From Promicromonospora thailandica (GTDB lineage: Bacteria; Actinomycetota; Actinomycetes; Actinomycetales; Cellulomonadaceae), in assembly GCF_024171955.1 (NCBI RefSeq), contig NZ_JAMTCS010000001.1, positions 248,001-312,000 of the forward strand: a stretch of DNA of 64,000 nucleotides, read 5' to 3'. Made by a program: the position numbers and the translations under genes. This document shows, one piece after another, positions 1 to 64,000 of the stretch (position 1 is its first letter; each line of letters starts with the position of its first letter). The notes beneath the pieces are model-generated. The model searched no databases. It was not told where the DNA came from and saw only the letters and a program-made list of their open reading frames with translations.

Positions 1-1
1 G

Positions 2-568
2 GTGCCGATCGAGCCGAAGCTCTCCATGCGCGCGTCGGTGCAGTGCGACGTCACGCTCGACGGCGTCCGCCTGCCCGCCGACGCGATCCTGCCGGAGCAC
101 CCGGGCCTCGCGGGCCCGTTCGCCTGCCTGGACGAGGCCCGGTACGGGATCGTGTGGGGCGCCGTGGGCGCCGCGCGGGACTCGTTCGAGGCCGCGCTGG
201 CCTACGCGCAGGGCCGGGAGCAGTTCGGTACGCCGGTCGCTGGCTTCCAGCTCACGCAGGCCAAGCTGGTCGACATGGCGCTGGAGATCACCAAGGCCCA
301 GCTCCTGGCGCTGCGCCTCGGCCGGCTCAAGGACGCCGGACGCCTCGAGGCGCACATGATCTCGGCGGGCAAGCTGAACAACGCGCGCGTCGCGATCGAC
401 GTGTGCCGCCAGGCCCGCACGGTGCTGGGCGGCAACGGTGTGACGCTCGACCACTCGCCGATGCGGCACGCCAGCAACCTGGAGTCGGTGCGCACGTACG
501 AGGGCACCGACGAGGTGCACACCCTCGTGCTGGGCCGGCACCTGACGGGACTCGCGGCATTCCGCTGA
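2..568 (+). CDS. acyl-CoA dehydrogenase, C-terminal part (glutaryl-CoA dehydrogenase type)
   Basis: Only the last 188 or so codons are in the window; the frame is open at the left edge, so the apparent GTG at base 2 is not the true start. The sequence covers part of the middle beta domain and the C-terminal helical FAD domain. The segment ending TYEGTDEVHTLVLGR holds the Glu of TYEGT, which is the catalytic base position in glutaryl-CoA dehydrogenases, and GREQFGTPVAGFQLTQ and VLGGNGV are the usual FAD/subunit-contact stretches. The family oxidises acyl-CoA with FAD and passes electrons to ETF; glutaryl-CoA members act in lysine/tryptophan breakdown. The substrate is inferred from motif similarity; another short acyl-CoA is possible. 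Confidence 0.85.
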   Translation: MPIEPKLSMRASVQCDVTLDGVRLPADAILPEHPGLAGPFACLDEARYGIVWGAVGAARDSFEAALAYAQGREQFGTPVAGFQLTQAKLVDMALEITKAQLLALRLGRLKDAGRLEAHMISAGKLNNARVAIDVCRQARTVLGGNGVTLDHSPMRHASNLESVRTYEGTDEVHTLVLGRHLTGLAAFR

Positions 569-603
569 CCTGCGGGGGCGTCAGCCCGTAGACTGTGCGC
601 CGC

Positions 604-685
604 GCGCGAGTGGCGTAATTGGCAGCCGCGCCAGGTTTAGGTCCTGGTGTCCTCGGACGTGCGGGTTCGAGTCCCGCCTCGCGCA
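604..685 (+). tRNA. tRNA-Leu (anticodon UAG)
   Basis: An 82-nt class II tRNA folds cleanly: 7-bp acceptor stem 604-610 with 678-684, discriminator A at 685, anticodon stem CCAGG/CCTGG around a 7-nt loop with TAG at 638-640, a long variable arm, and T arm GCGGG/CCCGC with loop TTCGAGT. The 3' CCA is not encoded. A -10-like TAGACT lies at 589-594, just ahead of the mature 5' end. Confidence 0.95.
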
Positions 686-726
686 CCCCCCTGCGGCCGG
701 CTGCGACGGCAGCCGGCCGCCCTCCC

Positions 727-2046
727 TCACCGGCCCGAGCGGGTGGTGCGCTGCGCCGCCGACAGCCCGTCGAGCACCTCGGTCAGCACCCGCATCCCGT
801 CCGACTCCGCCATCCGCGCGGCCATGGCCCGGCTCGCCGTGCGGATGGCGGAGTCGGACAGGACCCTGCGCACCGCCCGGCGCAGCGCCCGCGGGGCGAC
901 CCGCTCGGCGCGGAAGCGCACCCCGACGCCGGACCACGCGACGCGCGCACCCACCTCGGGCTTGTCCTCGTGGCCCCCGGTCGCCACGATCGGCACGCCG
1001 TACCGCATTGCGAGCTGCACACCTCCGTACCCGCCGTTGGTCACGTACGCGTCGGTGCGGGGCAGCAGCTCGTCGTAGGGCAGGAGCTCGGCCGCCCGGG
1101 CGTTGCCCGGCAGCGGCGGGAGCGTGTCGAGCGGCCGCCCGCCGGTCGCCACCACGACGAGCACGTCCTCGTCCGCGAGCGCCTCCAGCGCCGGGGCGAC
1201 GAGCTGGCCGAAGTCCTTGTTGGCGATGGTGCCCTGCGTGACGTGCACGACGGGACGGGACCCGTCGAGGTCTCCCCACCAGTCGGGCAGCGGCGCCGCC
1301 GTGCCCGACGCCGGGAGCGCGCCGGCGAAGCGCAGGTTGGCGGGCGCGTCGGAGCGCGGGTACTCGAACTCGGGCACGGTGAACTGCACGATGGCGTCGG
1401 CGTGCCGGGGCCAGTCGAACACCGGGGTGTCGAACGGCCTGCCGTGCAGGTCGCGGTACATGTCGTCGACGATCTCCCGGGAGCGCGCGAACACCGTGCG
1501 GTCGACGAGCGCGGCGAGCGCGGCGTTGCGGAGCCGTCCGAGCGGGCCGCGCACCGGCGGCAGGCCCATGCTGAACGGGGCGGTGTCCCGGCTCGAGATC
1601 ATCAGCGGGAAGACGCCGCCGACGACGAGGGGCGGCCGGACGCCGGCCGGGTGGCCGGCCAGCAGCGCACCGCCCAGGAAGGCGGGGTCGGTGAGCAGCA
1701 CGTCGACGGGCTCGGCGGCGTGGAGCTCCATGACGGCGTCGTGCTGGGGCCGTCCCGGGCGCACGAAGACATGCTCGATGTCGTGCGCGGCGGCCCGCGG
1801 GCCGCGGAGCGCGGCCCGCTCGGGGAACGTCTCGTTGAAGTCCTGCCGGTCGTCGAGGTCCGCGTCGGGCGGGAGTGCCACGTGGCGCGCTCCGGTCGCG
1901 GCCACGACGTCGGCGAACCGCGCGCCCGTCAGGAACCGGACGTCGTCACCGCGCTCGACGAGCTGCCGGGCGACGGTGAGGAGGGGGGCGACGTGCCCGT
2001 GGATCGGGACGGAGGCGATCAGGACGGAGGTCATCGGCTGGCCCAT
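727..2046 (-). CDS. GT1-family (MGT/UGT-type) glycosyltransferase
   Basis: A 439-aa GT-B fold enzyme. The N terminus (SVLIASVPIHGHVAPLL) has the acceptor-domain motif with the conserved His of macrolide/UDP-glycosyltransferases. The C-terminal nucleotide-sugar domain contains HVTQGTIANKDF, VVVATGGRP, LLPYDELLPRTDAYVTNGGYGG and GVPIVATGGHEDKP, the donor-binding region of this family. Members transfer sugar from an NDP-sugar to small hydrophobic acceptors such as macrolides or flavonoids; the acceptor here is unknown. The start at 2046 and an in-frame ATG at 2034 are both possible, neither with a clear ribosome site. It is divergent from a TetR-type regulator with an inverted repeat between them, so control by that regulator is a reasonable inference. 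Confidence 0.85.
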   Translation of the reverse strand: MGQPMTSVLIASVPIHGHVAPLLTVARQLVERGDDVRFLTGARFADVVAATGARHVALPPDADLDDRQDFNETFPERAALRGPRAAAHDIEHVFVRPGRPQHDAVMELHAAEPVDVLLTDPAFLGGALLAGHPAGVRPPLVVGGVFPLMISSRDTAPFSMGLPPVRGPLGRLRNAALAALVDRTVFARSREIVDDMYRDLHGRPFDTPVFDWPRHADAIVQFTVPEFEYPRSDAPANLRFAGALPASGTAAPLPDWWGDLDGSRPVVHVTQGTIANKDFGQLVAPALEALADEDVLVVVATGGRPLDTLPPLPGNARAAELLPYDELLPRTDAYVTNGGYGGVQLAMRYGVPIVATGGHEDKPEVGARVAWSGVGVRFRAERVAPRALRRAVRRVLSDSAIRTASRAMAARMAESDGMRVLTEVLDGLSAAQRTTRSGR

Positions 2047-2071
2047 CGTGTGCGGTTGGACATATTGGGTA

Positions 2072-2097
2072 AGGTGCCACAGTATTGAATGTCACCT
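2072..2097. promoter_or_regulatory. inverted repeat, candidate TetR operator
   Basis: Half-sites AGGTGCCA (2072-2079) and TGTCACCT (2090-2097) are inverted with one mismatch; centre to centre 18 bp. They sit in the 66-bp gap between the divergent glycosyltransferase and TetR-family genes, the usual place for an autoregulatory operator. Binding is inferred from position only. Confidence 0.5.
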
Positions 2098-2112
2098 GAC
2101 GGGAGTCAATGA

Positions 2113-2766
2113 ATGTCGGTCACGGGCTCACCCACCCGCGGATACCGCTCCGACCTGCGACGACGCCAGGCAGCCGAGACCCGCGCGCGGATCGTCGCGG
2201 CGGCCGCCGAGCTGTTCGGCGAGCTCGGGTACGCGGGCACCACGCTCGCGCGGATCGCCGAGCGGGCGCAGGTCTCGGTCGAGACGGTGCAGAAGGCAGG
2301 GCCCAAGGCCGCGCTCATGCGCGCGGCCGTCGAGGTCAGCTCGTTCGGTGTCGAGGGAGAGGTCGAGCTCTCCGACCTCGACGAGGGCAAGGCCCTTCTC
2401 GCCGTGTCCGACCCCGCCGAGCTGGCGGTGTCCCTGGGCGAGCTGGTCACCGCGCTCAACGAGCGCGTGGCCGGTGTCTGGTCGGCGCTGACCGGGGGCG
2501 CCGCGCTCGACCCCGAGCTGGACGGCTACTACCGCGGCATGCTCGCGGCCATCCGCGCGCAGCAGGAGCGCACCCTGCGGGCGCTGGCCGGGCGCGGCTG
2601 GCTGCGCGACGACGTGCCGTTCGACGAGCTGCTCGCCGGGCTGTCCGTGGTGACGAGCGTCGAGGCGTACCTGCGGTACGTGCGGCTCGACGGCCGTCCG
2701 CGCGAGGAGTACAGCCGCTTCGTCGCCCGGATCGTCCGGGAGACGGTGCTGGCGCGGGAGGTCTGA
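2113..2766 (+). CDS. TetR/AcrR-family transcriptional regulator
   Basis: A 217-aa protein with an N-terminal helix-turn-helix: TRARIVAAAAELFGELGYAGTTLARIAERAQVSVETVQKAGPK at about residues 22-65 fits the TetR DNA-binding domain. The rest is an alpha-helical ligand/dimer domain without a recognised ligand signature. Start ATG at 2113 follows a GGGAG element; an overlapping ATG at 2109 is in another frame. Its closest context is the divergent glycosyltransferase, so it probably represses that gene and itself. The inducer cannot be read from sequence. Confidence 0.9.
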   Translation: MSVTGSPTRGYRSDLRRRQAAETRARIVAAAAELFGELGYAGTTLARIAERAQVSVETVQKAGPKAALMRAAVEVSSFGVEGEVELSDLDEGKALLAVSDPAELAVSLGELVTALNERVAGVWSALTGGAALDPELDGYYRGMLAAIRAQQERTLRALAGRGWLRDDVPFDELLAGLSVVTSVEAYLRYVRLDGRPREEYSRFVARIVRETVLAREV

Positions 2767-2805
2767 ACCTCCGCGCGCCAGCGGTCTTGCGTCAGTGCCT
2801 GCGGG

Positions 2806-3168
2806 TCAGTTCTTCTGCGCCTCGAGGTCCTTGCGCACCTGGTCCATGTCGAGGCCGCGCACGGCCTCGACGACCTCGGCGAGGCTCTTCGCGGGCAGGG
2901 CGCCGGCCTGGCGGAACACCAGCACGCCCTCGCGGAACGCCATCAGGGTGGGGATCGAGGTGACCTGCGCGGCGGACGAGATGCCCGGGTTCGCGTCGGT
3001 GTCGATCTTCGCGTGCACGATGTCCGTGTTCGCGTCGGACGACTTCTCGAAGATCGGGCCGAACATCTTGCACGGCGGGCACCACGTGGCCCAGAAGTCC
3101 ACGAGCACGATGTCGTTGTCCGTGACGGTCTTCTCGAACGTGGCGTCGGTGATCTCGACGGTGGCCAT
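2806..3168 (-). CDS. trxA: thioredoxin
   Basis: A 120-aa single-domain thioredoxin. The active site is WATWCPPCKMFGP with Cys30 and Cys33, and the cis-Pro loop TSIPTLMAF follows. The Pro-Pro pair between the cysteines differs from the common WCGPC of bacterial thioredoxin 1 and should alter the redox potential (inference). The ATG at 3168 was chosen over the much longer open frame because it is preceded by GGAAGGA at good spacing and begins the thioredoxin fold. It is cytoplasmic: no signal peptide. Monocistronic in appearance, convergent with the TetR gene. Confidence 0.95.
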   Translation of the reverse strand: MATVEITDATFEKTVTDNDIVLVDFWATWCPPCKMFGPIFEKSSDANTDIVHAKIDTDANPGISSAAQVTSIPTLMAFREGVLVFRQAGALPAKSLAEVVEAVRGLDMDQVRKDLEAQKN

Positions 3169-3282
3169 GTCCTGGTTTCCTTCCGTTGAACGTCTGCTAG
3201 GTGCAGCACTTTTTCGCTCGTGGCTATTCCAGGGACGGCGCGGGGTAGGGCGCCGCGGGGCCCGAACTGGTAGAACGGACCC

Positions 3283-3852
3283 GTGACGGACACTGCCGAC
3301 TACCCTTCCGACGACTTCTACCCCGAGCCCACGCAGCCGTCGGGGTGGCTGACCGACGAGGACCTCGCCGTCGTGCGCGCGCAGCTCCCGCTCGTGTACG
3401 TGGACGCCGTGCCGGTCCGCGTCGACGACTCGGGGGACGTGGTCGCCGTCGGCCTGCTGCTGCGCGTGAACACGCAGGGCGTGATGACGCGAGCCCTCGT
3501 CTCCGGCCGCGTGATGTACCACGAGCGGCTGCGCGACGCGCTGCTGCGGCACATCGAGAAGGACCTCGGCCCCGTCGCGCTGCCGCAGGTGCCGCCGTCG
3601 CCGCAGCCGTTCACCGTCGCCGAGTACTTCCCCACGCCCGGCATCACCGCGTTCCACGACCCACGCCAGCACGCCGTGTCCCTCGCGTACGTGGTGCCCG
3701 TGACGGGCGACTGCCGGCCGCAGCAGAACGCGCTCGACCTCGCGTGGCTGACGCCCGAGGAGGCGTGCGCCGACGACGTGCAGGCCGAGATGATGAACGG
3801 TCAGGGCATGCTGCTCAAGCAGGCCATGGCCCACGTGGGCCGGCTGCCGTAA
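3283..3852 (+). CDS. NUDIX-like DUF4916 protein
   Basis: A 189-aa protein resembling the actinobacterial DUF4916 group, which has a NUDIX-like fold. Segments LPLVYVDAVPVRVDDSG, GLLLRVNTQG and RALVSGRVMYHERLRDALLRHIEKDLG resemble the beta-grasp and helix of NUDIX proteins, but the canonical GX5EX7REUXEEXGU box is not evident, so catalytic activity is doubtful. The start is a GTG at 3283 with TAGAAC at 3271-3276 only 6 bases upstream, indicating a leaderless transcript. Divergent from trxA. Role unknown. Confidence 0.75.
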   Translation: MTDTADYPSDDFYPEPTQPSGWLTDEDLAVVRAQLPLVYVDAVPVRVDDSGDVVAVGLLLRVNTQGVMTRALVSGRVMYHERLRDALLRHIEKDLGPVALPQVPPSPQPFTVAEYFPTPGITAFHDPRQHAVSLAYVVPVTGDCRPQQNALDLAWLTPEEACADDVQAEMMNGQGMLLKQAMAHVGRLP

Positions 3853-3858
3853 CGCGCG

Positions 3859-5499
<1,641 letters not shown>

Positions 5500-5598
5500 C
5501 CCCCAAGCCTACGGGCCACGCCCAGGGAGTTTCCTCGACCGGGCAGGGCGGCCCGCGGCACGATGTGCGGGCCGCCCGCCGACGCCCTGGAGAGTGAC

Positions 5599-6804
5599 GT
5601 GCCCCGGACCACGCCCGCCCTTCGCCTGACCAACGTCCTGCTGGCTCCCGGTGCGCGCACGCGCAGGGACCCGGACGCCGTCTTCGACCGGATGGTCGCC
5701 CGCGCCGCGCGCGGCCGGGCACCGCTGAGCCCCGAGAACGCGGCGGACATCGACCACCTGCGGCTGGTCCTGCGCGCGTTCGCCGGTTTCCCGGGGCTGA
5801 GTCCCCTGGGCTGGGCGGCGGGACAGGCGCTGGTCGCGGGCCGGGTGCGCAACCGCGTGGTGGTCGGCGACCTGCTCGCCCGGCACCCGCGGATCGCCGA
5901 CGAGCCCGTGGAGGCACCGGTGTTCGTCGTCGGGATGCCGCGCACCGGCACGACGCTCACCTACAACCTGCTGGCCCGGTCGCCCGGGCACCGCGGGCCG
6001 CGCCTGTGGGAGATGACCTACCCGGGGCTGCCGGTCGACGCCACGACCCAGGCCGCACTGGTGCGCCGCACGCGGCGCCGGTTCGCCATGACGTCGGTGC
6101 TCAGCGACACGTGGGACACGATCCACCCGATGTACGCGGCGGCCGAGGAGGAGGACACGTTCATCCGCGCGCACTCCGAGCTGCACTCCTCCGCCGTGCC
6201 CATGCCGGAGTACCTGGCGCTGCTGCGCGACGGCGACCTGCGGCCGGACTACCGCTTCCTGCGGGACACGCTCCGGCTCCTGTCGTACGGACGGCCCGCG
6301 CGACGGTGGGTGCTCAAGCACCCGGCCAACCTGTTCCACCTGTCCGCGATCGCCGACGTCTTCCCGGACGCCCGCTTCGTCTGGACGCACCGCGACCCGG
6401 AGGTGGCACTGGCGTCGCTGTGCTCGCTGGCCGAGTCGGCCCAGCGCATCCACCGCGTGGAGCGTGCCGTGGACCTGCACGAGATCGGCCGGGAGTGGTT
6501 GCCGCTCATGGCGGACGGCGTGGCCCGCGCCCTCGCGCAGCGCGCCGACCTTGGGCCGGACCGCGTCGTCGACCTGGCGTACGACCGGCTCACGCGGGAG
6601 CCCGGTACGGCGCTGCCCGAGCTGTTCGACCGGCTCGGCGCGCACTGGGGCCCGGCGGACGAGGCCAACCTGGCGGCCGAGCGGGACGCCCCGCGCCGCA
6701 GGCCGCCGCACCGGTACAGCCTGGAGCGGTACGGGCTGGACCCGGCCGAGGTCCGGGCGGCGTTCGGCGACTACCCGCGGACGGTCGAGAGCCTGCGGGC
6801 GTGA
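5599..6804 (+). CDS. sulfotransferase family protein
   Basis: A 401-aa protein of the bacterial sulfotransferase family. VFVVGMPRTGTT (near residue 112) is the 5'-phosphosulfate-binding loop for PAPS; KHPANLFHLSAIADVFPDARFVWTHRDPEVALAS is the 3'-phosphate-binding region with the conserved Arg/Ser and HRDP. Start chosen as GTG at 5599 because GGAG at 5589-5592 precedes it by 6 bases; an in-frame ATG at 5563 lacks such a site. These enzymes transfer sulfate from PAPS to hydroxyl or amine groups of small molecules or glycans; the acceptor is unknown. Divergent from the ABC-F gene. Confidence 0.85.
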   Translation: MPRTTPALRLTNVLLAPGARTRRDPDAVFDRMVARAARGRAPLSPENAADIDHLRLVLRAFAGFPGLSPLGWAAGQALVAGRVRNRVVVGDLLARHPRIADEPVEAPVFVVGMPRTGTTLTYNLLARSPGHRGPRLWEMTYPGLPVDATTQAALVRRTRRRFAMTSVLSDTWDTIHPMYAAAEEEDTFIRAHSELHSSAVPMPEYLALLRDGDLRPDYRFLRDTLRLLSYGRPARRWVLKHPANLFHLSAIADVFPDARFVWTHRDPEVALASLCSLAESAQRIHRVERAVDLHEIGREWLPLMADGVARALAQRADLGPDRVVDLAYDRLTREPGTALPELFDRLGAHWGPADEANLAAERDAPRRRPPHRYSLERYGLDPAEVRAAFGDYPRTVESLRA

Positions 6805-6840
6805 GGGTGGTGCGGTGCGGCGGCCGGGGCGATAGATTCG

Positions 6841-6939
6841 GCGATCGTCGCCCGACGGCGGCCGTGGGTCGCCGCCACGGCGATCGTGCTGGCGCTCTGG
6901 GCCGCCAGCCGCGTGCTGGCCACCGGGCGCCTCTTCTGA
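6841..6939 (+). pseudogene. possible truncated membrane-protein N terminus
   Basis: An open frame encodes a basic start (ARRRPW) and one hydrophobic helix ending AASRVLATGRLF before TGA. The pattern resembles the first transmembrane segment of polyprenol-dependent glycosyltransferases (GT-87/DUF2029 style) but stops after about 30 residues. TAGATT at 6832-6837 is placed like a leaderless -10, yet no ATG/GTG follows, only ATC or GTC. It may be a decayed gene remnant or chance; low confidence. Confidence 0.2.
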
Positions 6940-6953
6940 CGAGCGGCCGTTGA

Positions 6954-7012
6954 CGCTGTGGGTACGCGGCGGGGGTCCATCCAGGGGCCGGATGTGCCGC
7001 GTACCCACAGCG
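6954..7012. terminator. long hairpin A, bidirectional terminator candidate
   Basis: Perfect 17-bp inverted repeat (6954-6970 with 6996-7012) enclosing 25 nt, between the convergent sulfotransferase and symporter genes. No U-tract follows, as is common in high-GC actinobacteria. See the palindrome findings. Confidence 0.7.
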
Positions 7013-7018
7013 GGCTGG

Positions 7019-8689
7019 TCAGGCGGAGGTCACCTCCGCCCTGCGCTCGGCGGGGTACCGGATGTTCTCGACCATCTCCTGCACCTCGTGCGCCGGAGGC
7101 CTGGTGAGCAGCGACACCGTGACGGTGACGACGAGGTTCACGACCGCGCCGATCGTTCCGATGCCCTCCGGGCTGATGCCGAGGATGTGGTCGTTCGCCT
7201 CGGTACCGAACACCGGCAGGGTGTAGATCATGTACGTCGCGGTGAACGCGAGACCCGCCAGCATGCCGGACACCGCCCCGACCGCGTTGGCCCGCTTCCA
7301 GAAGATCCCCAGCAGCAGGATCGGGAAGAACGTGGACGCGGCGAGCCCGAAGGCGAAGGCGACCACCTGCGCCACGAACGCCGGCGGGTTGATGCCGAAG
7401 TAGATGGCGACCAGCACGGCCAGGCCCATCGCGATCCGGCTGACCAGGAGTCGGCGTGCCTCCGAGGCGTGGTGGTCCACGTAGCGGAAGTACAGGTCGT
7501 GCGACGCCGACGAGGAGATGACCAGGAGCAGGCCGGCCGCCGTCGACATGGCCGCCGCGAGACCGCCCGCCGCGACCAGGCCGACGATCGGGGCCGGCAG
7601 GCCCGCGATCTCCGGGCTGGCCAGCACCAGGATGTCGTTGTTGATGATCAGGTCGGCCCCCGAGTCCGGGTTGTTGCTGACCGAGCCGATCGTCTCCACG
7701 CCGTCGCCCACGGTGACCAGGCCGGTCGCCATCCAGTTCTGCACCCAGGACGGGAGGGCGTCGACGGCGGCGCCCTGCACGCCCGAGAGCAGGTTGAGCT
7801 TGGTGAACGCGCCCACGGCCGGAGCCGTCGTGTACAGCAGGCCGATGAAGATCAGCGCCCACAGGGCCGAGTAGCGCGCCCCGCGCACCGTCTTGGTCGT
7901 GTAGAACCGGATGATCACGTGCGGCAGGCCGGCGGTGCCGATCATGAGCGACATGGTCACGAGGAACACGTCGATCTGCGGACGCGCCGTGAACGCCTCG
8001 GTGTACACGGGCAGGCCGAACTCGGCACCGATCCGGTTCAGCTCGGCCAGGATCTCGCCGAACGTGATCTGCGGTACCGGGAATCCCGTCATCGTCTGCG
8101 CCACGGCCCAGGCCGGGATGAGGTACGCGACGATGAGCACCGTGTACTGGGCCACCTGGGTCCAGGTGATGCCCTTCATGCCGCCGAACACGGCGTAGGC
8201 GAAGATGACGGCGGCCGCGATGGCGACGCCCCACGCCTGCTCCACCTGGAGGAACCGGGAGAAGACGATGCCGCCGCCCGCCATCTGCCCCACCACGTAG
8301 GTGAAGGACACGATGATGGCCACGACGGCGGACACCGAGCGCACCGTCTCGGAGAACCGGTCGCCCACGAACTCCGGCACCGTGAACTTGCCCCACTTGC
8401 GCAGGTACGGCGCGAGCAGCAGGGCCAGCAGCACGTAGCCGCCCGTCCAGCCCATGAGGTAGATGGAGCCGTCCGACCCGAGGAAGGCGATGAGGCCCGC
8501 CATCGAGATGAACGACGCCGCCGACATCCAGTCCGCCGCGACGGCGGCACCGTTGGCGACGGCGGGGATGTTCTGCTCGGCGACGAAGAAGCCCTTGGTC
8601 TCCCGCACGCGGCTGCGCCAGGCGATGACGATGTAGAGGGCGAACGACCCCGCGACGAAGATCAGCGCCCAGGTCTGGATGTCGCTCAT
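7019..8689 (-). CDS. sodium/solute symporter, acetate/monocarboxylate type (ActP/MctC-like)
   Basis: A 556-aa integral membrane protein of the SSS family with about 13 hydrophobic segments. NGAAVAADWMSAASFISMAGLIAFLGSDG and ADLIINNDILVLASPEIAGLPAPIVGLVAAGGLAAAMSTAAGLLLVISSS are the conserved SSS core around TM1-3 and TM8-9. With the overlapping DUF485 gene upstream it matches the known DUF485-symporter pairing (yjcH-actP in E. coli, cg0952-mctC in Corynebacterium), whose transporters take up acetate, propionate or pyruvate. The exact substrate is inferred. A GlxR/CRP-like site lies upstream of the pair. Confidence 0.9.
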   Translation of the reverse strand: MSDIQTWALIFVAGSFALYIVIAWRSRVRETKGFFVAEQNIPAVANGAAVAADWMSAASFISMAGLIAFLGSDGSIYLMGWTGGYVLLALLLAPYLRKWGKFTVPEFVGDRFSETVRSVSAVVAIIVSFTYVVGQMAGGGIVFSRFLQVEQAWGVAIAAAVIFAYAVFGGMKGITWTQVAQYTVLIVAYLIPAWAVAQTMTGFPVPQITFGEILAELNRIGAEFGLPVYTEAFTARPQIDVFLVTMSLMIGTAGLPHVIIRFYTTKTVRGARYSALWALIFIGLLYTTAPAVGAFTKLNLLSGVQGAAVDALPSWVQNWMATGLVTVGDGVETIGSVSNNPDSGADLIINNDILVLASPEIAGLPAPIVGLVAAGGLAAAMSTAAGLLLVISSSASHDLYFRYVDHHASEARRLLVSRIAMGLAVLVAIYFGINPPAFVAQVVAFAFGLAASTFFPILLLGIFWKRANAVGAVSGMLAGLAFTATYMIYTLPVFGTEANDHILGISPEGIGTIGAVVNLVVTVTVSLLTRPPAHEVQEMVENIRYPAERRAEVTSA

Positions 8690-9036
8690 GCGCGGCTCCC
8701 GTCGTCGTTGCGCTCACTGACGCCGTACTCGTCGTCGAGCCGGTCCATGCGCAGGGCGTAGACCAGGATCAGCACGATGAACGTGTAGATGGACCCCTGC
8801 TGCGCGAACCAGAAGCCCAGGGGGAAGCCGGCGATCACGACCTGGTTGAGCTGCTCGACGAACAGGATGCCCGCGCCGAACGAGACCGCGAACCAGACCA
8901 CGAGCAGCACCACCATGAGGCGCAGGTTCTTCTTCCAGTACTCCGTGCGCCAGCCGTTGCCCGGACCGTCCGGTCCGGGGGTGCCGGCGTCCGGCGGCGG
9001 CGCACCACCGGACGGGCTCTCGTGCGTGTCGGCCAT
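8686..9036 (-). CDS. DUF485 membrane protein
   Basis: A 116-aa protein with a hydrophilic Gly/Pro-rich N terminus (about 35 residues) and two transmembrane helices (near residues 38-58 and 72-95), typical of DUF485. It overlaps the symporter by 4 bases (ATGA), suggesting translational coupling; in known operons the DUF485 protein accompanies the acetate/monocarboxylate symporter, though its own role is unclear. The ATG at 9036 has an AGGAGC ribosome site. Confidence 0.85.
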   Translation of the reverse strand: MADTHESPSGGAPPPDAGTPGPDGPGNGWRTEYWKKNLRLMVVLLVVWFAVSFGAGILFVEQLNQVVIAGFPLGFWFAQQGSIYTFIVLILVYALRMDRLDDEYGVSERNDDGSRA

Positions 9037-9351
9037 GTCTCGACGCTCCTTTGCGTGTGGTGGTGCGGCCCGGCGGTGGCCCCAGCCACGCGCCGGGCCG
9101 CGGTGTGGTACGGGTCACAGACACCCCTGAGCCTGAGCAAAGGGCCCGCGCCCCGGCGCCGCAAGGGCCGACCGGGCGGACGGCGGCCGCGACCCCGCGA
9201 GCGGTCGATCGGGGCGGCGAGCGGCACGGCGGATCTTCACCCGACCGCTCGCGGCGCGATCCCGACCGCCCGCGGGCCCCGGTCCGCCGTTCGGCAGGAC
9301 GAGGAGGTGAGAGCCCTCCCCGGCACGGCGCGGCGGTCCTACGATCGGCCC
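9037..9351. other. 315-bp intergenic region between divergent transport units
   Basis: No convincing gene. It holds the GlxR-like site (9104-9119) and a perfect 13-bp inverted repeat, 9195-9207 with 9242-9254, enclosing 34 nt, of unknown role. TACGAT at 9340-9345, six bases before the ATG at 9352, looks like the leaderless promoter of the rightward genes. Confidence 0.6.
9104..9119. promoter_or_regulatory. GlxR/CRP-like operator
   Basis: TGTGG-TACGGG-TCACA matches the TGTGA-N6-TCACA consensus of CRP/GlxR regulators with one mismatch. It is 68 bp upstream of the DUF485-symporter pair, where a cAMP-responsive regulator would be expected to control carboxylate uptake. Function is inferred from match and place. 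Confidence 0.6.
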
Positions 9352-9783
9352 ATGGCCTCGACGTCGAGCACCTCCGGTACCGCCGTGCGCCGTCGTGTCT
9401 TCCACCCGGGCAGCCTGGCGATGGTGATCGGCGGCCTCTGCGTCCTCGTCGGCTCCGTGCTGCCCTGGATCAGCACGCCGCTCGGCGACATCCCGGGTCA
9501 CGCGAGCTACCTGGGCTGGGCCACGATGGCGGTGGCGCCCCTGGCGTTCGCCGGGGCGGTCCTGCCGTTCCGGCGCGTGGCCGTCGCCCACTGCCTGCTC
9601 GTGGCCGGCCCCACCGTCGTCGCGGGCGGGATCTACGTCGCCCAGGTGGTCCAGCTGAACGTGATCGCCGGGGCCTTCCCCACGGCCTGGCCGGGCATGG
9701 GCCTCGTCATGATCATCGGCGGCGCCGTGATCCTGCTGCGCACGGCGTGGCGCCTGCGGCGCACCTCGGCCACGTCCTCCTGA
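9352..9783 (+). CDS. small four-helix membrane protein, unknown function
   Basis: 143 aa with four predicted transmembrane segments (about residues 19-39, 50-71, 82-103 and 113-131) and an Arg-rich C terminus (RTAWRLRRTSATSS). No motif that I recognise. TACGAT ends 6 bases before the ATG, arguing for a leaderless start. It ends 13 bases before the next small membrane gene and could head the symporter/two-component operon or simply adjoin it. Confidence 0.65.
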   Translation: MASTSSTSGTAVRRRVFHPGSLAMVIGGLCVLVGSVLPWISTPLGDIPGHASYLGWATMAVAPLAFAGAVLPFRRVAVAHCLLVAGPTVVAGGIYVAQVVQLNVIAGAFPTAWPGMGLVMIIGGAVILLRTAWRLRRTSATSS

Positions 9784-9796
9784 CTACCCTCTCGAC

Positions 9797-10135
9797 ATGG
9801 AGTACGACGACGGCGTCGACGAGCACGACACCCCGGCCGAGGTCGACGCGGCCTTCCGGACCCTGCGCCGCGTCGCGATCACGCACGTCGTCCTCTTCCT
9901 CGTCGCCGTGCTGGGCGTGCCCGCCCTGTCCCTCACCCTCGGGTGGTGGTCGGACGGGCAGCTCGCGGGCGGCATGAGCCCCGGCTTCGCCATGGCGGCC
10001 TTCGGGCTCTACGCGTTCTTCCTGGTGATCGGGCTGGCGGCCGCGTCCCTCTCGTCCGCCGTCGAGGCCCGCATGCTCGGCGGCCGGCACACCGGCGAGG
10101 ACGACGGCTTCCCGGCGGACGGCGACCGCTCGTGA
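9797..10135 (+). CDS. two-helix membrane protein, likely symporter partner (DUF485-like position)
   Basis: 112 aa: acidic N terminus, then two transmembrane helices (about residues 30-50 and 68-90) and a charged tail. Its size, topology and 4-base overlap with the downstream symporter mirror the DUF485/symporter pair on the other strand, so it is probably the accessory subunit of the second transporter, although sequence identity to DUF485 is not obvious. TACCCT lies 6 bases ahead of the ATG. Confidence 0.65.
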   Translation: MEYDDGVDEHDTPAEVDAAFRTLRRVAITHVVLFLVAVLGVPALSLTLGWWSDGQLAGGMSPGFAMAAFGLYAFFLVIGLAAASLSSAVEARMLGGRHTGEDDGFPADGDRS

Positions 10136-11862
10136 CGGCCGCCGGCGCGGGCACCCTCGCCGTCCTCCTCGCCCTCGTCACCCTGGTCACGCTGGTCATG
10201 CGCCCGCGGGGCTCCTCCACGGTGGACTTCTACCTGGCCGGGCAGCGGGTCGGCGTCGCGTCGAACGCCCTGGCCATCTGCGGGGACTACTTCTCCGCGG
10301 CGTCGTTCCTGGGCGTCGCGGCCGCCGTCTACGTCTCGGGGCTGGACGGCGTCTGGTACGCCGTCGGGTTCGCGGCGGGCTTCGTGCCCGTGCTGCTGTT
10401 CGTGGCGGCTCCGCTGCGCCGGTTCGGCGAGTTCTCGATCCCCGACTTCCTCGGGCGCCGGCTCGCGTCGGAGCGCGTGCGGCTGGTCGCCGTCGGGGTG
10501 GTGCAGATCGTCATCCTGTCCTACCTCATCCCGCAGGCGGTGGGCAGCGGGATCACGTGGCAGCTGCTGGTCGGGCGCGGGCTGCCGGGGCTGTCCGCGT
10601 ACGCGACCGGCGTCGTGCTCTCGACGGCGGTCGTGGCCGGGCTCGTCGCGTTCGGCGGGATGCGGGGCACCACCTGGACGCAGGCGATCCAGTTCCTCCT
10701 GCTGCTGGGTGCGCTGGTCTGGCTGGCCCTCGCCGTGGCGGGGTCCGGATTCCACTACTCGTCCGCCGTCGCGGAGCTCTCGGCCGAGCCCCTGGCCAAC
10801 CCGGCGCAGGGCGACGACGGGTGGTACCTGCGGCCCGAGGCCAACCAGATCGACCCGGGCACGCCCGCGCTGTTCGGGCAGCCGGGCGCGGCGTACGGGC
10901 CGCTGGCCCAGTTCGCGCTCATCCTCACGCTCGTGCTCGGCACCGCCGGCCTGCCGCACGTGATGAACCGCTACTTCACCAGCCCGACCGGCACCGCGGC
11001 GCGCATGACGACCGTGTGGGTGATCGGCCTGGCCGGCCTGTTCTACGCGCTGGCCGTCATGCTCGGCACCGCGGCCCGGCAGCAGATCGCCGCGGCCGTC
11101 GACGACCACCCGTGGCTCGACGAGCTCACGGTCGACGGCGTGCTGCGCGTCCCCGAGCACGCGCTGCCCGTCCTGGGGCGCATCTACGGCGGCGACTCCG
11201 GGCTCGCCGTCGTCGCCGCGGGCGCCCTGGTCGCCGTGATGTCGACCATCGCGGGGCTGCTGCTCGCCGCGGCCGCCTCCTGGGGGCACGACGTCTACGA
11301 GCGGCACATCAACCCCCGCGCCAGCGAGAGCCAGGCCGTGTGGGCGGGCCGGGTGAGCACGGCGTTCGTCGCCGTCGCCGCCGGCGTGCTGGCCATCGCC
11401 ATGGAGCCGCGCGAGCTCACCCCGGCCGTGCCGTCCATCGTCGCGGCGATGGTGACGTGGGCCTTCGCGATCGCGGGCTCCGCGCTCACCCCGGTCTTCG
11501 TCCTGGCCATCTGGTGGCGCGGCACGACGGCGGCGGGCGCCACCGCGGGCATGGCGGTCGGCGGCACCGTCTCGGTGAGCATGTTCGTGCTGGGCGCCCT
11601 GCCGGTCGGCCCCGGGCTCGGCGAGACCCTGATGACCCCCACGCTCGTCGCCGCACCGCTCGCGGCCCTGGTCACCTGGCTCGTCTCCCGCCGGACCGCG
11701 CCGCCGGACGACGTCGAGCGGCAGTGGCTCGTGCTGCACGGGACGGCCGCCGACCGGCACGCCGAACGCCTCGCCCGGCTGACGCTCGCGAGCCTCGAAC
11801 CCACACGGCGCCGGTCCGGTCGCGCCGCCCGGCGGCGGGAGGGCCGCGGTGCGAACGGGTAG
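10132..11862 (+). CDS. sodium/solute symporter family protein
   Basis: A 576-aa SSS-family transporter, GTG start at 10132 overlapping the previous stop (GTGA). STVDFYLAGQRVGVASNALAICGDYFSAASFLG is the N-terminal SSS signature; LGTAAGLPHVMNRYF-like and VAVMSTIAGLLLAAAASWGHD regions cover later core helices; about 13 hydrophobic segments follow the family pattern. It belongs to the cation:carboxylate branch like its neighbour. Its gene overlaps a LytS-type kinase, and known LytS/LytTR systems (BtsSR, YpdAB, LytST) control pyruvate transporters, so pyruvate or a similar carboxylate is a plausible substrate. Confidence 0.85.
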   Translation: MTAAGAGTLAVLLALVTLVTLVMRPRGSSTVDFYLAGQRVGVASNALAICGDYFSAASFLGVAAAVYVSGLDGVWYAVGFAAGFVPVLLFVAAPLRRFGEFSIPDFLGRRLASERVRLVAVGVVQIVILSYLIPQAVGSGITWQLLVGRGLPGLSAYATGVVLSTAVVAGLVAFGGMRGTTWTQAIQFLLLLGALVWLALAVAGSGFHYSSAVAELSAEPLANPAQGDDGWYLRPEANQIDPGTPALFGQPGAAYGPLAQFALILTLVLGTAGLPHVMNRYFTSPTGTAARMTTVWVIGLAGLFYALAVMLGTAARQQIAAAVDDHPWLDELTVDGVLRVPEHALPVLGRIYGGDSGLAVVAAGALVAVMSTIAGLLLAAAASWGHDVYERHINPRASESQAVWAGRVSTAFVAVAAGVLAIAMEPRELTPAVPSIVAAMVTWAFAIAGSALTPVFVLAIWWRGTTAAGATAGMAVGGTVSVSMFVLGALPVGPGLGETLMTPTLVAAPLAALVTWLVSRRTAPPDDVERQWLVLHGTAADRHAERLARLTLASLEPTRRRSGRAARRREGRGANG

Positions 11863-13195
11863 CGCGCTCCTCGCGGCGACGATCTGCGGCACGTGGGCGG
11901 TGGTGTACCTCGTGACGCAGGTCGTCGTGTCGCCTCCGCTCGGGGTCGGGACCACGGTGGTGGCGGGCACCGCCGCGTCGGTGCTGCTCGTGCTCGGGTA
12001 CCCCTCCGCGCTGCGCGGGCCGCGCGCTCCCCTCGCGCTGCGGCGGCGGCTCCGGGGACGCCCCGCCGGGGCGCGGCCGGCCGCACGGGAGGGACGTGGC
12101 CCCGAGGAGGGCCGCGGCGCCGAGCGGTCCCGCCGGCGCATCGTGGCGGGGCACCGCATGCCGCTGCGGTCCGGCCTCACCGCCGACGCCGCGCGCCGCA
12201 CCGCCACCCGGCTGCGTCCGCTGCTCGGCGGCGACGCCGTGGTGATCACCGACCGCGAGCTCAACCTCGCCTTCGTCGGGCCCGGGTCGGACCACCACGA
12301 GGCGGGCGGCCCGGTGCGCGCGGCCGCCGTCCGGAGCGCCATCGGCAAGGGACGCACGGTGGTGTCCCGCCGGCCGTCGGCCATGGGCTGCGACGTGCCG
12401 GGCTGCCCCCTGCGCAGCGCCGTCGTCGTGCCGCTCGTGGTGGGGTCGCGCGTGGTGGGCGCCATCGGCGTGTTCCGCACGCACGACGACCCCGCGCCCC
12501 GCGACCAGGTCGAGGACATGGCGAGCATCCTGTCGCTGCACCTCGAGCTCGCCGAGGCCGACCGCGAGCGCAAGCTCGCCGCCGACGCCCGCCTCGACGC
12601 GCTGCGCGCCCAGATCAACCCGCACTTCCTGTTCAACATCCTGAACACCATCGCGTCCAAGTCGCGGACGGACCCGGACGAAGCCCGGCAGCTGCTGCTG
12701 CGGCTCTCGGACTTCTTCCGGTACGCGGTGCGGCAGGAGGGGCAGCTCGCGGAGTTCGCGCAGGAGTACTTCTTCGTCCGCACGTACCTGTCCCTGGAGC
12801 AGGCCCGGTTCGGGGACCGGCTGCGCGTGCGGTACGACGTCGACCCGCAGGTGCTCACCGCCCACGTGCCCGTGCTGACGATCCAGCCGCTGGTCGAGAA
12901 CGCGGTGAAGCACGGGCTCGCGGCCAAGGTCGAGGGCGGCACCGTCACGCTGCGGGCGCGCGTGGACCCCCTGACGCGCACGACGACGATCCGCGTGACC
13001 GACGACGGCGTCGGCGTCGCCGCGGACGTGCTCGACGGTCTCGGCGGGGCGGCGCCGGGCCGGGCCGGCGACGGCGTGGGCCTCCGGAACATCTCCGAGC
13101 GGCTCACCACGCTGTTCGGCGAGAGGTTCACCCTGGACATCCAGTCGACCGAGGGTGAGGGCACGGTCGTCGAGGTACGCGTCCCGCTACGCTGA
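11849..13195 (+). CDS. LytS-type sensor histidine kinase
   Basis: 448 aa. Two N-terminal transmembrane helices (about residues 6-24 and 32-51), a basic linker, a GAF-like sensor region (about 110-235, including CDVPGCPLRSAVVVPLVVGSRVVGAIGVF), then the His_kinase domain with ALRAQINPHFLFNILNTIAS (phosphoacceptor His259) and a HATPase domain with LVENAVKHGL and GVGLRNISERL. This is the LytS/YehU class but without the usual 5TM-LYT sensor. The GTG start overlaps the symporter by 14 bases and the response regulator follows after 5 bases. Two cysteines in the GAF-like part (181, 186) could be functional; that is speculation. Confidence 0.9.
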   Translation: MRTGSALLAATICGTWAVVYLVTQVVVSPPLGVGTTVVAGTAASVLLVLGYPSALRGPRAPLALRRRLRGRPAGARPAAREGRGPEEGRGAERSRRRIVAGHRMPLRSGLTADAARRTATRLRPLLGGDAVVITDRELNLAFVGPGSDHHEAGGPVRAAAVRSAIGKGRTVVSRRPSAMGCDVPGCPLRSAVVVPLVVGSRVVGAIGVFRTHDDPAPRDQVEDMASILSLHLELAEADRERKLAADARLDALRAQINPHFLFNILNTIASKSRTDPDEARQLLLRLSDFFRYAVRQEGQLAEFAQEYFFVRTYLSLEQARFGDRLRVRYDVDPQVLTAHVPVLTIQPLVENAVKHGLAAKVEGGTVTLRARVDPLTRTTTIRVTDDGVGVAADVLDGLGGAAPGRAGDGVGLRNISERLTTLFGERFTLDIQSTEGEGTVVEVRVPLR

Positions 13196-13200
13196 GGCGC

Positions 13201-13989
13201 ATGCGCCCCCGCGCCCTGATCGTCGACGACGAGGCCCCGGCCCGGGCCGAGCTGCGCTACCTGCTGGAAGAGCTCGGCGGGGTGCAGGTGGTGGGCGAGG
13301 CCGCGAACGGTGAGGAGGCGCTGCTGCTCCTGCGGTCGCTCCCCTACGACCTGGTGCTGCTGGACATCCGGATGCCCGGCGGCAGCGGCCTGGAGGTCGC
13401 GGCCGCCCTGCGCGAGCTGCCGAACCCGCCCAAGGTCATCTTCACGACCGCCTACCCGGACCATGCGGTCGAGGCCTTCGACCTCGCGGCCGCGGACTAC
13501 CTGGTCAAGCCCTTCGACACGGAACGCCTGGGGCGGGCGCTGGAACGCGCGCTGGAGCACACCGGGTCGGACGACGCGCCGCCGGGCCCGGGCGCACCGG
13601 CCGCCGTCGGCCCGCCGAATGGTGGGCCGGGGCGGCGCGGCGAGGAGGCCGCGCAGCCGCTCGCGCGCGTCCCGGTGCAGCGCGACGGCCGCACGGTGCT
13701 GGTCGACCAGTCGGCGATCGTGTACGCCAGCGCCGCGCGCGGCTACTCCTACCTCAAGCTCGCGGACGAGCGGCTGCTCGTGACCTTCTCCCTGAACGAG
13801 CTGGAACGCCGCCTGCACGGGCACTTCTTCCGGGCGCACCGGTCGTACCTCGTGAACCTGAACCACGTGCGCGAGCTCGTGCCGGACTTCAAGGGCGCGC
13901 TCGCGCTGGTGATGAACGACCGGCAGCGCAGCCGGGTCGAGGTCTCCCGGCGGCAGGCGCCGGAGCTGCGCCGTCGGCTGGGCGTCTGA
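13201..13989 (+). CDS. LytTR-type response regulator
   Basis: 262 aa: receiver domain (residues 1-118; acidic pair Asp9-Asp10, phosphoacceptor Asp55 in LVLLDIRMPGGSG, Lys in DYLVKPFD), a low-complexity linker, and a C-terminal LytTR DNA-binding domain (about 155-262, with YLKLADERLLVTFSLNELERRL and FFRAHRSYLVNLNHVREL). Pairs with the adjacent LytS-type kinase. LytTR regulators bind direct repeats upstream of targets; I could not pick a convincing site here. TACGCT seven bases before the ATG suggests it may also have its own leaderless promoter inside the kinase end. Confidence 0.92.
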   Translation: MRPRALIVDDEAPARAELRYLLEELGGVQVVGEAANGEEALLLLRSLPYDLVLLDIRMPGGSGLEVAAALRELPNPPKVIFTTAYPDHAVEAFDLAAADYLVKPFDTERLGRALERALEHTGSDDAPPGPGAPAAVGPPNGGPGRRGEEAAQPLARVPVQRDGRTVLVDQSAIVYASAARGYSYLKLADERLLVTFSLNELERRLHGHFFRAHRSYLVNLNHVRELVPDFKGALALVMNDRQRSRVEVSRRQAPELRRRLGV

Positions 13990-14030
13990 CCCGCGACCGG
14001 CGTCGGGCGGCGCGACGTTACGCTCGACGC

Positions 14031-14423
14031 GTGAGCACCACCGCGCCCTCCGTGCGTACCGCGCCCGTCTGGCCCGCCGCGGCCGCCGACGCCGTCGCCG
14101 TCCTCGCCTTCACCGCCATCGGCATCGCGTCGCACGACGGGAACCTGCTGAGCGCCTTCGGCCGCGTGGTGTGGCCCTTCGCGCTGGCCGCCGTGCTGGG
14201 CTGGCTGGTGGCGCGCGCCTGGCGGCACCCGGCGCGGGTGTGGCCGACCGGCGTCGTGGTGTGGGCCGTGACGGTGCTGGGCGGGCTGGCGCTGCGAGGC
14301 GTGTCGGGCGGGGGCCTGGCGTGGTCCTTCGCGCTGGTGACGGCGGCGTTCCTGGCGCTGACGCTGCTCGGCTGGCGCGCCGTGGCCACGCTGACCCGCC
14401 GCCGCCGCACGCCGCGGCCCTGA
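14031..14423 (+). CDS. DUF3054 membrane protein
   Basis: 130 aa with four hydrophobic segments; AAAADAVAVLAFTAIGIASHDGN followed by GRVVWPFALAAVLGWLVARAW is characteristic of DUF3054. Function unknown. GTG start with TACGCT at 14019-14024, six bases upstream (leaderless). Follows the response regulator by 41 bases but probably has its own promoter. Confidence 0.8.
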   Translation: MSTTAPSVRTAPVWPAAAADAVAVLAFTAIGIASHDGNLLSAFGRVVWPFALAAVLGWLVARAWRHPARVWPTGVVVWAVTVLGGLALRGVSGGGLAWSFALVTAAFLALTLLGWRAVATLTRRRRTPRP

Positions 14424-14511
14424 CCCGCCGCCGGCCCGCCGGCCCGCCGCGCTCCCGCCGCCACTCCCGCCCCGCCCCCGCCGCCGATCCCCCGCCGATC
14501 CCCCCGATCCC

Positions 14512-14573
14512 CTTCGAGACCGAGGTTGCTTCGCTGTGGGCGGCTCCAAAGCGAAGCAACCTCGGTCTCGAAG
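14512..14573. repeat. long hairpin B, dispersed palindrome copy 1
   Basis: Perfect 24-bp stem, 14512-14535 with 14550-14573, 14-nt loop, between the convergent DUF3054 and rdgB genes. Bases 14501-14532 are identical over 32 nt to the complement of 57360-57391 (hairpin F). Likely works as a bidirectional terminator. The remaining parts of 14424-14668 are C-rich, simple sequence with no gene. Confidence 0.85.
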
Positions 14574-14668
14574 CGGAGCGGCGGCGAGCAGCCGCGCCGG
14601 GGAGGCGCGGGCGGCCGTGTCCGTCGCGGGGGCGCGCTGAGCGCGGCGCCGCGAAGGTGACCCGCCGG

Positions 14669-15316
14669 TCAGGTTGCCGAGGCGGTCAGGGCGTCCAGGA
14701 TCGCCGGGGCCAGCGCGCGGAACGCCTTGCCGCGGTGCGAGATCGCGTTCTTCTCCTGCGGCGACAGCTCGGCGGCGGTGCGTCCGCCGTCCTCGTCGAC
14801 CACGAGGATCGGGTCGTAGCCGAACCCGTTGGTGCCGCGCGGCGCGGTGGCCAGCACGCCCCGCATCTCGCCGAGCTGCACCTCCTCGCGCCCGTCCGGC
14901 GTGACCAGGGCCGCCGCGCAGACGAACCCGGCCTGCCGGTGCTCCGGGCGCACGTCGCCGAGCTGGCCGAGCAGCAGCTCCAGGTTGGCGAGGTCGTCGC
15001 CGTGCCGGCCGGCCCAGCGCGCGGAGAAGATGCCGGGCGCGCCGCCCAGCACGTCGACCGCGAGGCCCGAGTCGTCAGCGACGGCCGGCAGGCCGGTCGC
15101 CGCGCACACCGCGCGGGCCTTGATGAGGGCGTTCTCGGCGAACGTCACGCCGTCCTCCACCGGCTCGGGCGCGCCGACCTCGCCCGAGGTGACCAGTCCG
15201 CCGTCGGCCAGGACAAGGCCGGCGGCCTCGAGGATGGCACGGAGCTCCCCGACCTTCTTGGCGTTGTGGGTCGCGAGGACGATGCGGGCGGCGGGCGGGA
15301 CGTTCAAGGAGGTCAT
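14669..15316 (-). CDS. rdgB: RdgB/HAM1 non-canonical purine NTP pyrophosphatase
   Basis: 215 aa. RIVLATHNAKKVGELRAIL is the N-terminal HAM1 motif that binds the triphosphate, ADDSGLAVDVLGGAPGIFSARWAG the catalytic DDSGL region, FGYDPI and AISHRGKAFR the base-recognition motifs. It hydrolyses dITP, dXTP and ITP to monophosphates and clears damaged precursors. Directly downstream of rph with 39 bases between, the standard actinobacterial order. Confidence 0.95.
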   Translation of the reverse strand: MTSLNVPPAARIVLATHNAKKVGELRAILEAAGLVLADGGLVTSGEVGAPEPVEDGVTFAENALIKARAVCAATGLPAVADDSGLAVDVLGGAPGIFSARWAGRHGDDLANLELLLGQLGDVRPEHRQAGFVCAAALVTPDGREEVQLGEMRGVLATAPRGTNGFGYDPILVVDEDGGRTAAELSPQEKNAISHRGKAFRALAPAILDALTASAT

Positions 15317-15355
15317 GCCCCGATCATGCCAGCCGGCGCGCTCGGGTCCCGCGCC

Positions 15356-16108
15356 TCAGAGCTCGCGGGCCAGCGCGTCCTGCTGGATCTTCGCGAGCTC
15401 CGCGGTGCCGCCCACCGCGAGGTCGAGCAGCGCGTCGAGCTCCGCGCGGTCGAACGGCGCGTGCTCGGCGGTGCCCTGCACCTCGATGAACGTGCCGCCG
15501 CCCGTGACGACCACGTTCATGTCGGTCTCGGCGCGCACGTCCTCGACGTAGGGCAGGTCGAGCATGGGCGTGCCGTCGATGATGCCGACCGAGACGGCGG
15601 ACACCGAGTCGGACAGCACCTCCTTGCCGCCCTTGATGTGACCGTGCCGGCGGCCCCACGCGATCGCGTCGGCGAGGGCCACGTAGGCGCCGGTGATCGC
15701 GGCGGTGCGCGTGCCGCCGTCGGCCTGCAGCACGTCGCAGTCCAGCACGATCGAGTTCTCGCCGAGGGCGCTCATGTCGACGACGGCGCGCAGCGAGCGA
15801 CCGATGAGCCGAGAGATCTCGTGCGTGCGCCCGCCGATCTTGCCCTTCACCGACTCGCGCTGGCTGCGCTCGTTCGTGGCGCGCGGCAGCATCGCGTACT
15901 CGGCGGTGACCCAGCCCTCGCCGGACCCCTTGCGCCAGCGCGGCACGCCCTCGGTGAACGACGCGACGCACAGCACGCGCGTGCGACCGAACTCCACGAG
16001 CACCGAGCCTTCGGCCTCGTCGAGCCAGCCGCGGGTGATGGTCACGGGGCGGAGCTGGTCGGTGGCGCGGCCGTCGGCCCGCACGATGTCGCTGGTGCTG
16101 GAGGTCAT
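15356..16108 (-). CDS. rph: ribonuclease PH
   Basis: 250 aa, the usual family length. [20 protein letters not shown], the RNA-binding N terminus, and [31 protein letters not shown] and [17 protein letters not shown] are conserved phosphorolytic-exoribonuclease motifs. It trims tRNA 3' ends using phosphate. An in-frame extension upstream to 16216 was rejected: the ATG at 16108 begins the conserved domain and has TAGGGT (16116-16121) seven bases upstream, a leaderless start. Confidence 0.95.
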
Positions 16109-16265
16109 GCGGACCACCCTAGCGACGCGCGGGCCGACCGGCGGCCCCGGATCCGGTGGCACCCACCGCTCTGACCTCCTGACCTGGCGAAACGTGGTAC
16201 GCGTCACGCGTGGCACGGCTCACGGGTCGCGGTTGCGGCGCGTTGGGATCGCTAGGCTTCACCCC

Positions 16266-17069
16266 GTGAACGACGCGCCCATCGGGATCTTCGACTCCGG
16301 CCTCGGCGGCCTCACGGTCGCGCGCGCCATCCTGGACCAGCTCCCCAACGAGCAGGTCCGGTACCTCGGCGACACCGCGAACAGCCCCTACGGCCCCAAG
16401 CCGATCGCCGCGGTGCGCGCGATGGCCCTGGACGCCCTGGACCGGCTCGTGGCCGACGGCGTGAAGATGCTGGTCATCGCGTGCAACACGGCGTCGTCCG
16501 CCATGTACCGGGACGCCCGCGAGCGGTACACGCAGCGCCACGGGATCCCCGTCGTCGAGGTCATCCTGCCGGCCGCGCGCGCCGCGGTGACCGCCACCCG
16601 GTCCGGGCGGATCGGCGTGATCGGCACGCGCACCACGATCCAGTCGCGCGCCTACGACGACGCCTTCCACGTCACCCCGGGCCTGTCGATCACCAGCCAG
16701 GCGTGCCCGGAGTTCGTGCGCTTCGTCGAGGAGGGCCGCACGTCCGGCCCCGAGGTGCAGAAGTTCGCGCACGAGTACCTCGACCCGGTCCGGGCGGCCG
16801 GCGTCGACACGCTCGTGCTGGGCTGCACGCACTACCCGCTGCTCGCGGGCGCCATCTCGTACGTGATGGGCGAGGACGTCACGCTCGTCTCCAGCGCCGA
16901 CGAGACCGCCAAGGACGTGTACCGCACGCTCGTGGAGCACGACCTGGAGCGCACCCCCGACGCGGGCGCGCCCGTGCACCGCTTCCTGACCACCGGCGAC
17001 CCGGCCCCGTTCGGTCAGCTCGCCAGCCGGTTCCTCGGCCCCGAGGTGTCCCTCGTGGAGGCCGTCTGA
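16266..17069 (+). CDS. murI: glutamate racemase
   Basis: 267 aa. [39 protein letters not shown] (Cys73) and [11 protein letters not shown] (Cys187) are the paired catalytic motifs, with Asp10 in the first. Makes D-glutamate for peptidoglycan from L-glutamate, cofactor free. The start is GTG at 16266 with TAGGCT at 16253-16258 seven bases ahead: leaderless. Divergent from rph and coupled by a 1-base overlap to the next gene. Confidence 0.96.
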
Positions 17070-17896
17070 TGCGCCTGATCCCCCTCGGGGTCTCCGGGTC
17101 GTTCCCGGGCCCCTCGACGCCCGCGTCCTCCTACCTGGTGCGGGTCACCGCGGCCGAGGCGGCCGCCGCCGGGCACGAGGCCCGCGACTGGAACCTGCTG
17201 CTCGACCTCGGCAACGGTGCCCTCGGTGCCCTGCAGCAGCAGCTGGACCCGATGGCGCTGGACGCCGTGTCGATCTCCCACCTGCACCCGGACCACTGCG
17301 CCGACCTCGCCGGGCTGTACGTCTACCTGCGGTACCACCCGGTGCGGGGCTCGCTGCGGGACGGCGGCCGCGGCGCCCCGCTGCCCGTCTACGGCCCGTC
17401 GACCGCCGGCCGCCACGTCGCGCTGTCCTACGGGCTGAGCGAGGGCGAGTCCATGGCGAACGACTTCGACTTCCGCTCCTGGGCCGAGCACCCGTCGGTC
17501 CAGGTCGGTCCCCTGACGATCGAGCCCTACCGCGTGTTCCACCCCGTCGAGACGTACGGCGTGCGGGTCACCGGCCCGTCGACGGCGGGCGGCACGGCGA
17601 CGCTGGCCTACACGGGCGACACCGACGCCTGCGAGTCCGTGGTCGAGCTCGCACGGGACGCGGACCTGCTGCTGAGCGAGGCGGCGTTCGTGGAGGGGCG
17701 CGACGACGTCGTCGAGCGCGGCATCCACCTGACCGGCCACCGCGCGGGCCGGCTCGCGACCGACGCGGGCGCCCGCCGTCTGCTGCTGACGCACCTGCCC
17801 GTGTGGAACGACCCCGCGGTCTCCCTGGCCGAGGCCCGCGGCGCCTACGCGGGCCCGGTCGACCTGGCCCGCCCGGGCACCCCCTACGACATCTGA
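17069..17896 (+). CDS. MBL-fold metallo-hydrolase (RNase Z-like)
   Basis: 275 aa. SISHLHPDHCADL is the HxHxDH zinc motif; later metal ligands are visible in YRVFHPVETYGV, LAYTGDTDAC and the LLLTHLPVW histidine. The fold is that of RNase Z/arylsulfatase-like MBL enzymes, and its place directly after murI (TGATG overlap) is conserved in actinobacteria, but its substrate is not known. Cytoplasmic, no signal peptide. Confidence 0.88.
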   Translation: MRLIPLGVSGSFPGPSTPASSYLVRVTAAEAAAAGHEARDWNLLLDLGNGALGALQQQLDPMALDAVSISHLHPDHCADLAGLYVYLRYHPVRGSLRDGGRGAPLPVYGPSTAGRHVALSYGLSEGESMANDFDFRSWAEHPSVQVGPLTIEPYRVFHPVETYGVRVTGPSTAGGTATLAYTGDTDACESVVELARDADLLLSEAAFVEGRDDVVERGIHLTGHRAGRLATDAGARRLLLTHLPVWNDPAVSLAEARGAYAGPVDLARPGTPYDI

Positions 17897-17900
17897 CCTG

Positions 17901-18647
17901 TCAGCTGAGCGGACGGCGGCCGCGCAGCTCCGCGAGCATCACGTCCATCAGCGTCTCCTGCGCGTAGCCGGCCGCGACGAACACCCCCGACCAGAACCGC
18001 CGCGCGGCCCGGCCGTCGGTGGCCACCGGGATCTCCCGGCCGGCCTGCCGGTCCCACATGATCTCGTCGGTGAGGTGCATGACCTGCTCGTCGGTCTTCA
18101 GCCCGAGCCGCTCCGCGATCACGAGCCGTACGTCCGTCAGCGCCCCGGCGAACTGCTCGGCGTCCTCGCGCGGGACCCGCACCGGCGGGGGTGCGCCGTG
18201 GCGGCCGAGCGTCGAGGGCGCGTCGCTGGGCAGGTCCAGCAGCGCGGCGAACGCCTCGAGCCGGTCCACCTTCGCCCGCGCGACGTCGTTCTGCGTGAGG
18301 CGGCGGAACTCGCCGGCCAGCTCCGGGTCGTCCTTGCTCGCATCCGGCAGGAGCCGCTGCGCGGCGGGGTCCGTGGGGTGCCGGGCGATCCCGGTCACGC
18401 CGGTCAGGCGGGCCAGGTCGGCGTCGGTGAGCTCGTCGGGGGCGAGCAGGCCGTTGGCCCACGCCTGCCCCTTGCCCGGCCCGGGGTGTGCCGACGGTCC
18501 CGGCTCGCCGCCGTCGTCGAACAGGTCCAGGCCGGCCTCCTCGCGGAGCATGTCCGCGACGTCGCGCGCGACCCGGGCCAGGACCACCCGTTCCACCGGT
18601 TCGAGCCTGGCCTCGTAACCCCGCCGCATGGCGCGGAACGGAGTCAT
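17901..18647 (-). CDS. DUF2017 protein
   Basis: 248 aa, predominantly helical, with the DUF2017 pattern ([23 protein letters not shown] at the start, [20 protein letters not shown] and [18 protein letters not shown] near the end). Function unknown. It overlaps clpS by 4 bases (ATGA); the clpS-DUF2017 pair is widespread in actinobacteria, implying a link with ClpS-dependent proteolysis. It runs into the MBL gene tail-to-tail with only 4 bases between stops. Confidence 0.85.
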
Positions 18648-18985
18648 GCGACTCCCCGTGCGCCGGACTCCTGCAAGGTCGCCCACAACCCGAACCCGTG
18701 CATCGCCTGCACGTCCACCTCCATGCGCTCGCGTCCGCCGCTGGACACGACGGCGCGGCCGTTCTTGTGCACCTGAGTCATCAGCCGCTCTGCCTTGACG
18801 CGCGGGTACCCGAAGTAGCTCTCGAAGACGTACGTCACGTACGACATGAGGTTCACCGGGTCGTTCCAGACGATGGTCACCCACGGATCAGCGACCCCCG
18901 ACACGAGGTCCGCGTCGGTGTCCTCCTCGACGGCCGTCCCGGCTGACCCCAGGGGCGTGAGCAGCGGCGAAGGGGAAGAAGTCAC
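18644..18985 (-). CDS. clpS: ATP-dependent Clp protease adaptor ClpS
   Basis: 113 aa. [25 protein letters not shown] is the N-degron pocket region with the Asn-Asp pair, and [28 protein letters not shown] completes the ClpS core. It delivers N-end-rule substrates to ClpAP/ClpCP. GTG at 18985 is preferred: TAGAGT (complement of 18993-18998) lies 7 bases upstream, a leaderless arrangement. A longer reading to 19036 would run through that promoter. A single DnaA-box-like TTGTCCACA is at 19027-19035. Confidence 0.93.
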
Positions 18986-19093
18986 AGGTCTCACTCTAGG
19001 CGGTTCTGTCCCCGGACTGGACACCCTTGTCCACAATTTTCGCGAAGTTGTCGCCTGGCTGTGACCTGCCGTCCCCGGCCCGTCACGAGCAGG

Positions 19094-20539
19094 TCACCAG
19101 GTGGCGTCCAGGCGCAGGTCGACGGTCGGGATGGCCGGGTCGCCGGCCGACAGCCTGCGTGCTCCGCGCGGCAGCTCGGCGCGCACCATGCCGTGGTTGA
19201 TGGCCGCGTTCGCCACCCCGTACGGCCCGACCCAGCGGGAGTCGACGGCCCCGTCGACGACCATCGGCGCGAGCAGCGGACGCAGGTCGTCGCTCTGCGG
19301 CGTCCACTCCGCCACGGCCGTGTCCGGGCCGGTCACCATGATCTCCTCGATCGCGTGCCCGTCCCGGCCGTACCGGCGCGCGGCGGCCTTGCGCCCGCCC
19401 CGGGAGGCCTTGTTCGCGGACGCCTTCGCCACGGGCTGGAGCACGCCCGACGCGTCGGCGCGGGCCACGAGCTTGTAGACCATGCCGCAGGTCGGCGCCC
19501 CCGACCCGGTCACGACCGACGTGCCGACGCCGTACACGTCCACCGGCGCGGCGGCCAGCGACGCGATGGCGTACTCGTCCAGGTCCGAGGTGACCACGAT
19601 CTTGGTGTCCCGCGCCCCGAGCCCGTCGAGCTGGCGGCGCACCTCCTGCGCCAGGCCGCTCAGGTCGCCCGAGTCGAGGCGCACGGCACCCAGCCCGGTG
19701 CCCGCCACCTCGACCGCGGTGGCCACGCCCTGCTTCACGTCGTACGTGTCCACCAGGAGCGTCGTGCCGGGGCCGAGCGCGGCCACCTGGGAGACGAACG
19801 CGTCCCGCTCGCTGTCGTGCAGCAGCGTGAACGAGTGCGCGGCGGTGCCGATCGTGTCCAGCCCGTACCGCATGCCCGCCTCGAGGTTGGACGTGCCGGC
19901 GAAGCCGCCGATCACGGCCGCCCGGGCCGCCGCGACCGAGGCCTGCTCGTTCGCGCGCCGCGAGCCCATCTCCAGCACGGGCCGCCCGCCGGCGGCGCTC
20001 GTCATGCGCGACGCCGCGGAGGCCACCGCCGAGTCGTAGTTCAGGATCGACAGGATCAGGGTCTCCAGCAGCACCGCCTCGGCGAAGCTGCCCTCCACCT
20101 GCAGCACGGGCGAGCCCGGGAAGAACACCTCCCCCTCGGCGTAGCCCTGGATGGTGCCCGAGAACCGGTAGTCGGCGAGGTAGTCGAGAGTCCTGCGGTC
20201 CACCACGCCGTTGTCCTCGAGATACGCCAGCTCGGCGTCCTCGAACGTGAAGTGTGGCAGCGCTTCCAGGACACGACCGGTGCCCGCCAGGACGCCGTAG
20301 CGGCGCCCGGCCGGCAGCCGACGCGTGAACACCTCGAACACGCAGTGCCGGTGCGCCGTCCCGTCCGCCAGGGCGGCCTGGAGCATGGTCAGCTCGTAGC
20401 GGTCGGTCAGCAGCGCCACGGAAGGGCGCACCGCCGGAAGGGGTGCTGCGGGAAGCGGCCGAGGCTCGTCGACACCGTTGTCGAACGCAGGCCACGAGTC
20501 TGTGAGCGGGGCGCCGATGCCCCGGAGCTCGTCGGTCAT
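19094..20539 (-). CDS. pncB: nicotinate phosphoribosyltransferase
   Basis: 481 aa. LLTDRYELTMLQAALADG is the N-terminal motif, RRANEQASVAAARAAVIGGFAGTSNLEAG and TLLVDTYDVKQGV and AVRLDSGDLSGLA form the PRPP/nicotinate site, and GVGTSVVTGSGAPTCGMVYKLV the C-terminal part. Converts nicotinate and PRPP to NaMN in NAD salvage. TACCGT (20546-20551, complement) is six bases before the ATG: leaderless. Confidence 0.95.
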   Translation of the reverse strand: MTDELRGIGAPLTDSWPAFDNGVDEPRPLPAAPLPAVRPSVALLTDRYELTMLQAALADGTAHRHCVFEVFTRRLPAGRRYGVLAGTGRVLEALPHFTFEDAELAYLEDNGVVDRRTLDYLADYRFSGTIQGYAEGEVFFPGSPVLQVEGSFAEAVLLETLILSILNYDSAVASAASRMTSAAGGRPVLEMGSRRANEQASVAAARAAVIGGFAGTSNLEAGMRYGLDTIGTAAHSFTLLHDSERDAFVSQVAALGPGTTLLVDTYDVKQGVATAVEVAGTGLGAVRLDSGDLSGLAQEVRRQLDGLGARDTKIVVTSDLDEYAIASLAAAPVDVYGVGTSVVTGSGAPTCGMVYKLVARADASGVLQPVAKASANKASRGGRKAAARRYGRDGHAIEEIMVTGPDTAVAEWTPQSDDLRPLLAPMVVDGAVDSRWVGPYGVANAAINHGMVRAELPRGARRLSAGDPAIPTVDLRLDATW

Positions 20540-20630
20540 GCACTCACGGTAGGCCAGAGAACCGGCCCAGGTAGTGCGAACCGGGGCGTGGCGCCGTTGT
20601 GTCTCAGCATGCGGATCGTGGCGCTCGCCA

Positions 20631-22436
20631 CTACTTCTGCCCGACGAACCAGCGACGCACCTGGGCCACCCGTGCCTCGAGCTGGTCGGCCGTCGCCAGG
20701 GGCACCTCCGGCCCGCCGCACGTGCGGCGCAGCTGGGTGTGGATCATGCCGTGCGGCTGGCCGCTGCGCTTGGCCCACGCCGAGACGAGCTTCGAGAGCT
20801 CCTTGCGCAGCTCACCGGCGCGCCGGTGCTCCTGCTCGGAGCGCTGCGCCTCCACCTCGCGGGCGCTCGGCGCACCCCCGCGTGCCCGGAGGTGGTCCGC
20901 CTGCCGCTGCCGCAGCAGGGTGGCCACCTGGTCGGGCTCCAGCAGGCCCGGCAGCCCGAGGAAGTCGAGCTCCTCCGCCGAGCCGACGTCGGCACCCGCG
21001 CCGAACTCGCCGCCGTCGAACAGGACCCGGTCGAACGACGCCTGCGCGTCGAGCGCCTGGAACGAGCCCAGGAGCTCGCCCGAGGCCTTCTCCTCCTTGT
21101 TCGCCTCGGCCACCAGCGCGGCCTCCGGGTCGTACTCGATGCCCTGCTCCTCGGCCGTGCGCGGCCGGTCGAGCGCGTGGTCGCGCTCCTGCTCCATCGA
21201 GTTCGCCAGGCCGAGCAGCGGCGCGACGCTCGGCAGGAAGATCGACGCCGTCTCGCCGCGCTTGCGGGCACGCACGAACCGGCCGATCGCCTGGGCGAAG
21301 AACAGCGGTGTCGAGGCGCTGGTGGCGTACACGCCGACGGCGAGCCGCGGCACGTCCACGCCCTCGGACACCATGCGGACGGCGACCATCCAGCGGTCCT
21401 CGCTCTGCGCGAACTCCTCGATGCGGCCCGACGCCCCCTCGTCGTCCGACAGCACGACCGTGGGCCGCCGGCCCGTGATCTCGTGCAGGTGCGCGGCGTA
21501 GGCGCGGGCGTTGTCCTGGTCGGTGGCGATCACCAGACCGCCGGCGTCCGGGACGGTGCGGCGCACCTCGGTGAGGCGCTTGTCCGCGGCCGAGAGCACC
21601 GACGGGATCCACTGCCCCTCGGGGTCGAGCGCGGTACGCCACGCCTGGCCGGTCATGTCCTTGGTCATGGCCTCGCCGAGCCGGGCGCTGACCTCGTCGC
21701 CCGCCTTCGTGCGCCAGCGCATGTCGCCCGCGTACGACATGAACAGGACGGGGCGCACGACGTGGTCGCGCAGCGCCTCGCCGTAGCCGTACGTGTAGTC
21801 GGCCTTCGAGCGGCGGATGCCCTCGGCGTCGGCCTCGTACTGGACGAACGGGATCGCCGACGTGTCGCTGCGGAACGGCGTGCCGGTCAGCGCGAGCCGC
21901 CGCTCGGCACCCTCGAACGCCTCGCGGACGGCGTCGCCCCAGCTCAGGGCGTCGCCGCCGTGGTGCACCTCGTCCAGGATCACGAGGGTGCGCGCCGCCT
22001 CCGTGCGCGCCCGGTGCAGCGCCGGCTTGGCGGCCACCTGCGCGTAGGTGAGCGCGACGCCGTCGTAGTGCGAGCCGTGCCGGCCCTGCGAGTTCTTGAA
22101 CTGCGGGTCGATGCGGATGCCGACGCGCGCCGCGGCGTCGGCCCACTGGGTCTTGAGGTGCTCGGTGGGCGCCACGACGGTGACCCGCCGGACGATGCCC
22201 TGCTCGAGCAGCTCGGTGGCGATGCGGAGCGCGAACGTCGTCTTGCCGGCGCCGGGCGTGGCGACGGCGAGGAAGTCCTGCGGGTTCTTCTCGCGGTACA
22301 GCTCCAGCGCCTCGGCCTGCCAGGCGCGCAGGCTCGACGCCGTACCCCAGGGGGCACGGCGCGGGAAGGCAGGGCTGAGCGACGAAGCGGCCGCAGACGA
22401 CGGTGTGTGGGGCAGCTGCTGCGGCTGGCTCGTCAC
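20631..22436 (-). CDS. DEAD/DEAH superfamily II helicase
   Basis: 601 aa. Helicase motifs: Walker A ATPGAGKTTFALR (about residue 58), TVVAPTEHLKTQW, DEVHHGG (motif II), ALTGTPFRSD (motif III), then in the second RecA domain VIATDQDNARAY, RMVSEGVDVPRLAVGVYAT and AQAIGRFVRARKRGE (motifs V, VI). The C-terminal about 150 residues are helical and charged without a known domain. The type resembles the actinobacterial stand-alone SF2 helicases annotated as XPB/UvrB-like repair helicases; its target is unknown. Overlaps the upstream DUF3039 gene by 4 bases. Confidence 0.88.
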   Translation of the reverse strand: MTSQPQQLPHTPSSAAASSLSPAFPRRAPWGTASSLRAWQAEALELYREKNPQDFLAVATPGAGKTTFALRIATELLEQGIVRRVTVVAPTEHLKTQWADAAARVGIRIDPQFKNSQGRHGSHYDGVALTYAQVAAKPALHRARTEAARTLVILDEVHHGGDALSWGDAVREAFEGAERRLALTGTPFRSDTSAIPFVQYEADAEGIRRSKADYTYGYGEALRDHVVRPVLFMSYAGDMRWRTKAGDEVSARLGEAMTKDMTGQAWRTALDPEGQWIPSVLSAADKRLTEVRRTVPDAGGLVIATDQDNARAYAAHLHEITGRRPTVVLSDDEGASGRIEEFAQSEDRWMVAVRMVSEGVDVPRLAVGVYATSASTPLFFAQAIGRFVRARKRGETASIFLPSVAPLLGLANSMEQERDHALDRPRTAEEQGIEYDPEAALVAEANKEEKASGELLGSFQALDAQASFDRVLFDGGEFGAGADVGSAEELDFLGLPGLLEPDQVATLLRQRQADHLRARGGAPSAREVEAQRSEQEHRRAGELRKELSKLVSAWAKRSGQPHGMIHTQLRRTCGGPEVPLATADQLEARVAQVRRWFVGQK

Positions 22437-22735
22437 TTTCCGGAGTCGCCCTCGCCGCCGTCCTGCGGGTCACGGAGACCGTCGTAGATCTCCTTGCACC
22501 GGGGACAGACCGGGAACTTGCCCGGGTCCCGGCCGGGCACCCAGACCTTGCCGCACAGCGCGATCACGGGCTTGCCGCTCATGGCGGACTCCATGATCTT
22601 CTCCTTGCGCACGTAGTGCGCGAAGCGCTCGTGGTCCCCGGGCTGCGCCTCCTCCCGGGTCTCCTCGCGCTCGAGGACGCTCGTACCGCCCTGCGTGCGG
22701 GGGTCGTCCTGCGGGGTGGAGAGTGGTTCGGTCAT
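22433..22735 (-). CDS. DUF3039 zinc-ribbon-like protein
   Basis: 100 aa. The core ERFAHYVRKEKIMESAMSG followed by ALCGKVWVPGRDP and FPVCPRCKEIYDGL has cysteine pairs in a zinc-binding spacing and matches DUF3039, a small actinobacterial family next to helicase genes. Role unknown; co-translation with the helicase (4-base overlap) suggests shared function. Start ATG at 22735 has TAGACT seven bases upstream (leaderless). Confidence 0.85.
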   Translation of the reverse strand: MTEPLSTPQDDPRTQGGTSVLEREETREEAQPGDHERFAHYVRKEKIMESAMSGKPVIALCGKVWVPGRDPGKFPVCPRCKEIYDGLRDPQDGGEGDSGK

Positions 22736-22905
22736 GCCGAGAAGTCTACGCGGGACCACCGACAGGCACGGCGCGGGCGACGCGTCCCGACGTGTTCACC
22801 GACCGGTTCCCGTGCAGGTCACGGCGCGTTTCCGCACCTCCCGCCGGGAATCGCCCGCCGGGAATTCCTTGCGGGCGTGTCGGTGGGCACCGCTATAACT
22901 GACGC

Positions 22906-24333
22906 ATGCCACGACCCCGCCCCGAGAGGAGCCTCACCCTGCCCGACGACGCCCCGCCCCGCCCCGCACCCGACCCAGACCTCGCCGCCACGCTGTCCGC
23001 CGCCCTGCCCGTCGCCCTGGCCGACGGGCTGCCCGGCGGCCTGCCCGGAGTGGACTGGCCCGACTTCGGCGACCACGACGACTGCGCCCGCCGGGCGGTG
23101 GCCGCCGTGGCCGCGATGCTCGGCCGGCCCGTCCCCGAGCGCCCGAAGGACCCGCGCACGTCGGCCGAGTGGCTCGCCCGCCGCTGGGACGTCGACGAGA
23201 GCGCGCTGGTCAACGTCTCGCGCGACATGTCGCGCACGCTCCAGCGCCTGCACGGGTACGCGCTCCAGCGGTGGATCGACCGGCACGCGGACGACGTGGC
23301 CGTGTTCGGACCGGGCGGGGCGCCCCAGCGCGCGGCCCTCGACCTGGGCAACGGCACCTCGGTGAGCGTCCCGGCGGTGGCGACCGTCCTCTTCCCGGCC
23401 GGGTCGGCGTACGACTCGGCCGTGGCTGTGGAGGTCGCCTACCGGTACGGCACCCCGACGGTCACCGCCTTCACGCCGCCGGGCGGGCTCGCCCTCGCCG
23501 AACGGGTGCTGGCCGACCTCACCCGGACCCTGGAGACGGACCACCCGTACCGCGGCGGCGTGCTGTCGGCGCGGTCGTCGACCGGCTCGGTCGAGCTCAC
23601 CCCCGTCACGCACACCCCGCAGGCCCGCGGCGACGTCGTGCTGCCCGCCGACCTGTGGCGCGAGGTGGACCTGTTCTGCTCCAGCGTCACGACCCGCCGC
23701 GACGCGCTGCGGGCCCTGGGCCACACCACGTCCCGCGGCCTGCTGCTCGCGGGCCGGCCCGGTGTGGGCAAGACCAAGCTCGCGCGCGTGATCGCCACCG
23801 AGCTGGCCGGGCCGCTCACGGTCGTGCTCGTCACCGCCGAGGTGCTGCGCACCTGGATGACCGAGCTGTACGACGAGATCCGCGGCCTGGGGCCGTGCCT
23901 GGTGGTGCTGGAGGAGATCGACTCGGTGGCCGCCAAGGGGTCGCGCGGCGACACCTCGTTCGCGGAGTTCCTGGACGCCCTGGACGGCACCCGCAGCTCC
24001 GACGACGTGCTCACGCTCGCCACCACGAACGACCCGGATGCCCTCGACCCGGCGGTCAAGCGTCCCGGGCGCTTCGACACCATCGTGGAGGTACCCCCGC
24101 CCGACCAGGACGGCCGCACGGAGATCCTGCGGCTCTTCCTGCCGCCGGGCACGCCGGTCGACGTCGCGCTCGTCGCGTCCTTCCTGGACGGCGCCACGGG
24201 CGCGGACCTGCGCGAGGTGGCGCGGCGCTCGATCCTGGAGCACGGCCCCGACGACCTGACGACCGAGCGCGTGGCCGACGTGGCGACGTCCGGCCGCTGG
24301 AAGCCCGCCCCGGTCGCGGGCAACTACCTCTGA
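22906..24333 (+). CDS. stand-alone AAA+ ATPase with novel N-terminal domain
   Basis: 475 aa. The AAA core is in the second half: Walker A LLAGRPGVGKTKLARV (about residue 283), Walker B CLVVLEEIDSVAAKG, sensor 1 LATTNDPDALDPA and arginine-finger region KRPGRFDTIVEV, closest to the FtsH/Bcs1/proteasome-ATPase group. Residues 1-250 contain no transmembrane helix or protease domain that I recognise; WLARRWDVDESALVNVSRDMSRTLQRL and a beta-rich stretch follow. No protease or partner gene is adjacent. TATAAC (22894-22899) with TTGCGG upstream gives a leaderless promoter with ATG at 22906. Function unknown; a remodelling or unfolding role is inferred. Confidence 0.85.
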   Translation: MPRPRPERSLTLPDDAPPRPAPDPDLAATLSAALPVALADGLPGGLPGVDWPDFGDHDDCARRAVAAVAAMLGRPVPERPKDPRTSAEWLARRWDVDESALVNVSRDMSRTLQRLHGYALQRWIDRHADDVAVFGPGGAPQRAALDLGNGTSVSVPAVATVLFPAGSAYDSAVAVEVAYRYGTPTVTAFTPPGGLALAERVLADLTRTLETDHPYRGGVLSARSSTGSVELTPVTHTPQARGDVVLPADLWREVDLFCSSVTTRRDALRALGHTTSRGLLLAGRPGVGKTKLARVIATELAGPLTVVLVTAEVLRTWMTELYDEIRGLGPCLVVLEEIDSVAAKGSRGDTSFAEFLDALDGTRSSDDVLTLATTNDPDALDPAVKRPGRFDTIVEVPPPDQDGRTEILRLFLPPGTPVDVALVASFLDGATGADLREVARRSILEHGPDDLTTERVADVATSGRWKPAPVAGNYL

Positions 24334-24381
24334 CGTGTCAGACGCTCAGGTCACCCGGGTGACCTGAGCGTCTGACACGTC
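24332..24381. terminator. 50-bp perfect palindrome C
   Basis: A 25+25 bp inverted repeat with no spacer, centred on CACCCGGGTG, starting inside the stop codon of the AAA+ gene and ending 18 bases before the stop of the convergent nagB gene. As RNA it would fold into a long hairpin on either strand and so serve both genes as terminator. Confidence 0.85.
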
Positions 24382-24399
24382 GTCAAGGTCGGGGGCAGG

Positions 24400-25179
24400 T
24401 CAGAGACCCTGCCAGGCCGGCTTGTCGGCGTAGGTCTGGCGGTAGTAGTCGGCGAGCTGCAGGCGCGAGGCCGCCGCGTCGTCGACCAGCACCGTCGCGT
24501 GGGGGTGCAGCTGCATGATCGTGGCCGGCCACATCGCCGAGACGGGGCCCTCCACGAGCTGGTGCACGGCCTCGGCCTTGGCCCGCCCGGAGGCCAGCAG
24601 CACCAGGTGCCGCGCCTCCATGATGGTCGCCAGCCCCTGGGTGAGGCAGTGGCGCGGCACGTCGTCGACCGAGCCGCCGAAGAACCGCGCGTTGTCCTCG
24701 CGGGTCTGCCGGGTCAGCGTCTTGATGCGGGTACGCGACGCGAGCGAGGAGCCCGGCTCGTTGAACGCGATGTGCCCGTCCGTACCGATGCCGAGGATCT
24801 GCAGGTCCACGCCCCCGGCGTCGGCGATCGCCGCCTCGTAGCCCGCGCACGCGGCCGCGAGGTCGTCGGCGAGCCCGTCCGGCCCCTGCACCGCCCCGGG
24901 TGCGAAGTCGACGCGCGAGGCGATCTCCTTCTCGATCACGTTGCGGTACCGCTCGGGGTGGTCGGCGGGCAGGCCCACGTACTCGTCCAGCATGAACGCG
25001 CGGGCCCGGGAGAACGAGAGCCCGTCCTTGTGCCGGCGGGCCAGCTCGTCGTAGACGGCGAGCGGGGACGACCCCGTCGCCAGCCCGAGCACCGCGTCGG
25101 GTCGGGCCCGCAGCAGCTCCTCGACGGCGCCCGCCGCCAGCGCGGCGAGCTCGCCCGCGGGCGCGATCACAACCTCCAT
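24400..25179 (-). CDS. nagB: glucosamine-6-phosphate deaminase
   Basis: 259 aa. LGLATGSSPLAVYDEL is the phosphate loop, FMLDEYVGLPADHPERYRNVI contains the catalytic Asp, and LQILGIGTDGHIAFNEPGSS the catalytic His. It converts glucosamine-6-P to fructose-6-P and ammonia. The ATG at 25179 shares its A with the stop of the upstream ROK gene (TGATG), so nagB is the last gene of the amino-sugar operon. The longer open frame upstream was discarded because the family starts here. Confidence 0.95.
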   Translation of the reverse strand: MEVVIAPAGELAALAAGAVEELLRARPDAVLGLATGSSPLAVYDELARRHKDGLSFSRARAFMLDEYVGLPADHPERYRNVIEKEIASRVDFAPGAVQGPDGLADDLAAACAGYEAAIADAGGVDLQILGIGTDGHIAFNEPGSSLASRTRIKTLTRQTREDNARFFGGSVDDVPRHCLTQGLATIMEARHLVLLASGRAKAEAVHQLVEGPVSAMWPATIMQLHPHATVLVDDAAASRLQLADYYRQTYADKPAWQGL

Positions 25180-26270
25180 CAGCCTCTCCTCCCCAGGACG
25201 GCGGCGCCGACCGCCGCGACCGGAACGTGCGTCGGCGCCAGCCTGACGCGCTCGGCGAGCCGCAGCGACCCGAGGAACGCGGACACCTTGGCCTGCTCGC
25301 GCAGCGCGTCCTGCACCACGTCCAGCAGCTCGGCGCCGAGCTGGGCCACGCCGCCGCCCAGCACCACGTGCCGCACGTCGGTGGTCAGCACCAGCAGCCG
25401 CACCGCCGAGGCGACGGCGGCCGCGAACCGGTCGCGCACCACCAGTGCCTCCTCGTCGCCTGCGCGGGCCGCCTCGAAGAGCTCCACCGGCGACGGCTTG
25501 CCGTGCCGGGACGGCCACGCCGCCTCCAGCGCCTTGCCCGAGGCGAACCGTTCCAGGCAGCCGCGCTGCCCGCACGGGCACTCCGGCCCGAGCGGGTCCA
25601 CCGGGATGTGCCCGATCTCGCCCGCGGCGCCGCTCGCGCCGCGGCGCAGCTCGCCGTCCAGCACCAGGCCGGAGGCGAGGCCGGTACCGAGCGCGAGGAA
25701 CGCGAGATCCTCGTGCTCGTCCGCCTCGCCGGCCGCACCGGCCGCACCGGAAACGTTCGCCACGCCGGGCGTGCCGGTACCGCCGGCACCACCGACCGCG
25801 TCGGTGCCGCCGGCCACGGCGAGCCCGTCGGAACCGCCGGTACCACCCGCCCGGTCCGCCGGACCGGCCGACCGCTCCAGCACGTGCGCCGCGCCGACCG
25901 CGGCTACGTTGAGGTCGTTCTCGACCACCACCGGAACCCCGCCGACCTGCGCGGACAGCAGCTCGGCGAGCGGCAGCTCGTCGTCGTGCACACCCAGGTT
26001 GACCGCGTGCTTCACCGTGCCCGACCGGTGGTCGACGATGCCGGGGATGCCCAGCCCGACGCCGGCCAGGGCGGAGAGCTCCGCCCCGCCGGACGCGACG
26101 ACGTCGCGCACCGCCTGCGCCGCGCCCGCCACCAGGCCCTCGGCGCCGTGCACCGTGGACCGGCGCACCGTGGCCACCACCTCACCCTCGGGGTCGAGGA
26201 GCGCACCCAGGATCTTGGTGCCGCCGATGTCGAGCCCTACCGTGTACCGGCCCATCCCGTCCTTGCCCAT
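25179..26270 (-). CDS. ROK-family sugar kinase, probable N-acetylglucosamine/glucosamine kinase
   Basis: 363 aa. YTVGLDIGGTKILGALLD is the ATP-binding loop, VGLGIPGIVDHRSG the ROK signature start, ENDLNVAAVGAAHVLE includes the catalytic Asp, and GEIGHIPVDPLGPECPCGQRGCLERFASG the HxxxxxxxxxCxCGxxGCxE zinc motif. There is no N-terminal helix-turn-helix, so this is an enzyme rather than a regulator. Between residues about 138 and 186 lies a Gly/Ala/Thr-rich insertion absent from typical ROK kinases. Coupled to the permease gene (TGATG) and to nagB; substrate inferred from context. Confidence 0.88.
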   Translation of the reverse strand: MGKDGMGRYTVGLDIGGTKILGALLDPEGEVVATVRRSTVHGAEGLVAGAAQAVRDVVASGGAELSALAGVGLGIPGIVDHRSGTVKHAVNLGVHDDELPLAELLSAQVGGVPVVVENDLNVAAVGAAHVLERSAGPADRAGGTGGSDGLAVAGGTDAVGGAGGTGTPGVANVSGAAGAAGEADEHEDLAFLALGTGLASGLVLDGELRRGASGAAGEIGHIPVDPLGPECPCGQRGCLERFASGKALEAAWPSRHGKPSPVELFEAARAGDEEALVVRDRFAAAVASAVRLLVLTTDVRHVVLGGGVAQLGAELLDVVQDALREQAKVSAFLGSLRLAERVRLAPTHVPVAAVGAAVLGRRG

Positions 26271-27124
26271 CAGCCCTTCACCGCGCCGGACACCAGACCA
26301 CCGGTCATCCGGCCCTGCACGATCAGGAAGAAGATCACCGCGGGGATCGCGATGAGCACCGAGGCCGCCATGACGGCGCCCCAGTTGGTGGCCTGCGTGG
26401 CCTGCACGAACGTGCGCAGCCAGAGCGGGAGCGTCATCGCCTCGGGCCGCTGCATGATGACCAGCGCCGTGACAAACTCGTTCCACGCCTGGATGAAGGC
26501 GAACACACCGGTGGCCACCAGGCCCGGCGCCAGCAGCGGGAACGTGACCCGCCAGAACGCGCCGGCCCGCGAACAGCCGTCGATCATCGCCGCCTCCTCC
26601 AGCTCCTTGGGTACACCGTTCACGAAACCACGTAGCGTCCAGATCGTGAACGGCAGGACACCGGCCGTGTACACGAGCGTCAGGCCGATGATCGTGTTAA
26701 GCAGCTGCCAGCCGTCGATGATCCGGAACATCGAGACGATCATTGCCTCTCCAGGAATCATCTGGACGACGAGGATCAGCACGATAAAGGTCCGCCGGCC
26801 CTTGAACTGGAACCTGGTGAGGGCCAGCGACGCGACGAAGCCCACCACGAGGGCGATCACCAGGGTCAGGAACGTGACACTGATCGAGTTCAGCACCGCG
26901 GGCGGGAACGGCGCCCGCGTCTCGCCAAACATTGCCGACCGGTAGTTGTCAAGCGTGAACACGTCCGGCGTGGGGAAGAACGCCAGGTCCTCGCCGCGGA
27001 TCCGGTTGTTCGGCAGGAACGACGTACTGACCATCCAGTACACAGGGAACGCCGAGAAGGCGAAGACGATCAGGGCCAGGGCGCCAAACCCGGTGTCGGC
27101 GAGACGCTTGCGGATCGTGATCAC
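26270..27124 (-). CDS. carbohydrate ABC transporter permease (DasC/MalG-like)
   Basis: 284 aa with six transmembrane helices. ELEEAAMIDGCSRAGAFWRVTFPLLAPG is the EAA loop that contacts the ATPase. Start is GTG at 27124 inside a GTGA overlap with the upstream permease. No ATPase gene is in the window, so a shared MsiK-type ATPase encoded elsewhere is expected, as in Streptomyces. Confidence 0.9.
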   Translation of the reverse strand: MITIRKRLADTGFGALALIVFAFSAFPVYWMVSTSFLPNNRIRGEDLAFFPTPDVFTLDNYRSAMFGETRAPFPPAVLNSISVTFLTLVIALVVGFVASLALTRFQFKGRRTFIVLILVVQMIPGEAMIVSMFRIIDGWQLLNTIIGLTLVYTAGVLPFTIWTLRGFVNGVPKELEEAAMIDGCSRAGAFWRVTFPLLAPGLVATGVFAFIQAWNEFVTALVIMQRPEAMTLPLWLRTFVQATQATNWGAVMAASVLIAIPAVIFFLIVQGRMTGGLVSGAVKG

Positions 27125-28071
27125 AGCTCTTCCTCCCGCAGCGTGCGCCGCACATAGGGGTACGAGATGGCCAGCATGACGATCACGAAGATGACGCCGA
27201 TTGCGCTCGCCAGGCCGTAGTGCCCCTGGGCCATGCCCATCTGATAGATATAGACACCGATGGTGTTGGTCAGCTCGCGGTTGCCACCGATGTCCTGCAG
27301 CACGAACACCTGGGTGAACAGCTTGAGGTCCCAGATCATCGACAGGACGATGAGCACCGTGATAATGCTGCGCACGTAGGGCAGCTGGATGAGCCGGAAG
27401 CGTTGGAAGGCGCTCGCGCCGTCGAGTTGCGCGGCCTCCATCACCTCCCCTGGGATCTGAGTAAGGCCCGCGTACAGCGTAAACGCGACGAACGGTACGG
27501 CGCCCCAGACGACTATGCACGTGAGGATCAGGAAGAACGACCACGGGTTGATCAGCCAGGAGCGGCCGAACCACTGATCGCCAGTGATGGCTGTGAGCAG
27601 GTTGTTCACGACGCCGTACTGCGTGTCGAAGACCCAGCCCCACACCGTAGTCGCGGAGAGCGACGGCATGGCCCACGCCAGCAGCAGGCCCACGGACACG
27701 AGGAGCCGCATTCCCTTGTTGACGCGGATCATGAGCATCGCCACGAGCATGCCGAGCATGATCGTGATGGCCACGAGGACGACCATGAGCGCGAAGCTGC
27801 GCGCCAGCACGGTCCAGAAGCCCTCGACGTCGGTCAGCACCGTCGCATAGTTGTCGAGGCCGACCCATTCGGCGGGTTGGCCCATGAGCTGTGCACGCTC
27901 GTACTCCTGGAACGACATGACGAACAGCCGGAGCACCGGAGAGCCAGTCATCACGCCGAGGATGACCATCGTGGCCGAGAGGAGGAGCCACGGCAGATAG
28001 GGCGGCCGTCGCCTTCTCTGCCGGATCGCTTGGCGCGCTGGCGCCGCGGGGTCTAGAAGTGTGGTGCTCAT
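27121..28071 (-). CDS. carbohydrate ABC transporter permease (DasB/MalF-like)
   Basis: 316 aa with a basic cytoplasmic N terminus and six transmembrane helices; EVMEAAQLDGASAFQRFRLIQLPYV is the EAA loop. Forms the membrane channel with the next permease. Several codons here (for example ata, cta, tta-like and aat) are less GC-biased than in flanking genes, hinting at weaker codon adaptation, but not enough to argue for transfer. Confidence 0.9.
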   Translation of the reverse strand: MSTTLLDPAAPARQAIRQRRRRPPYLPWLLLSATMVILGVMTGSPVLRLFVMSFQEYERAQLMGQPAEWVGLDNYATVLTDVEGFWTVLARSFALMVVLVAITIMLGMLVAMLMIRVNKGMRLLVSVGLLLAWAMPSLSATTVWGWVFDTQYGVVNNLLTAITGDQWFGRSWLINPWSFFLILTCIVVWGAVPFVAFTLYAGLTQIPGEVMEAAQLDGASAFQRFRLIQLPYVRSIITVLIVLSMIWDLKLFTQVFVLQDIGGNRELTNTIGVYIYQMGMAQGHYGLASAIGVIFVIVMLAISYPYVRRTLREEEL

Positions 28072-28146
28072 GTCCTGTCTTCCTTGGAGGCGGCCGACAC
28101 CCCTTCGCTGGAAGCGCGACAGCGAGCATCAGGCGGGCAGTGGTGT

Positions 28147-28190
28147 CCCGTCCCGCCCGGGCTTCCTGGGGCCGCACCGGGCGAGACGGG
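28147..28190 (-). terminator. intercistronic hairpin after the solute-binding gene
   Basis: 14-bp arms 28147-28160 and 28177-28190 with one mismatch and a 16-nt loop lie in the 137-bp gap between the binding-protein stop and the first permease. Such hairpins commonly attenuate read-through or protect the upstream message, giving excess binding protein over permease. Confidence 0.6.
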
Positions 28191-28208
28191 AAGTCGTGCT
28201 GACTCAGG

Positions 28209-29507
28209 TCAGCCGTTGAGAATCTCCTCGATGTCCGCGTCGAGCTTCTCGGCGATGGTCTTGACGTCGTCGCCGGCGGCGATCTTCGAGAAGGCGGTCT
28301 GGAGCAGCTTCTGGGATTCGACGTCTGCCCACTTCGGAGAGGCGGGGGTCAGCTTGGCATTGGCGGCGGCCTCGACAGCGGCCTTGCCGATCGACGTCTT
28401 CTGGTCGACCTTCTCGAAGAGCGAGGTCTGGGCCGGGATCAGGCCGATGCCGGCGAGGATCGACTGGTACTCGTCGCTGAGCAGGATCTCGTAGGCACTC
28501 ATCGCGAGGTCCGGGCGGGCCGACTTCTGGGCGATGGCGATGTTCGAGCCACCGGCGAACACCTGGGCGACGCCACCATCCTTGCCCGGCAGTGCCACGC
28601 CCTCGAGGTCCTTGCCGTACGTGGAGGCGCAGCCCGGCACGCCCTCGGGGTCTTCCGGCTCTTCCGGAGCGTTGATGGACCACTGGACCCAGCTCGGTGC
28701 GGACGCGAAAGCGATCTTGCCCTCGCAGAACGGCACTTGCAGGTCGTCCTCGTTGGTGTCGGCCGGGGCGTTGTTTCCCTCGGTCATGATCGTCTGGATC
28801 TGCTCGAGGCCAGCGAGGCCGCCCTCCGACGAGAAGCCTGCCTCCCACGTGCCGTCCTCGGCCTGCTCGGCGATGTAGCCGCCGTTCTCCCAGATGAAGG
28901 GCAGGGCGTTGTACCAGTCCTGGCCGGGCCAGTAAACGCCGGACAGGTCGTCGGTCCGCAGGTCGACGGCGGTCTCGACGTACTCGTCGAGCGTCGTCGG
29001 CACCGGGGTGTCCCCCAGGACCTGCTTCGAGTAGAAGACCACCCGCGAGCCCGAGTAGTACGGCAGGGCGTAGTGCTTGCCCTCCCAGTCACCTGCCTCG
29101 ACGAAACCCGGCAGCAGGTCCGAGCCGCCCAGGTTCTCGAACTCCTCGGCGGTGATCTCACGAAAGTAGCCGTTCGAGGTGAACGCGGCGGCCTGGGTGT
29201 TGCCGATCTCGACCACGTCGGGGGCGTCCGAGCCGGCCAGCGCCGTCGTGTACTTGTCGACGAGCCCGTCCCAGGCCTGCTCCTCGATCGTGAGGGTGCT
29301 GCCCGGGTTCTCCTCCTCGAAGGTCTTCTTCAGGTAGTCACGCGCCTCGGGGGGCGTGTCCGAGCCGACGAGCCAGACCCGGACCTCGCCGGGTCCGGTC
29401 TCCTCCGGGGCGGAACCGGCGGTGCCGCCCGCGTTACCGCAGGCGCTGAGCGCGAGCGTCAGGGTGATCGCCGACGCCGCGGCGCCGACCAGACGGTTTC
29501 TGTTCAC
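28209..29507 (-). CDS. extracellular sugar-binding lipoprotein (DasA/NgcE-like)
   Basis: 432 aa. Signal peptide with lipobox LSAC, lipidation at Cys23, then a Gly/Ala/Glu-rich tether. The remainder fits family 1 extracellular solute-binding proteins: DAPDVVEIGNTQAAAFTSNG, ALPYYSGSRVVFYSKQVLGD and GGSNIAIAQKSARPDLAMSAYEILLS. It captures the sugar for the two permeases. Chitobiose or GlcNAc oligomer as ligand is inferred from the ROK kinase, nagB and nearby GH20. Confidence 0.9.
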   Translation of the reverse strand: MNRNRLVGAAASAITLTLALSACGNAGGTAGSAPEETGPGEVRVWLVGSDTPPEARDYLKKTFEEENPGSTLTIEEQAWDGLVDKYTTALAGSDAPDVVEIGNTQAAAFTSNGYFREITAEEFENLGGSDLLPGFVEAGDWEGKHYALPYYSGSRVVFYSKQVLGDTPVPTTLDEYVETAVDLRTDDLSGVYWPGQDWYNALPFIWENGGYIAEQAEDGTWEAGFSSEGGLAGLEQIQTIMTEGNNAPADTNEDDLQVPFCEGKIAFASAPSWVQWSINAPEEPEDPEGVPGCASTYGKDLEGVALPGKDGGVAQVFAGGSNIAIAQKSARPDLAMSAYEILLSDEYQSILAGIGLIPAQTSLFEKVDQKTSIGKAAVEAAANAKLTPASPKWADVESQKLLQTAFSKIAAGDDVKTIAEKLDADIEEILNG

Positions 29508-29593
29508 GTGTGTCTTCCTCCCGGGATACGACTATGTGTCGCGGTGGTGCATGGTGAGTGGGTCGCCTGCCGCCGACACGTGCGCACTGATGC

Positions 29594-30748
29594 TCACGAG
29601 ACCCCCAGCTGGGCGGAAAGCACGAGGACGGCGGCGCCCGCCAGCACCACGTCCTCGTCGAGCGCGGCCATCCGCAGCTGCAGGCCCGAGGTGATGGCCG
29701 GCATGGTGCGCTGACGGATGGTGTCCAGCGCGGCCTCGCGCAGGGGGCCGTCGAGCAGGTCGCGTGGACCGCTCAGCAGCACCTGGTTGAGGTTGAGCGC
29801 GCTGACGACCGGGGCGAGGGTCACGCCCAGCACCCGGCCGGCCGACGCCAGAGCGGCGTCGGAAGCTTCCTTGTCCTTGCCGTCGACCGCACGCCGCAGC
29901 GCCGGGACCGACAGGACCGTCTCGAGGCAGCCGCGGCGCCCGCAGGCGCACTGCTCGCCGTCGTCCACGACCGTCACGTGGCCGATCTCGCCCGCGGCGT
30001 CGCCCTGTCCGTGCACGCGTACGCCGTCGACGACGACGCCCGCCCCGACGCCGGCGCCCACCGTGACCGCGAGCATGCCCGAGCTGCCGCCGCCGTAGGT
30101 GAACTCGCCGAGCGCCGCGGTGTTGGCGTCGTTCGCGACGTGCACCGGCAGCCCCAGGCGCTCGCCCAGGATCTCGGCGAGCGGCACGTCGTACCACCCG
30201 CGGTTGGGCGCCTCGACCACGCGTCCGTCGAGGTCGATGATGCCCGGCGAGCCGACGCCGACGCCGATCACCGGGTGGTTCGCGGCCGCCACGAGCCGCC
30301 GGACGAAGCGGGTCAGCAGGTCGACCAGCTCGTCGCCCGTGCGCCCGTCGATGTCGAGCTGCCGGCGCACCACGATCTCGCCGGTGAGGCTGAGGACCGC
30401 GCCGCGCATGCGGCCGTGCTCCGTGAGGTCCACGGCCACGATCTGGTAGGCGTCCGAGCGCAGGCCCACGAGGATCGCGGGCTTGCCGACGCGCTGTCCC
30501 GGCCGGGTGCCGAGCTCCTCGACCAGGCCCTCGGTGATGAGCACCGAGACCAGGTCGGAGATGGTGACGCGGGTGAGCGAGGTGGCTCGTGCGAGGTCGG
30601 CCCGGGAGGTGGGCCCCTCGTGGAAGAGGTGCTGCAGCACCAGGGAGCGGTTGTGCGCCCTGGCGTGCTCGGGGAGCACCTTGGACGTCGCGCGCAGCCG
30701 AGCCCCGAGCCCTCGCCCGGTGCCGTTGCGTTCTGTCGCCGTCGCCAT
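29594..30748 (-). CDS. ROK-family transcriptional regulator (NagC/XylR type)
   Basis: 384 aa. N-terminal winged helix-turn-helix (about residues 30-90; LFHEGPTSRADLARATSLTRVTISDLVSVLITEGLVEEL), then a ROK sugar-sensing domain with VGVGSPGIIDLDG and GEIGHVTVVDDGEQCACGRRGCLE including the zinc cysteines. It most likely controls the downstream binding-protein/permease/kinase/nagB operon in response to an amino sugar. The ATG has AGGAGG upstream, overlapped by GTTA-N11-TAAC (30753-30771), a possible autoregulatory site. Confidence 0.92.
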   Translation of the reverse strand: MATATERNGTGRGLGARLRATSKVLPEHARAHNRSLVLQHLFHEGPTSRADLARATSLTRVTISDLVSVLITEGLVEELGTRPGQRVGKPAILVGLRSDAYQIVAVDLTEHGRMRGAVLSLTGEIVVRRQLDIDGRTGDELVDLLTRFVRRLVAAANHPVIGVGVGSPGIIDLDGRVVEAPNRGWYDVPLAEILGERLGLPVHVANDANTAALGEFTYGGGSSGMLAVTVGAGVGAGVVVDGVRVHGQGDAAGEIGHVTVVDDGEQCACGRRGCLETVLSVPALRRAVDGKDKEASDAALASAGRVLGVTLAPVVSALNLNQVLLSGPRDLLDGPLREAALDTIRQRTMPAITSGLQLRMAALDEDVVLAGAAVLVLSAQLGVS

Positions 30749-30795
30749 GTTTGTTAGTAGACCTCCTTAACAGAGTCGCTGTCCATCGCCCGGTA

Positions 30796-30825
30796 TGACC
30801 CGTAACAAGACTGTTACGTGGGTCA
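30796..30825. promoter_or_regulatory. inverted repeat upstream of the amino-sugar operon
   Basis: GTAACA-N4-TGTTAC (30802-30817) nested in outer arms TGACCC and GGGTCA (30796-30801, 30820-30825). Its right half also reads TGTTA-N6-TCACC, a weak GlxR/CRP-like match. Candidate operator for the ROK regulator or a global regulator; no experimental consensus for comparison. Confidence 0.5.
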
Positions 30826-31056
30826 CCCTTGCCCGGGCCGAGGTCGCGACTCCGCACCGAAACCGGATTACTTCACGTGCCTGACGAAACCGAGCCTGCC
30901 GCACGCCGGCCCGCCGAGCACGGCGTGACCGCACCGTGATCAAATACCGCGCAAACCCGCCGAAAAATCCGGTCAGGAGGTTCGCAAGTTCACAAAGGGA
31001 TCACAGTTCCCAGGTGGGGCGCGTCCGGACCCCACGGGCCTCCTACGCTCGTGCCC

Positions 31057-32034
31057 ATGAAGCGCATCCGGTCTGCCCTGGGGGACGCGGGCCTGCCCGC
31101 GCGCCGACCCGTCCACACCCTCCTGGCGGCCGCGACCACCGGTCTCCTCGTCGCCGCCCTCGCGGGCTGCTCGGGACCGGGCGCGGGTGACTCCGGCGGC
31201 GAGTCCGGCGGGGACGGCGCCGCACAGAGCGAGGTCATGTCGCCCGACGCCGCTCGCTCCGACGCGGTGGCCGACGCCGTCGGCGCCGTCGGCCTGGGCG
31301 ACGCGGCCGAGGAGGCCGTGGACCGGGAGCTGGTGACGACCGGCAGCGCCACGCTCGCCGTCGACGACCCGTTCGACGCCGCCGAGGAGATCGCCCGGCT
31401 CGTGGAGGAAGCCGGGGGCCGTGTCGAGTCGCGCGACGAGCAGGCACCCACCGACGACGAGCCGGGCCGCGCGTCGATGACGCTCCGCATCCCGGCGGAC
31501 CGCGTGTCGGCCACGCTGGACGCCCTCGACCAGCTCGGCGACATGCGCGACCGGCACGTCGAGACGGTCGACGTCACCGGGACCGCGCAGGACCTGGACG
31601 CCCGCATCGAGGCGCTGCGCACCTCCACCGACCGGCTGCGCGAGCTCATGGCGGACGCCGACCGCACGGCCGACCTCATCGATATCGAGGCCGAACTGTC
31701 CACGCGTCAGGCCGAGCTCGACGCGCGCGTGGCCGAGCGCAGCCGCCTCTCGGACGAGGTGGCGATGTCCACGCTGCACGTCGAGATCGTGGCGGAGGGC
31801 TCCCCGGCCGCCCAGGCACGGCCGGGCGGGTTCCTCGGGGGCCTGACGGCGGGGTGGAGCGCCCTGGTGAGCACGTTCAACGTGGTGGTGCTCGTGCTGG
31901 GCGCGATCATCCCGTGGCTCGCGCTGGCGAGCGTCGTGTTCCTGGTGGTTGTCGGCGTCCGCCGGCAGCTGCTTGCCAGGAACCGCCTCACTGGCCCGCC
32001 GCCTGCCGTCGAACCGGAGCCCGTGGAGCCTTGA
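31057..32034 (+). CDS. DUF4349 lipoprotein
   Basis: 325 aa. Signal peptide with lipobox LAGC, a Gly/Ser/Asp-rich linker, a periplasmic-type domain (about residues 85-235, with LRIPADRVSATLDALDQLG and a coiled-coil stretch rich in Leu/Glu/Arg), a C-terminal transmembrane helix (about 277-304) and a short Pro-rich tail. This is the DUF4349 architecture; function unknown, probably envelope associated. ATG at 31057 preferred over GTG 31051 because TACGCT (31044-31049) then lies 7 bases away (leaderless). Confidence 0.85.
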   Translation: MKRIRSALGDAGLPARRPVHTLLAAATTGLLVAALAGCSGPGAGDSGGESGGDGAAQSEVMSPDAARSDAVADAVGAVGLGDAAEEAVDRELVTTGSATLAVDDPFDAAEEIARLVEEAGGRVESRDEQAPTDDEPGRASMTLRIPADRVSATLDALDQLGDMRDRHVETVDVTGTAQDLDARIEALRTSTDRLRELMADADRTADLIDIEAELSTRQAELDARVAERSRLSDEVAMSTLHVEIVAEGSPAAQARPGGFLGGLTAGWSALVSTFNVVVLVLGAIIPWLALASVVFLVVVGVRRQLLARNRLTGPPPAVEPEPVEP

Positions 32035-32538
32035 CCGTCCGACACGCGCCGCCACTCCGTCTCCGCGATCACGCGGGTAGGGTGCAGGTCAGGTGATGCA
32101 ATGACGCGGATGCCCGTCGCCCGGTTCGACGCAGATTGTCTAGGTTGGCCCTCGATTCGTCAGCCGGATTTTCGGATTGGCCCGAGCGAGCGATTTCGGC
32201 TCTTTCCTGACATGCAGCGGTACACGCCGGGACCCACGAGCTAGGGCTCGTCGCTCGTTGTCGGCCGAGGCCAGTCTTGGTCCTGATGGAGCCAAGTCGG
32301 CGGACGTGACGGACAAGGTGCGCAGGTCAGTCGCGGGTAAGAGTTAGCGACAAATGCCCAGGGACGGTTCACTGTCCACGACTGAGAGGGCAAGCCGCGC
32401 AGGCCTGTCTGCCTGTTGGTGCATATCTACTCTTGGACCACAGCGCGGTGATGATGGGTCGCATCGATCTACTAGGCCAGCCACGTGCCGCCACATTATT
32501 GAGCCTGGTGGTGATGTTCATAGCAATAACATGGCACA

Positions 32539-32784
32539 TCATCTTCTACCGATGTCGGTCAACTTCTTCGCGTCTCGCGCTGCGGAGCGCACCCACCCGG
32601 AGATGCCCAAATGCTCGTCAAGCCAGCCGGTGCAAGTCGGCAGACCGGTGACAGACAACCACATTGCCTGCACGTCCGGCGAGACGACGCCCTGGCCGAG
32701 TATTGTCGACCCGCCCTCGATGTCAGGGGCAGCGATCATCTCGTCCGTGGGCACCAACTTCCATCCAACCGTGCAACGTGCCAA
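32539..32784 (-). pseudogene. gene fragment of unknown family
   Basis: An 81-codon frame (TTG-initiated if translated) containing GWKLVPTDEMIAAPDIEGG and GWLDEHLGISGWVRSAARDAKK. The composition looks like real protein, but no start site or family is recognised. Immediately upstream on the same strand, a 22-bp tandem duplication shifts the frame of a stretch reading CRELADYLAAAFTHR, so the gene was probably longer and is now broken. Confidence 0.35.
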
Positions 32785-32788
32785 ACGG

Positions 32789-32832
32789 TCGATGCGTGAA
32801 CGCCGCGGCGTCGATGCGTGAACGCCGCGGCG
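32789..32832. repeat. 22-bp tandem duplication
   Basis: Two perfect head-to-tail copies of a 22-bp unit beginning TCGATGCGTGAACGCC. As 22 is not a multiple of 3, the duplication would frameshift any gene that crosses it. Confidence 0.9.
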
Positions 32833-33197
32833 AGGTAGTCAGCCAGCTCGCGACACGCGCCCGCCCTGTTGATCCCGGACTATGACCTTTGCCAGCACCA
32901 GGTATGGAACACGCTACAGCGCCCACCCAGGACCGTGATGGGGTCGCGGACATCGTTCGCCCCGGCAGTTCCCGCACCACAACCTCATCACCAGCAACTC
33001 GGACGCCCTCGCCAACCACGCTGCCAGCGGGTGCAAGCCGTGGGTGCGCTTGAACGCAGGCGCACCTTGCCTTTCACCTCAGATCAACAGACGCCCGCAA
33101 CTGAATACCGGAGCCTTCACCACAGTTTCGCCGTCGACACCATCAACCGATGACCGGCTGCTACGCGCGTGGAACGAAGCAAAAAGCGAAGGTGCTA

Positions 33198-33815
33198 TCA
33201 TTCCACCGAGTACGGGTCATTAATACATTCGCTCAACCCGGGATCGCTCGACCACCTAGTCTCGTCGCCCATCAAGCCCACCAGTTCGTCGTCCGTGAGA
33301 TCAAACCACTCAACAAGATCCTTCGCTTCAATACACGCCCTCACAGCCTCTACAGGAGTGAGGCCCTCTGGATTTGTACGCATATCAAAGTACAGCATCG
33401 AGATCATTTCTGTAGTCCCATGGGAACATTCATCGACGACTCGCTCCAACGCAGCGGTGCCGGAATCGTCATCCGGGAAGGACGAGATAAAACCTTCAAT
33501 TCCGCTCATGATCTTTTGATTGGAAGTATCAGAAAATTCTACTTCCACGCCAGGAGCCGCCCGCTCGAGGCATTCGGAATACGCATCCTGCGACTCCCGA
33601 AGTTCGGCATCCGTGACGGCCATGTCGTCGAACACCCGTCTCTCAAGTTCGCTCGGCTCATCAGCGAGCAACTCGTCGATCAGCGCTACGTACATGTCAG
33701 CGACGGGTGCGGGGGCGTTCGCAGAGGAAGGCGCCCCGCACCCGGCGGTCATGAGTAGCGCGACGACACCGGCCGGCCACACCAGGCACCTTGCCATCGC
33801 CGCGCTAGTTATCAC
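33198..33815 (-). CDS. predicted lipoprotein of unknown function
   Basis: 205 aa. Signal peptide with lipobox LLMTAGC (lipidation at Cys26), then an acidic, mostly helical domain with four further cysteines (in SECLE, DECSH, RACIE, SECIN) able to form two disulfides outside the membrane. No family recognised. The GTG start is in a GTGA overlap with the upstream secreted-protein gene, so the two are co-translated; an internal ATG at 33797 is the alternative. Codon use is markedly less GC-rich than the chromosome around it, a sign of acquisition. Confidence 0.75.
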   Translation of the reverse strand: MITSAAMARCLVWPAGVVALLMTAGCGAPSSANAPAPVADMYVALIDELLADEPSELERRVFDDMAVTDAELRESQDAYSECLERAAPGVEVEFSDTSNQKIMSGIEGFISSFPDDDSGTAALERVVDECSHGTTEMISMLYFDMRTNPEGLTPVEAVRACIEAKDLVEWFDLTDDELVGLMGDETRWSSDPGLSECINDPYSVE

Positions 33816-34186
33816 GGGTAGATGTACCAGGGCGACGAAACGTTTGCCACACCGTTGACGGTCCTCGTTCCGGCGTAGCGGTGCCCTTCGAGGTACGTAC
33901 CGCTCAACGGCCGTTCAGCAAGTGCCGTCCCGGTATGTTCGTTCGTGAGGAAGACCCGGCTTCCGCCACCGGTGCGGTAGTAAATGCCCGCCTTGGCCTT
34001 CGTGCATGTCACATTACGAACGGTAGTTGCGTAACTGTCGACCGTCACATTGACCTTACAGGTTGCCGACGAACTACCGGACGTCGCCGTAACGGTCCGC
34101 TCTGCTGCCTGAGCGGGACCCGAGACACCGAATACGAGCGCTCCAGCCAACAGCAAAGAGATCGTGCCTTTCTTGGACAGCCTCAT
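33812..34186 (-). CDS. small secreted protein of unknown function
   Basis: 124 aa with a clear Sec signal peptide (KK, hydrophobic core, cleavage after AQA at about residue 27). The mature ~97 residues are Thr/Ser/Val-rich and beta-like, with just two cysteines (43 and 61) that could pair, and end in WYIYP. AAAGGTG precedes the ATG. Followed by the lipoprotein gene with a 4-base overlap. I recognise no family; a toxin/immunity, adhesion or enzyme-inhibitor pair are all possible and none is supported directly. Confidence 0.75.
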   Translation of the reverse strand: MRLSKKGTISLLLAGALVFGVSGPAQAAERTVTATSGSSSATCKVNVTVDSYATTVRNVTCTKAKAGIYYRTGGGSRVFLTNEHTGTALAERPLSGTYLEGHRYAGTRTVNGVANVSSPWYIYP

Positions 34187-34671
34187 GCCACACCTTTCGC
34201 ACGTCGAACATGGTTAGGAACACGGTACGAAGACCACTGAAACATGGATCCCGAGCCGCTTGTGGAGAACGTTAGCGGCCCTGCGCAATCCGGACAACCC
34301 CCACACTCAGATCGTCTCCGCCTTATTTCGCCTTTCTGAAATCAGCTCTGCCACTGGTGGTCGGATGCGGCGAACCGGATCGGGGCTACAGGATGCCGTG
34401 ACAGAGCATGTCGAAGCTGGAGCGGCCGCACATCTGCCGCTTGATCGTCATGGCCCAAGTGTTGACGCCCTCGCTGCGCCCCTGTGTGGCGCTCAGAGTC
34501 GGCCCGGCCACGACGACGTTAATGGGCCTTGTGCCAACCCGCGGGCGAAGGAACGCAAACACCGCAGGTCAGGAGCGCGGGACGGGTGGTGCCGCCTGCT
34601 AGCGTTCTGGCTTGGGCGTCGCCGGGTGGGGCGAGCGGAGAAACGTCAGCCTCAAAGGTGAGACAAAGCCG
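34187..34671. other. gene-poor right part of the low-GC block
   Basis: Contains the transposase relic (34386-34520) and otherwise no convincing gene, promoter or repeat. Terminal inverted repeats of the insertion sequence could not be found. Confidence 0.6.
34386..34520 (-). pseudogene. ISL3-type transposase C-terminal relic
   Basis: The frame ending at the TAG at 34386-34388 reads SATQGRSEGVNTWAMTIKRQ then MCGRSSFDMLCHGIL. This matches the conserved C terminus of ISL3-family transposases (pattern S-x-G-x-SEGVNT-x-x-K-x-IKRQMYGR-x-x-F-x-LL-x-x-R). The upstream DDE domain is absent and WAM/CHG deviate from the family, so it is a dead fragment. It marks past insertion-sequence activity next to the accessory gene pair. 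Confidence 0.75.
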
Positions 34672-35076
34672 TCAGTCGGCGATCGCGAGGGCGTCGATCT
34701 CCACCAGCATCTCCTCGCGCGGCAGGCCCGTGAAGACGGTGGTCCTGCTCGGCAGCACGCCGCCGGGGCAGTGCTTCGTGACGAACTTGCCGTACGCCTC
34801 GTTCATGACGGCGAAGTCCTCGCGCTTGGTCAGGTAGACCCGCAGCATCACGACGTCGTCGAACGTGGCGCCGCCGGCCTCGACGATCGCCCGGACGTTT
34901 TCCAGCGTGCGGGTCGTCTGCGCCGCGACGTCGCCGGGGTACAGGTACTCCCCTGACGCCGGGTCCACGGGCCCCTGCCCCGACACCTGCACGAACGGGC
35001 CCTTGCGCACACCCTGGTGGAACGTGTGCGCGGGCGCGGGGGCGTCGGGGGTGGAAATGGCGGTCTTGGTGGTCAT
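34672..35076 (-). CDS. RidA/YjgF-family protein
   Basis: 134 aa. VQVSGQGPVDPASGEYLYPGDVAAQTTRTLENVRAIVEAGG and MLRVYLTKREDFAVMNEAYGKFV are typical of Rid proteins, which hydrolyse reactive enamine/imine intermediates. The family arginine near the C terminus appears as PSRTTVFTGLP. Start ATG with AAGGAG. Directly follows the PLP-dependent D-threonine-aldolase-like gene (44 bases), sensible because PLP enzymes generate such intermediates. Confidence 0.9.
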   Translation of the reverse strand: MTTKTAISTPDAPAPAHTFHQGVRKGPFVQVSGQGPVDPASGEYLYPGDVAAQTTRTLENVRAIVEAGGATFDDVVMLRVYLTKREDFAVMNEAYGKFVTKHCPGGVLPSRTTVFTGLPREEMLVEIDALAIAD

Positions 35077-35120
35077 CGGTTCTCCTTGCTCGGGGTCGTG
35101 CGGTGGGTCGGTACTGCCGG

Positions 35121-36317
35121 TCAGAAGTCGAGCGCGACCTGCTCGACGACGTCGTCGCCGCGGGTCACCAGGGCGGTCCGGTACTTGTCGAGCGTGGTGC
35201 ACGGGTGCGAGATGCCGAACCCGATCACGTCACCGGGCTGGAGCACGCCGTCGGACGCCGCGTCGAGGGACAGGTAGGCGTGCTGGTCGTTGAGCGCGGT
35301 CACCCGCACGCCGGTGAGCTCGCGGTACGCGCCGAGCCGGCCCGCGGCGTCCAGGGTCCGGGCGACGAGCGGCGTCGGCAGGTCGATGTCGAACGAGACG
35401 TCGCGGCGTCCCAGGGCCACGATGACGAGGCCGGGCTCCGGCGCGGAGAGCACCGTGGCCCACACCCGGATCGCGGGACGCAGGGCCTCGGCTCCGAGCC
35501 GCGTCCACGGGTCGGCGTGCAGGTAGTGACCGTGGTCGTGCGTCACGTACGCGCCGGACCGCAGCACCGCCCGGGTCGGCACGTCGGCGCCCGCGGCGTC
35601 CCGCAGCGGTGCGCCGAGGTGCCGCGCGACGACGTCGGCGAACGCGCTGCCGCCCGCGCTCAGCACGAGCGGGCCGTCCACGAGCCCGGCCACGCCCAGC
35701 CCCGTCTCCCGCAGCTCGTCGCACCATCGGCCGACGGCGGCCAGCTCCTCCTCGCTGGTTCCGCTCGCCACCGGGCCCTCGTAGCCGGCCACGCCCACGA
35801 GCCGCAGCCCGGCGTCGTGCACCCGGCCGGCGAGCGCCACGACGTCGGCCCGGGTCCGCAGGCCGGTGCGGCCGCCCGGGACGCCCAGCTCGACGAGCAC
35901 CCCGAGGCGCGCGACGACCTCGGGAGCCGCCCCGGCGAAGCCGGTGACGAGCAGGTCCAGCCCGCGGTCGGAGTCGACGTAGACCCACACCTCGTCGAGG
36001 GTCCCGGACCCGTCGAGCGCCGAGCGCAGCCATGCGATGTCGCGGGGGTCCACGATCTCGTTCGCGAGGAAGACGCGCGGGACGCCCCAGCCGGCCACGG
36101 ACCGCAGCTGGCCCGGGGTGGCCACGGTGGCACCCCAGACGCCCACCGCGGACTGCCGCTCCCACACCCGGCGCGCCATGTGCGTCTTGACGTGCGGGGC
36201 GTGCTCCACGCCCGCGGCTGCGAAGGCTCCCGCAACCGTCGTGATGTTGTGCTCCAGCGCCGCCTCGTCGAGCGTCAGCAGGGGCCAGAGGAACGTGGGG
36301 TCGTCGATGCGCAGCAC
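35121..36317 (-). CDS. D-threonine aldolase/DSD1-like PLP enzyme
   Basis: 398 aa. Fold-type III (alanine-racemase-like) barrel: PLP-Lys44 in APHVKTHMARR, and a C-terminal metal site in FGISHPCTTLDKYRTALV, as in D-serine dehydratase/D-threonine aldolase relatives. These act on D-amino acids such as D-threonine or D-serine; the exact substrate is open. Start GTG at 36317 has GGAG just upstream; a much longer open frame covering the next gene is a shadow. Next to RidA. Confidence 0.85.
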   Translation of the reverse strand: MLRIDDPTFLWPLLTLDEAALEHNITTVAGAFAAAGVEHAPHVKTHMARRVWERQSAVGVWGATVATPGQLRSVAGWGVPRVFLANEIVDPRDIAWLRSALDGSGTLDEVWVYVDSDRGLDLLVTGFAGAAPEVVARLGVLVELGVPGGRTGLRTRADVVALAGRVHDAGLRLVGVAGYEGPVASGTSEEELAAVGRWCDELRETGLGVAGLVDGPLVLSAGGSAFADVVARHLGAPLRDAAGADVPTRAVLRSGAYVTHDHGHYLHADPWTRLGAEALRPAIRVWATVLSAPEPGLVIVALGRRDVSFDIDLPTPLVARTLDAAGRLGAYRELTGVRVTALNDQHAYLSLDAASDGVLQPGDVIGFGISHPCTTLDKYRTALVTRGDDVVEQVALDF

Positions 36318-36334
36318 GTCTCCATCCTGCCTTG

Positions 36335-38116
36335 TCAGCGACCCTGCTCGCACACCCCGGAACCGTCGGCCGGGGTGCGCTCCGGCAGGTTCTCCGCGCC
36401 GCCGTCCTCCCGCCAGCCGCCCATCCCCGCCCAGCCGCCCGCGACGGTCTCGGCGGCCAGGTCGCGGGGGTAGCCCTGGACGCCGGGCCGCGTCTGCCAC
36501 GGGTGAGGACCGGCGAGGGGCCGGTACTCGACGCCGTACGCGTCCAGGCGCGGCAGGTGGCAGGCCTCCAGGCGCTCCAGGAACTCCTTCGACGCGGCGC
36601 TGCCGGGCTCCCGGTCGGCCGCGGGCGACCACGCGACCTCCGCGAAGGCGGCCAGGCGCGGGAAGGTCGCGTAGTCGACGCGCCGCGCGCTGTCGAGGTG
36701 CTCGCTCCACACCTGCGCCTGGACGCCCAGCAGCCGGCCCGGCGTCCGCCCGCTGTCCGGGACCGTCAGCGCGGCCGGGAACGGGTCGAAGCCGTACACG
36801 TCCTCGACCGTGCGCAGGAAGCCGACCGAGATCGGCTCCGCGGGGTGGTCGCCCGCGCGGTGGTCGAGATAGACGGCCTGCTCGGGCGCCATGACCACGT
36901 CGTGCCCGGCCGCGAGCGCCGCGGCGCCCTGGGCGTGCCCGCGCCAGGACGTGACGACGACGTCGCGGGGCAGCAGGGGTGAGACGGCCTCGTCCCAGAC
37001 GACGGCGCGGCGGCCGGCGTCGGACACGTGCCGGGCGAGCCGGGCGACGAACCAGCCGTGGAGCTGGGCGACGTCGGGCTCGCCGTCCTCGGTGAGCAGG
37101 CCGAGCGTGCGGGCGCGGTCGACGATCCGGGGCGAGTCGCGCCAGAGCGTGGTCGGTACCTCGTCGCCGCCCAGGCCGATCCAGGGGGTGTCGAAGACGT
37201 CGAGGACCTCGTCCAGCACGTGCCGGAAGAAGGCGAGCGACCCCTCGGAGGGGTCGAGCACGTCCTGGCTGATGCCCCAGGTGGTGCGGACCTCCTGGCG
37301 GGCCTTGCGCGTGCCGAGCTCGGGGTAGGCGGCCACGGCGGCCTCGACGTGCCCGGGCACGTCGATCTCGGGCACCACGGTGATGCCGCGGTCGCGGGCG
37401 TAGGCGACGATCTCGCGCAGGTCGTCCTGCGTGTAGAAGCCGCCGTGCGGGCGGCCGTCGCGGGAGCCGGTACGCCAGGTGCCGACGGTGGACTCGCGGC
37501 GCCAGGCGCCGGTGCGGGTCAGCTCGGGGTAGCGGTGCACCTGCACGCGCCAGCCCTGGTCGTCGGTGAGGTGGAGCTGCAGCACGTTGAGCCGGTGCGC
37601 GGCGGCCAGGTCGACGAACCGGAGCACGTCGTGCTTGGGCAGGAAGTGGCGGGCGACGTCGAGCAGCACGCCGCGCCACTCGAACCGCGGGTGGTCCTCG
37701 ATCCGGACCGCGGGGAGGGTGGGCGCGGCTGCCGCGCCGGACCGGGCCGTGGACGCGCGGCGGTACGCGTCCGGGCCGGCGAGCTGGCGCAGGGTCTGCG
37801 CCGCGGCGTGCGCGCCGGCGAGGTCGGCGGCCGCGATCCGCACCGCGGCGCCGTGGGTCTCCGCGCCGACCTCGAGGCGGTAGCCACCGGCGGCCAGGCT
37901 CTCGTCGAGCGCGAGGACGACGTCGGCCGCCGGGCCGGCCACGGGCACCAGGTCGATGCCGAACGCCTCCTCGGTGACGTGGCGCCACCAGCGCGCGGCG
38001 GGTCGCAGGTCCGGGTCGGCCAGCACGGTCGCGCCGTCGGCGAGCCGCACCGGTGCACCGCCGGCCTGCGTCGTCGCAGGTTCGGGGACGAGTCCGGGTC
38101 CGTGGGGGTGAAGCAC
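36335..38116 (-). CDS. beta-N-acetylhexosaminidase, GH20
   Basis: 593 aa. N-terminal GH20b domain (about 1-130), then the catalytic barrel with RGVLLDVARHFLPKHDVLRFVD, HLTDDQGWR, VVPEIDVPGHVEAA and IGLGGDEVP, in which the Asp-Glu pair is catalytic, and SWRGH. No signal peptide: probably cytoplasmic, so it would act on chitobiose-like sugars brought in by the nearby Das-type transporter. GTG at 38116 was chosen since TAGTGT ends 7 bases ahead (leaderless); the GTG at 38125 would overlap that box. Confidence 0.92.
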   Translation of the reverse strand: MLHPHGPGLVPEPATTQAGGAPVRLADGATVLADPDLRPAARWWRHVTEEAFGIDLVPVAGPAADVVLALDESLAAGGYRLEVGAETHGAAVRIAAADLAGAHAAAQTLRQLAGPDAYRRASTARSGAAAAPTLPAVRIEDHPRFEWRGVLLDVARHFLPKHDVLRFVDLAAAHRLNVLQLHLTDDQGWRVQVHRYPELTRTGAWRRESTVGTWRTGSRDGRPHGGFYTQDDLREIVAYARDRGITVVPEIDVPGHVEAAVAAYPELGTRKARQEVRTTWGISQDVLDPSEGSLAFFRHVLDEVLDVFDTPWIGLGGDEVPTTLWRDSPRIVDRARTLGLLTEDGEPDVAQLHGWFVARLARHVSDAGRRAVVWDEAVSPLLPRDVVVTSWRGHAQGAAALAAGHDVVMAPEQAVYLDHRAGDHPAEPISVGFLRTVEDVYGFDPFPAALTVPDSGRTPGRLLGVQAQVWSEHLDSARRVDYATFPRLAAFAEVAWSPAADREPGSAASKEFLERLEACHLPRLDAYGVEYRPLAGPHPWQTRPGVQGYPRDLAAETVAGGWAGMGGWREDGGAENLPERTPADGSGVCEQGR

Positions 38117-38172
38117 GGCTGCCACACTAGCGGCCGGCGCCGCGCCTGACCGTGTCCGGCCTGCGTGACGCG

Positions 38173-38281
38173 TCAGATCCAGCCGTGCTCCGCCGCGATC
38201 CGGGCTGCCTCGTGGCGGTTGGCGTCGCGGATGAGACGCTCGTCGTCGGCGAGCGCCGCGGGCCGCCTGCCCGCCCGGTCA
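38173..38281 (-). other. short frame downstream of the membrane protein
   Basis: Immediately after the stop of the 38279-38965 gene, a shifted frame continues for 35 codons, DRAGRRPAALADDERLIRD to EHGWI and a TGA. It looks like protein and could be the original C terminus lost by a one-base frameshift, or a remnant of another gene. Nothing else is visible in 38117-38278. Confidence 0.3.
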
Positions 38282-38965
38282 GTTCCCGACACCGTCGAGC
38301 AGCCAGTGGTAACGCAGGCGCAGGGCCCGCTCCGTGCTGGCCGCGGCCGCGGCCAGCGTGAGACCGATGTTGAGCCAGAAGGGCAGCGCGACGGGCGACG
38401 TGAACGTCCCGACCCGCGCGGCGACCGGCGGCAGCCCCGTGACCACCTCTACCAGCTGCGGCACGACCAGCAGCACCGACACGATCAGCACGACGACCGA
38501 GCACGCGCTGACCACGCGGCTGATCCCCGGCCTCTCCCGGTCGAGCCGGGCCCGGCGCCCCTCGGCCGACGCCGGGTCCGGCACCAGCTGGTGCGCGGTC
38601 CCGGCGTCGGTCACGTAGTGGCAGCGCCGGAGGCCGAAGGTCGTCGCGACCACCTCGATGGTGCCGCCCTCGACCGGGAACGCCGCGGGGAGCCGCGACG
38701 CGGCCCGGTGCCGCCCGTCGACGTACAGGTCGGCGCGGCCGTCGCTGTCGTCCGCCGACATCCCCTGCAGGTAGTGCACGTCGACGGTGTAGGTCACGCC
38801 ACCGCCGTCCGCCCGCACGAGCTCCAGGTGGAGCAGCGCCCTGCTGAGGAGCTGCCACCAGCGGAACGGCTTGAGCGGGTGACCGTCGCCGGGCTTGACC
38901 CGCCGGGCCGCGCGCCGCATCGTCCAGCTCGTGCGGCGCCCCTCGGGCGTACCGTCCCTGCCCAT
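38279..38965 (-). CDS. membrane protein of unknown function
   Basis: 228 aa: basic N terminus, a soluble region (about 30-140) containing VTYTVDVHYLQG and ADLYVDGRHRAASRLPAAFPVEGGTIEV, which reads like a beta-sandwich, followed by two transmembrane helices (about 152-172 and 190-210). No family recognised. The stop may reflect a recent frameshift (see the following short frame). Confidence 0.65.
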   Translation of the reverse strand: MGRDGTPEGRRTSWTMRRAARRVKPGDGHPLKPFRWWQLLSRALLHLELVRADGGGVTYTVDVHYLQGMSADDSDGRADLYVDGRHRAASRLPAAFPVEGGTIEVVATTFGLRRCHYVTDAGTAHQLVPDPASAEGRRARLDRERPGISRVVSACSVVVLIVSVLLVVPQLVEVVTGLPPVAARVGTFTSPVALPFWLNIGLTLAAAAASTERALRLRYHWLLDGVGN

Positions 38966-39021
38966 GCCGTCCTCCTGTGTGCTGTCGAACCGGTGTCGTC
39001 GAACCGATGCTGCCTGCGCGG

Positions 39022-40677
39022 TCAGGATGCCCGGCAGGACGTGTCGCGTGCCGGCAGCTCGCCGTCCACGAGGTAGCGGGTGCCGATGTTCAGCGCGCAG
39101 GCGTTGCCGCCCAGCACGTAGACCCCGTGGCCGCTCCCGTCGACGGTCACCAGCCGGGACCGGTCACCGAGCTTCTCCCGCAGGAGCTGCCCGCCGGCGA
39201 GCGGCGTGACCGGGTCGCGGCGATTCTGCAGGATGAGCACGTCGCCCGGACCCTCGTCGCTGATCTGGACCGGCCCCTCGGCCGGCTCGGGCCAGTACGC
39301 GCACGGGAGCATGTTGGCCGCCGCCGCGCCGAACAGCGGGAACTTCTTGCGGTCCTCGGCCACCGCCGCGCGGTAGACGTCCACGTCCTCCTCCCAGTCG
39401 CTGTCGTTGCAGGTCGAGGCGAGGAACACCGACAGGGCGTTGGAGAGCGGGTGCACGGCAGCGTTCGTGGTGTCGCGCGCCGCCTGCTCCGCCGGTGCCG
39501 CACCGCCGGGCACCAGCGCGGGCAGCACCTCGGCGTCCAGCAGGTCGCGGGCCGCGGCGCCGTCGCCGTCGCGCAGCCACTGCCAGGTCTGCGCCGTGCG
39601 GCCGTACGTGCGCTCGCTGTAGAGGCCGCCGAAGATCACCTGCCGGAACAGGCCGCCGTCCACCCCCTCGACGGGGTGTCCGTCCAGGCGCTCCGCCGTC
39701 TCGAAGTACGTCGCGCGCACCTGCGCCGGCGTGCGGCCCAGGCCGTAGGCGTCGTGCCGCTGCGCGGCCCACCGCGCGAAGTCACCGAACGTCTGCTCCA
39801 TCCCCAGCGCGAAGCGCCGCAGGCCCTCCCGGTTCAGGTGCGAGTCGCCGACGTTGCTGTCGAGCACCACCCGGTCCACCGTGTCGGGGAACATCGACAC
39901 GTAGGCCGCGCCCAGCGCCGTGCCGTACGAGTACCCGAGGAAGCTGGCCTTCTCCTCGCCCAGCGCGGCACGGATGCTGTCCAGGTCACGCGCCGTGTTC
40001 GCCGTCGAGAGGTGGTAGAGCCCGCCGTTGTCGTCGTTGCGGGCGCACTGCTCGGCCGCCTCGCGGACCACCTCGGCCCGCTCGAGCACCGCCGCGTCGT
40101 CCACCGCGTACGGCGGGACGTTGCCGTAGTAGGCGCTGTCCGCCGGGAACTGGCAGTCCACCCGCGTCGAGTGGCCGACACCGCGGGTGTCCATGCCGAT
40201 GAGGTCGTAGGCGCGCAGCACGCTGTCGGGCAGGCCCTGGGACTCCAGCAGCGTCGACTGGGTCAGCCCGGAGCCGCCCGGCCCGCCGGGGTTGAGCAGC
40301 AGGATGCCGCGCCGGGCGGCGGGGTCGGTGCTGGCCAGGCGCGAGATCATGAGATCGGTGCGTGCACCGTCCGGCTCGGCGTAGTCGAGCGGCACGGAGA
40401 CCGTCGCGCAGTCCAGCGTGGTCGGCAGCGCCTCCGCGACGACGTCCGCGGGGCACTCGCCCCACTCGACCGAGGGCTGGGACGCCGGCTGAGCCGTGGC
40501 GACGCCCGTACCCGGTGCGGCGTCGGCGTCCTGCACGTCGGCCGCGGCCGGGACGGCGAGCGTGCCGGCCAGCCCCAGGACGGCGAACAGCGCCACGGCG
40601 CGGCCCGGTGCGCGGCGTGGCCGTCCGGGGCGGTGGGACGGTCGCGACGGTGCGGTGCTGAGCTGTTCTCGGTTCAT
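39022..40677 (-). CDS. secreted alpha/beta-hydrolase, TAP-like peptidase
   Basis: 551 aa with signal peptide (cleavage near AAADVQ, about residue 47). The catalytic Ser is in SFLGYSYGTALG; MISRLASTDPAARRGILLLNPGGPGGSG is the oxyanion-hole region; the C-terminal TAP-like domain has ILQNRRDPVTPLAGGQLL with the Asp and VDGSGHGVYVLGG with the His. Similar to Streptomyces SlpD/SlpE and tripeptidyl aminopeptidases, which remove short peptides from exported proteins. Monocistronic. Confidence 0.9.
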   Translation of the reverse strand: MNREQLSTAPSRPSHRPGRPRRAPGRAVALFAVLGLAGTLAVPAAADVQDADAAPGTGVATAQPASQPSVEWGECPADVVAEALPTTLDCATVSVPLDYAEPDGARTDLMISRLASTDPAARRGILLLNPGGPGGSGLTQSTLLESQGLPDSVLRAYDLIGMDTRGVGHSTRVDCQFPADSAYYGNVPPYAVDDAAVLERAEVVREAAEQCARNDDNGGLYHLSTANTARDLDSIRAALGEEKASFLGYSYGTALGAAYVSMFPDTVDRVVLDSNVGDSHLNREGLRRFALGMEQTFGDFARWAAQRHDAYGLGRTPAQVRATYFETAERLDGHPVEGVDGGLFRQVIFGGLYSERTYGRTAQTWQWLRDGDGAAARDLLDAEVLPALVPGGAAPAEQAARDTTNAAVHPLSNALSVFLASTCNDSDWEEDVDVYRAAVAEDRKKFPLFGAAAANMLPCAYWPEPAEGPVQISDEGPGDVLILQNRRDPVTPLAGGQLLREKLGDRSRLVTVDGSGHGVYVLGGNACALNIGTRYLVDGELPARDTSCRAS

Positions 40678-40805
40678 GACACCAGCCTCGGGTTCCGGGT
40701 GGGGCTACCGACAGTGCCGACGGTCATCGATCCCCGTGAGAAGCGCACGACCGACCGGTGACAGGTGTCATGCCCGTCCCGGGCGGGTCGGGCGTCGGAC
40801 ACAGC

Positions 40806-40837
40806 ACAGCGCCGTGACCCCGAGGGGCCACGGCGCT
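40806..40837 (-). terminator. ssrA terminator hairpin
   Basis: Ten-bp arms CAGCGCCGTG and CACGGCGCTG (40806-40815, 40828-40837) with an inner CCCC/GGGG pair, just after the tmRNA 3' end and before the peptidase gene. Confidence 0.8.
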
Positions 40838-40846
40838 GCGTGAAGG

Positions 40847-41213
40847 GTGGAGCTGCCGGGAATCGAACCCGGGTCCGGTATCGGTTTTCGAGGACTTCTC
40901 CGGGCGCAGTCTGCTATGGATTTTCTCGGCCCCCGCGCTCGCGCAGACACGTTCGCGGACAGGCCCAGTCACCTGAGAGTCCCCGCAGCCCCGATGACGA
41001 GGGCTACGAGCAGTGGCTTTCTAGATGACGCGGGTTACCGGAGCGAAAGCAGACTCCGGGCCCACGGACTTCGGGCTCGCTCAGGCGGCGAGGGCGAAGT
41101 CGTTGCGCGAGTTATCGGCAACTATTGGTTTACAGGCATCGTTAACGAGATAAGCCTGCATCCTCGGCCCGCTTCTCCTCGAAGCACGACCACCGTCGAA
41201 ACCGATCAGCCCC
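40847..41213 (-). ncRNA. ssrA: transfer-messenger RNA (tmRNA)
   Basis: The 5' end GGGGCTGATCGGTTTCGAC and 3' end with T arm GGGTTCGATTCCC and CAGCTCC acceptor strand form the tRNA-like part; the acceptor stem pairs with one G-U. The tag frame at 41081-41119 (complement) encodes ADNSRNDFALAA then TGA, the actinobacterial degradation tag. CCA is not encoded. It rescues stalled ribosomes with SmpB, encoded immediately upstream on the same strand. Confidence 0.97.
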
Positions 41214-41231
41214 TATGGTGTTGTCAACCAG

Positions 41232-41260
41232 CTCCGGCCGGGCCCTTCGCCCGCCCGGAG
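41232..41260 (-). terminator. hairpin between smpB and ssrA
   Basis: Symmetric stem CTCCGG-c-CGGGC / GCCCG-c-CCGGAG with a 5-nt loop, 58 bases after the smpB stop. Probably an smpB terminator or a processing structure in pre-tmRNA. TAGACT on the minus strand (complement of 41268-41273) could start a precursor that contains it. Confidence 0.6.
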
Positions 41261-41317
41261 TGCACCCAGTCTAGGGGATCAACACCCTGACCGGGAACGT
41301 TATTTCCGCGACAGGGC

Positions 41318-41800
41318 TCAGCCGAGCATCTCCTTGTGCCGGATCGCCCGCTGCGCCTCGCGCATGTCCTGCTTCTCGCGCAGGGTCTGCCGCTTGTCGT
41401 ACTCCTTCTTGCCTCGGGCGAGCGCGATCTCGACCTTGGCCCGCCCGTCCAGGAAGTACAGCCGCAGCGGCACGAGGGTGTGCCCCTTCTCGCGCGACTT
41501 CGACTCCAGCCGCTCGATCTCGTGGCGGTGCAGCAGCAGCTTGCGACGCCGGCGCGGCGCGTGGTTGTTCCACGTGCCCTGGAAGTACGCCGGGATGTGC
41601 ACGTTCTCCAGCCACGCCTCGCCACGGTCGATCGCGGCGTAGCCGTCCGTGAGCGACGCGCGTCCCATCCGCAGCGCCTTGACCTCGGTGCCCGACAGCA
41701 CGAGCCCGGCCTCGAAGACGTCCTCGATCACGTAGTCATGACGGGCCTTCTTGTTGTTCGCCACGATCTTGCGCGGATCGTCCACGTTCTTCTTGGCCAT
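41318..41800 (-). CDS. smpB: SsrA-binding protein
   Basis: 160 aa. [43 protein letters not shown] and [21 protein letters not shown] are the tmRNA-binding OB-fold motifs; the basic tail ([25 protein letters not shown]) enters the ribosomal A site. GGAGGGAG precedes the ATG. Partner of the adjacent ssrA. Confidence 0.97.
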
Positions 41801-41942
41801 GGTCTCCCTCCGGGGTACTCGCTCCTCGGCGTGCCCCGTGCAGGCAGCGCGACGTCCCAGTTTACGCGCCGGACCATGGCGGACCAGGCTTTAACGGGCC
41901 GCGTTCGCTCAGGGCCGTCGCCAGTTCCTCAGGGCCAGTTCC

Positions 41943-43325
41943 TCAGAGCCAGGTCATCGGGTCCACGGTCGAGCCGTTCACGTACAGCTCGAAGTGGAGG
42001 TGGCAGGCCGTGGACGTGCCGGTGGTGCCCGAGTACCCGATCACCTGGCCCCGCGAGACGTGCTGGCCCGAGGAGACCGCGAACGACGTGAGGTGGTTCG
42101 CGCTCGACATGACGCTCGTACCGCTGGACGTGTACCCGTGGTCGATGAGCACCTGGTTGCCCAGTCCCGCGAGGGTGCGCGCGTAGAGCACGGTGCCGTC
42201 GGCGGCGGCCAGGATCGGCGTGCCGCAGTACGCCCGGAAGTCGGTGCCGGCGTGCAGCCGCGAGTAGTTGAGCACCGGGTGGAACCGCATCCCGTACGAC
42301 GAGGTGATGTACGGGTTCGCCGTCGGATAGCTGAGGAACGACAGCGTGCCGCCGCCCGACCCCCCGGACGAGCCGCCCGAGCTCCCGCCGGACGACCCGC
42401 CCGATCCGCCCGACGACCCGCCGGACGCCGCCTCCCGCTCGGCCCGCTCGCGGGCCAGCCGCTCGTCCCGCTCCTTCTGCTGGGCGATGATGCCCTTCAG
42501 GTCCGCCTCGATCGAGCTGAGCTCCTGCTCGTTGTCCCGCATGCTCGCCAGTGCGGCGTCCTTGCGCCGTTCGATGCGGGCCTTGAGCCGCTCCTGCTCG
42601 GCGATGAGCCGCTCGATCTCCGCCTTGCGCTCGACGGCGGCCTGCTTGGCCTGTTCCTTCGAGCGCACGTTCTCGTCGGCCAGGCGCTTGAGCTCCGTGA
42701 CCACCTCGCGGATCGCCGTGAGCCGGGCCTGCAGGTTGCGGGCGGTCGCCTCGGCGTCCTGCAGCTCGGCGAGCGTACGCGCCCGGATGCGCGCGGCCGA
42801 CGACGACACGGAGTAGCCGTCGATGAACTCCTCGGTGCTCTCCGCGCCGGTCACCAGGCCGATCGTCGACCCGGTGCCGGCACCGCGCAGCTCCTCGCGC
42901 GCCATCTGCGCGATGTCCTCGCGCGCGCCGTCGACCTTCCCCGCGCCCGCCTGGAGCTGCTGGCTGACCTTGGCCTCCTCCACCTGGGCGTCGGCGAGCC
43001 GCTGGGCCAGGATCGCGGCCTCCCGCTCGGCGCGCTCGAGCTCGGCCTCGGCGACGGCCAGCTCCGCCTCCGCCACGGGCAGCCGCCCCTCGACCTTGTC
43101 GAGCGCCAGCACCGCGTCGGCCAGCTGGGCGTCCGTGTGCTCCAGCTCGGACTCCAGGCCCTCGCGCTCCCGCTCCTTGGCCGCTTGCGCGCGCTCGGCG
43201 GCGGCGCGGCGGTCGTCGAGGTCGTCGGCATGGACGGCGGCCGAGCCGCCCACGAGCAGCAGCAGGGCGAGCGCCGCGGCCAGCGGGCCGCGCGCGCGGG
43301 TCAGGGGGTGTCGGTGCGCAGTCAT
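41943..43325 (-). CDS. M23 peptidoglycan hydrolase, FtsEX partner (EnvC/RipC-like)
   Basis: 460 aa. Signal peptide (cleavage near VHADD), two long coiled-coil stretches (about residues 35-130 and 190-310), a Gly/Ser linker (SSGGS repeats), then an M23 domain (about 335-460) with LHAGTDF and CHLHFELYVNG carrying zinc ligands His and Asp. Coiled-coil plus M23 directly after ftsX (TGATG) is the layout of FtsEX-activated cell-separation hydrolases. The metal ligands are intact, so it may itself be catalytic, unlike EnvC. Confidence 0.92.
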   Translation of the reverse strand: MTAHRHPLTRARGPLAAALALLLLVGGSAAVHADDLDDRRAAAERAQAAKEREREGLESELEHTDAQLADAVLALDKVEGRLPVAEAELAVAEAELERAEREAAILAQRLADAQVEEAKVSQQLQAGAGKVDGAREDIAQMAREELRGAGTGSTIGLVTGAESTEEFIDGYSVSSSAARIRARTLAELQDAEATARNLQARLTAIREVVTELKRLADENVRSKEQAKQAAVERKAEIERLIAEQERLKARIERRKDAALASMRDNEQELSSIEADLKGIIAQQKERDERLARERAEREAASGGSSGGSGGSSGGSSGGSSGGSGGGTLSFLSYPTANPYITSSYGMRFHPVLNYSRLHAGTDFRAYCGTPILAAADGTVLYARTLAGLGNQVLIDHGYTSSGTSVMSSANHLTSFAVSSGQHVSRGQVIGYSGTTGTSTACHLHFELYVNGSTVDPMTWL

Positions 43326-44239
43326 CAGATCCTCGTGTACCGGTTCAGGGTGAAGAAGGACGAGAGCGCGGCCAGCGCGACGGCGACGACCACGAGCAGG
43401 GGCGCGACGCGGAACACGTCCACCTCGGAGACGTACGCGACCCAGTCGACCGACCGCTCCAGCCAGTCGGTGACCATGAAGCGCACCGCGAGCCACAGCC
43501 CGCCGCCTGCCAGGAGCGACCCGAGCACGGCGGCCAGGGCGCCCTCCAGCAGGAAGGGCAGCTGGATGAACAGGTTGGACGCGCCCACCAGGCGCATGAT
43601 CTCGGTCTCCTTGCGGCGGGAGACCGCGCTCAGCCGGATGGTGGTGGTGATGAGCAGCACCGCGGCGAGGAGCATGACGCCGGCCAGCCCGGCCGCGAGC
43701 AGGGTGGCGACGTTGAGGGTGCGGAACAGCGGCTCGAACACGGCGCGCTGGTCGGCGACGACCTCGACGCCGTCGCGCCCGGACAGCACGTCGCTGACGA
43801 CGGCGACCTGCTCGGCGTCGGTCAGCTTGAGCCGCAGCGAGGCCTGCATGTCCTCCTCGGTGAGCTGCGTGCCCTGGAAACCGTCCGGGTAGCGCTCCTC
43901 GAAGGCGGCGAACGCCTGCTGCTTCGACTCGAACCACACCTTGCTGACCTCGCCGGACAGCTCGGTGCGGATCACCTCGCGCAGCGCCTCGATCTGGTCC
44001 TCGGTGGCCTCGCCGCCCGCGCACGACGGCGCCGCCGTCGTGCCCTGCGGGCAGAGGAACACGGAGACCTCGACCTTGTCGTACCAGTCGTCCTTGAGCT
44101 TGCCGATCTGGGCCTGGAGCAGAGCGCCCGCGCCCACGAACGTCAGGGACACGAACGTCACGAGCACCACGGCCACGACCATGGTGGTGTTCCGGCGCAG
44201 GCCCGAGAAGACCTCGCCGAGCACGAACTGGAAGCGCAC
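43325..44239 (-). CDS. ftsX: cell-division protein FtsX
   Basis: 304 aa. Four transmembrane helices (near 23-43, 178-200, 228-250, 273-295) and an extracellular domain between the first two, the FtsX topology. RRKETEIMRLVGASNLFIQLPFLLEG is the conserved FtsX segment. With FtsE it transmits ATP hydrolysis to the extracellular M23 hydrolase. One base after ftsE. Confidence 0.95.
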   Translation of the reverse strand: MRFQFVLGEVFSGLRRNTTMVVAVVLVTFVSLTFVGAGALLQAQIGKLKDDWYDKVEVSVFLCPQGTTAAPSCAGGEATEDQIEALREVIRTELSGEVSKVWFESKQQAFAAFEERYPDGFQGTQLTEEDMQASLRLKLTDAEQVAVVSDVLSGRDGVEVVADQRAVFEPLFRTLNVATLLAAGLAGVMLLAAVLLITTTIRLSAVSRRKETEIMRLVGASNLFIQLPFLLEGALAAVLGSLLAGGGLWLAVRFMVTDWLERSVDWVAYVSEVDVFRVAPLLVVVAVALAALSSFFTLNRYTRI

Positions 44240-44240
44240 G

Positions 44241-45017
44241 TCACGACCCCCGGACCGGCTGGGCGGGCACGCGGGTCCCGCTGCCCGGGGCGTCGAGCAC
44301 GGGGGACGCCCCGACGTCGGGCAGGATCGCCTCCCGCTCGCCGTACCCGCCGCGCGCCTCGTCGCGCACGACGACGCCGTCCGACAGCTCCACCACGCGG
44401 CGGCGCATCTCGTTGACGATCTCGTCGTCGTGCGTGGCCATGACGACCGTGGTGCCGGTGCGGTTGATGCGGTCCAGCAGGCGCATGATGCCGAGCGAGG
44501 TGGTGGGGTCGAGGTTGCCCGTGGGCTCGTCGGCGAGCAGGATCTGCGGCCGGTTCACGATGGCGCGCGCGATGGCGGCGCGCTGCTGCTCACCGCCCGA
44601 GAGCTCGGTGGGCATCCGCTTGCCCTTGCCGGCCAGGCCGACCATCTCCAGCACCTCGGGCACGGTGTCCCGGATGACGTGCCGCGGCTTGCCGATCACC
44701 TGCAGGGCGAACGCCACGTTCTCGTGCACGGTCTTGTTCTGCAGCAGCCGGAAGTCCTGGAACACCACACCGAGCTGGCGGCGCAGGGTCGGCACGCGCC
44801 ACCCGGACAGGTTGGCGACGTCCCGGCCAGCCACGTACACGCGGCCGCGCGTGGGCCGCTGCTCCCGCAGCACCAGCGACAGGAACGTCGACTTGCCCGA
44901 GCCCGAGGCCCCCACGAGGAACACGAACTCGCCACGCTCGACGTCCACGGAGACCCGGTCGAGGGCAGGTCGGGCGCCTCGCGCATAGACCTTCGACACG
45001 TTCTCGAACCTGATCAC
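44241..45017 (-). CDS. ftsE: cell-division ATP-binding protein FtsE
   Basis: 258 aa. [44 protein letters not shown] has Walker [33 protein letters not shown] the signature and Walker B. A C-terminal extension of about 30 residues (after residue 228) is rich in Pro/Gly/Ala. GTG start at 45017 with TAGTGT seven bases upstream, leaderless. Confidence 0.96.
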
Positions 45018-45045
45018 GTGGCCGACACTAGGGGTGACATCACCT

Positions 45046-45066
45046 GGCGTGTCGGGCAGACACGCC
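45046..45066 (-). terminator. hairpin downstream of prfB
   Basis: Eight-bp arms GGCGTGTC and GACACGCC with a 5-nt loop in the 145-bp gap between the prfB stop and the ftsE promoter. Confidence 0.6.
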
Positions 45067-45162
45067 GGGGAACATCACCGTGCCACGCAAAGAACGGCCT
45101 GGAAATCAGCCAATACAGGCACTAACAAGGGCAATTCGACCGGAGTTCGTCGCCGGCAACGA

Positions 45163-46272
45163 TCAGCTTCCCGAGCCGCCGCGACGCCAGCGGATGCCGG
45201 CCTCGATGAAGTCGTCGATGGCGCCGTCGAACACGGCCTGCGGGTTGCCCGACTCGTGCTCGGTGCGCAGGTCCTTGACCATCTGGTACGGCTGCAGCAC
45301 GTACGAGCGCATCTGGTCGCCCCAGCTGGCCTTGATGTCGCCCGCCATCTCCTTCTTCTTCGCGGCCTCCTCGGCCTTGCGCAGCAGGAGCAGGCGCGAC
45401 TGCAGCACGCGGTAGGCGGCCGCACGGTTCTGGATCTGCGACTTCTCGTTCTGCATCGCGACGACGACGCCCGTGGGGATGTGCGTCATGCGGACGGCGG
45501 AGTCCGTGGTGTTGACCGACTGACCACCCGGGCCCGAGGACCGGTACACGTCGATCTTGAGCTCCGACTCCGGGATCTCGATGTGATCGGTCTGCTCGAT
45601 GAGCGGGATCACCTCGACCGCGGCGAACGACGTCTGCCGACGGCCCTGGTTGTCGAACGGCGAGATGCGCACCAGGCGGTGGGTGCCCGCCTCGACCGAC
45701 AGGGTGCCGAATGCGTACGGCGCGTTGACCTCGAACGTCGCCGACTTCAGGCCCGCCTCCTCCGCGTAGGAGGTGTCGCCCACCTTGGTGGGGTACCCGT
45801 GCCGCTCGGCCCAGCGCAGGTACATGCGCATGAGCATCTCCGCGAAGTCGGCGGCGTCCACGCCGCCCGCACCCGCGCGGATGGTGACGACGGCCTCGCG
45901 GGCGTCGTACTCGCCGTTCAGCAGGGTGCGGACCTCGAGCGCGTCGAGGTCCTTGCGGATCTTGGCGACCTCCTCCTCGGCCTCGGTGAGCGAGTCGGCG
46001 TCGTCCATCTCCTGGCCCAGCTCGACGAGCGTCTCGACGTCGTCGATGCGGGCCCCGAGCTTCTCGACGCGGCTCAGCTCGGCCTGGGCGGCCGACAGAG
46101 CGGAGGTGACCTTCTGGCCCTCCTCCGGGTCGTCCCACAGGTTCGGCGCGGACGCCTGCTCCGACAGCTCGGCGATCTTCGCCTCGAGCACGGTGCGGTC
46201 GCTCACGGCCTCGATGGACTCGAGGGTGGCGCGAAGCGCCTTGATCTCTGCGGGGAAGTCGTTGGTTGCCAC
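45163..46272 (-). CDS. prfB: peptide chain release factor 2
   Basis: 369 aa. [24 protein letters not shown] contains the catalytic GGQ, and [11 protein letters not shown] the SPF stop-codon-recognition tripeptide for UGA/UAA. The frame is continuous: no in-frame UGA or programmed frameshift as in E. coli prfB. Start chosen as GTG at 46272 (complement), eight bases after TAACCT (leaderless); the TTG at 46281 is unlikely. First gene of the conserved prfB-ftsE-ftsX cluster. Confidence 0.95.
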
Positions 46273-46349
46273 GATGTTCAAGGTTACCCGCGCACGGCGG
46301 TGCCCGACGCCGGGACACCCGGCCGGGCGCCCCGCACGGGTGCCGCCGG

Positions 46350-46739
46350 TCAGGCCCCGCCCGGCTCCGGGAGCTCGCGGCCGAACATCTGCGCCGTCGC
46401 GCGGGCGCTGGGCGTGCCCGCCTCGGGGTCGGCGCCGTGCTCGAGCAGCGCCCGCACCACGTCGGCGGAGTCCTTGAAGACGGCACCCGCGAGCGGCGAC
46501 TGGTGGCGACCGTTGAGCCGGTTCACGTCGGCGCCGCGCTCCGCGAGGCCCGCCGTCAGGGCGGCGTGCCCGTGGTACGCCGCCAGCATCAGCAGGGTGT
46601 TGCCCGCCTCGTCGGCCAGGTCGACCGGCAGACCGGCGTCCACCAGGTCCAGCAGCACGTCGCCGCCGTGCCGGGCCAGGTCGAAGATCTGCTCCGGCTC
46701 CAGGCGCGTGCCGCCCTGCTCGCTACCGCTCTCGCTCAT
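46350..46739 (-). CDS. ankyrin-repeat protein
   Basis: 129 aa with about three ankyrin repeats, for example [31 protein letters not shown] and [30 protein letters not shown]. Cytoplasmic, no other domain. Partner unknown. TAGGTT six bases before the ATG indicates a leaderless message. Confidence 0.85.
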
Positions 46740-46777
46740 GCCCCCAACCTAGGTGCTCCCACCCCGGCCCCACACCT

Positions 46778-46845
46778 CGAGGTCGGTCCGCCGTCGCGAG
46801 ATCGGTCCAGGCCTGTGCCGATCTCGAGACGACGGACCGACCTCG
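46778..46845. terminator. long hairpin D
   Basis: 28-bp arms 46778-46805 and 46818-46845 with two mismatches (G-U pairs possible in RNA) and a 12-nt loop, 12 bases after the TadG-like gene stop. Likely its terminator; both flanking genes are on the minus strand. Confidence 0.75.
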
Positions 46846-46857
46846 GCGCGCGACCGT

Positions 46858-47364
46858 TCACCAGGCACGGGCCGTCGCCGACGCGCTCAGCGGGATGCCG
46901 GCCCGGAAGGCGTCCGTGAACCAGCGCAGCAGCGGCGGCCGGGACACCCCGGTGAGCACGACACGCGCCGAGCGCCCGTCGGGCGACGACGCCTCCGCGA
47001 CCGCCACCGGCAGGCCGGGCGGGTGCTCGGCGAGGTAGCGCTCGACGGCGGCGCGCACCTCGGCGTCGGACAACGTGAGCGGCGCGCCCTCGGCCGGCGT
47101 ACCGCCGCCCGCGTAGAAGTCGTCCGGCGAGATCGCGTCCGCGGCGTCGGCGGCAGCGAGGTCCGCGACGTCGTACAGGGCCTTGCGGTCGAGGTGCACC
47201 GCGCTCGCGGAGGCGACGACGGCGACCAGCATGAGCGCGAACGCCACGAACGCGGCGGTCAGGAGCATGATCCGGCCGGCCTCGGGGTCTCCCCCACGTG
47301 CTGCGCCGCGTGTTCGGACGTTTCCGCAGGTGGGTGGGGTTGTGGGCCGGTCGACGAAGGTCAC
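46858..47364 (-). CDS. TadG-like pilus-assembly protein
   Basis: 168 aa. A cytoplasmic lead, one transmembrane helix (GRIMLLTAAFVAFALMLVAVVASASAVHLDRKALYDVADLAAADAADA), then an exported region. The hydrophobic helix followed by an xLxDxADLAAxxAA stretch is characteristic of TadG-related proteins. It is separated from the other Tad genes by the xylanase gene on the other strand. GTG start, no clear promoter. Confidence 0.7.
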   Translation of the reverse strand: MTFVDRPTTPPTCGNVRTRGAARGGDPEAGRIMLLTAAFVAFALMLVAVVASASAVHLDRKALYDVADLAAADAADAISPDDFYAGGGTPAEGAPLTLSDAEVRAAVERYLAEHPPGLPVAVAEASSPDGRSARVVLTGVSRPPLLRWFTDAFRAGIPLSASATARAW

Positions 47365-47430
47365 CGGACCAGTCTGCGGCCGAAGACGACGGTCCGCCCG
47401 GGCTGTTCCGGCTCCTGTGGAGAACTTCTT

Positions 47431-48866
<1,436 letters not shown>

Positions 48867-48877
48867 CCCCCACCCGC

Positions 48878-48934
48878 TGAGTGCTGGACATCCGCCCTCC
48901 CGCCACGCGCAGGAGGGCGGATGTCCAGCACTCA
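48878..48934. terminator. long hairpin E
   Basis: Perfect 23-bp stem (48878-48900 with 48912-48934) and 11-nt loop between the convergent xylanase and TadE genes. Confidence 0.8.
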
Positions 48935-48941
48935 CCCGGGT

Positions 48942-49379
48942 TCAGGGGCGGGGTTCGACGTAGGCGTCCAGCGGCGCGGTGCGGGACGCCTCGACCGGCA
49001 CCGCCAGCGGCAGCCAACGCTCCAGAGCCTCGGGCACCAGGGGCAACGACACCTCCACGCGGACGACGGCCCCCACCGTGCCGCCCGGCTTCAGGCAGGG
49101 CGCCGCGGAGCACTCCAGGGTGAGCGTGCCGTCCTCCCGCGCGAAGCCCTGGTCCGCGAGGGCGATCCCCACCGCGAGGTCGGCCCGGGCCGCACCCGTC
49201 GCCGACGACTCGGCGGACACCATCGCCCGCACCGCCTCCCGTGCCGCCCCCTCGGCGGCGAACGCCCCCGCCTGCACGCGGCCGAGCGTGACCACGAGGT
49301 AGACCAGCGGGACCAGCAGGATCAGCGTCGCGCCGAGGAACTCGACCATGGCGGACCCGCGCTCGTCCGCCGCGCTCAC
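48942..49379 (-). CDS. TadE-like pilus protein
   Basis: 145 aa. DERGSAMVEFLGATLILLVPLVYLVVTLGRVQAGAFAAEGAAREA is the TadE motif: prepilin-like Gly-Ser before Glu and a single helix, then an exported domain with two cysteines. Minor pseudopilin of the Tad apparatus. Overlaps the next TadE gene by 4 bases. Confidence 0.85.
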   Translation of the reverse strand: MSAADERGSAMVEFLGATLILLVPLVYLVVTLGRVQAGAFAAEGAAREAVRAMVSAESSATGAARADLAVGIALADQGFAREDGTLTLECSAAPCLKPGGTVGAVVRVEVSLPLVPEALERWLPLAVPVEASRTAPLDAYVEPRP

Positions 49380-49771
49380 TGTTCTTCCAGGGCATGGCCT
49401 CGCACCGTCAGCGCCCCGGCCGGCCCCAGCAGGCCGACGACGGGCAGCGGCGCACGCACCGTCACCTGCGCCACCGCGACGCCGTCGAGCACGGTGCGCC
49501 CGGCGGTCACGTCGCGGGCGTACGCACCGGTCAGCGCCTCGGTCAGGAGAGCCCGGGTCCGGACCGCACCGTCGGCCGGGCCACGGTCCGCGCGCGCGGC
49601 CACACGGGCGCCCTCGGCCGCCGCGTCCGTCGCGAGCGACCGCACGTGCACCGCGAGCGCCACCTGCACCACACCGAGGAACAGCGCCAGGACCAGTACG
49701 GACACCAGGAGGAACTCGACCGCGGCGGAACCGTCCTGCGACGCGCCCGGCGCGCGGCGCGATCGGCTCAC
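49376..49771 (-). CDS. TadE-like pilus protein
   Basis: 131 aa. SQDGSAAVEFLLVSVLVLALFLGVVQVALAVHVRSLATDAAAEGAR has the TadE helix with the conserved Glu; short exported C-terminal domain. Overlaps the flp-like gene by 4 bases, so it belongs to the Tad operon. Confidence 0.85.
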   Translation of the reverse strand: MSRSRRAPGASQDGSAAVEFLLVSVLVLALFLGVVQVALAVHVRSLATDAAAEGARVAARADRGPADGAVRTRALLTEALTGAYARDVTAGRTVLDGVAVAQVTVRAPLPVVGLLGPAGALTVRGHALEEQ

Positions 49772-49965
49772 CCCTGACCCGTGACGCTGCTGATCGCCTG
49801 CCGGAAGGCGTTCTCCAGGAGTGGTCCGGCGACGGCCCAGAGCGCGACGACGAGACCCGCGGTCATCAACGTGACGAGCACCCAGCCGGGCACGTCGCCG
49901 CGCTCGTCCGGTCCCTCGCTCGGGTCCTGGTCGGGGGTGGGGTCGGGCGTGTTGTCATGGCGCAT
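49768..49965 (-). CDS. Flp/DUF4244-like pilin
   Basis: 65 aa: an acidic leader (about 22 residues), then ERGDVPGWVLVTLMTAGLVVALWAVAGPLLENAFRQAISSV. Charged leader plus hydrophobic helix with helical tail is the design of actinobacterial Flp-type pilins (DUF4244). Probably the major pilin; prepilin peptidase is not in the window. Confidence 0.7.
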   Translation of the reverse strand: MRHDNTPDPTPDQDPSEGPDERGDVPGWVLVTLMTAGLVVALWAVAGPLLENAFRQAISSVTGQG

Positions 49966-50005
49966 GGCGCTTCCTTTCGTCGGCCGTGCCGTCCGGCGGG
50001 CCGTC

Positions 50006-50923
50006 TCAGAGCCCGATCCGCAGGGTGGCCAGGCTGGGGAACACTGCGAAGACGACCGTCACGGGCAGGCAGAGGAACACCACCGGGACCATCATCAGGA
50101 TCTCCTTGCGGCCGCCTGCTTCCAGGAGCGCGCGACGTCCGGCCTCGCGGACGTCGCCGGCCTGCGCGCGCAGGACGGCGGCCAGCGGCGTGCCGTGCTC
50201 CAGCGCGACGACGATTCCCTCGGCGAACCGCGTCAGGGGCGGCAGCCCGGTGCGGTCGGCGAGTGCCGTGAGCGCGGCCGACACCGTCGCACCCGCGCGG
50301 ACCTCGGCCACCAGGCGCCGGATCTCGCCGGCGAGGTCCCCGCGCGCGGTGGCCGCGACGCGTTCGAGCGCGGCGGGCGGGCTCTCTCCCGCGGCGACCG
50401 CGAGGGCGAGCAGCTCGGCGACGGTCGGGAGCTCGGCGAGCAGCCGTTCCTCCCGGCGCCGGACCCGTGCCGTGAGCGCCTGGTCGCAGGCCACGTAGCC
50501 GCAGGCACCGGAGAGGACCACCAGGGCGGCGAGCGGCACCGCCGCCGCCCCGCGGGTCGCGGCCAGGAGCAGGGCCGTCCCGAGCCCGACGGCGAGCCCG
50601 GCGACCGTCCAGACGATCTGCCGGGCCCGGAAGTGGTCCACGGTCTCCGCGGAGCCGGCGCGGTCGAGCCGCCGCCGGACGTCCTCTGCCGGTGAGCCGA
50701 ACCGCGCGAGCCGGGCGCCGACGTCGTGCAGACCCAGCAGGCGGACCACCGTGGACGCCCGGCCGTCCTCGCGCAGCAGGGTCGACGTCGCGTCGCGCGG
50801 GCGGAGGTAGGGCGCGAGCCGTTCGTCGAGCGTGACGGCGCGGGCCCGCAGCCGGGACAGCACGACCAGGAGGCCGACGGCGACACCGAGCCCGGACAGC
50901 GCGCCCGCGGCCCACCCGCTCAT
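50006..50923 (-). CDS. tadC: Tad secretion membrane protein TadC
   Basis: 305 aa with the type II secretion F domain (about 155-290; LPTVAELLALAVAAGESPPAALERVA and GTPLAAVLRAQAGDVREAGRRALLEAGGRKEILMMVPVVF) and four to five helices. ATG at 50923 overlaps tadB (ATGA). Inner-membrane platform of the pilus. The longer open frame to 52282 is a shadow. Confidence 0.9.
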   Translation of the reverse strand: MSGWAAGALSGLGVAVGLLVVLSRLRARAVTLDERLAPYLRPRDATSTLLREDGRASTVVRLLGLHDVGARLARFGSPAEDVRRRLDRAGSAETVDHFRARQIVWTVAGLAVGLGTALLLAATRGAAAVPLAALVVLSGACGYVACDQALTARVRRREERLLAELPTVAELLALAVAAGESPPAALERVAATARGDLAGEIRRLVAEVRAGATVSAALTALADRTGLPPLTRFAEGIVVALEHGTPLAAVLRAQAGDVREAGRRALLEAGGRKEILMMVPVVFLCLPVTVVFAVFPSLATLRIGL

Positions 50924-51777
50924 CGCAGCACCCGGCGCTCGGCGGGCAGACGCCCGATGCGGAGCATCACGCGGTAGGCGACCAGGGCGCACGCGCCGCC
51001 CACCACGAGCACCGCGATGCCGGCGGGCGTGTCGTAGGCCGCGGCCGTGCCCGGCCGCGTGCACAGGAGCGCCAGCACCACCCACGGCCCGGCGACGGCC
51101 ACCCGGGCCCCGTTCACGGTCCAGCTCTGCCGGGCCTCCAGCTCGCCGCGGGTCGCGGCGTCCTCCCGGAGGAACCCGCTGAGCGTGCGCAGGAGCCTGC
51201 CCAGGTCCTGGCCGCCGACCTCGCGCGTGAGGCGCAGCGCCTCGACGATGCGGTCGGCGACCGGGTCGGCCAGACGTTCCTTGAGGGCGTCGAGGGCGTC
51301 CCCGAACCGCCCGTCGGTCCGGTAGTCGTGGGCGAAGCGCGCGAAGGGCTCGCGCAGCTCCGCCGGGCCGCGCCGGCCGAGCAGTGCCAGCGCCTCGGGC
51401 AGGGACAACCCGGCCCGCACGCCGGACGCGAGATGGTCCACCACCTCGGGCCACACCTCCCGCAACGCCCGACGGCGGCGCCGGGCGCGGGCGCGCACCA
51501 GGACGACCGGCCCGGGCGCGGCGAGCAGCGCGAAGCAGCAGGCGATGGCGGGCGAGCGGGTCAGCGCGAGGCCCAGCAGCAGCGTCACGGTGCCGAGTGC
51601 GACGCAGGAGCCCACGAGCATCGCGGGAGTCACCGTCGGGGCGCCGGCCTGGACGAGGAGGTCGCGCGTGCGCATCTGCCACGTCACGCGACCGGCAGGT
51701 CGTGGCGTGGGTGCCCAGAACGACCACCAGACGCAGAACGCGCCGGCTCCCAGGAGCAGGCCGAGGGCGACGCCCAT
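50920..51777 (-). CDS. tadB: Tad secretion membrane protein TadB
   Basis: 285 aa. N-terminal helix, two helices near 40-75, a cytoplasmic type II secretion F domain (WPEVVDHLASGVRAGLSLPEALALLGRRGP, LRLTREVGGQDLGRLLRTLSGFLREDAATR), and two C-terminal helices. Start ATG at 51777 shares a base with the tadA stop. Confidence 0.9.
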   Translation of the reverse strand: MGVALGLLLGAGAFCVWWSFWAPTPRPAGRVTWQMRTRDLLVQAGAPTVTPAMLVGSCVALGTVTLLLGLALTRSPAIACCFALLAAPGPVVLVRARARRRRRALREVWPEVVDHLASGVRAGLSLPEALALLGRRGPAELREPFARFAHDYRTDGRFGDALDALKERLADPVADRIVEALRLTREVGGQDLGRLLRTLSGFLREDAATRGELEARQSWTVNGARVAVAGPWVVLALLCTRPGTAAAYDTPAGIAVLVVGGACALVAYRVMLRIGRLPAERRVLR

Positions 51778-53525
51778 CAGCGGGCCGCCCCTGCGCCCGC
51801 GTCCGTGCCCGTCCCTGCGCCCGTCCCCGCGCCGGGCCCTGCGTCCGTCCCTGCGTCCGTCCACGGCCCGGCCCCCGTCCACCGCTCCGCACCCGACCAC
51901 GGCCCAGCGGCTGCACGGGGCGCGATCCCTGCCCAGGGACCGGTCGTCGCCCCGTGCGCGGCGGCGGGCGGCACGGCGGCGGGCTCGGCGGCGGCCGGCT
52001 CTGCGGGCGCCGGCTCTGCGGCAGCGGGCAGCACGGCGGCGGGCTCCGCGGCAGCGGGCGGCACGGCAGCGGGCTCCGCCGCGGCCGGCTCCACGGCAGC
52101 GGGCCACACCGGCGAGCCGCCCGGCACCGTCCCCTTCCCGCGCGATCCGGCCGGGCCACCCGGGACAACCGCTGCGGCCAGACCGGCCAGACCGGCCGGA
52201 CCAGCCGGCACGGCCGGCCGGACCGGGCCACCCCACCCGGCCGGGCCGGCCGGGTCCGCGCCGCCCGCCAGGACCGGAACACCCCGCCCCGCGAGCAGCG
52301 CCCGTACGTCGAACCCCGCCCGCTCGAACCGGTCCTCCCCCGGTGGCATGCCGTCCCCGCGCCGCAGGTCCCCGTCGGGCGACCGGTCGTAGATCCCGGC
52401 GGTCTCGATACGTCCTTCCTCGACCCGGCCGGTCACCGCGACGATCTCCCGCACCTGCCGCCGCACCACGCCGTCCGCCGAACGGCTCAGGCCGAGGTGC
52501 ACCACGAGGTCCACGGCCGACGCGACGGTCGGCACCACGAACCGGTCCGAGACGTTCTCGCCGGCCAGCAGCGGCAGCGTCGTCATCTTGGCCACGGCCT
52601 CACGCGCGGTGTTGGCGTGCAGCGTGCACATGCCGGGCACGCCGCTGTTCAGCGCGATGAGCAGGTCGAACGCCTCGGCCTCACGGACCTCGCCGATCAC
52701 CAGCCGGTCGGGACGCATCCGCAGCGCCTCCTTGACCAGCCGCCGCAGGGGCACCTCGCCCGTGCCCTCCAGGCTCGGCGGCCGCGTCTGCAGCGCCACG
52801 TGGTCGCGGACCGGCAGGCGCAGCTCCCAGACCTCCTCGGCCGAGATGACCCGCTCCGTGCCCGGGATCGACCCGGCGAGGGCGTTGAGCATCGTCGTCT
52901 TGCCGGCCTGGGTCTGGCCGGACACGAGCACGTTGAGGCCCGCTCGCACCGCGGCGTCGAGGAAGGCCGCCGCCTGGGCGGTCAGCGACCCGAGCCGCAC
53001 AATGTCCGCGAGCGAGTGCGCGCGCACCACGTGCTTGCGGATGTTCACCGCCATCTCGCCCCCGGTCATCTCGGGGATCACGACGTGCAGCCGCTCCCCG
53101 CCCGGCAGGCGCGCGTCGACGAACGGGCTCGACAGGTCGAGGCGGCGACCGGAGGTCTTGAGCATGCGTTCCACCAGGTCGCGCACCTGCTCGCGGGTGA
53201 GCACGGTGCTCGTCAGCTCCGCGGCGCCCCGCCGCGCGACGTACACGTGGGTCGGGGCGTTGAGCCAGATCTCCTCGATCTCCGGGTCGTCGAGGTACGG
53301 CTGCAGCGGCCCGAAGCCGCCGACGGCGTCGCTCACCGCCCGGGCCGCCGCCTCCGGGTCCGCGAGCGGCGGTACCACGCCCGCGCTCGCCCGCGTCGCG
53401 TAGTCGCCCACCGCGTCCGTCACGAGGCTCGACAGCCCCGCCCGGTCACCCACCGGGTCCAGCCCCCTGCGCCGCACCAGCTCGCGCACCTCGTGCTCGA
53501 GGATGCGCGCCCCCTCATCGCCCAT
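51777..53525 (-). CDS. tadA: Tad pilus ATPase TadA/CpaF
   Basis: 582 aa. The CpaF ATPase is in residues 1-430: IEEIWLNAPTHVYVARRG, Walker A NVLVSGQTQAGKTTMLNALAGS, ERVISAEEVWELRL, Asp box-like LVKEALRMRPDRLVIGEVREAEAFDLLIALNSG, and ATP-site THANT-like TLHANTAREAV. It powers pilus assembly. Residues about 430-582 are a low-complexity tail of Ala/Pro/Glu then Gly/Ala/Thr repeats, unusual for CpaF. Start ATG at 53525: TAGCGT is eight bases upstream. No TadZ-like gene precedes it. Confidence 0.9.
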   Translation of the reverse strand: MGDEGARILEHEVRELVRRRGLDPVGDRAGLSSLVTDAVGDYATRASAGVVPPLADPEAAARAVSDAVGGFGPLQPYLDDPEIEEIWLNAPTHVYVARRGAAELTSTVLTREQVRDLVERMLKTSGRRLDLSSPFVDARLPGGERLHVVIPEMTGGEMAVNIRKHVVRAHSLADIVRLGSLTAQAAAFLDAAVRAGLNVLVSGQTQAGKTTMLNALAGSIPGTERVISAEEVWELRLPVRDHVALQTRPPSLEGTGEVPLRRLVKEALRMRPDRLVIGEVREAEAFDLLIALNSGVPGMCTLHANTAREAVAKMTTLPLLAGENVSDRFVVPTVASAVDLVVHLGLSRSADGVVRRQVREIVAVTGRVEEGRIETAGIYDRSPDGDLRRGDGMPPGEDRFERAGFDVRALLAGRGVPVLAGGADPAGPAGWGGPVRPAVPAGPAGLAGLAAAVVPGGPAGSRGKGTVPGGSPVWPAAVEPAAAEPAAVPPAAAEPAAVLPAAAEPAPAEPAAAEPAAVPPAAAHGATTGPWAGIAPRAAAGPWSGAERWTGAGPWTDAGTDAGPGAGTGAGTGTDAGAGAAR

Positions 53526-53569
53526 GGCCGACAACGCTAGAGCCAAATGTTCACCCGCGCAGGCCACCC

Positions 53570-53627
53570 TGTGGATAACTTTCCCCACGAGGCAGGGTTA
53601 TCCACCGAATCCACAGCGTTGTCCACA
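53570..53627. promoter_or_regulatory. DnaA-box cluster
   Basis: Three DnaA boxes in 58 bp: complement of 53570-53578 (TTATCCACA, perfect), 53598-53606 (TTATCCACC, one mismatch) and 53619-53627 (TTGTCCACA, the actinobacterial form). They fill the 177-bp space between tadA and the aminotransferase. A DnaA-binding or titration site is implied; it is not an oriC by context. Confidence 0.7.
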
Positions 53628-53702
53628 AAAGCGCAGGTCAACCGGGTTGCCCGGGATGTCGGGACCCGGTCGCGTGTGGGAGGCGGTGGCTATGGTCGTC
53701 CC

Positions 53703-54959
53703 ATGGAAGACTCCCCCGCACCCCGCACCGACCCGGCAGGCCGCGGCCCCGACCGCTGGCAGCACACCGCGAGCGCCGCCGGTCTGCTGGCCGACGACGG
53801 CAGCGTCGCCGTGACGATCTTCGCCGAGATGTCGGCCCTCGCCGTGCGCACCGGTGCGATCAACCTCGGCCAGGGTTTCCCCGACGTCGACGGCCCGGAG
53901 TACGTCAAGCAGGCGGCGGTCCGCGCGATCGAGGAGGGCCGCAACCAGTACGCCCCGGGCGACGGCGTGCCCGAGCTGCGTCGTGCGGTGGCCGCGCACC
54001 AGAAGCGGCACTACGGCCTCGACGTCGACCCGGACACCGAGGTGCTGGTGACCACGGGGGCCACCGAGGCGCTCACGGCGTCGATCCTGGCGCTGACCCG
54101 GCCCGGTGACGAGGTGCTCACGCTGGAGCCGTTCTACGACTCGCACGCGGCGGCGATCGGCATGTCGGGCGCCACCCACGTGACCGCGCCCCTCGTGCCC
54201 GGACCGGACGGCTTCCGCCTCGACGTCGAGGCGCTGCGGGCCGCCGCCTCGCCGCGGCTGCGGATGATCGTGCTCAACTCGCCGCACAACCCCACGGGCA
54301 CGGTGCTCACGCCCGGTGAGCTGGCGGCCGTCGCCGCGGTGGCCCGCGAGCGGGACGCGATCGTCGTGACCGACGAGGTCTACGAGCACCTCACCTTCGG
54401 CGCGGAGCACGTCCCGATGGCCACGCTGCCCGGCATGGCGGAGCGGACGCTGACCATCTCGTCTTCGGGCAAGACGTTCTCGTTCACCGGCTGGAAGGTG
54501 GGCTGGGTGCACGGTCCCGCCACCCTGGTCACGGCGGTGCGCACCGTCAAGCAGTTCCTCACCTACACCTCGGGCGCACCGTTCCAGCCCGCGATCGCCC
54601 TCGCCCTGGACGACGACGAGACGCCGCGCGCCCTCGCCGCGTCGCTGGCCGAACGCCGCGACCTGCTGTGCGCGGGCCTGGAGGCCGCCGGGTTCACGGT
54701 CACGCGCCCGGCCGGCACGTACTTCGTGATGGCCGATGCCACGGAGCTCCTGCCCCGCCTCGGCCTGCGCGACGGGGTGGAGCTGTGCCGCAGGCTGCCC
54801 GAGCTCGCGGGCGTCGTGGCCATCCCCGCCACGGCCTTCTGCCGCGCGGGTTCTCCGACTGCGCGGGCCCTGGCGAACCACGTGCGCCTCACGTTCGTCA
54901 AGCGTGAGGACGTGCTGCGCGAGGCGGTCACGCGGCTCGCGGCGCTGCGGCAGGCGTGA
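53703..54959 (+). CDS. PLP-dependent aminotransferase, class I/II
   Basis: 418 aa. INLGQGFPDVDGPEYVKQAAVRAI, NQYAPGDGVPELRRAVA, LNSPHNPTGTVLTPGEL, VVTDEVYEHLTF and TISSSGKTFSFTGWKVGWVHG (PLP Lys in SGKTFS) follow the aspartate aminotransferase fold, nearest the methionine/kynurenine (YbdL/CCBL) branch. Substrate uncertain. The ATG at 53703 has TATGGT six bases upstream, leaderless. Convergent with the LysE gene (4 bases between stops). Confidence 0.92.
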   Translation: MEDSPAPRTDPAGRGPDRWQHTASAAGLLADDGSVAVTIFAEMSALAVRTGAINLGQGFPDVDGPEYVKQAAVRAIEEGRNQYAPGDGVPELRRAVAAHQKRHYGLDVDPDTEVLVTTGATEALTASILALTRPGDEVLTLEPFYDSHAAAIGMSGATHVTAPLVPGPDGFRLDVEALRAAASPRLRMIVLNSPHNPTGTVLTPGELAAVAAVARERDAIVVTDEVYEHLTFGAEHVPMATLPGMAERTLTISSSGKTFSFTGWKVGWVHGPATLVTAVRTVKQFLTYTSGAPFQPAIALALDDDETPRALAASLAERRDLLCAGLEAAGFTVTRPAGTYFVMADATELLPRLGLRDGVELCRRLPELAGVVAIPATAFCRAGSPTARALANHVRLTFVKREDVLREAVTRLAALRQA

Positions 54960-54963
54960 CGGG

Positions 54964-55584
54964 TCAGCCGCCGGCCAGGAGCGAGACGGCCACCGCGAGC
55001 ATGATCAGGGCGATCACGCCGTCCAGCACTCGCCACGCGCCAGGGCGCCGCAGCACGGGGGCCAGCAGGCGCGCGCCGTAGGCGAGCCCGGCGAACCACG
55101 CGACGCTGGACGCCATGGCGCCCGCGGCGAACCACCACCGGGCGTCGCCGTAGGTCGCGGCGACCGACCCCTGCAGCACCACGGTGTCGAGGTACACGTG
55201 GGGGTTGAGCCAGGTCAGCGCGAGCGCCGTGAGCACCACCGGCTTGAGGCGGCGGCCGGGCCGGTCGCCGAGGTCGCCGTCCTGCGCCGCGGTCAGCGCG
55301 GCGGCGCCCCGCACGGCTCGCCACGCGGCCATGGCGCCGTACCCGAGCACGACGGCGGCGCCCAGCCAGCGCACGACGACGACGGCGTCGGGCCAGCGCT
55401 CGACGAGCGGACCGAACCCGGCAGCACCCGCGGCGTACAGAGCCACGTCGGACACCGCGCAGATGCCGGCCACGACGCCCACGTGCTCACGGCGCAGGCC
55501 CTGACGGAGCACGAACGCGTTCTGGGCTCCGATGGCGACGATGAGCGAGAGACCGAACCCGAGTCCGGCGAGCAGGGTGAGCAT
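54964..55584 (-). CDS. LysE/ArgO-family amino acid exporter
   Basis: 206 aa, six helices. GFGLSLIVAIGAQNAFVLRQGLRREHV and TALALTWLNPHVYLDTVVLQGS are the LysE signatures. Exports lysine, arginine or analogues. ATG at 55584, not the GTG at 55593: TAGCGT (complement) is 7 bases before the ATG and overlaps the GTG. Divergent from a LysG-type regulator. Confidence 0.92.
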   Translation of the reverse strand: MLTLLAGLGFGLSLIVAIGAQNAFVLRQGLRREHVGVVAGICAVSDVALYAAGAAGFGPLVERWPDAVVVVRWLGAAVVLGYGAMAAWRAVRGAAALTAAQDGDLGDRPGRRLKPVVLTALALTWLNPHVYLDTVVLQGSVAATYGDARWWFAAGAMASSVAWFAGLAYGARLLAPVLRRPGAWRVLDGVIALIMLAVAVSLLAGG

Positions 55585-55619
55585 GTCCGCCACGCTAGGC
55601 AGGCCACCGACCTGAAGAC

Positions 55620-55654
55620 CAGTTCATGTTTCTACGTCGGCCTAAGCAGAACTG
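55620..55654. promoter_or_regulatory. inverted repeat in the lysE-lysG intergenic region
   Basis: CAGTTC (55620-55625) and GAACTG (55649-55654) are inverted with 23 bases between, in the 90-bp gap between the divergent exporter and regulator starts. Possible LysG binding region; spacing differs from the T-N11-A core of LysR-type sites. Confidence 0.35.
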
Positions 55655-55674
55655 AAGATGGTAGACACTGGGGC

Positions 55675-56583
55675 ATGCGATGGGACTCCCGACAGCTCGA
55701 GGCACTGGCCGCCGTCGTCGCCGAAGGGTCGTTCGACGCCGCGGCCCGGGTGCTGCACGTGACGCCGTCGGCCGTCAGCCAGCGCATCCGGTCGCTGGAG
55801 AGCGCGGCCGGCAGCGTGCTGGTGCGGCGCGCCCGGCCCGTCGTGGCCACGGCGTCCGGCCAGACGCTGCTGCGCCTGGCGCGGCAGACCGAGCTGCTCG
55901 GCGCGGAGGTGGCCGCCGAGCTCGGGGCCGACGACGCTGCCCCGCACCGGTCCGGCGGTTTCGTCACCGTGCCCCTGGCGGTCAGCGCCGACTCGCTGGC
56001 CACGTGGGTGCTGCCCGCCCTGGCCCAGGTCGAGGGCGTCACGTTCGACCTGCACCGCGCCGACGACAGCCGCACCGCGGACCTGCTCCGCGAGGGTGTG
56101 GTGATGGCCGCCGTGACCTCACAGACCGCCCAGGTGCAAGGCTGCCGCAGCACCCCGCTGGGCATCATGCGCTACCGCCCCGCGTGCACCCGGGCCTTCG
56201 CGCGGCGCTGGTTCCCGCACGGGCCCACGCCCGCCGCCCTGGGACGGGCGCCCGTGGTGGTCTTCGACCGGGCCGACGACCTGCAGGACACCTACCTGCG
56301 CGAACGGGCGCCGTCCGCCCGCCCGCCGCGGCACCACGTACCGAGCACCGTCGAGTACGAGGAGATGATCCGCCTCGGACTGGGCTGGGGCATGCTGCTG
56401 GAGCGGCCGTCCGTGGGCGGGCTCCCGGACGACGGTGGAGACCGCGGGATCACGCCCCTGGAGCCGCGCAAGGTACTCGACATCACGCTGCACCTGCAGC
56501 AGTGGAAGCTGCGCTCCGCGGTGCTCGACCGAGTGGCCCACGCGCTGCGAAAAGAAGCAACACGGGAACTGCTTCCGGCGTGA
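55675..56583 (+). CDS. LysG/ArgP-type LysR transcriptional regulator
   Basis: 302 aa. N-terminal wHTH (WDSRQLEALAAVVAEGSFDAAARVLHVTPSAVSQRIRSLE), then a LysR substrate-binding domain. Order lysE-lysG divergent is that of the Corynebacterium lysine-export system, where LysG activates lysE with lysine or arginine. A second lysE follows on the same strand. TAGACA is seven bases before the ATG. Confidence 0.93.
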   Translation: MRWDSRQLEALAAVVAEGSFDAAARVLHVTPSAVSQRIRSLESAAGSVLVRRARPVVATASGQTLLRLARQTELLGAEVAAELGADDAAPHRSGGFVTVPLAVSADSLATWVLPALAQVEGVTFDLHRADDSRTADLLREGVVMAAVTSQTAQVQGCRSTPLGIMRYRPACTRAFARRWFPHGPTPAALGRAPVVVFDRADDLQDTYLRERAPSARPPRHHVPSTVEYEEMIRLGLGWGMLLERPSVGGLPDDGGDRGITPLEPRKVLDITLHLQQWKLRSAVLDRVAHALRKEATRELLPA

Positions 56584-56680
56584 AATCTGGACGTACCCCC
56601 ATCATTAACCCTGATCCAGTCGTTCTGCACTTCCGAATCATGAACCGGACATCCGCTGCCCGACTTCTTACCGTTCGAGC

Positions 56681-57286
56681 ATGCTTTCCGCGCTCGCCGG
56701 CATGGCTTTCGGTCTGTCGCTCATCGTCGCAGTGGGGGCACAGAACATCTTCGTGCTCCGTCAGGGCCTGCGCCGCGAACACGTGGGGCTGGTCGCCGGG
56801 ATCTGCGCGGTCAGCGACTTCGTGCTCATCTCCGCGGGGGTCGGCGGGCTGGGCTCGCTGATCCAGAGCGCGCCCCTCGTGGTCGAGATCGCCCGGTGGG
56901 CTGGAGCCGTCGTGGTGCTGGCGTACGGCGCCATGGCCGCCACCCGCGCGGTGCGGGGTCAGCGCGTGGTGATGGGCCGGCACAGCGTCACCAACCGGAC
57001 CGTCCGCGCCGCCGTGGCCACCACGCTCGCCCTGACCTGGCTCAACCCGCACGTGTACCTCGACACCGTGGTGCTGGTGGGCGGGCTCGCCGCCACGCAC
57101 GGCGACGACCGTTGGTGGTTCGGCCTCGGCGCCTGCGTGGCGAGCACGGTCTGGTTCGTCGCGCTGGGCTACGGCGCCCGGTACCTGGCGCCGCTCCTGG
57201 AGCGGCCGGGCGCCTGGCGGGTGCTGGACAGCGTCGTCGCGGTCACCATGGTGCTGGTCGCGGCGTCCCTGATCCTGTCGGCCTGA
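56681..57286 (+). CDS. LysE/ArgO-family amino acid exporter, second copy
   Basis: 201 aa with the same motifs as the 54964-55584 protein (GMAFGLSLIVAVGAQNIFVLRQGLRREHVGLVAGICAVSD and LALTWLNPHVYLDTVVLVGG) but clearly diverged over its length, so this is an old duplication or independent gain. Own leaderless promoter: TACCGT ends six bases before the ATG at 56681. Position just after lysG suggests LysG may control both. Confidence 0.92.
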   Translation: MLSALAGMAFGLSLIVAVGAQNIFVLRQGLRREHVGLVAGICAVSDFVLISAGVGGLGSLIQSAPLVVEIARWAGAVVVLAYGAMAATRAVRGQRVVMGRHSVTNRTVRAAVATTLALTWLNPHVYLDTVVLVGGLAATHGDDRWWFGLGACVASTVWFVALGYGARYLAPLLERPGAWRVLDSVVAVTMVLVAASLILSA

Positions 57287-57315
57287 CCGCCCTCTGCGCC
57301 TGACCCGCTGAGCCT

Positions 57316-57383
57316 CCCCTTCGAGACCGAGGTTGCTTCTCTTTCAGGCGGCTGAAAGAGAAGCAACCTCGGTCTCGAAGGGG
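57316..57383. repeat. long hairpin F, dispersed palindrome copy 2
   Basis: Perfect 32-bp stem (57316-57347 with 57352-57383) with a 4-nt GCGG loop, between the convergent second lysE and LCP genes. Bases 57360-57391 on the complement are identical over 32 nt to 14501-14532. Likely bidirectional terminator and member of a dispersed repeat family. Confidence 0.9.
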
Positions 57384-57395
57384 ATCGGGGGCGGG

Positions 57396-58823
57396 TCAGG
57401 CGCAGACGCCGTCGAGCAGGACCTCGGGGCTCGGGCTCGGCTTGGGGGTCGTGGGCTGGTCGCCAGTCGTGGCGGTCTCGCCGCCAGCGGTCTCGCCGCC
57501 AGCGGTCTCGCCACCCCCGGTCTCGCCACCCCCGGTCTCGCCACCGCCGGTCTCGCCACCGCCGGTCTCGCCGGAGCCGTCCGGGGTCGTGGGGTCACCG
57601 CTGGCGTCAGCCCCGGTGTCAGAGTAGCCCGCACCGCCGCTCGCGCTGGGCGCGCCGGACGGCTCGGCGTCGGGCAGCACGACCTTCTCCGGCGGCTGGT
57701 CCGCGGCCATGCGCTGGAAGATCTCGGTGGCCTCCGGCGACCAGCCGAGCCCGCCCACGCCGTTCTCCTCGGTGTCGTAGACCGGCACCTTGGTCATGAT
57801 GATGTTGCGCTTCTCGATCTCCCGCAGCGACCACGCCAGGCCCGCGACCTTGCCCGGGTCGGCGATGTCGGGGTCGGCGCTCAGCGAGCCGAGGGCCGCG
57901 TTGATCAGGCGGAACGTCTTGGTCGGGTCGGCGAGCGTCTCGGCGGACAGGATCTGGCGCAGGGTCGCGTTGATGAAGGCCTGCTGCCGCTCGATGCGGG
58001 TCAGGTCGCTGCCCATCTCGAGCCCCATGCCCGTGCCCTTGCGCACGCGCAGGAACTGGATGGCCGTCTTGCCGTCGAGCCGGTTCTCGCCCGCGGGCAG
58101 GTCGATGCGTGCCGACCGCGGGTCGCCGTGCAGCGCCTCGGGCAGGCACATCTTCACGCCGCCGACGGCGTCGACGACGTCGATCACGCCGTTCATCTTC
58201 ACGACGGCGTGGTTGGTCACGGTCACGCCCGTGATCGCGTTGACCGTGTTGATCGTGCACGCGGCGGCGTGCATGAGCGAGGTGTCACCGCTGCCCACCT
58301 CGAACGAGGCGTTGAACTTGTCGCGGTACGGCTGGGTCTGGCTGCCGTCGGGCAGCTGGCACGACGGGATGTCCACGAACGTGTCGCGCGGCAGCGACAC
58401 GATCTCGATCCACTTCCGGTCCGCCGAGATGTGCACCAGCATCGTCGTGTCCGACCGCATGCCGCTGACGGTGCCGCCGATGTCGGCGTTCGAGCCGTCG
58501 CGGATGTCGGTGCCCATGAGGAGCAGGTTGACCGGCGTGCCCTTGAACGGGTCGGACGGGTCCTTGGGCTTCACCTGCTCCGCGACCAGGCCGTCCAGGT
58601 CCTGCACCTCGATCTGCGAGATCGCGGTGTGGTACGCCGTCGCCACCGCCGCCGACCCGAACGCCATCGCCCCGACGACGGTCATCGTCACGCCGCGGAA
58701 CACGAGCGTCTTGCGCCAGCTACGGACGTGACGCGGCTGCCTCCGGCCCGACCGGGCATGCCGTGGAACGCCGCGCAGCACCTCACCGACAGGTCGAACC
58801 GCCGTCCAGAAGTCACTCGCCAC
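57396..58823 (-). CDS. LytR-CpsA-Psr (LCP) family protein
   Basis: 475 aa. Basic N terminus, one transmembrane helix (about residues 40-62), LCP domain (about 95-310; NLLLMGTDIRDGS, MRSDTTMLVHISADRKWIEIVSLPRDTFVDIP, NAITGVTVTNHAVVKMNGVIDVVDAVGGV, RKGTGMGLEMGSDLTRIERQQAF), and a tail with GGGET repeats ending in DGVCA. LCP enzymes ligate glycopolymers to peptidoglycan; the conserved Arg and Asp are present. GTG start at 58823 with TAGTCT seven bases upstream. The 15-bp repeats (about 57474-57571) occur as pairs of three variants. Confidence 0.92.
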   Translation of the reverse strand: MASDFWTAVRPVGEVLRGVPRHARSGRRQPRHVRSWRKTLVFRGVTMTVVGAMAFGSAAVATAYHTAISQIEVQDLDGLVAEQVKPKDPSDPFKGTPVNLLLMGTDIRDGSNADIGGTVSGMRSDTTMLVHISADRKWIEIVSLPRDTFVDIPSCQLPDGSQTQPYRDKFNASFEVGSGDTSLMHAAACTINTVNAITGVTVTNHAVVKMNGVIDVVDAVGGVKMCLPEALHGDPRSARIDLPAGENRLDGKTAIQFLRVRKGTGMGLEMGSDLTRIERQQAFINATLRQILSAETLADPTKTFRLINAALGSLSADPDIADPGKVAGLAWSLREIEKRNIIMTKVPVYDTEENGVGGLGWSPEATEIFQRMAADQPPEKVVLPDAEPSGAPSASGGAGYSDTGADASGDPTTPDGSGETGGGETGGGETGGGETGGGETAGGETAGGETATTGDQPTTPKPSPSPEVLLDGVCA

Positions 58824-58939
58824 GCACCGGAGACTAGAGCCTCGGTGCGACATTCGTGTAAATAAGTCGCCCGCTCTCAGGTGACATCCAGGCGGTACCG
58901 TGGCCGGTCAGGCGTCCTGCGGCGCTCCGGCCAGCGGAT

Positions 58940-60184
58940 TCAGTCCACGCAGACGCCCGGCAGCAGCGAGGGTGAAGACGACGGGTCCGGCGTGCGCGAC
59001 GGCGTCGTCCCACCCTCCCCCGGGGACGAGCCCGACGACGAACCCGGGGACGAACCCGGGGACGAACCCGGGGACGATGCCGACGGCGCACCCGACGACG
59101 AGCCCGCGGACGGCTCCGGCGTCCCCGGCGGCGCCTCGTCGGCCGCGATGCGCGCCCAGATCGCGTCGGCCTCCTGCGTCCAGACCACCCGGTTCGCGTC
59201 GGACGGCGCGGCCACCACGGGCAGCTCCGTGAACACGATCCGGGCGGGGTCGATGTTCCGGATGCTGAACGCGAGGCCCGCGAGCGCCGTCGGGTCGGCC
59301 AGGCCCGGGTCGGCGGAGATGGCGCCCAGCACGGCCTGGACGGTGCGGTAGAGGCGCGGCGAGTCCGTGACGACGTTCTGGGCGAGCACCTGGCGCACGA
59401 GCGCGTCGACGAAGGCCTGCTGCCGGGTGATCCGGGTGAGGTCGCTGCCCTGGTCCAGGCCCAGTCCGGTGCCGTGCCGCGCCCGGAGGAACCCGATCGC
59501 CTGCCGTCCGTCGAGGGTCTGCTCGCCGGCGGGCAGCTCGAAGCGTCCGTAGTCGGGGTCCTGGACCAGGGGTTCGGGCAGGCACATGCGCACGCCGCCG
59601 AGGGCGTCGACGACGTCGACCACGCCGTCCATCTTGACGACCATGTGGTTGGTGACCGGCACGTTCGTCAGGGTCTGCACCGTGGAGATGGTGCAGGCGG
59701 CGGCGTAGGTGAGGTCTTCGGTGGCGCCGCCGCCGATGGTGAAGGCGCTGTTGAACATGCCGTACCGGTCGCCCGACTCGGAGCCGTCGGGCAGCTCGCA
59801 GGACGGGATGTCGACGAGCGAGTCGCGCGGGATCGAGACGACCTCGATGCGGGAGCGGTCGCCGGAGACGTGCACGAGCATCGTGGTGTCGGAGCGCATG
59901 CCGCCGTCGCCCTCGCCTGCGATCTCGGTGTTCTCGCCGCCGCGCAGGTCGGTGCCCATGACGAGGATGTTGAGGCTGCGCCCGGTGAACGGGTCGTCGG
60001 GGTCGGCGGACGGCGTCGGGCCGCCGCGGACGAGGCCCGAGACGTCGCTGACGCCGATCTGCCCCCGCAGGTCGAGGTAGGCCGCCGCCCCGCCCGCTGC
60101 CACGAGGGCCAGCGCGCCGACGACGAAGAGCGCCGCAGCCCGTGCGACGCGATGACTGCGCTGGTGACGAAGGTGCCGGGGCAC
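58940..60184 (-). CDS. LytR-CpsA-Psr (LCP) family protein, second copy
   Basis: 414 aa. One transmembrane helix (about residues 14-36) and an LCP domain with NILVMGTDLRGGE, MRSDTTMLVHVSGDRSRIEVVSIPRDSLVDIP, VQTLTNVPVTNHMVVKMDGVVDVVDALGGV, RHGTGLGLDQGSDLTRITRQQAF. Ser/Pro/Gly repeat tail, 12-bp tandem repeats at about 59035-59075, ending GVCVD, similar to its neighbour. GTG start at 60184 after TATGCT at six bases. Tandem LCP genes often cover different polymers. Confidence 0.92.
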   Translation of the reverse strand: MPRHLRHQRSHRVARAAALFVVGALALVAAGGAAAYLDLRGQIGVSDVSGLVRGGPTPSADPDDPFTGRSLNILVMGTDLRGGENTEIAGEGDGGMRSDTTMLVHVSGDRSRIEVVSIPRDSLVDIPSCELPDGSESGDRYGMFNSAFTIGGGATEDLTYAAACTISTVQTLTNVPVTNHMVVKMDGVVDVVDALGGVRMCLPEPLVQDPDYGRFELPAGEQTLDGRQAIGFLRARHGTGLGLDQGSDLTRITRQQAFVDALVRQVLAQNVVTDSPRLYRTVQAVLGAISADPGLADPTALAGLAFSIRNIDPARIVFTELPVVAAPSDANRVVWTQEADAIWARIAADEAPPGTPEPSAGSSSGAPSASSPGSSPGSSPGSSSGSSPGEGGTTPSRTPDPSSSPSLLPGVCVD

Positions 60185-60237
60185 ATGCGGAGCATAGGCA
60201 CGTGCCCCGGCACGGGGCTCGTTAAGTCACCCGGGAC

Positions 60238-62493
60238 TCACCCGGCCGCGGTGGCGCCCAGGTCCGGGTTGTCCGAGAAGAACCCGTCCAGGCCCGCGTG
60301 AAGGAACACGCGGATCTCCCCCACGAGGTCGCCGGGCTCGTCCGGGTCGGACGACGAGCGGAACTCGGCGGGCAGGAACTGGTTCTCCCGCCGGAAGGTC
60401 CACGCGTGCACGTCCAGGCCGGCCCGGTGCGCGTCACGGATCACCTGGCTCGGCCGCCCGAGGGTGCCGTCGGCGTCGCGCGGGATCAGCACGTTCTTCT
60501 CTGCACCGATGCCGTCCGCATAGCGCGCGATGTCGCGCAGCCCGTTGCGGGTGACGAGGTCGGCGTAGGTGCGCGGGTCGCCGTCGGCCACGAGGTCGTA
60601 GGGTGCGCCGCTGCTGCTGACGAGCTGGGCGAGGCGCACGTCGGTGAGCCGGTCGAGCTCCCGCAGGTTGCCGACCTCGAAGGACTGGACGATCACGGGC
60701 GCCTGCCGGTGGTCGAGGCCGTTGCGTCGCAGCTCGCGCACCAGCGGCTCCTCCAGCGACAGACCGACCGAGTCGAAGTAGGTCGGGTGCTTGGTCTCGG
60801 GGTAGACGCCCACGGGCGCGCCGTCGCACGTGCGGCTGTTCCGGGCCAGGTCGAGCACCTCGTCCAGCGTGGGCACCTGGTAGAGGCCGTCGAACGCGGT
60901 GTTCTGCGGGCGCACCTGCGGCAGGCGCTCGGTGGCGCGCAGGGTGCGCAGCTCGGCGAGCGTGAAGTCCTCGGTGAACCAGCCCGTGACCGGGGCACCG
61001 TCGATGGTCTTGGTGGTGCGGCGCCCGGCGAACTCGGGGTGCGCGGCGACGTCCGTGGTCCCGCTGATCTCGTTCTCGTGCCGGGCCACGAGCACGCCGT
61101 CCCTGGTGGAGACCACGTCGGGCTCGATGTAGTCCGCGCACTGGTTGATGGCCGTCTCGTACGCGGCGAGCGTGTGCTCGGGCCGGTACCCGGAGGCGCC
61201 ACGGTGCCCGACGACGGTCACTCCGTCGTCGGTCACGCGCTTCCTGGTCAGGTCGACCAGCGCCATCTCGGTGTCGTCCGGGGTGCCGGTGACGCGCGCG
61301 TCGTTGCCCGGGTAGTTGTTGTCGTTGCCGATCAGCAGGGTGTCCTCGTCGACGAACAGGACCGTCTCGAAGGACTGCACGGGCAGGCTGAACGTGTCGC
61401 CCAGGCCGTAGCCCTCGCCCGCGTCGATGCCCCGCGGGTTGTCGATGCGCAGCGTGTCCACGACGAGCTCCTTGCGCACGTAGCCGTCGCGGTCGCGCTC
61501 ACCCAGGTCGATCTCGTAGACGCGCTTGGTGACCGCCTGGTCACCTTCGAAGTCGTCGCGCTCGATGAGCAGCATCGAGTCGCGGCCCGTCGCGAACGCG
61601 TCCCCGATCACGTTCGCCACCTGGTCCGTCTGGTACGCCCAGCGCCTGCCGGTGTACTCGCCGCGGCGGGTGTCGAACTGGTAGATCCAGCGGCGGCGCG
61701 CGTCGGCGTCGTCGGCCAGGGCGCCCTCGACCACCGGGTAGAGGTAGCGTCCGCTGCCCGCCATGGCCTCGAAGCCGCGGCTGCTGCCGACGTTCGTGGT
61801 CTCGCCGGGCTCGAGGTACGGGTTGCCGGGCGACCTGCCGTCGGGGAACTCGTACGGGGCCTCCAGCAGCGTGCCGTCGGCGCCGAAGTGCAGCAGGAAC
61901 GGGCCGAACTCCTCGCCCACCCAGAACGTGCCGTCGGCGGCGCGCACGAGGGACTCGATGTCGAAGTCGGCACCCGTGAGCAGCCGGTCGGTGGTGCCCT
62001 CGTGGACGATGTCGAAGTCGAGCACGTCGTTGCGGTCGTTGTACTCGACGACGTCGAGCACCTCGATCTCGCCGGAGCCCGAGCCGCGGCGGCCCGTGTC
62101 CCAGTGCGGGCGCACCAGGTAGCTGCGCAGCAGGAAGTCGGCGGAGTTGCCCTTGGCGCCGAAGCCGTTGTCGGGCTGGGCCCAGAACGTGCCGTCGTGG
62201 TTGTCGACCATCGCGGAGAAGCCGGGGATCACCTGGCCGTCCCAGGGTCCCTGGCGCCCGTTGGCGGGGCTCGCCTGGGCGCCCGACGGCGGCCCGTCGG
62301 CCAGGAAGTCCGCCGACAGGGTGGCGCGGCCGGCGAGGCTCGCGGCCAGGTAGGTGCCGGGGTGCTTTCCGGGCGCGTGCTGCTCAGGTGCCGGGCGCGG
62401 CCCGGCGACGGCGGCCGCGGCGGGCAGCAGCAGCGACGCCGCCGCCGTGGCGGCCACCACGCGGGCGAGGCGGGAACGCAGGGGTGTGCTCAT
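60238..62493 (-). CDS. secreted esterase-like/phytase-like domain fused to glycerophosphodiester phosphodiesterase
   Basis: 751 aa. Signal peptide (cleavage near AVAGP, about residue 30). N-terminal half (about 45-420) is a beta-propeller-like esterase/phytase domain (FSAMVDNHDGTFWAQPDNGFGAKGN, DGTFWVGEEFGPFLLHF). C-terminal GDPD domain (about 428-751) has VVGHRGASGYRPEHTLAAYETAI, ADYIEPDVVSTRDGVLVARHENE and QSFEVGNLRELDRL with the HR, ExD and His catalytic residues. It would hydrolyse glycerophosphodiesters or lipids outside the cell; role of the propeller is unknown. Confidence 0.9.
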   Translation of the reverse strand: MSTPLRSRLARVVAATAAASLLLPAAAAVAGPRPAPEQHAPGKHPGTYLAASLAGRATLSADFLADGPPSGAQASPANGRQGPWDGQVIPGFSAMVDNHDGTFWAQPDNGFGAKGNSADFLLRSYLVRPHWDTGRRGSGSGEIEVLDVVEYNDRNDVLDFDIVHEGTTDRLLTGADFDIESLVRAADGTFWVGEEFGPFLLHFGADGTLLEAPYEFPDGRSPGNPYLEPGETTNVGSSRGFEAMAGSGRYLYPVVEGALADDADARRRWIYQFDTRRGEYTGRRWAYQTDQVANVIGDAFATGRDSMLLIERDDFEGDQAVTKRVYEIDLGERDRDGYVRKELVVDTLRIDNPRGIDAGEGYGLGDTFSLPVQSFETVLFVDEDTLLIGNDNNYPGNDARVTGTPDDTEMALVDLTRKRVTDDGVTVVGHRGASGYRPEHTLAAYETAINQCADYIEPDVVSTRDGVLVARHENEISGTTDVAAHPEFAGRRTTKTIDGAPVTGWFTEDFTLAELRTLRATERLPQVRPQNTAFDGLYQVPTLDEVLDLARNSRTCDGAPVGVYPETKHPTYFDSVGLSLEEPLVRELRRNGLDHRQAPVIVQSFEVGNLRELDRLTDVRLAQLVSSSGAPYDLVADGDPRTYADLVTRNGLRDIARYADGIGAEKNVLIPRDADGTLGRPSQVIRDAHRAGLDVHAWTFRRENQFLPAEFRSSSDPDEPGDLVGEIRVFLHAGLDGFFSDNPDLGATAAG

Positions 62494-62557
62494 GGGAGCG
62501 AGCCAAGTGGGCGCACGGGAAGTCCCGGTGAACCGTCGGCCACCTCCCGGTGAACTC

Positions 62558-63814
62558 TCAGACGGGCATGTGCCAGCCGCCGCGCCGGAAGGCCGGCGTC
62601 GCGACGGCCAGGACGCCGATCGCCAGCACGACCGCCGCGAGCATCACCAGGGCCATCGCCACGGCGTCGCCGCCGAGGAAGCCGCCCAGCGAGCTCACCG
62701 AGCCCGCCACGAGGGACTGGATCGCGCCGATCATGGCCGCGGCGGTGCCCGCGATCTCACCGTGCCGCGACAGGGCCATGGCCGAGGCATTGGCCGGGAC
62801 GAGCCCCTGGAAGGCGAGCACGCACCACAGGGCCACCAGCAGTCCGATCAGCCCGCCCGCTCCGGTCAGCACCACGACCAGCAGGACGACGACGAGCACC
62901 GCCTGGGCGACCACGCCGAACCGCAGCAGCCGCACCGGCGCGACCCTGCGCACCAGCGCCGCGTTGACCTGCGCCGACAGCACGAGCCCGATGCCGTTGA
63001 CGGCGAACAGCAGCGCGAACTGCCCCTCGCTGAGCCCGAACTCCTGCTGGAAGATGATGGGCGAGCCCACCACGTAGCTCATGAGCACACCGAAGCCCAG
63101 CCCGGGGATCACGGCCAGGGCGACGAAGTGCTTGTCGCGCAGCAGCTTCCCGTACCCGCCCGCCACGGTGCGCACGCCGCCGGTCAGACGACGGCGCGGC
63201 GGGTGCGTCTCGGGCATCTTCAGGAGCACCACGAGCACCAGCGCGGCGCCCATGACGGCCAGCACGGCGAAGACCCAGCGCCACGTCGCGTGCGCCAGCA
63301 CGAACGAGCCCAGCGTCGGCGCGAACATCGGCGCCACGCCGATCACGAGCATGAGCCGCGACAGGATGCGGGCCGCCTCCGCGCCGACGAACCGGTCCCG
63401 CACCACGGCGACCGAGGCCACGCCGGCCGCCGCGTTGAAGAAGCCCTGCGCGAGCCGCAGGCCGATCAGCACCGGCATGCTCGTCACGACCGCGCAGAGC
63501 AGCGAGATGACGACGTGCAGCGCGAGGCCCACGAGCAGCGGGGCGCGGCGCCCGAACCGGTCCGACAGCGGGCCGATGACGAGCTGGCCGACGCCACCGC
63601 CGATGAGCATGCACGACACGGTGAGCTGCGCCAGCGCCTCGGTGGAGCCCAGGTCGAGGGCCACCTGCGGCAGCGCGGGCAGGTACATGTCGACGGTGAA
63701 GGCGGGCAGCGCCGACAGCGCCCCGAGCATGAGGACCCACTTGACGGTGGACCGGGAGGACGCGCGGCGTGCGGGCACGGCTGAGGAGACGCCCGACGGC
63801 GCAGCGGATGGCAT
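62558..63814 (-). CDS. MFS transporter, Bcr/CflA drug-resistance type
   Basis: 418 aa, 12 helices. SALPAFTVDMYLPALPQVALDLG and GQLVIGPLSDRFGRRAPLLVGL (motif A) and RLAQGFFNAAAGVASVAVVRDRF are DHA1/Bcr-CflA hallmarks; proton-coupled efflux of small drugs is the family role. ATG at 63814 chosen: TAGCAT (complement of 63822-63827) is seven bases upstream, and a palindrome overlaps it. The GTG at 63820 falls within that spacer. Confidence 0.9.
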   Translation of the reverse strand: MPSAAPSGVSSAVPARRASSRSTVKWVLMLGALSALPAFTVDMYLPALPQVALDLGSTEALAQLTVSCMLIGGGVGQLVIGPLSDRFGRRAPLLVGLALHVVISLLCAVVTSMPVLIGLRLAQGFFNAAAGVASVAVVRDRFVGAEAARILSRLMLVIGVAPMFAPTLGSFVLAHATWRWVFAVLAVMGAALVLVVLLKMPETHPPRRRLTGGVRTVAGGYGKLLRDKHFVALAVIPGLGFGVLMSYVVGSPIIFQQEFGLSEGQFALLFAVNGIGLVLSAQVNAALVRRVAPVRLLRFGVVAQAVLVVVLLVVVLTGAGGLIGLLVALWCVLAFQGLVPANASAMALSRHGEIAGTAAAMIGAIQSLVAGSVSSLGGFLGGDAVAMALVMLAAVVLAIGVLAVATPAFRRGGWHMPV

Positions 63815-63825
63815 GGGCACGATGC

Positions 63826-63838
63826 TATCGAATCGATA
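63826..63838. promoter_or_regulatory. palindrome overlapping the MFS promoter
   Basis: TATCGA-A-TCGATA, a perfect 13-bp palindrome that overlaps the -10 box of the exporter gene. A bound repressor would block initiation. Regulator unknown; the regulator gene is not adjacent in the window. Confidence 0.55.
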
Positions 63839-63936
63839 CGACGCTGAGAAGTGGTGGACGCGGACCGGACCCGGGACGGCCGTGTGATCTCGCTCTCCGG
63901 CCCCGGTGTGTCAGTGGCTCGGTGCATGCTGGTCCC

Positions 63937-64000
63937 ATGTGCGGACGCTTCGCCTCCTTCACCCAGGACCAGGACCTCGCCGACGAGCTCGCGATCGCGG
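63937..64000 (+). CDS. SRAP (YedK/HMCES) family protein, start only
   Basis: ATG at 63937 begins MCGRFASFTQDQDLADELAIA and runs off the window. Cys2 is the SRAP catalytic residue that crosslinks to abasic sites in ssDNA; CGRF(A/S) is the family N terminus. Confidence 0.85.
   Translation, partial: MCGRFASFTQDQDLADELAIA

Follow-up and report, generated by a model that had tools for sequence, protein, structure and literature searches.

REP-like 60-bp palindromes at gene ends in Promicromonospora: a candidate RAYT-independent family

Described systems of dispersed palindromes

Dispersed palindromes in bacterial genomes are commonly attributed to RAYT transposases or to selection for terminators. 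Among the described systems, the REP and REPIN elements resemble the palindromes of the genus Promicromonospora analyzed here in being short, dispersed, intergenic, and of species-specific types, and in lying mostly between convergent or co-directional genes, near gene 3′ ends, according to the accessible parts of two accounts (PMC3733652, PMC8049555). The Promicromonospora palindrome differs from them in having neither a detectable RAYT/Y1 enzyme nor a one-sided tag, in being 60 bp long, near-perfect, and of near-constant length, and in belonging to Actinomycetota—the word Actinobacteria being absent from the main text of PMC3733652 in its accessible form. Petrillo and co-workers have also described intergenic stem-loops that recur and are enriched at 3′ ends; in the accessible rows of their survey, the high-GC species include Corynebacterium and Mycobacterium, but not Promicromonospora, and, unlike here, fixed length, dialects, and concerted change are absent from the accessible parts of that description (PMC1590033, PMC2267715). 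Species-specific motif spelling and inverted pairs at gene ends are likewise known, from the excerpts available, for uptake-sequence dialects and uptake-signal terminators (PMC3630211, PMC1852404), whereas the Promicromonospora arms among the matches listed occur almost only paired, at fixed spacing, and the copies are far fewer. Quasipalindrome correction, or template-switch mutation, as presented in the accessible parts of PMC8794818 and PMC7202029, accounts for paired arm changes and loop inversion, but does not on its own account for likeness between distant copies.

The first-pass annotation had recognized no named family with this sequence, and the searches agree: at the gathering score, Rfam returned only tmRNA and tRNA in the window (the whole 64,000-nucleotide stretch of P. 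thailandica DNA analyzed), with the sub-threshold matches at one of the two palindromes, copy F, being mostly microRNA precursors—that is, generic long hairpins—and a literature search of titles and abstract openings yielded no account of a palindrome family of this kind from Promicromonospora.

The window copies and their relatives in the host genome

The window contains two 60-bp palindromes without strand assignment: copy B at 14513–14572, with arms at 14513–14532 and 14553–14572 and a central 20 nt at 14533–14552, and copy F at 57320–57379, with arms at 57320–57339 and 57360–57379 and a central 20 nt at 57340–57359. The stems initially reported, of 24 contiguous pairs for copy B (14512–14573) and 32 contiguous pairs for copy F (57316–57383, uninterrupted), were recovered, as was the 32-base identity between 14501–14532 and the complement of 57360–57391, which stops at both sides. 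With its imperfect outer stem, which takes in the TC..C / G..GA part of the outer consensus, copy B extends over 14504–14581; copy F with its outer stem spans 57315–57384 and, when the additional inverted sequence to its left and right is counted, 57288–57411, the repeat then having 60-nt arms that are 87% complementary. The convergent setting described for both copies was also confirmed. Copy B is preceded by a DUF3054 gene (14031–14423, + strand) that stops 89 nt ahead of it and followed by a Ham1/RdgB family gene (14669–15316, − strand), and copy F lies between a LysE-type translocator gene (56681–57286, + strand), which stops 33 nt ahead, and a LytR-CpsA-Psr family gene (57396–58703, − strand). 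The loops had been called completely different, which is correct for the letters of the central 20 nt, but not for their length, equal in 53 of 54 own-genome copies, nor for their outer positions, which are largely complementary. Folding of the + strand RNA gave −66.6 kcal/mol (z −9.7) for copy B and −90.0 kcal/mol (z −14.5) for copy F, with none of 200 shuffles being as good, and a 22-base arm with up to three mismatches matched the window four times, versus no match in each of 100 shuffles.

The proposal that the two copies belong to a dispersed family is borne out by the host genome, in which arm matches numbered 63 forward and 64 reverse, versus 0 and 2 for a reversed control. Rather than just two copies, the genome holds about 60, of which 54 were fetched; these are sited at gene 3′ ends, with none lying within a called gene, and an origin of the arm identity in spread or conversion, not chance, is supported. 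A search for 17-mer pairs allowing spacings of 4–40 nt found a spacing of exactly 20 nt in 53 of the 54 copies. Nearly all arms among the matches listed had a partner with at most two mismatches at the standard spacing; the exceptions among the exact arms listed were one without a partner (C10:20458) and one with its partner one base closer (C7:86963). In an alignment of 53 own-genome copies, a symmetric outer TC/GA pair was observed to be conserved (T in 45 and C in 48 of the 53). The exact own-genome arm had no match in a genome-contig collection possibly lacking the own genome, and a 121-base query around copy F matched no phage or plasmid record.

Length, siting, and arm spelling across species

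From 11 species, 167 copies were read; of these, 163 were 60 bp long, three were 62 bp long, with one additional base pair in each arm, and one was 59 bp long—a uniformity that, like the pairing, is possibly overstated because the relatives' copies were taken as best model matches or in a CTTCGAG frame and because the palindrome finder required 74% pairing. Two fetched copies missed by the finder (L241 and L256) were also 60-bp palindromes by eye, and one class with a different interior keeps the same length. Of 165 classifiable copies, 96 lay at convergent junctions (versus 45 of 345 other neighbor pairs), 65 after a co-directional gene, four at divergent junctions, and none inside a called gene; at least one gene ends ahead of 161 of them, with a median stop-to-copy distance of 35 nt. 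The palindrome is abundant in some species (G000, G004, G008, G010, and G011) and scarce in others, the model search having given 0, 2, and 7 matches in G005, G006, and G007, respectively. Some of the junctions occupied by a copy in one species hold an unrelated palindrome, or none, in another. At the copy F junction, seven of the 11 relatives in which both genes were found have 3–39 nt and no such palindrome, and in G008 a short 36-nt palindrome overlaps a gene end; with the palindrome absent from those seven, 3′-end siting could mean tolerance rather than use.

The spelling of the arms is species-specific and has changed on both arms alike. Arm positions 6, 9, 11, 15, and 18 showed 91–97% Watson–Crick pairing across 161 copies, compared with 44–62% when partners were shuffled, and symmetric variants numbered 100 versus 35.5 expected; past the core, outer pairing was slight (5.76 matches in 15, versus 5.30 with shuffled partners and a maximum of 5.63 in 200 shuffles). 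The arm distance per 40 nt was 2.9 between copies of one species, 6.0 for the 35 pairs at orthologous junctions, and 7.0 between non-orthologous copies of different species. Thus, a copy resembles the others of its own species more than its counterparts at the same junction elsewhere, indicative of concerted evolution. For the close species G002 and G003, the palindromes were 93% identical and their 40-nt flanks 73% identical (nine pairs). Furthermore, counting outside the letters fixed by the finder, positions 8 and 17 were invariant in all 322 arms of the 161 copies and six others were at least 98% constant, suggestive of sequence-specific recognition over neutral homogenization.

Competing explanations and a proposed mechanism

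The observed copy number, near-constant length, 3′-end residence, species spellings shared by both arms, and concerted evolution, together with the failure to detect a Y1 (RAYT) transposase, are best explained, with about even confidence in the explanation as a whole, by gene-end palindromes that form a REP-like family independent of RAYT and are homogenized by a putative DNA-level process. The window pair would be members of this dispersed family of non-coding DNA palindromes, fixed in length at 60 bp and belonging to the genus Promicromonospora. The family would behave in a REP-like manner, with many intergenic copies at 3′ ends, which are passed on in place but are at times lost or supplanted by a palindrome of another family.

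The involvement of a RAYT (Y1 HUH) transposase, the route of spread first suggested, was not upheld. The palindromic, intergenic, multi-copy nature, 3′-end bias, and species-specific types would all suit REP/REPIN elements, but Y1_Tnp (PF01797) was found in none of 13 genus genomes (a control search being positive in five of 14 well-known genomes), no GTAG or CGTC tag occurs at one end in the 53-copy alignment, and 60 bp exceeds the 20–40 bp stated for REPs in the accessible part of PMC3733652; with two family searches ruling out a RAYT link for the genus, barring a divergent HUH enzyme missed by the Pfam model, this origin is very improbable. With respect to a MITE reading, no gene flanked by arms was found among the matches listed, and the intergenic flanks are too diverged to show target duplication. 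Least probable of all are DNA uptake sequences in inverted pairs, although the species dialects and gene-end placement bear a likeness to those of Neisseriaceae uptake sequences in the available text (PMC3630211, PMC1852404); this candidate was rejected, as the 63 and 64 arm matches in the genome are, among those listed, nearly all paired and almost never single, the copies number about 60 versus a thousand or more, and the repeat unit is 20–30 nt versus 9–12.

A distinctly more plausible, if still doubtful, alternative is that the palindromes are ordinary bidirectional intrinsic terminators, kept paired by RNA-hairpin selection alone and sharing letters through old copying. A stable hairpin after a gene end, as expected of an intrinsic terminator, is present: a gene end precedes 161 of the 165 copies, at a median of 35 nt from the stop, and the folding energies of the window copies lie between −66 and −90 kcal/mol. 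The unrelated palindromes that occupy some of these junctions in sister species would also suit this reading because terminators would be interchangeable parts. However, no U-tract follows the stem (mean T fraction of 0.10 over the next 12 nt at 65 co-directional sites), and a terminator scan reported no site using the whole palindrome. Sense-strand mismatches at co-directional sites, counted as standing mismatches with a home-made gene caller, comprised 25 G-U and 27 A-C, with no G-U excess, whereas the reconstructed intermediates of Bacillus cereus terminators comprised 68 G-U and eight A-C in the accessible part of that study (PMC5381666). Arm polarity was absent (93 variants in the 5′ arm and 90 in the 3′ arm at 63 co-directional sites), and convergent copies were not clearly better conserved (2.55 versus 2.90 variants per site). 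Thus, as U-tract, G·U preference, and arm polarity are all lacking, RNA selection alone seems not to keep the arms paired; the near-exact 60-bp length and within-species uniformity would, moreover, be needless for termination. A variant in which each arm would carry an intrinsic terminator of its own, overlapping that of the other arm, with 14-nt mini-hairpins (CTTCG-AGAC-CGAGG) and the T-rich tracts after them standing face to face, was judged unlikely and rejected: although all five pairs are intact in 103 of 104 own-genome arms and the T fraction behind the mini-hairpin is 0.51–0.67 in the 11 species examined, the scan flagged both strands of copy F but not copy B, most arms of other species keep only four of the five pairs, and the 93 and 90 variants show no preference for the arm that would act. 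About as tentative as ordinary terminators is a putative binding site of a sequence-specific DNA protein (a dimer or hairpin binder) with specificity varying by species, like uptake dialects for palindromes. The constant letters across the genus outside those imposed by the finder, including positions 8 and 17, the conserved outer TC/GA pair, the equal length in the class with a different interior, and the species-specific spellings argue for such a site; the convergent-junction bias, unexpected for a plain binding site, the free central positions, and the small number of copies argue against it.

In the RAYT-independent family favored here, a transcribed copy would fold into a highly stable hairpin, terminating or protecting transcripts and, at convergent junctions, acting on both strands; the palindromes probably serve as 3′-end hairpins or bidirectional terminators. 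At the DNA level, template switching (quasipalindrome correction) may restore arm symmetry within a copy. Systematic loop inversion was not seen among 44 orthologous pairs: the direct orientation was closer in 23, the inverted one in nine, and 12 were tied, a single exact inversion being present, between G002 and G003. Template switching leaves the likeness between distant copies unexplained. That likeness may be kept by inter-copy exchange and/or one sequence-specific trans-acting factor, which would recognize a palindrome of this length, and new copies would be made by some putative copying mechanism. A bolder and appreciably less probable version has a putative factor recognizing or measuring the 60-bp DNA hairpin, copying it into gene ends, and rewriting the genome's copies to the current spelling, with unrelated palindrome families competing for the same gene-end sites.

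Neither usual explanation fits these palindromes well: the genus has yielded no RAYT-type enzyme, the stems lack a U-tract, and RNA-level pairing selection has left no sign. Promicromonospora would offer a clean natural system for studying palindrome copying, the upkeep of perfection, and homogenization, and also for asking if long hairpins lacking U-tracts serve to end transcription in high-GC Actinomycetota. The near-constant length and concerted arm changes hold across the 11 species read, and diverged relatives of the palindrome occur in a number of other genera belonging to the same family as Promicromonospora.

Copy number, anatomy and gene context

The palindromes at 14513-14572 (copy B) and 57320-57379 (copy F) were confirmed by sequence comparison in the window to share 32 identical bases, to form stems of 24 and 32 pairs, respectively, and to be each flanked by convergent genes, as described in the first-pass annotation; shuffled sequence yielded no match of like strength. 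The dispersed family proposed there is likewise borne out, since the genome (5.38 Mb in 24 contigs) holds not two copies but about 60 sites, from which 54 distinct copies were fetched (a duplicate row, L079, being left out). A 17-base arm with up to three mismatches gave 63 forward and 64 reverse matches (reversing the pattern as a control gave 0 and 2), a palindrome pattern search gave 54, and a covariance model built from an alignment of 53 own-genome copies gave 120 among 150 scored candidates, both strands combined, corresponding to the 60 or so sites.

The family unit is TTCGAGACCGAGGTTGCTTCGCTNTGA, 6 nt and the reverse complement, 60 bp in all, flanked by a less conserved outer TCNNC/GNNGA. 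With spacings of 4-40 nt allowed and copies chosen by arm letters, the 17-mers were separated by exactly 20 nt in 53/54 own copies and by 19 nt in the other; in the former 53, several variable stem positions form Watson-Crick pairs more often than expected from independence. Three contigs (C9, C11, and C12) showed no exact-arm match among the matches listed; each would be longer than 220 kb if contig numbers follow length rank, and the family may be unevenly spread. Two copies with different loops lie 150-750 bp apart at several junctions or neighborhoods of the relative G010 (L126, L136, L140, L141, and L142), and such pairs also occur in the own genome (L042 and L065), which suggests hot junctions or local duplication.

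Genes were called with a codon-based caller written for this analysis. It assigned 26 own copies to convergent junctions, 27 to co-directional junctions, and 1 to a divergent junction, with none inside a gene. Across 11 species, 165 of 167 copies were classifiable (96 convergent, 65 co-directional, and 4 divergent), in agreement with the placement at gene ends originally proposed; other neighbor pairs in the same stretches were convergent in 45/345 cases (Fisher p ~2e-25 versus copies; pairs from two-copy stretches enter twice). The median distance was 35 nt to the upstream stop and 99 nt to the downstream start. The sense strand after the hairpin is poor in T (fraction 0.10), and the family is therefore not a U-tract terminator. 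Termination or 3'-end protection would be its likeliest use to the host.

Spread, length and species dialects

The own-genome model matched 12/13 genus genomes, with 0, 2, and 7 matches in G005, G006, and G007, respectively, and 58 to at least 150 in the other nine relatives. Under stricter filters, matches were found in 31/160 genomes and 7/25 genera of the family, 11 of these 31 genomes belonging to the genus itself, and in 8/297 genomes of the order, the own genome counted. The version in genus g23 is CGAGAACGAGGTTGCGGTCG (L106 of G053 and L108 of G034). Among 79 stretches listed, the named records that hold a sister spelling were Promicromonospora.

A length-free finder (50-72 bp) returned 165 copies from 152 stretches, and two missed own copies (L061 and L067) brought the set to 167. 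Of these, 163 are 60 bp, three are 62 bp—with one additional base pair in each arm—and one is 59 bp, a uniformity that may be overstated, with relatives' copies drawn from the best model matches or a frame list and 74% pairing required. L241 and L256, 60-bp palindromes by eye, failed the finder's start motif and were left out. One counted copy, L220, represents a second class that shares the outer frame and differs in its interior; among the matches listed in a frame search (gaps 36-60), this class keeps the same 62-base spacing from CTTCGAG to CTCGAAG in G001 and G007, and palindromes with the shared frame and a different interior occur in G006 and G007.

The consensus arm varies among species, for instance GAGACCGAGGTTGCTTC in the own genome and GAGACCTAAGTTTCTTC in G010, with GAGGTCTAAGTTTCTCC common to the close relatives G002 and G003. 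In 161 copies, variable arm positions 6, 9, 11, 15, and 18 are 91-97% Watson-Crick paired, versus 44-62% when shuffled. All 322 arms carry the same letter at position 8 and the same letter at position 17; this is also true of positions 0, 1, and 4, but the letters of the latter were imposed by the finder. Within species having at least six copies, 100 changes affect both arms versus 35.5 expected, alongside 163 one-armed changes. Between species, 44 same-junction copy pairs with both flanking genes matched were taken as orthologous, 35 of them outside G002-G003. Arm distance per 40 nt was 2.9 within a species, 6.0 for these 35 pairs (Wilcoxon p 0.0005 versus same-species), and 7.0 for non-orthologous copies (p 0.013 versus orthologous); thus, sites are inherited, but spelling follows the species, a pattern of concerted evolution.

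Turnover at junctions was followed in the close pair G002-G003, whose 36 copies include nine without placement in the available DNA of the other species (eight with no match, one not collinear); the rest represent 17 junctions, of which 14 carry the family palindrome in both species, one has in its place, by eye, an unrelated palindrome in the second species, and two lack the family palindrome in one species, one of them with an apparent remnant. In nine pairs, identity was 93% for the palindromes, 73% for nearby flanks, and 60% for an unrelated control. At the gene gap holding copy F, the family is present in the own genome only, among the 12 genomes in which this junction could be located (G004 yielded no left gene); another palindrome family (TGTCAGAC...GTCTGACA) occupies it in G010 and G011 and, by eye, in G005 and G012, and 3-39 nt separate the genes in 7/12. 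The gap holding copy B carries the family in the own genome and G001, a second family in G002, G005, and G012, a third in G010 and G011, a further one in G007, and none in the other five genomes; no left gene was located in G006, and its placement in G001 was not clean.

Nature and classification of the element

If selection acted on RNA pairing, the sense strand at co-directional sites should tolerate G-U better than A-C. At these sites, no G-U excess was found (25 G-U versus 27 A-C, mismatches of other kinds numbering 36; G-U share with a 95% interval of 0.34-0.62); for Bacillus cereus terminators, a related comparison of reconstructed intermediates is reported as 68 versus 8 (PMC5381666). 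The two arms are equally conserved, with 93 upstream and 90 downstream variants at 63 co-directional sites, and copies at convergent junctions show no clear gain in conservation (2.55 variants per copy, n = 87, versus 2.90, n = 63). The element thus has the appearance of a symmetric DNA object. Identical arms can arise by template switching, a known mechanism (PMC8794818, PMC7202029), and the one exact loop inversion seen fits it; template switching leaves the likeness between loci unexplained.

The link to REP palindromes and their RAYT transposases raised in the first-pass annotation found no support: Y1_Tnp was found in 0/13 genus genomes, and the REP-type tag is absent from the 53 aligned own-genome copies. 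Thus, although its distribution is like that of REP families, the family fails two of their defining features and is not classed as REP. A DNA uptake sequence was rejected on the own-genome arm matches listed. Rfam gave no match at gathering score, and phage and plasmid records gave none for a 121-base query around copy F. This is a real, sizeable dispersed palindrome family of near-constant length with species dialects, and apparently a previously undescribed one.

Other palindromes and RNA genes nearby

A second dispersed palindrome family, with core TGTCAGAC-3-CAGGTCACC..., lies between convergent genes at 24332-24381; its pattern matches 21 times on the forward strand of the own genome, reaches up to 181 matches in G010, and is present in 12/13 genus genomes. 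Other strong palindromes in the window lie at 46778-46845, 48878-48934, 795-863 (within a called glycosyltransferase-like gene), and 60173-60213, with none in three Markov-shuffled windows; on visual comparison, that at 48878-48934 (TGAGTGCTGGACATCC...) is similar to palindromes of G010 (L142) and G002 (L361). A general hairpin scan of the own genome and relatives, grouped by eye, gave additional families of the GAGATCGGTC, CTGCTGCCAG, and TGTTGC...GCAACA types, each in at least two species (stretches L153, L151, L149, L148, L154, L139, L032, and L096). An Rfam scan of the window placed a tRNA gene at 604-685 and a tmRNA gene at 40845-41213.
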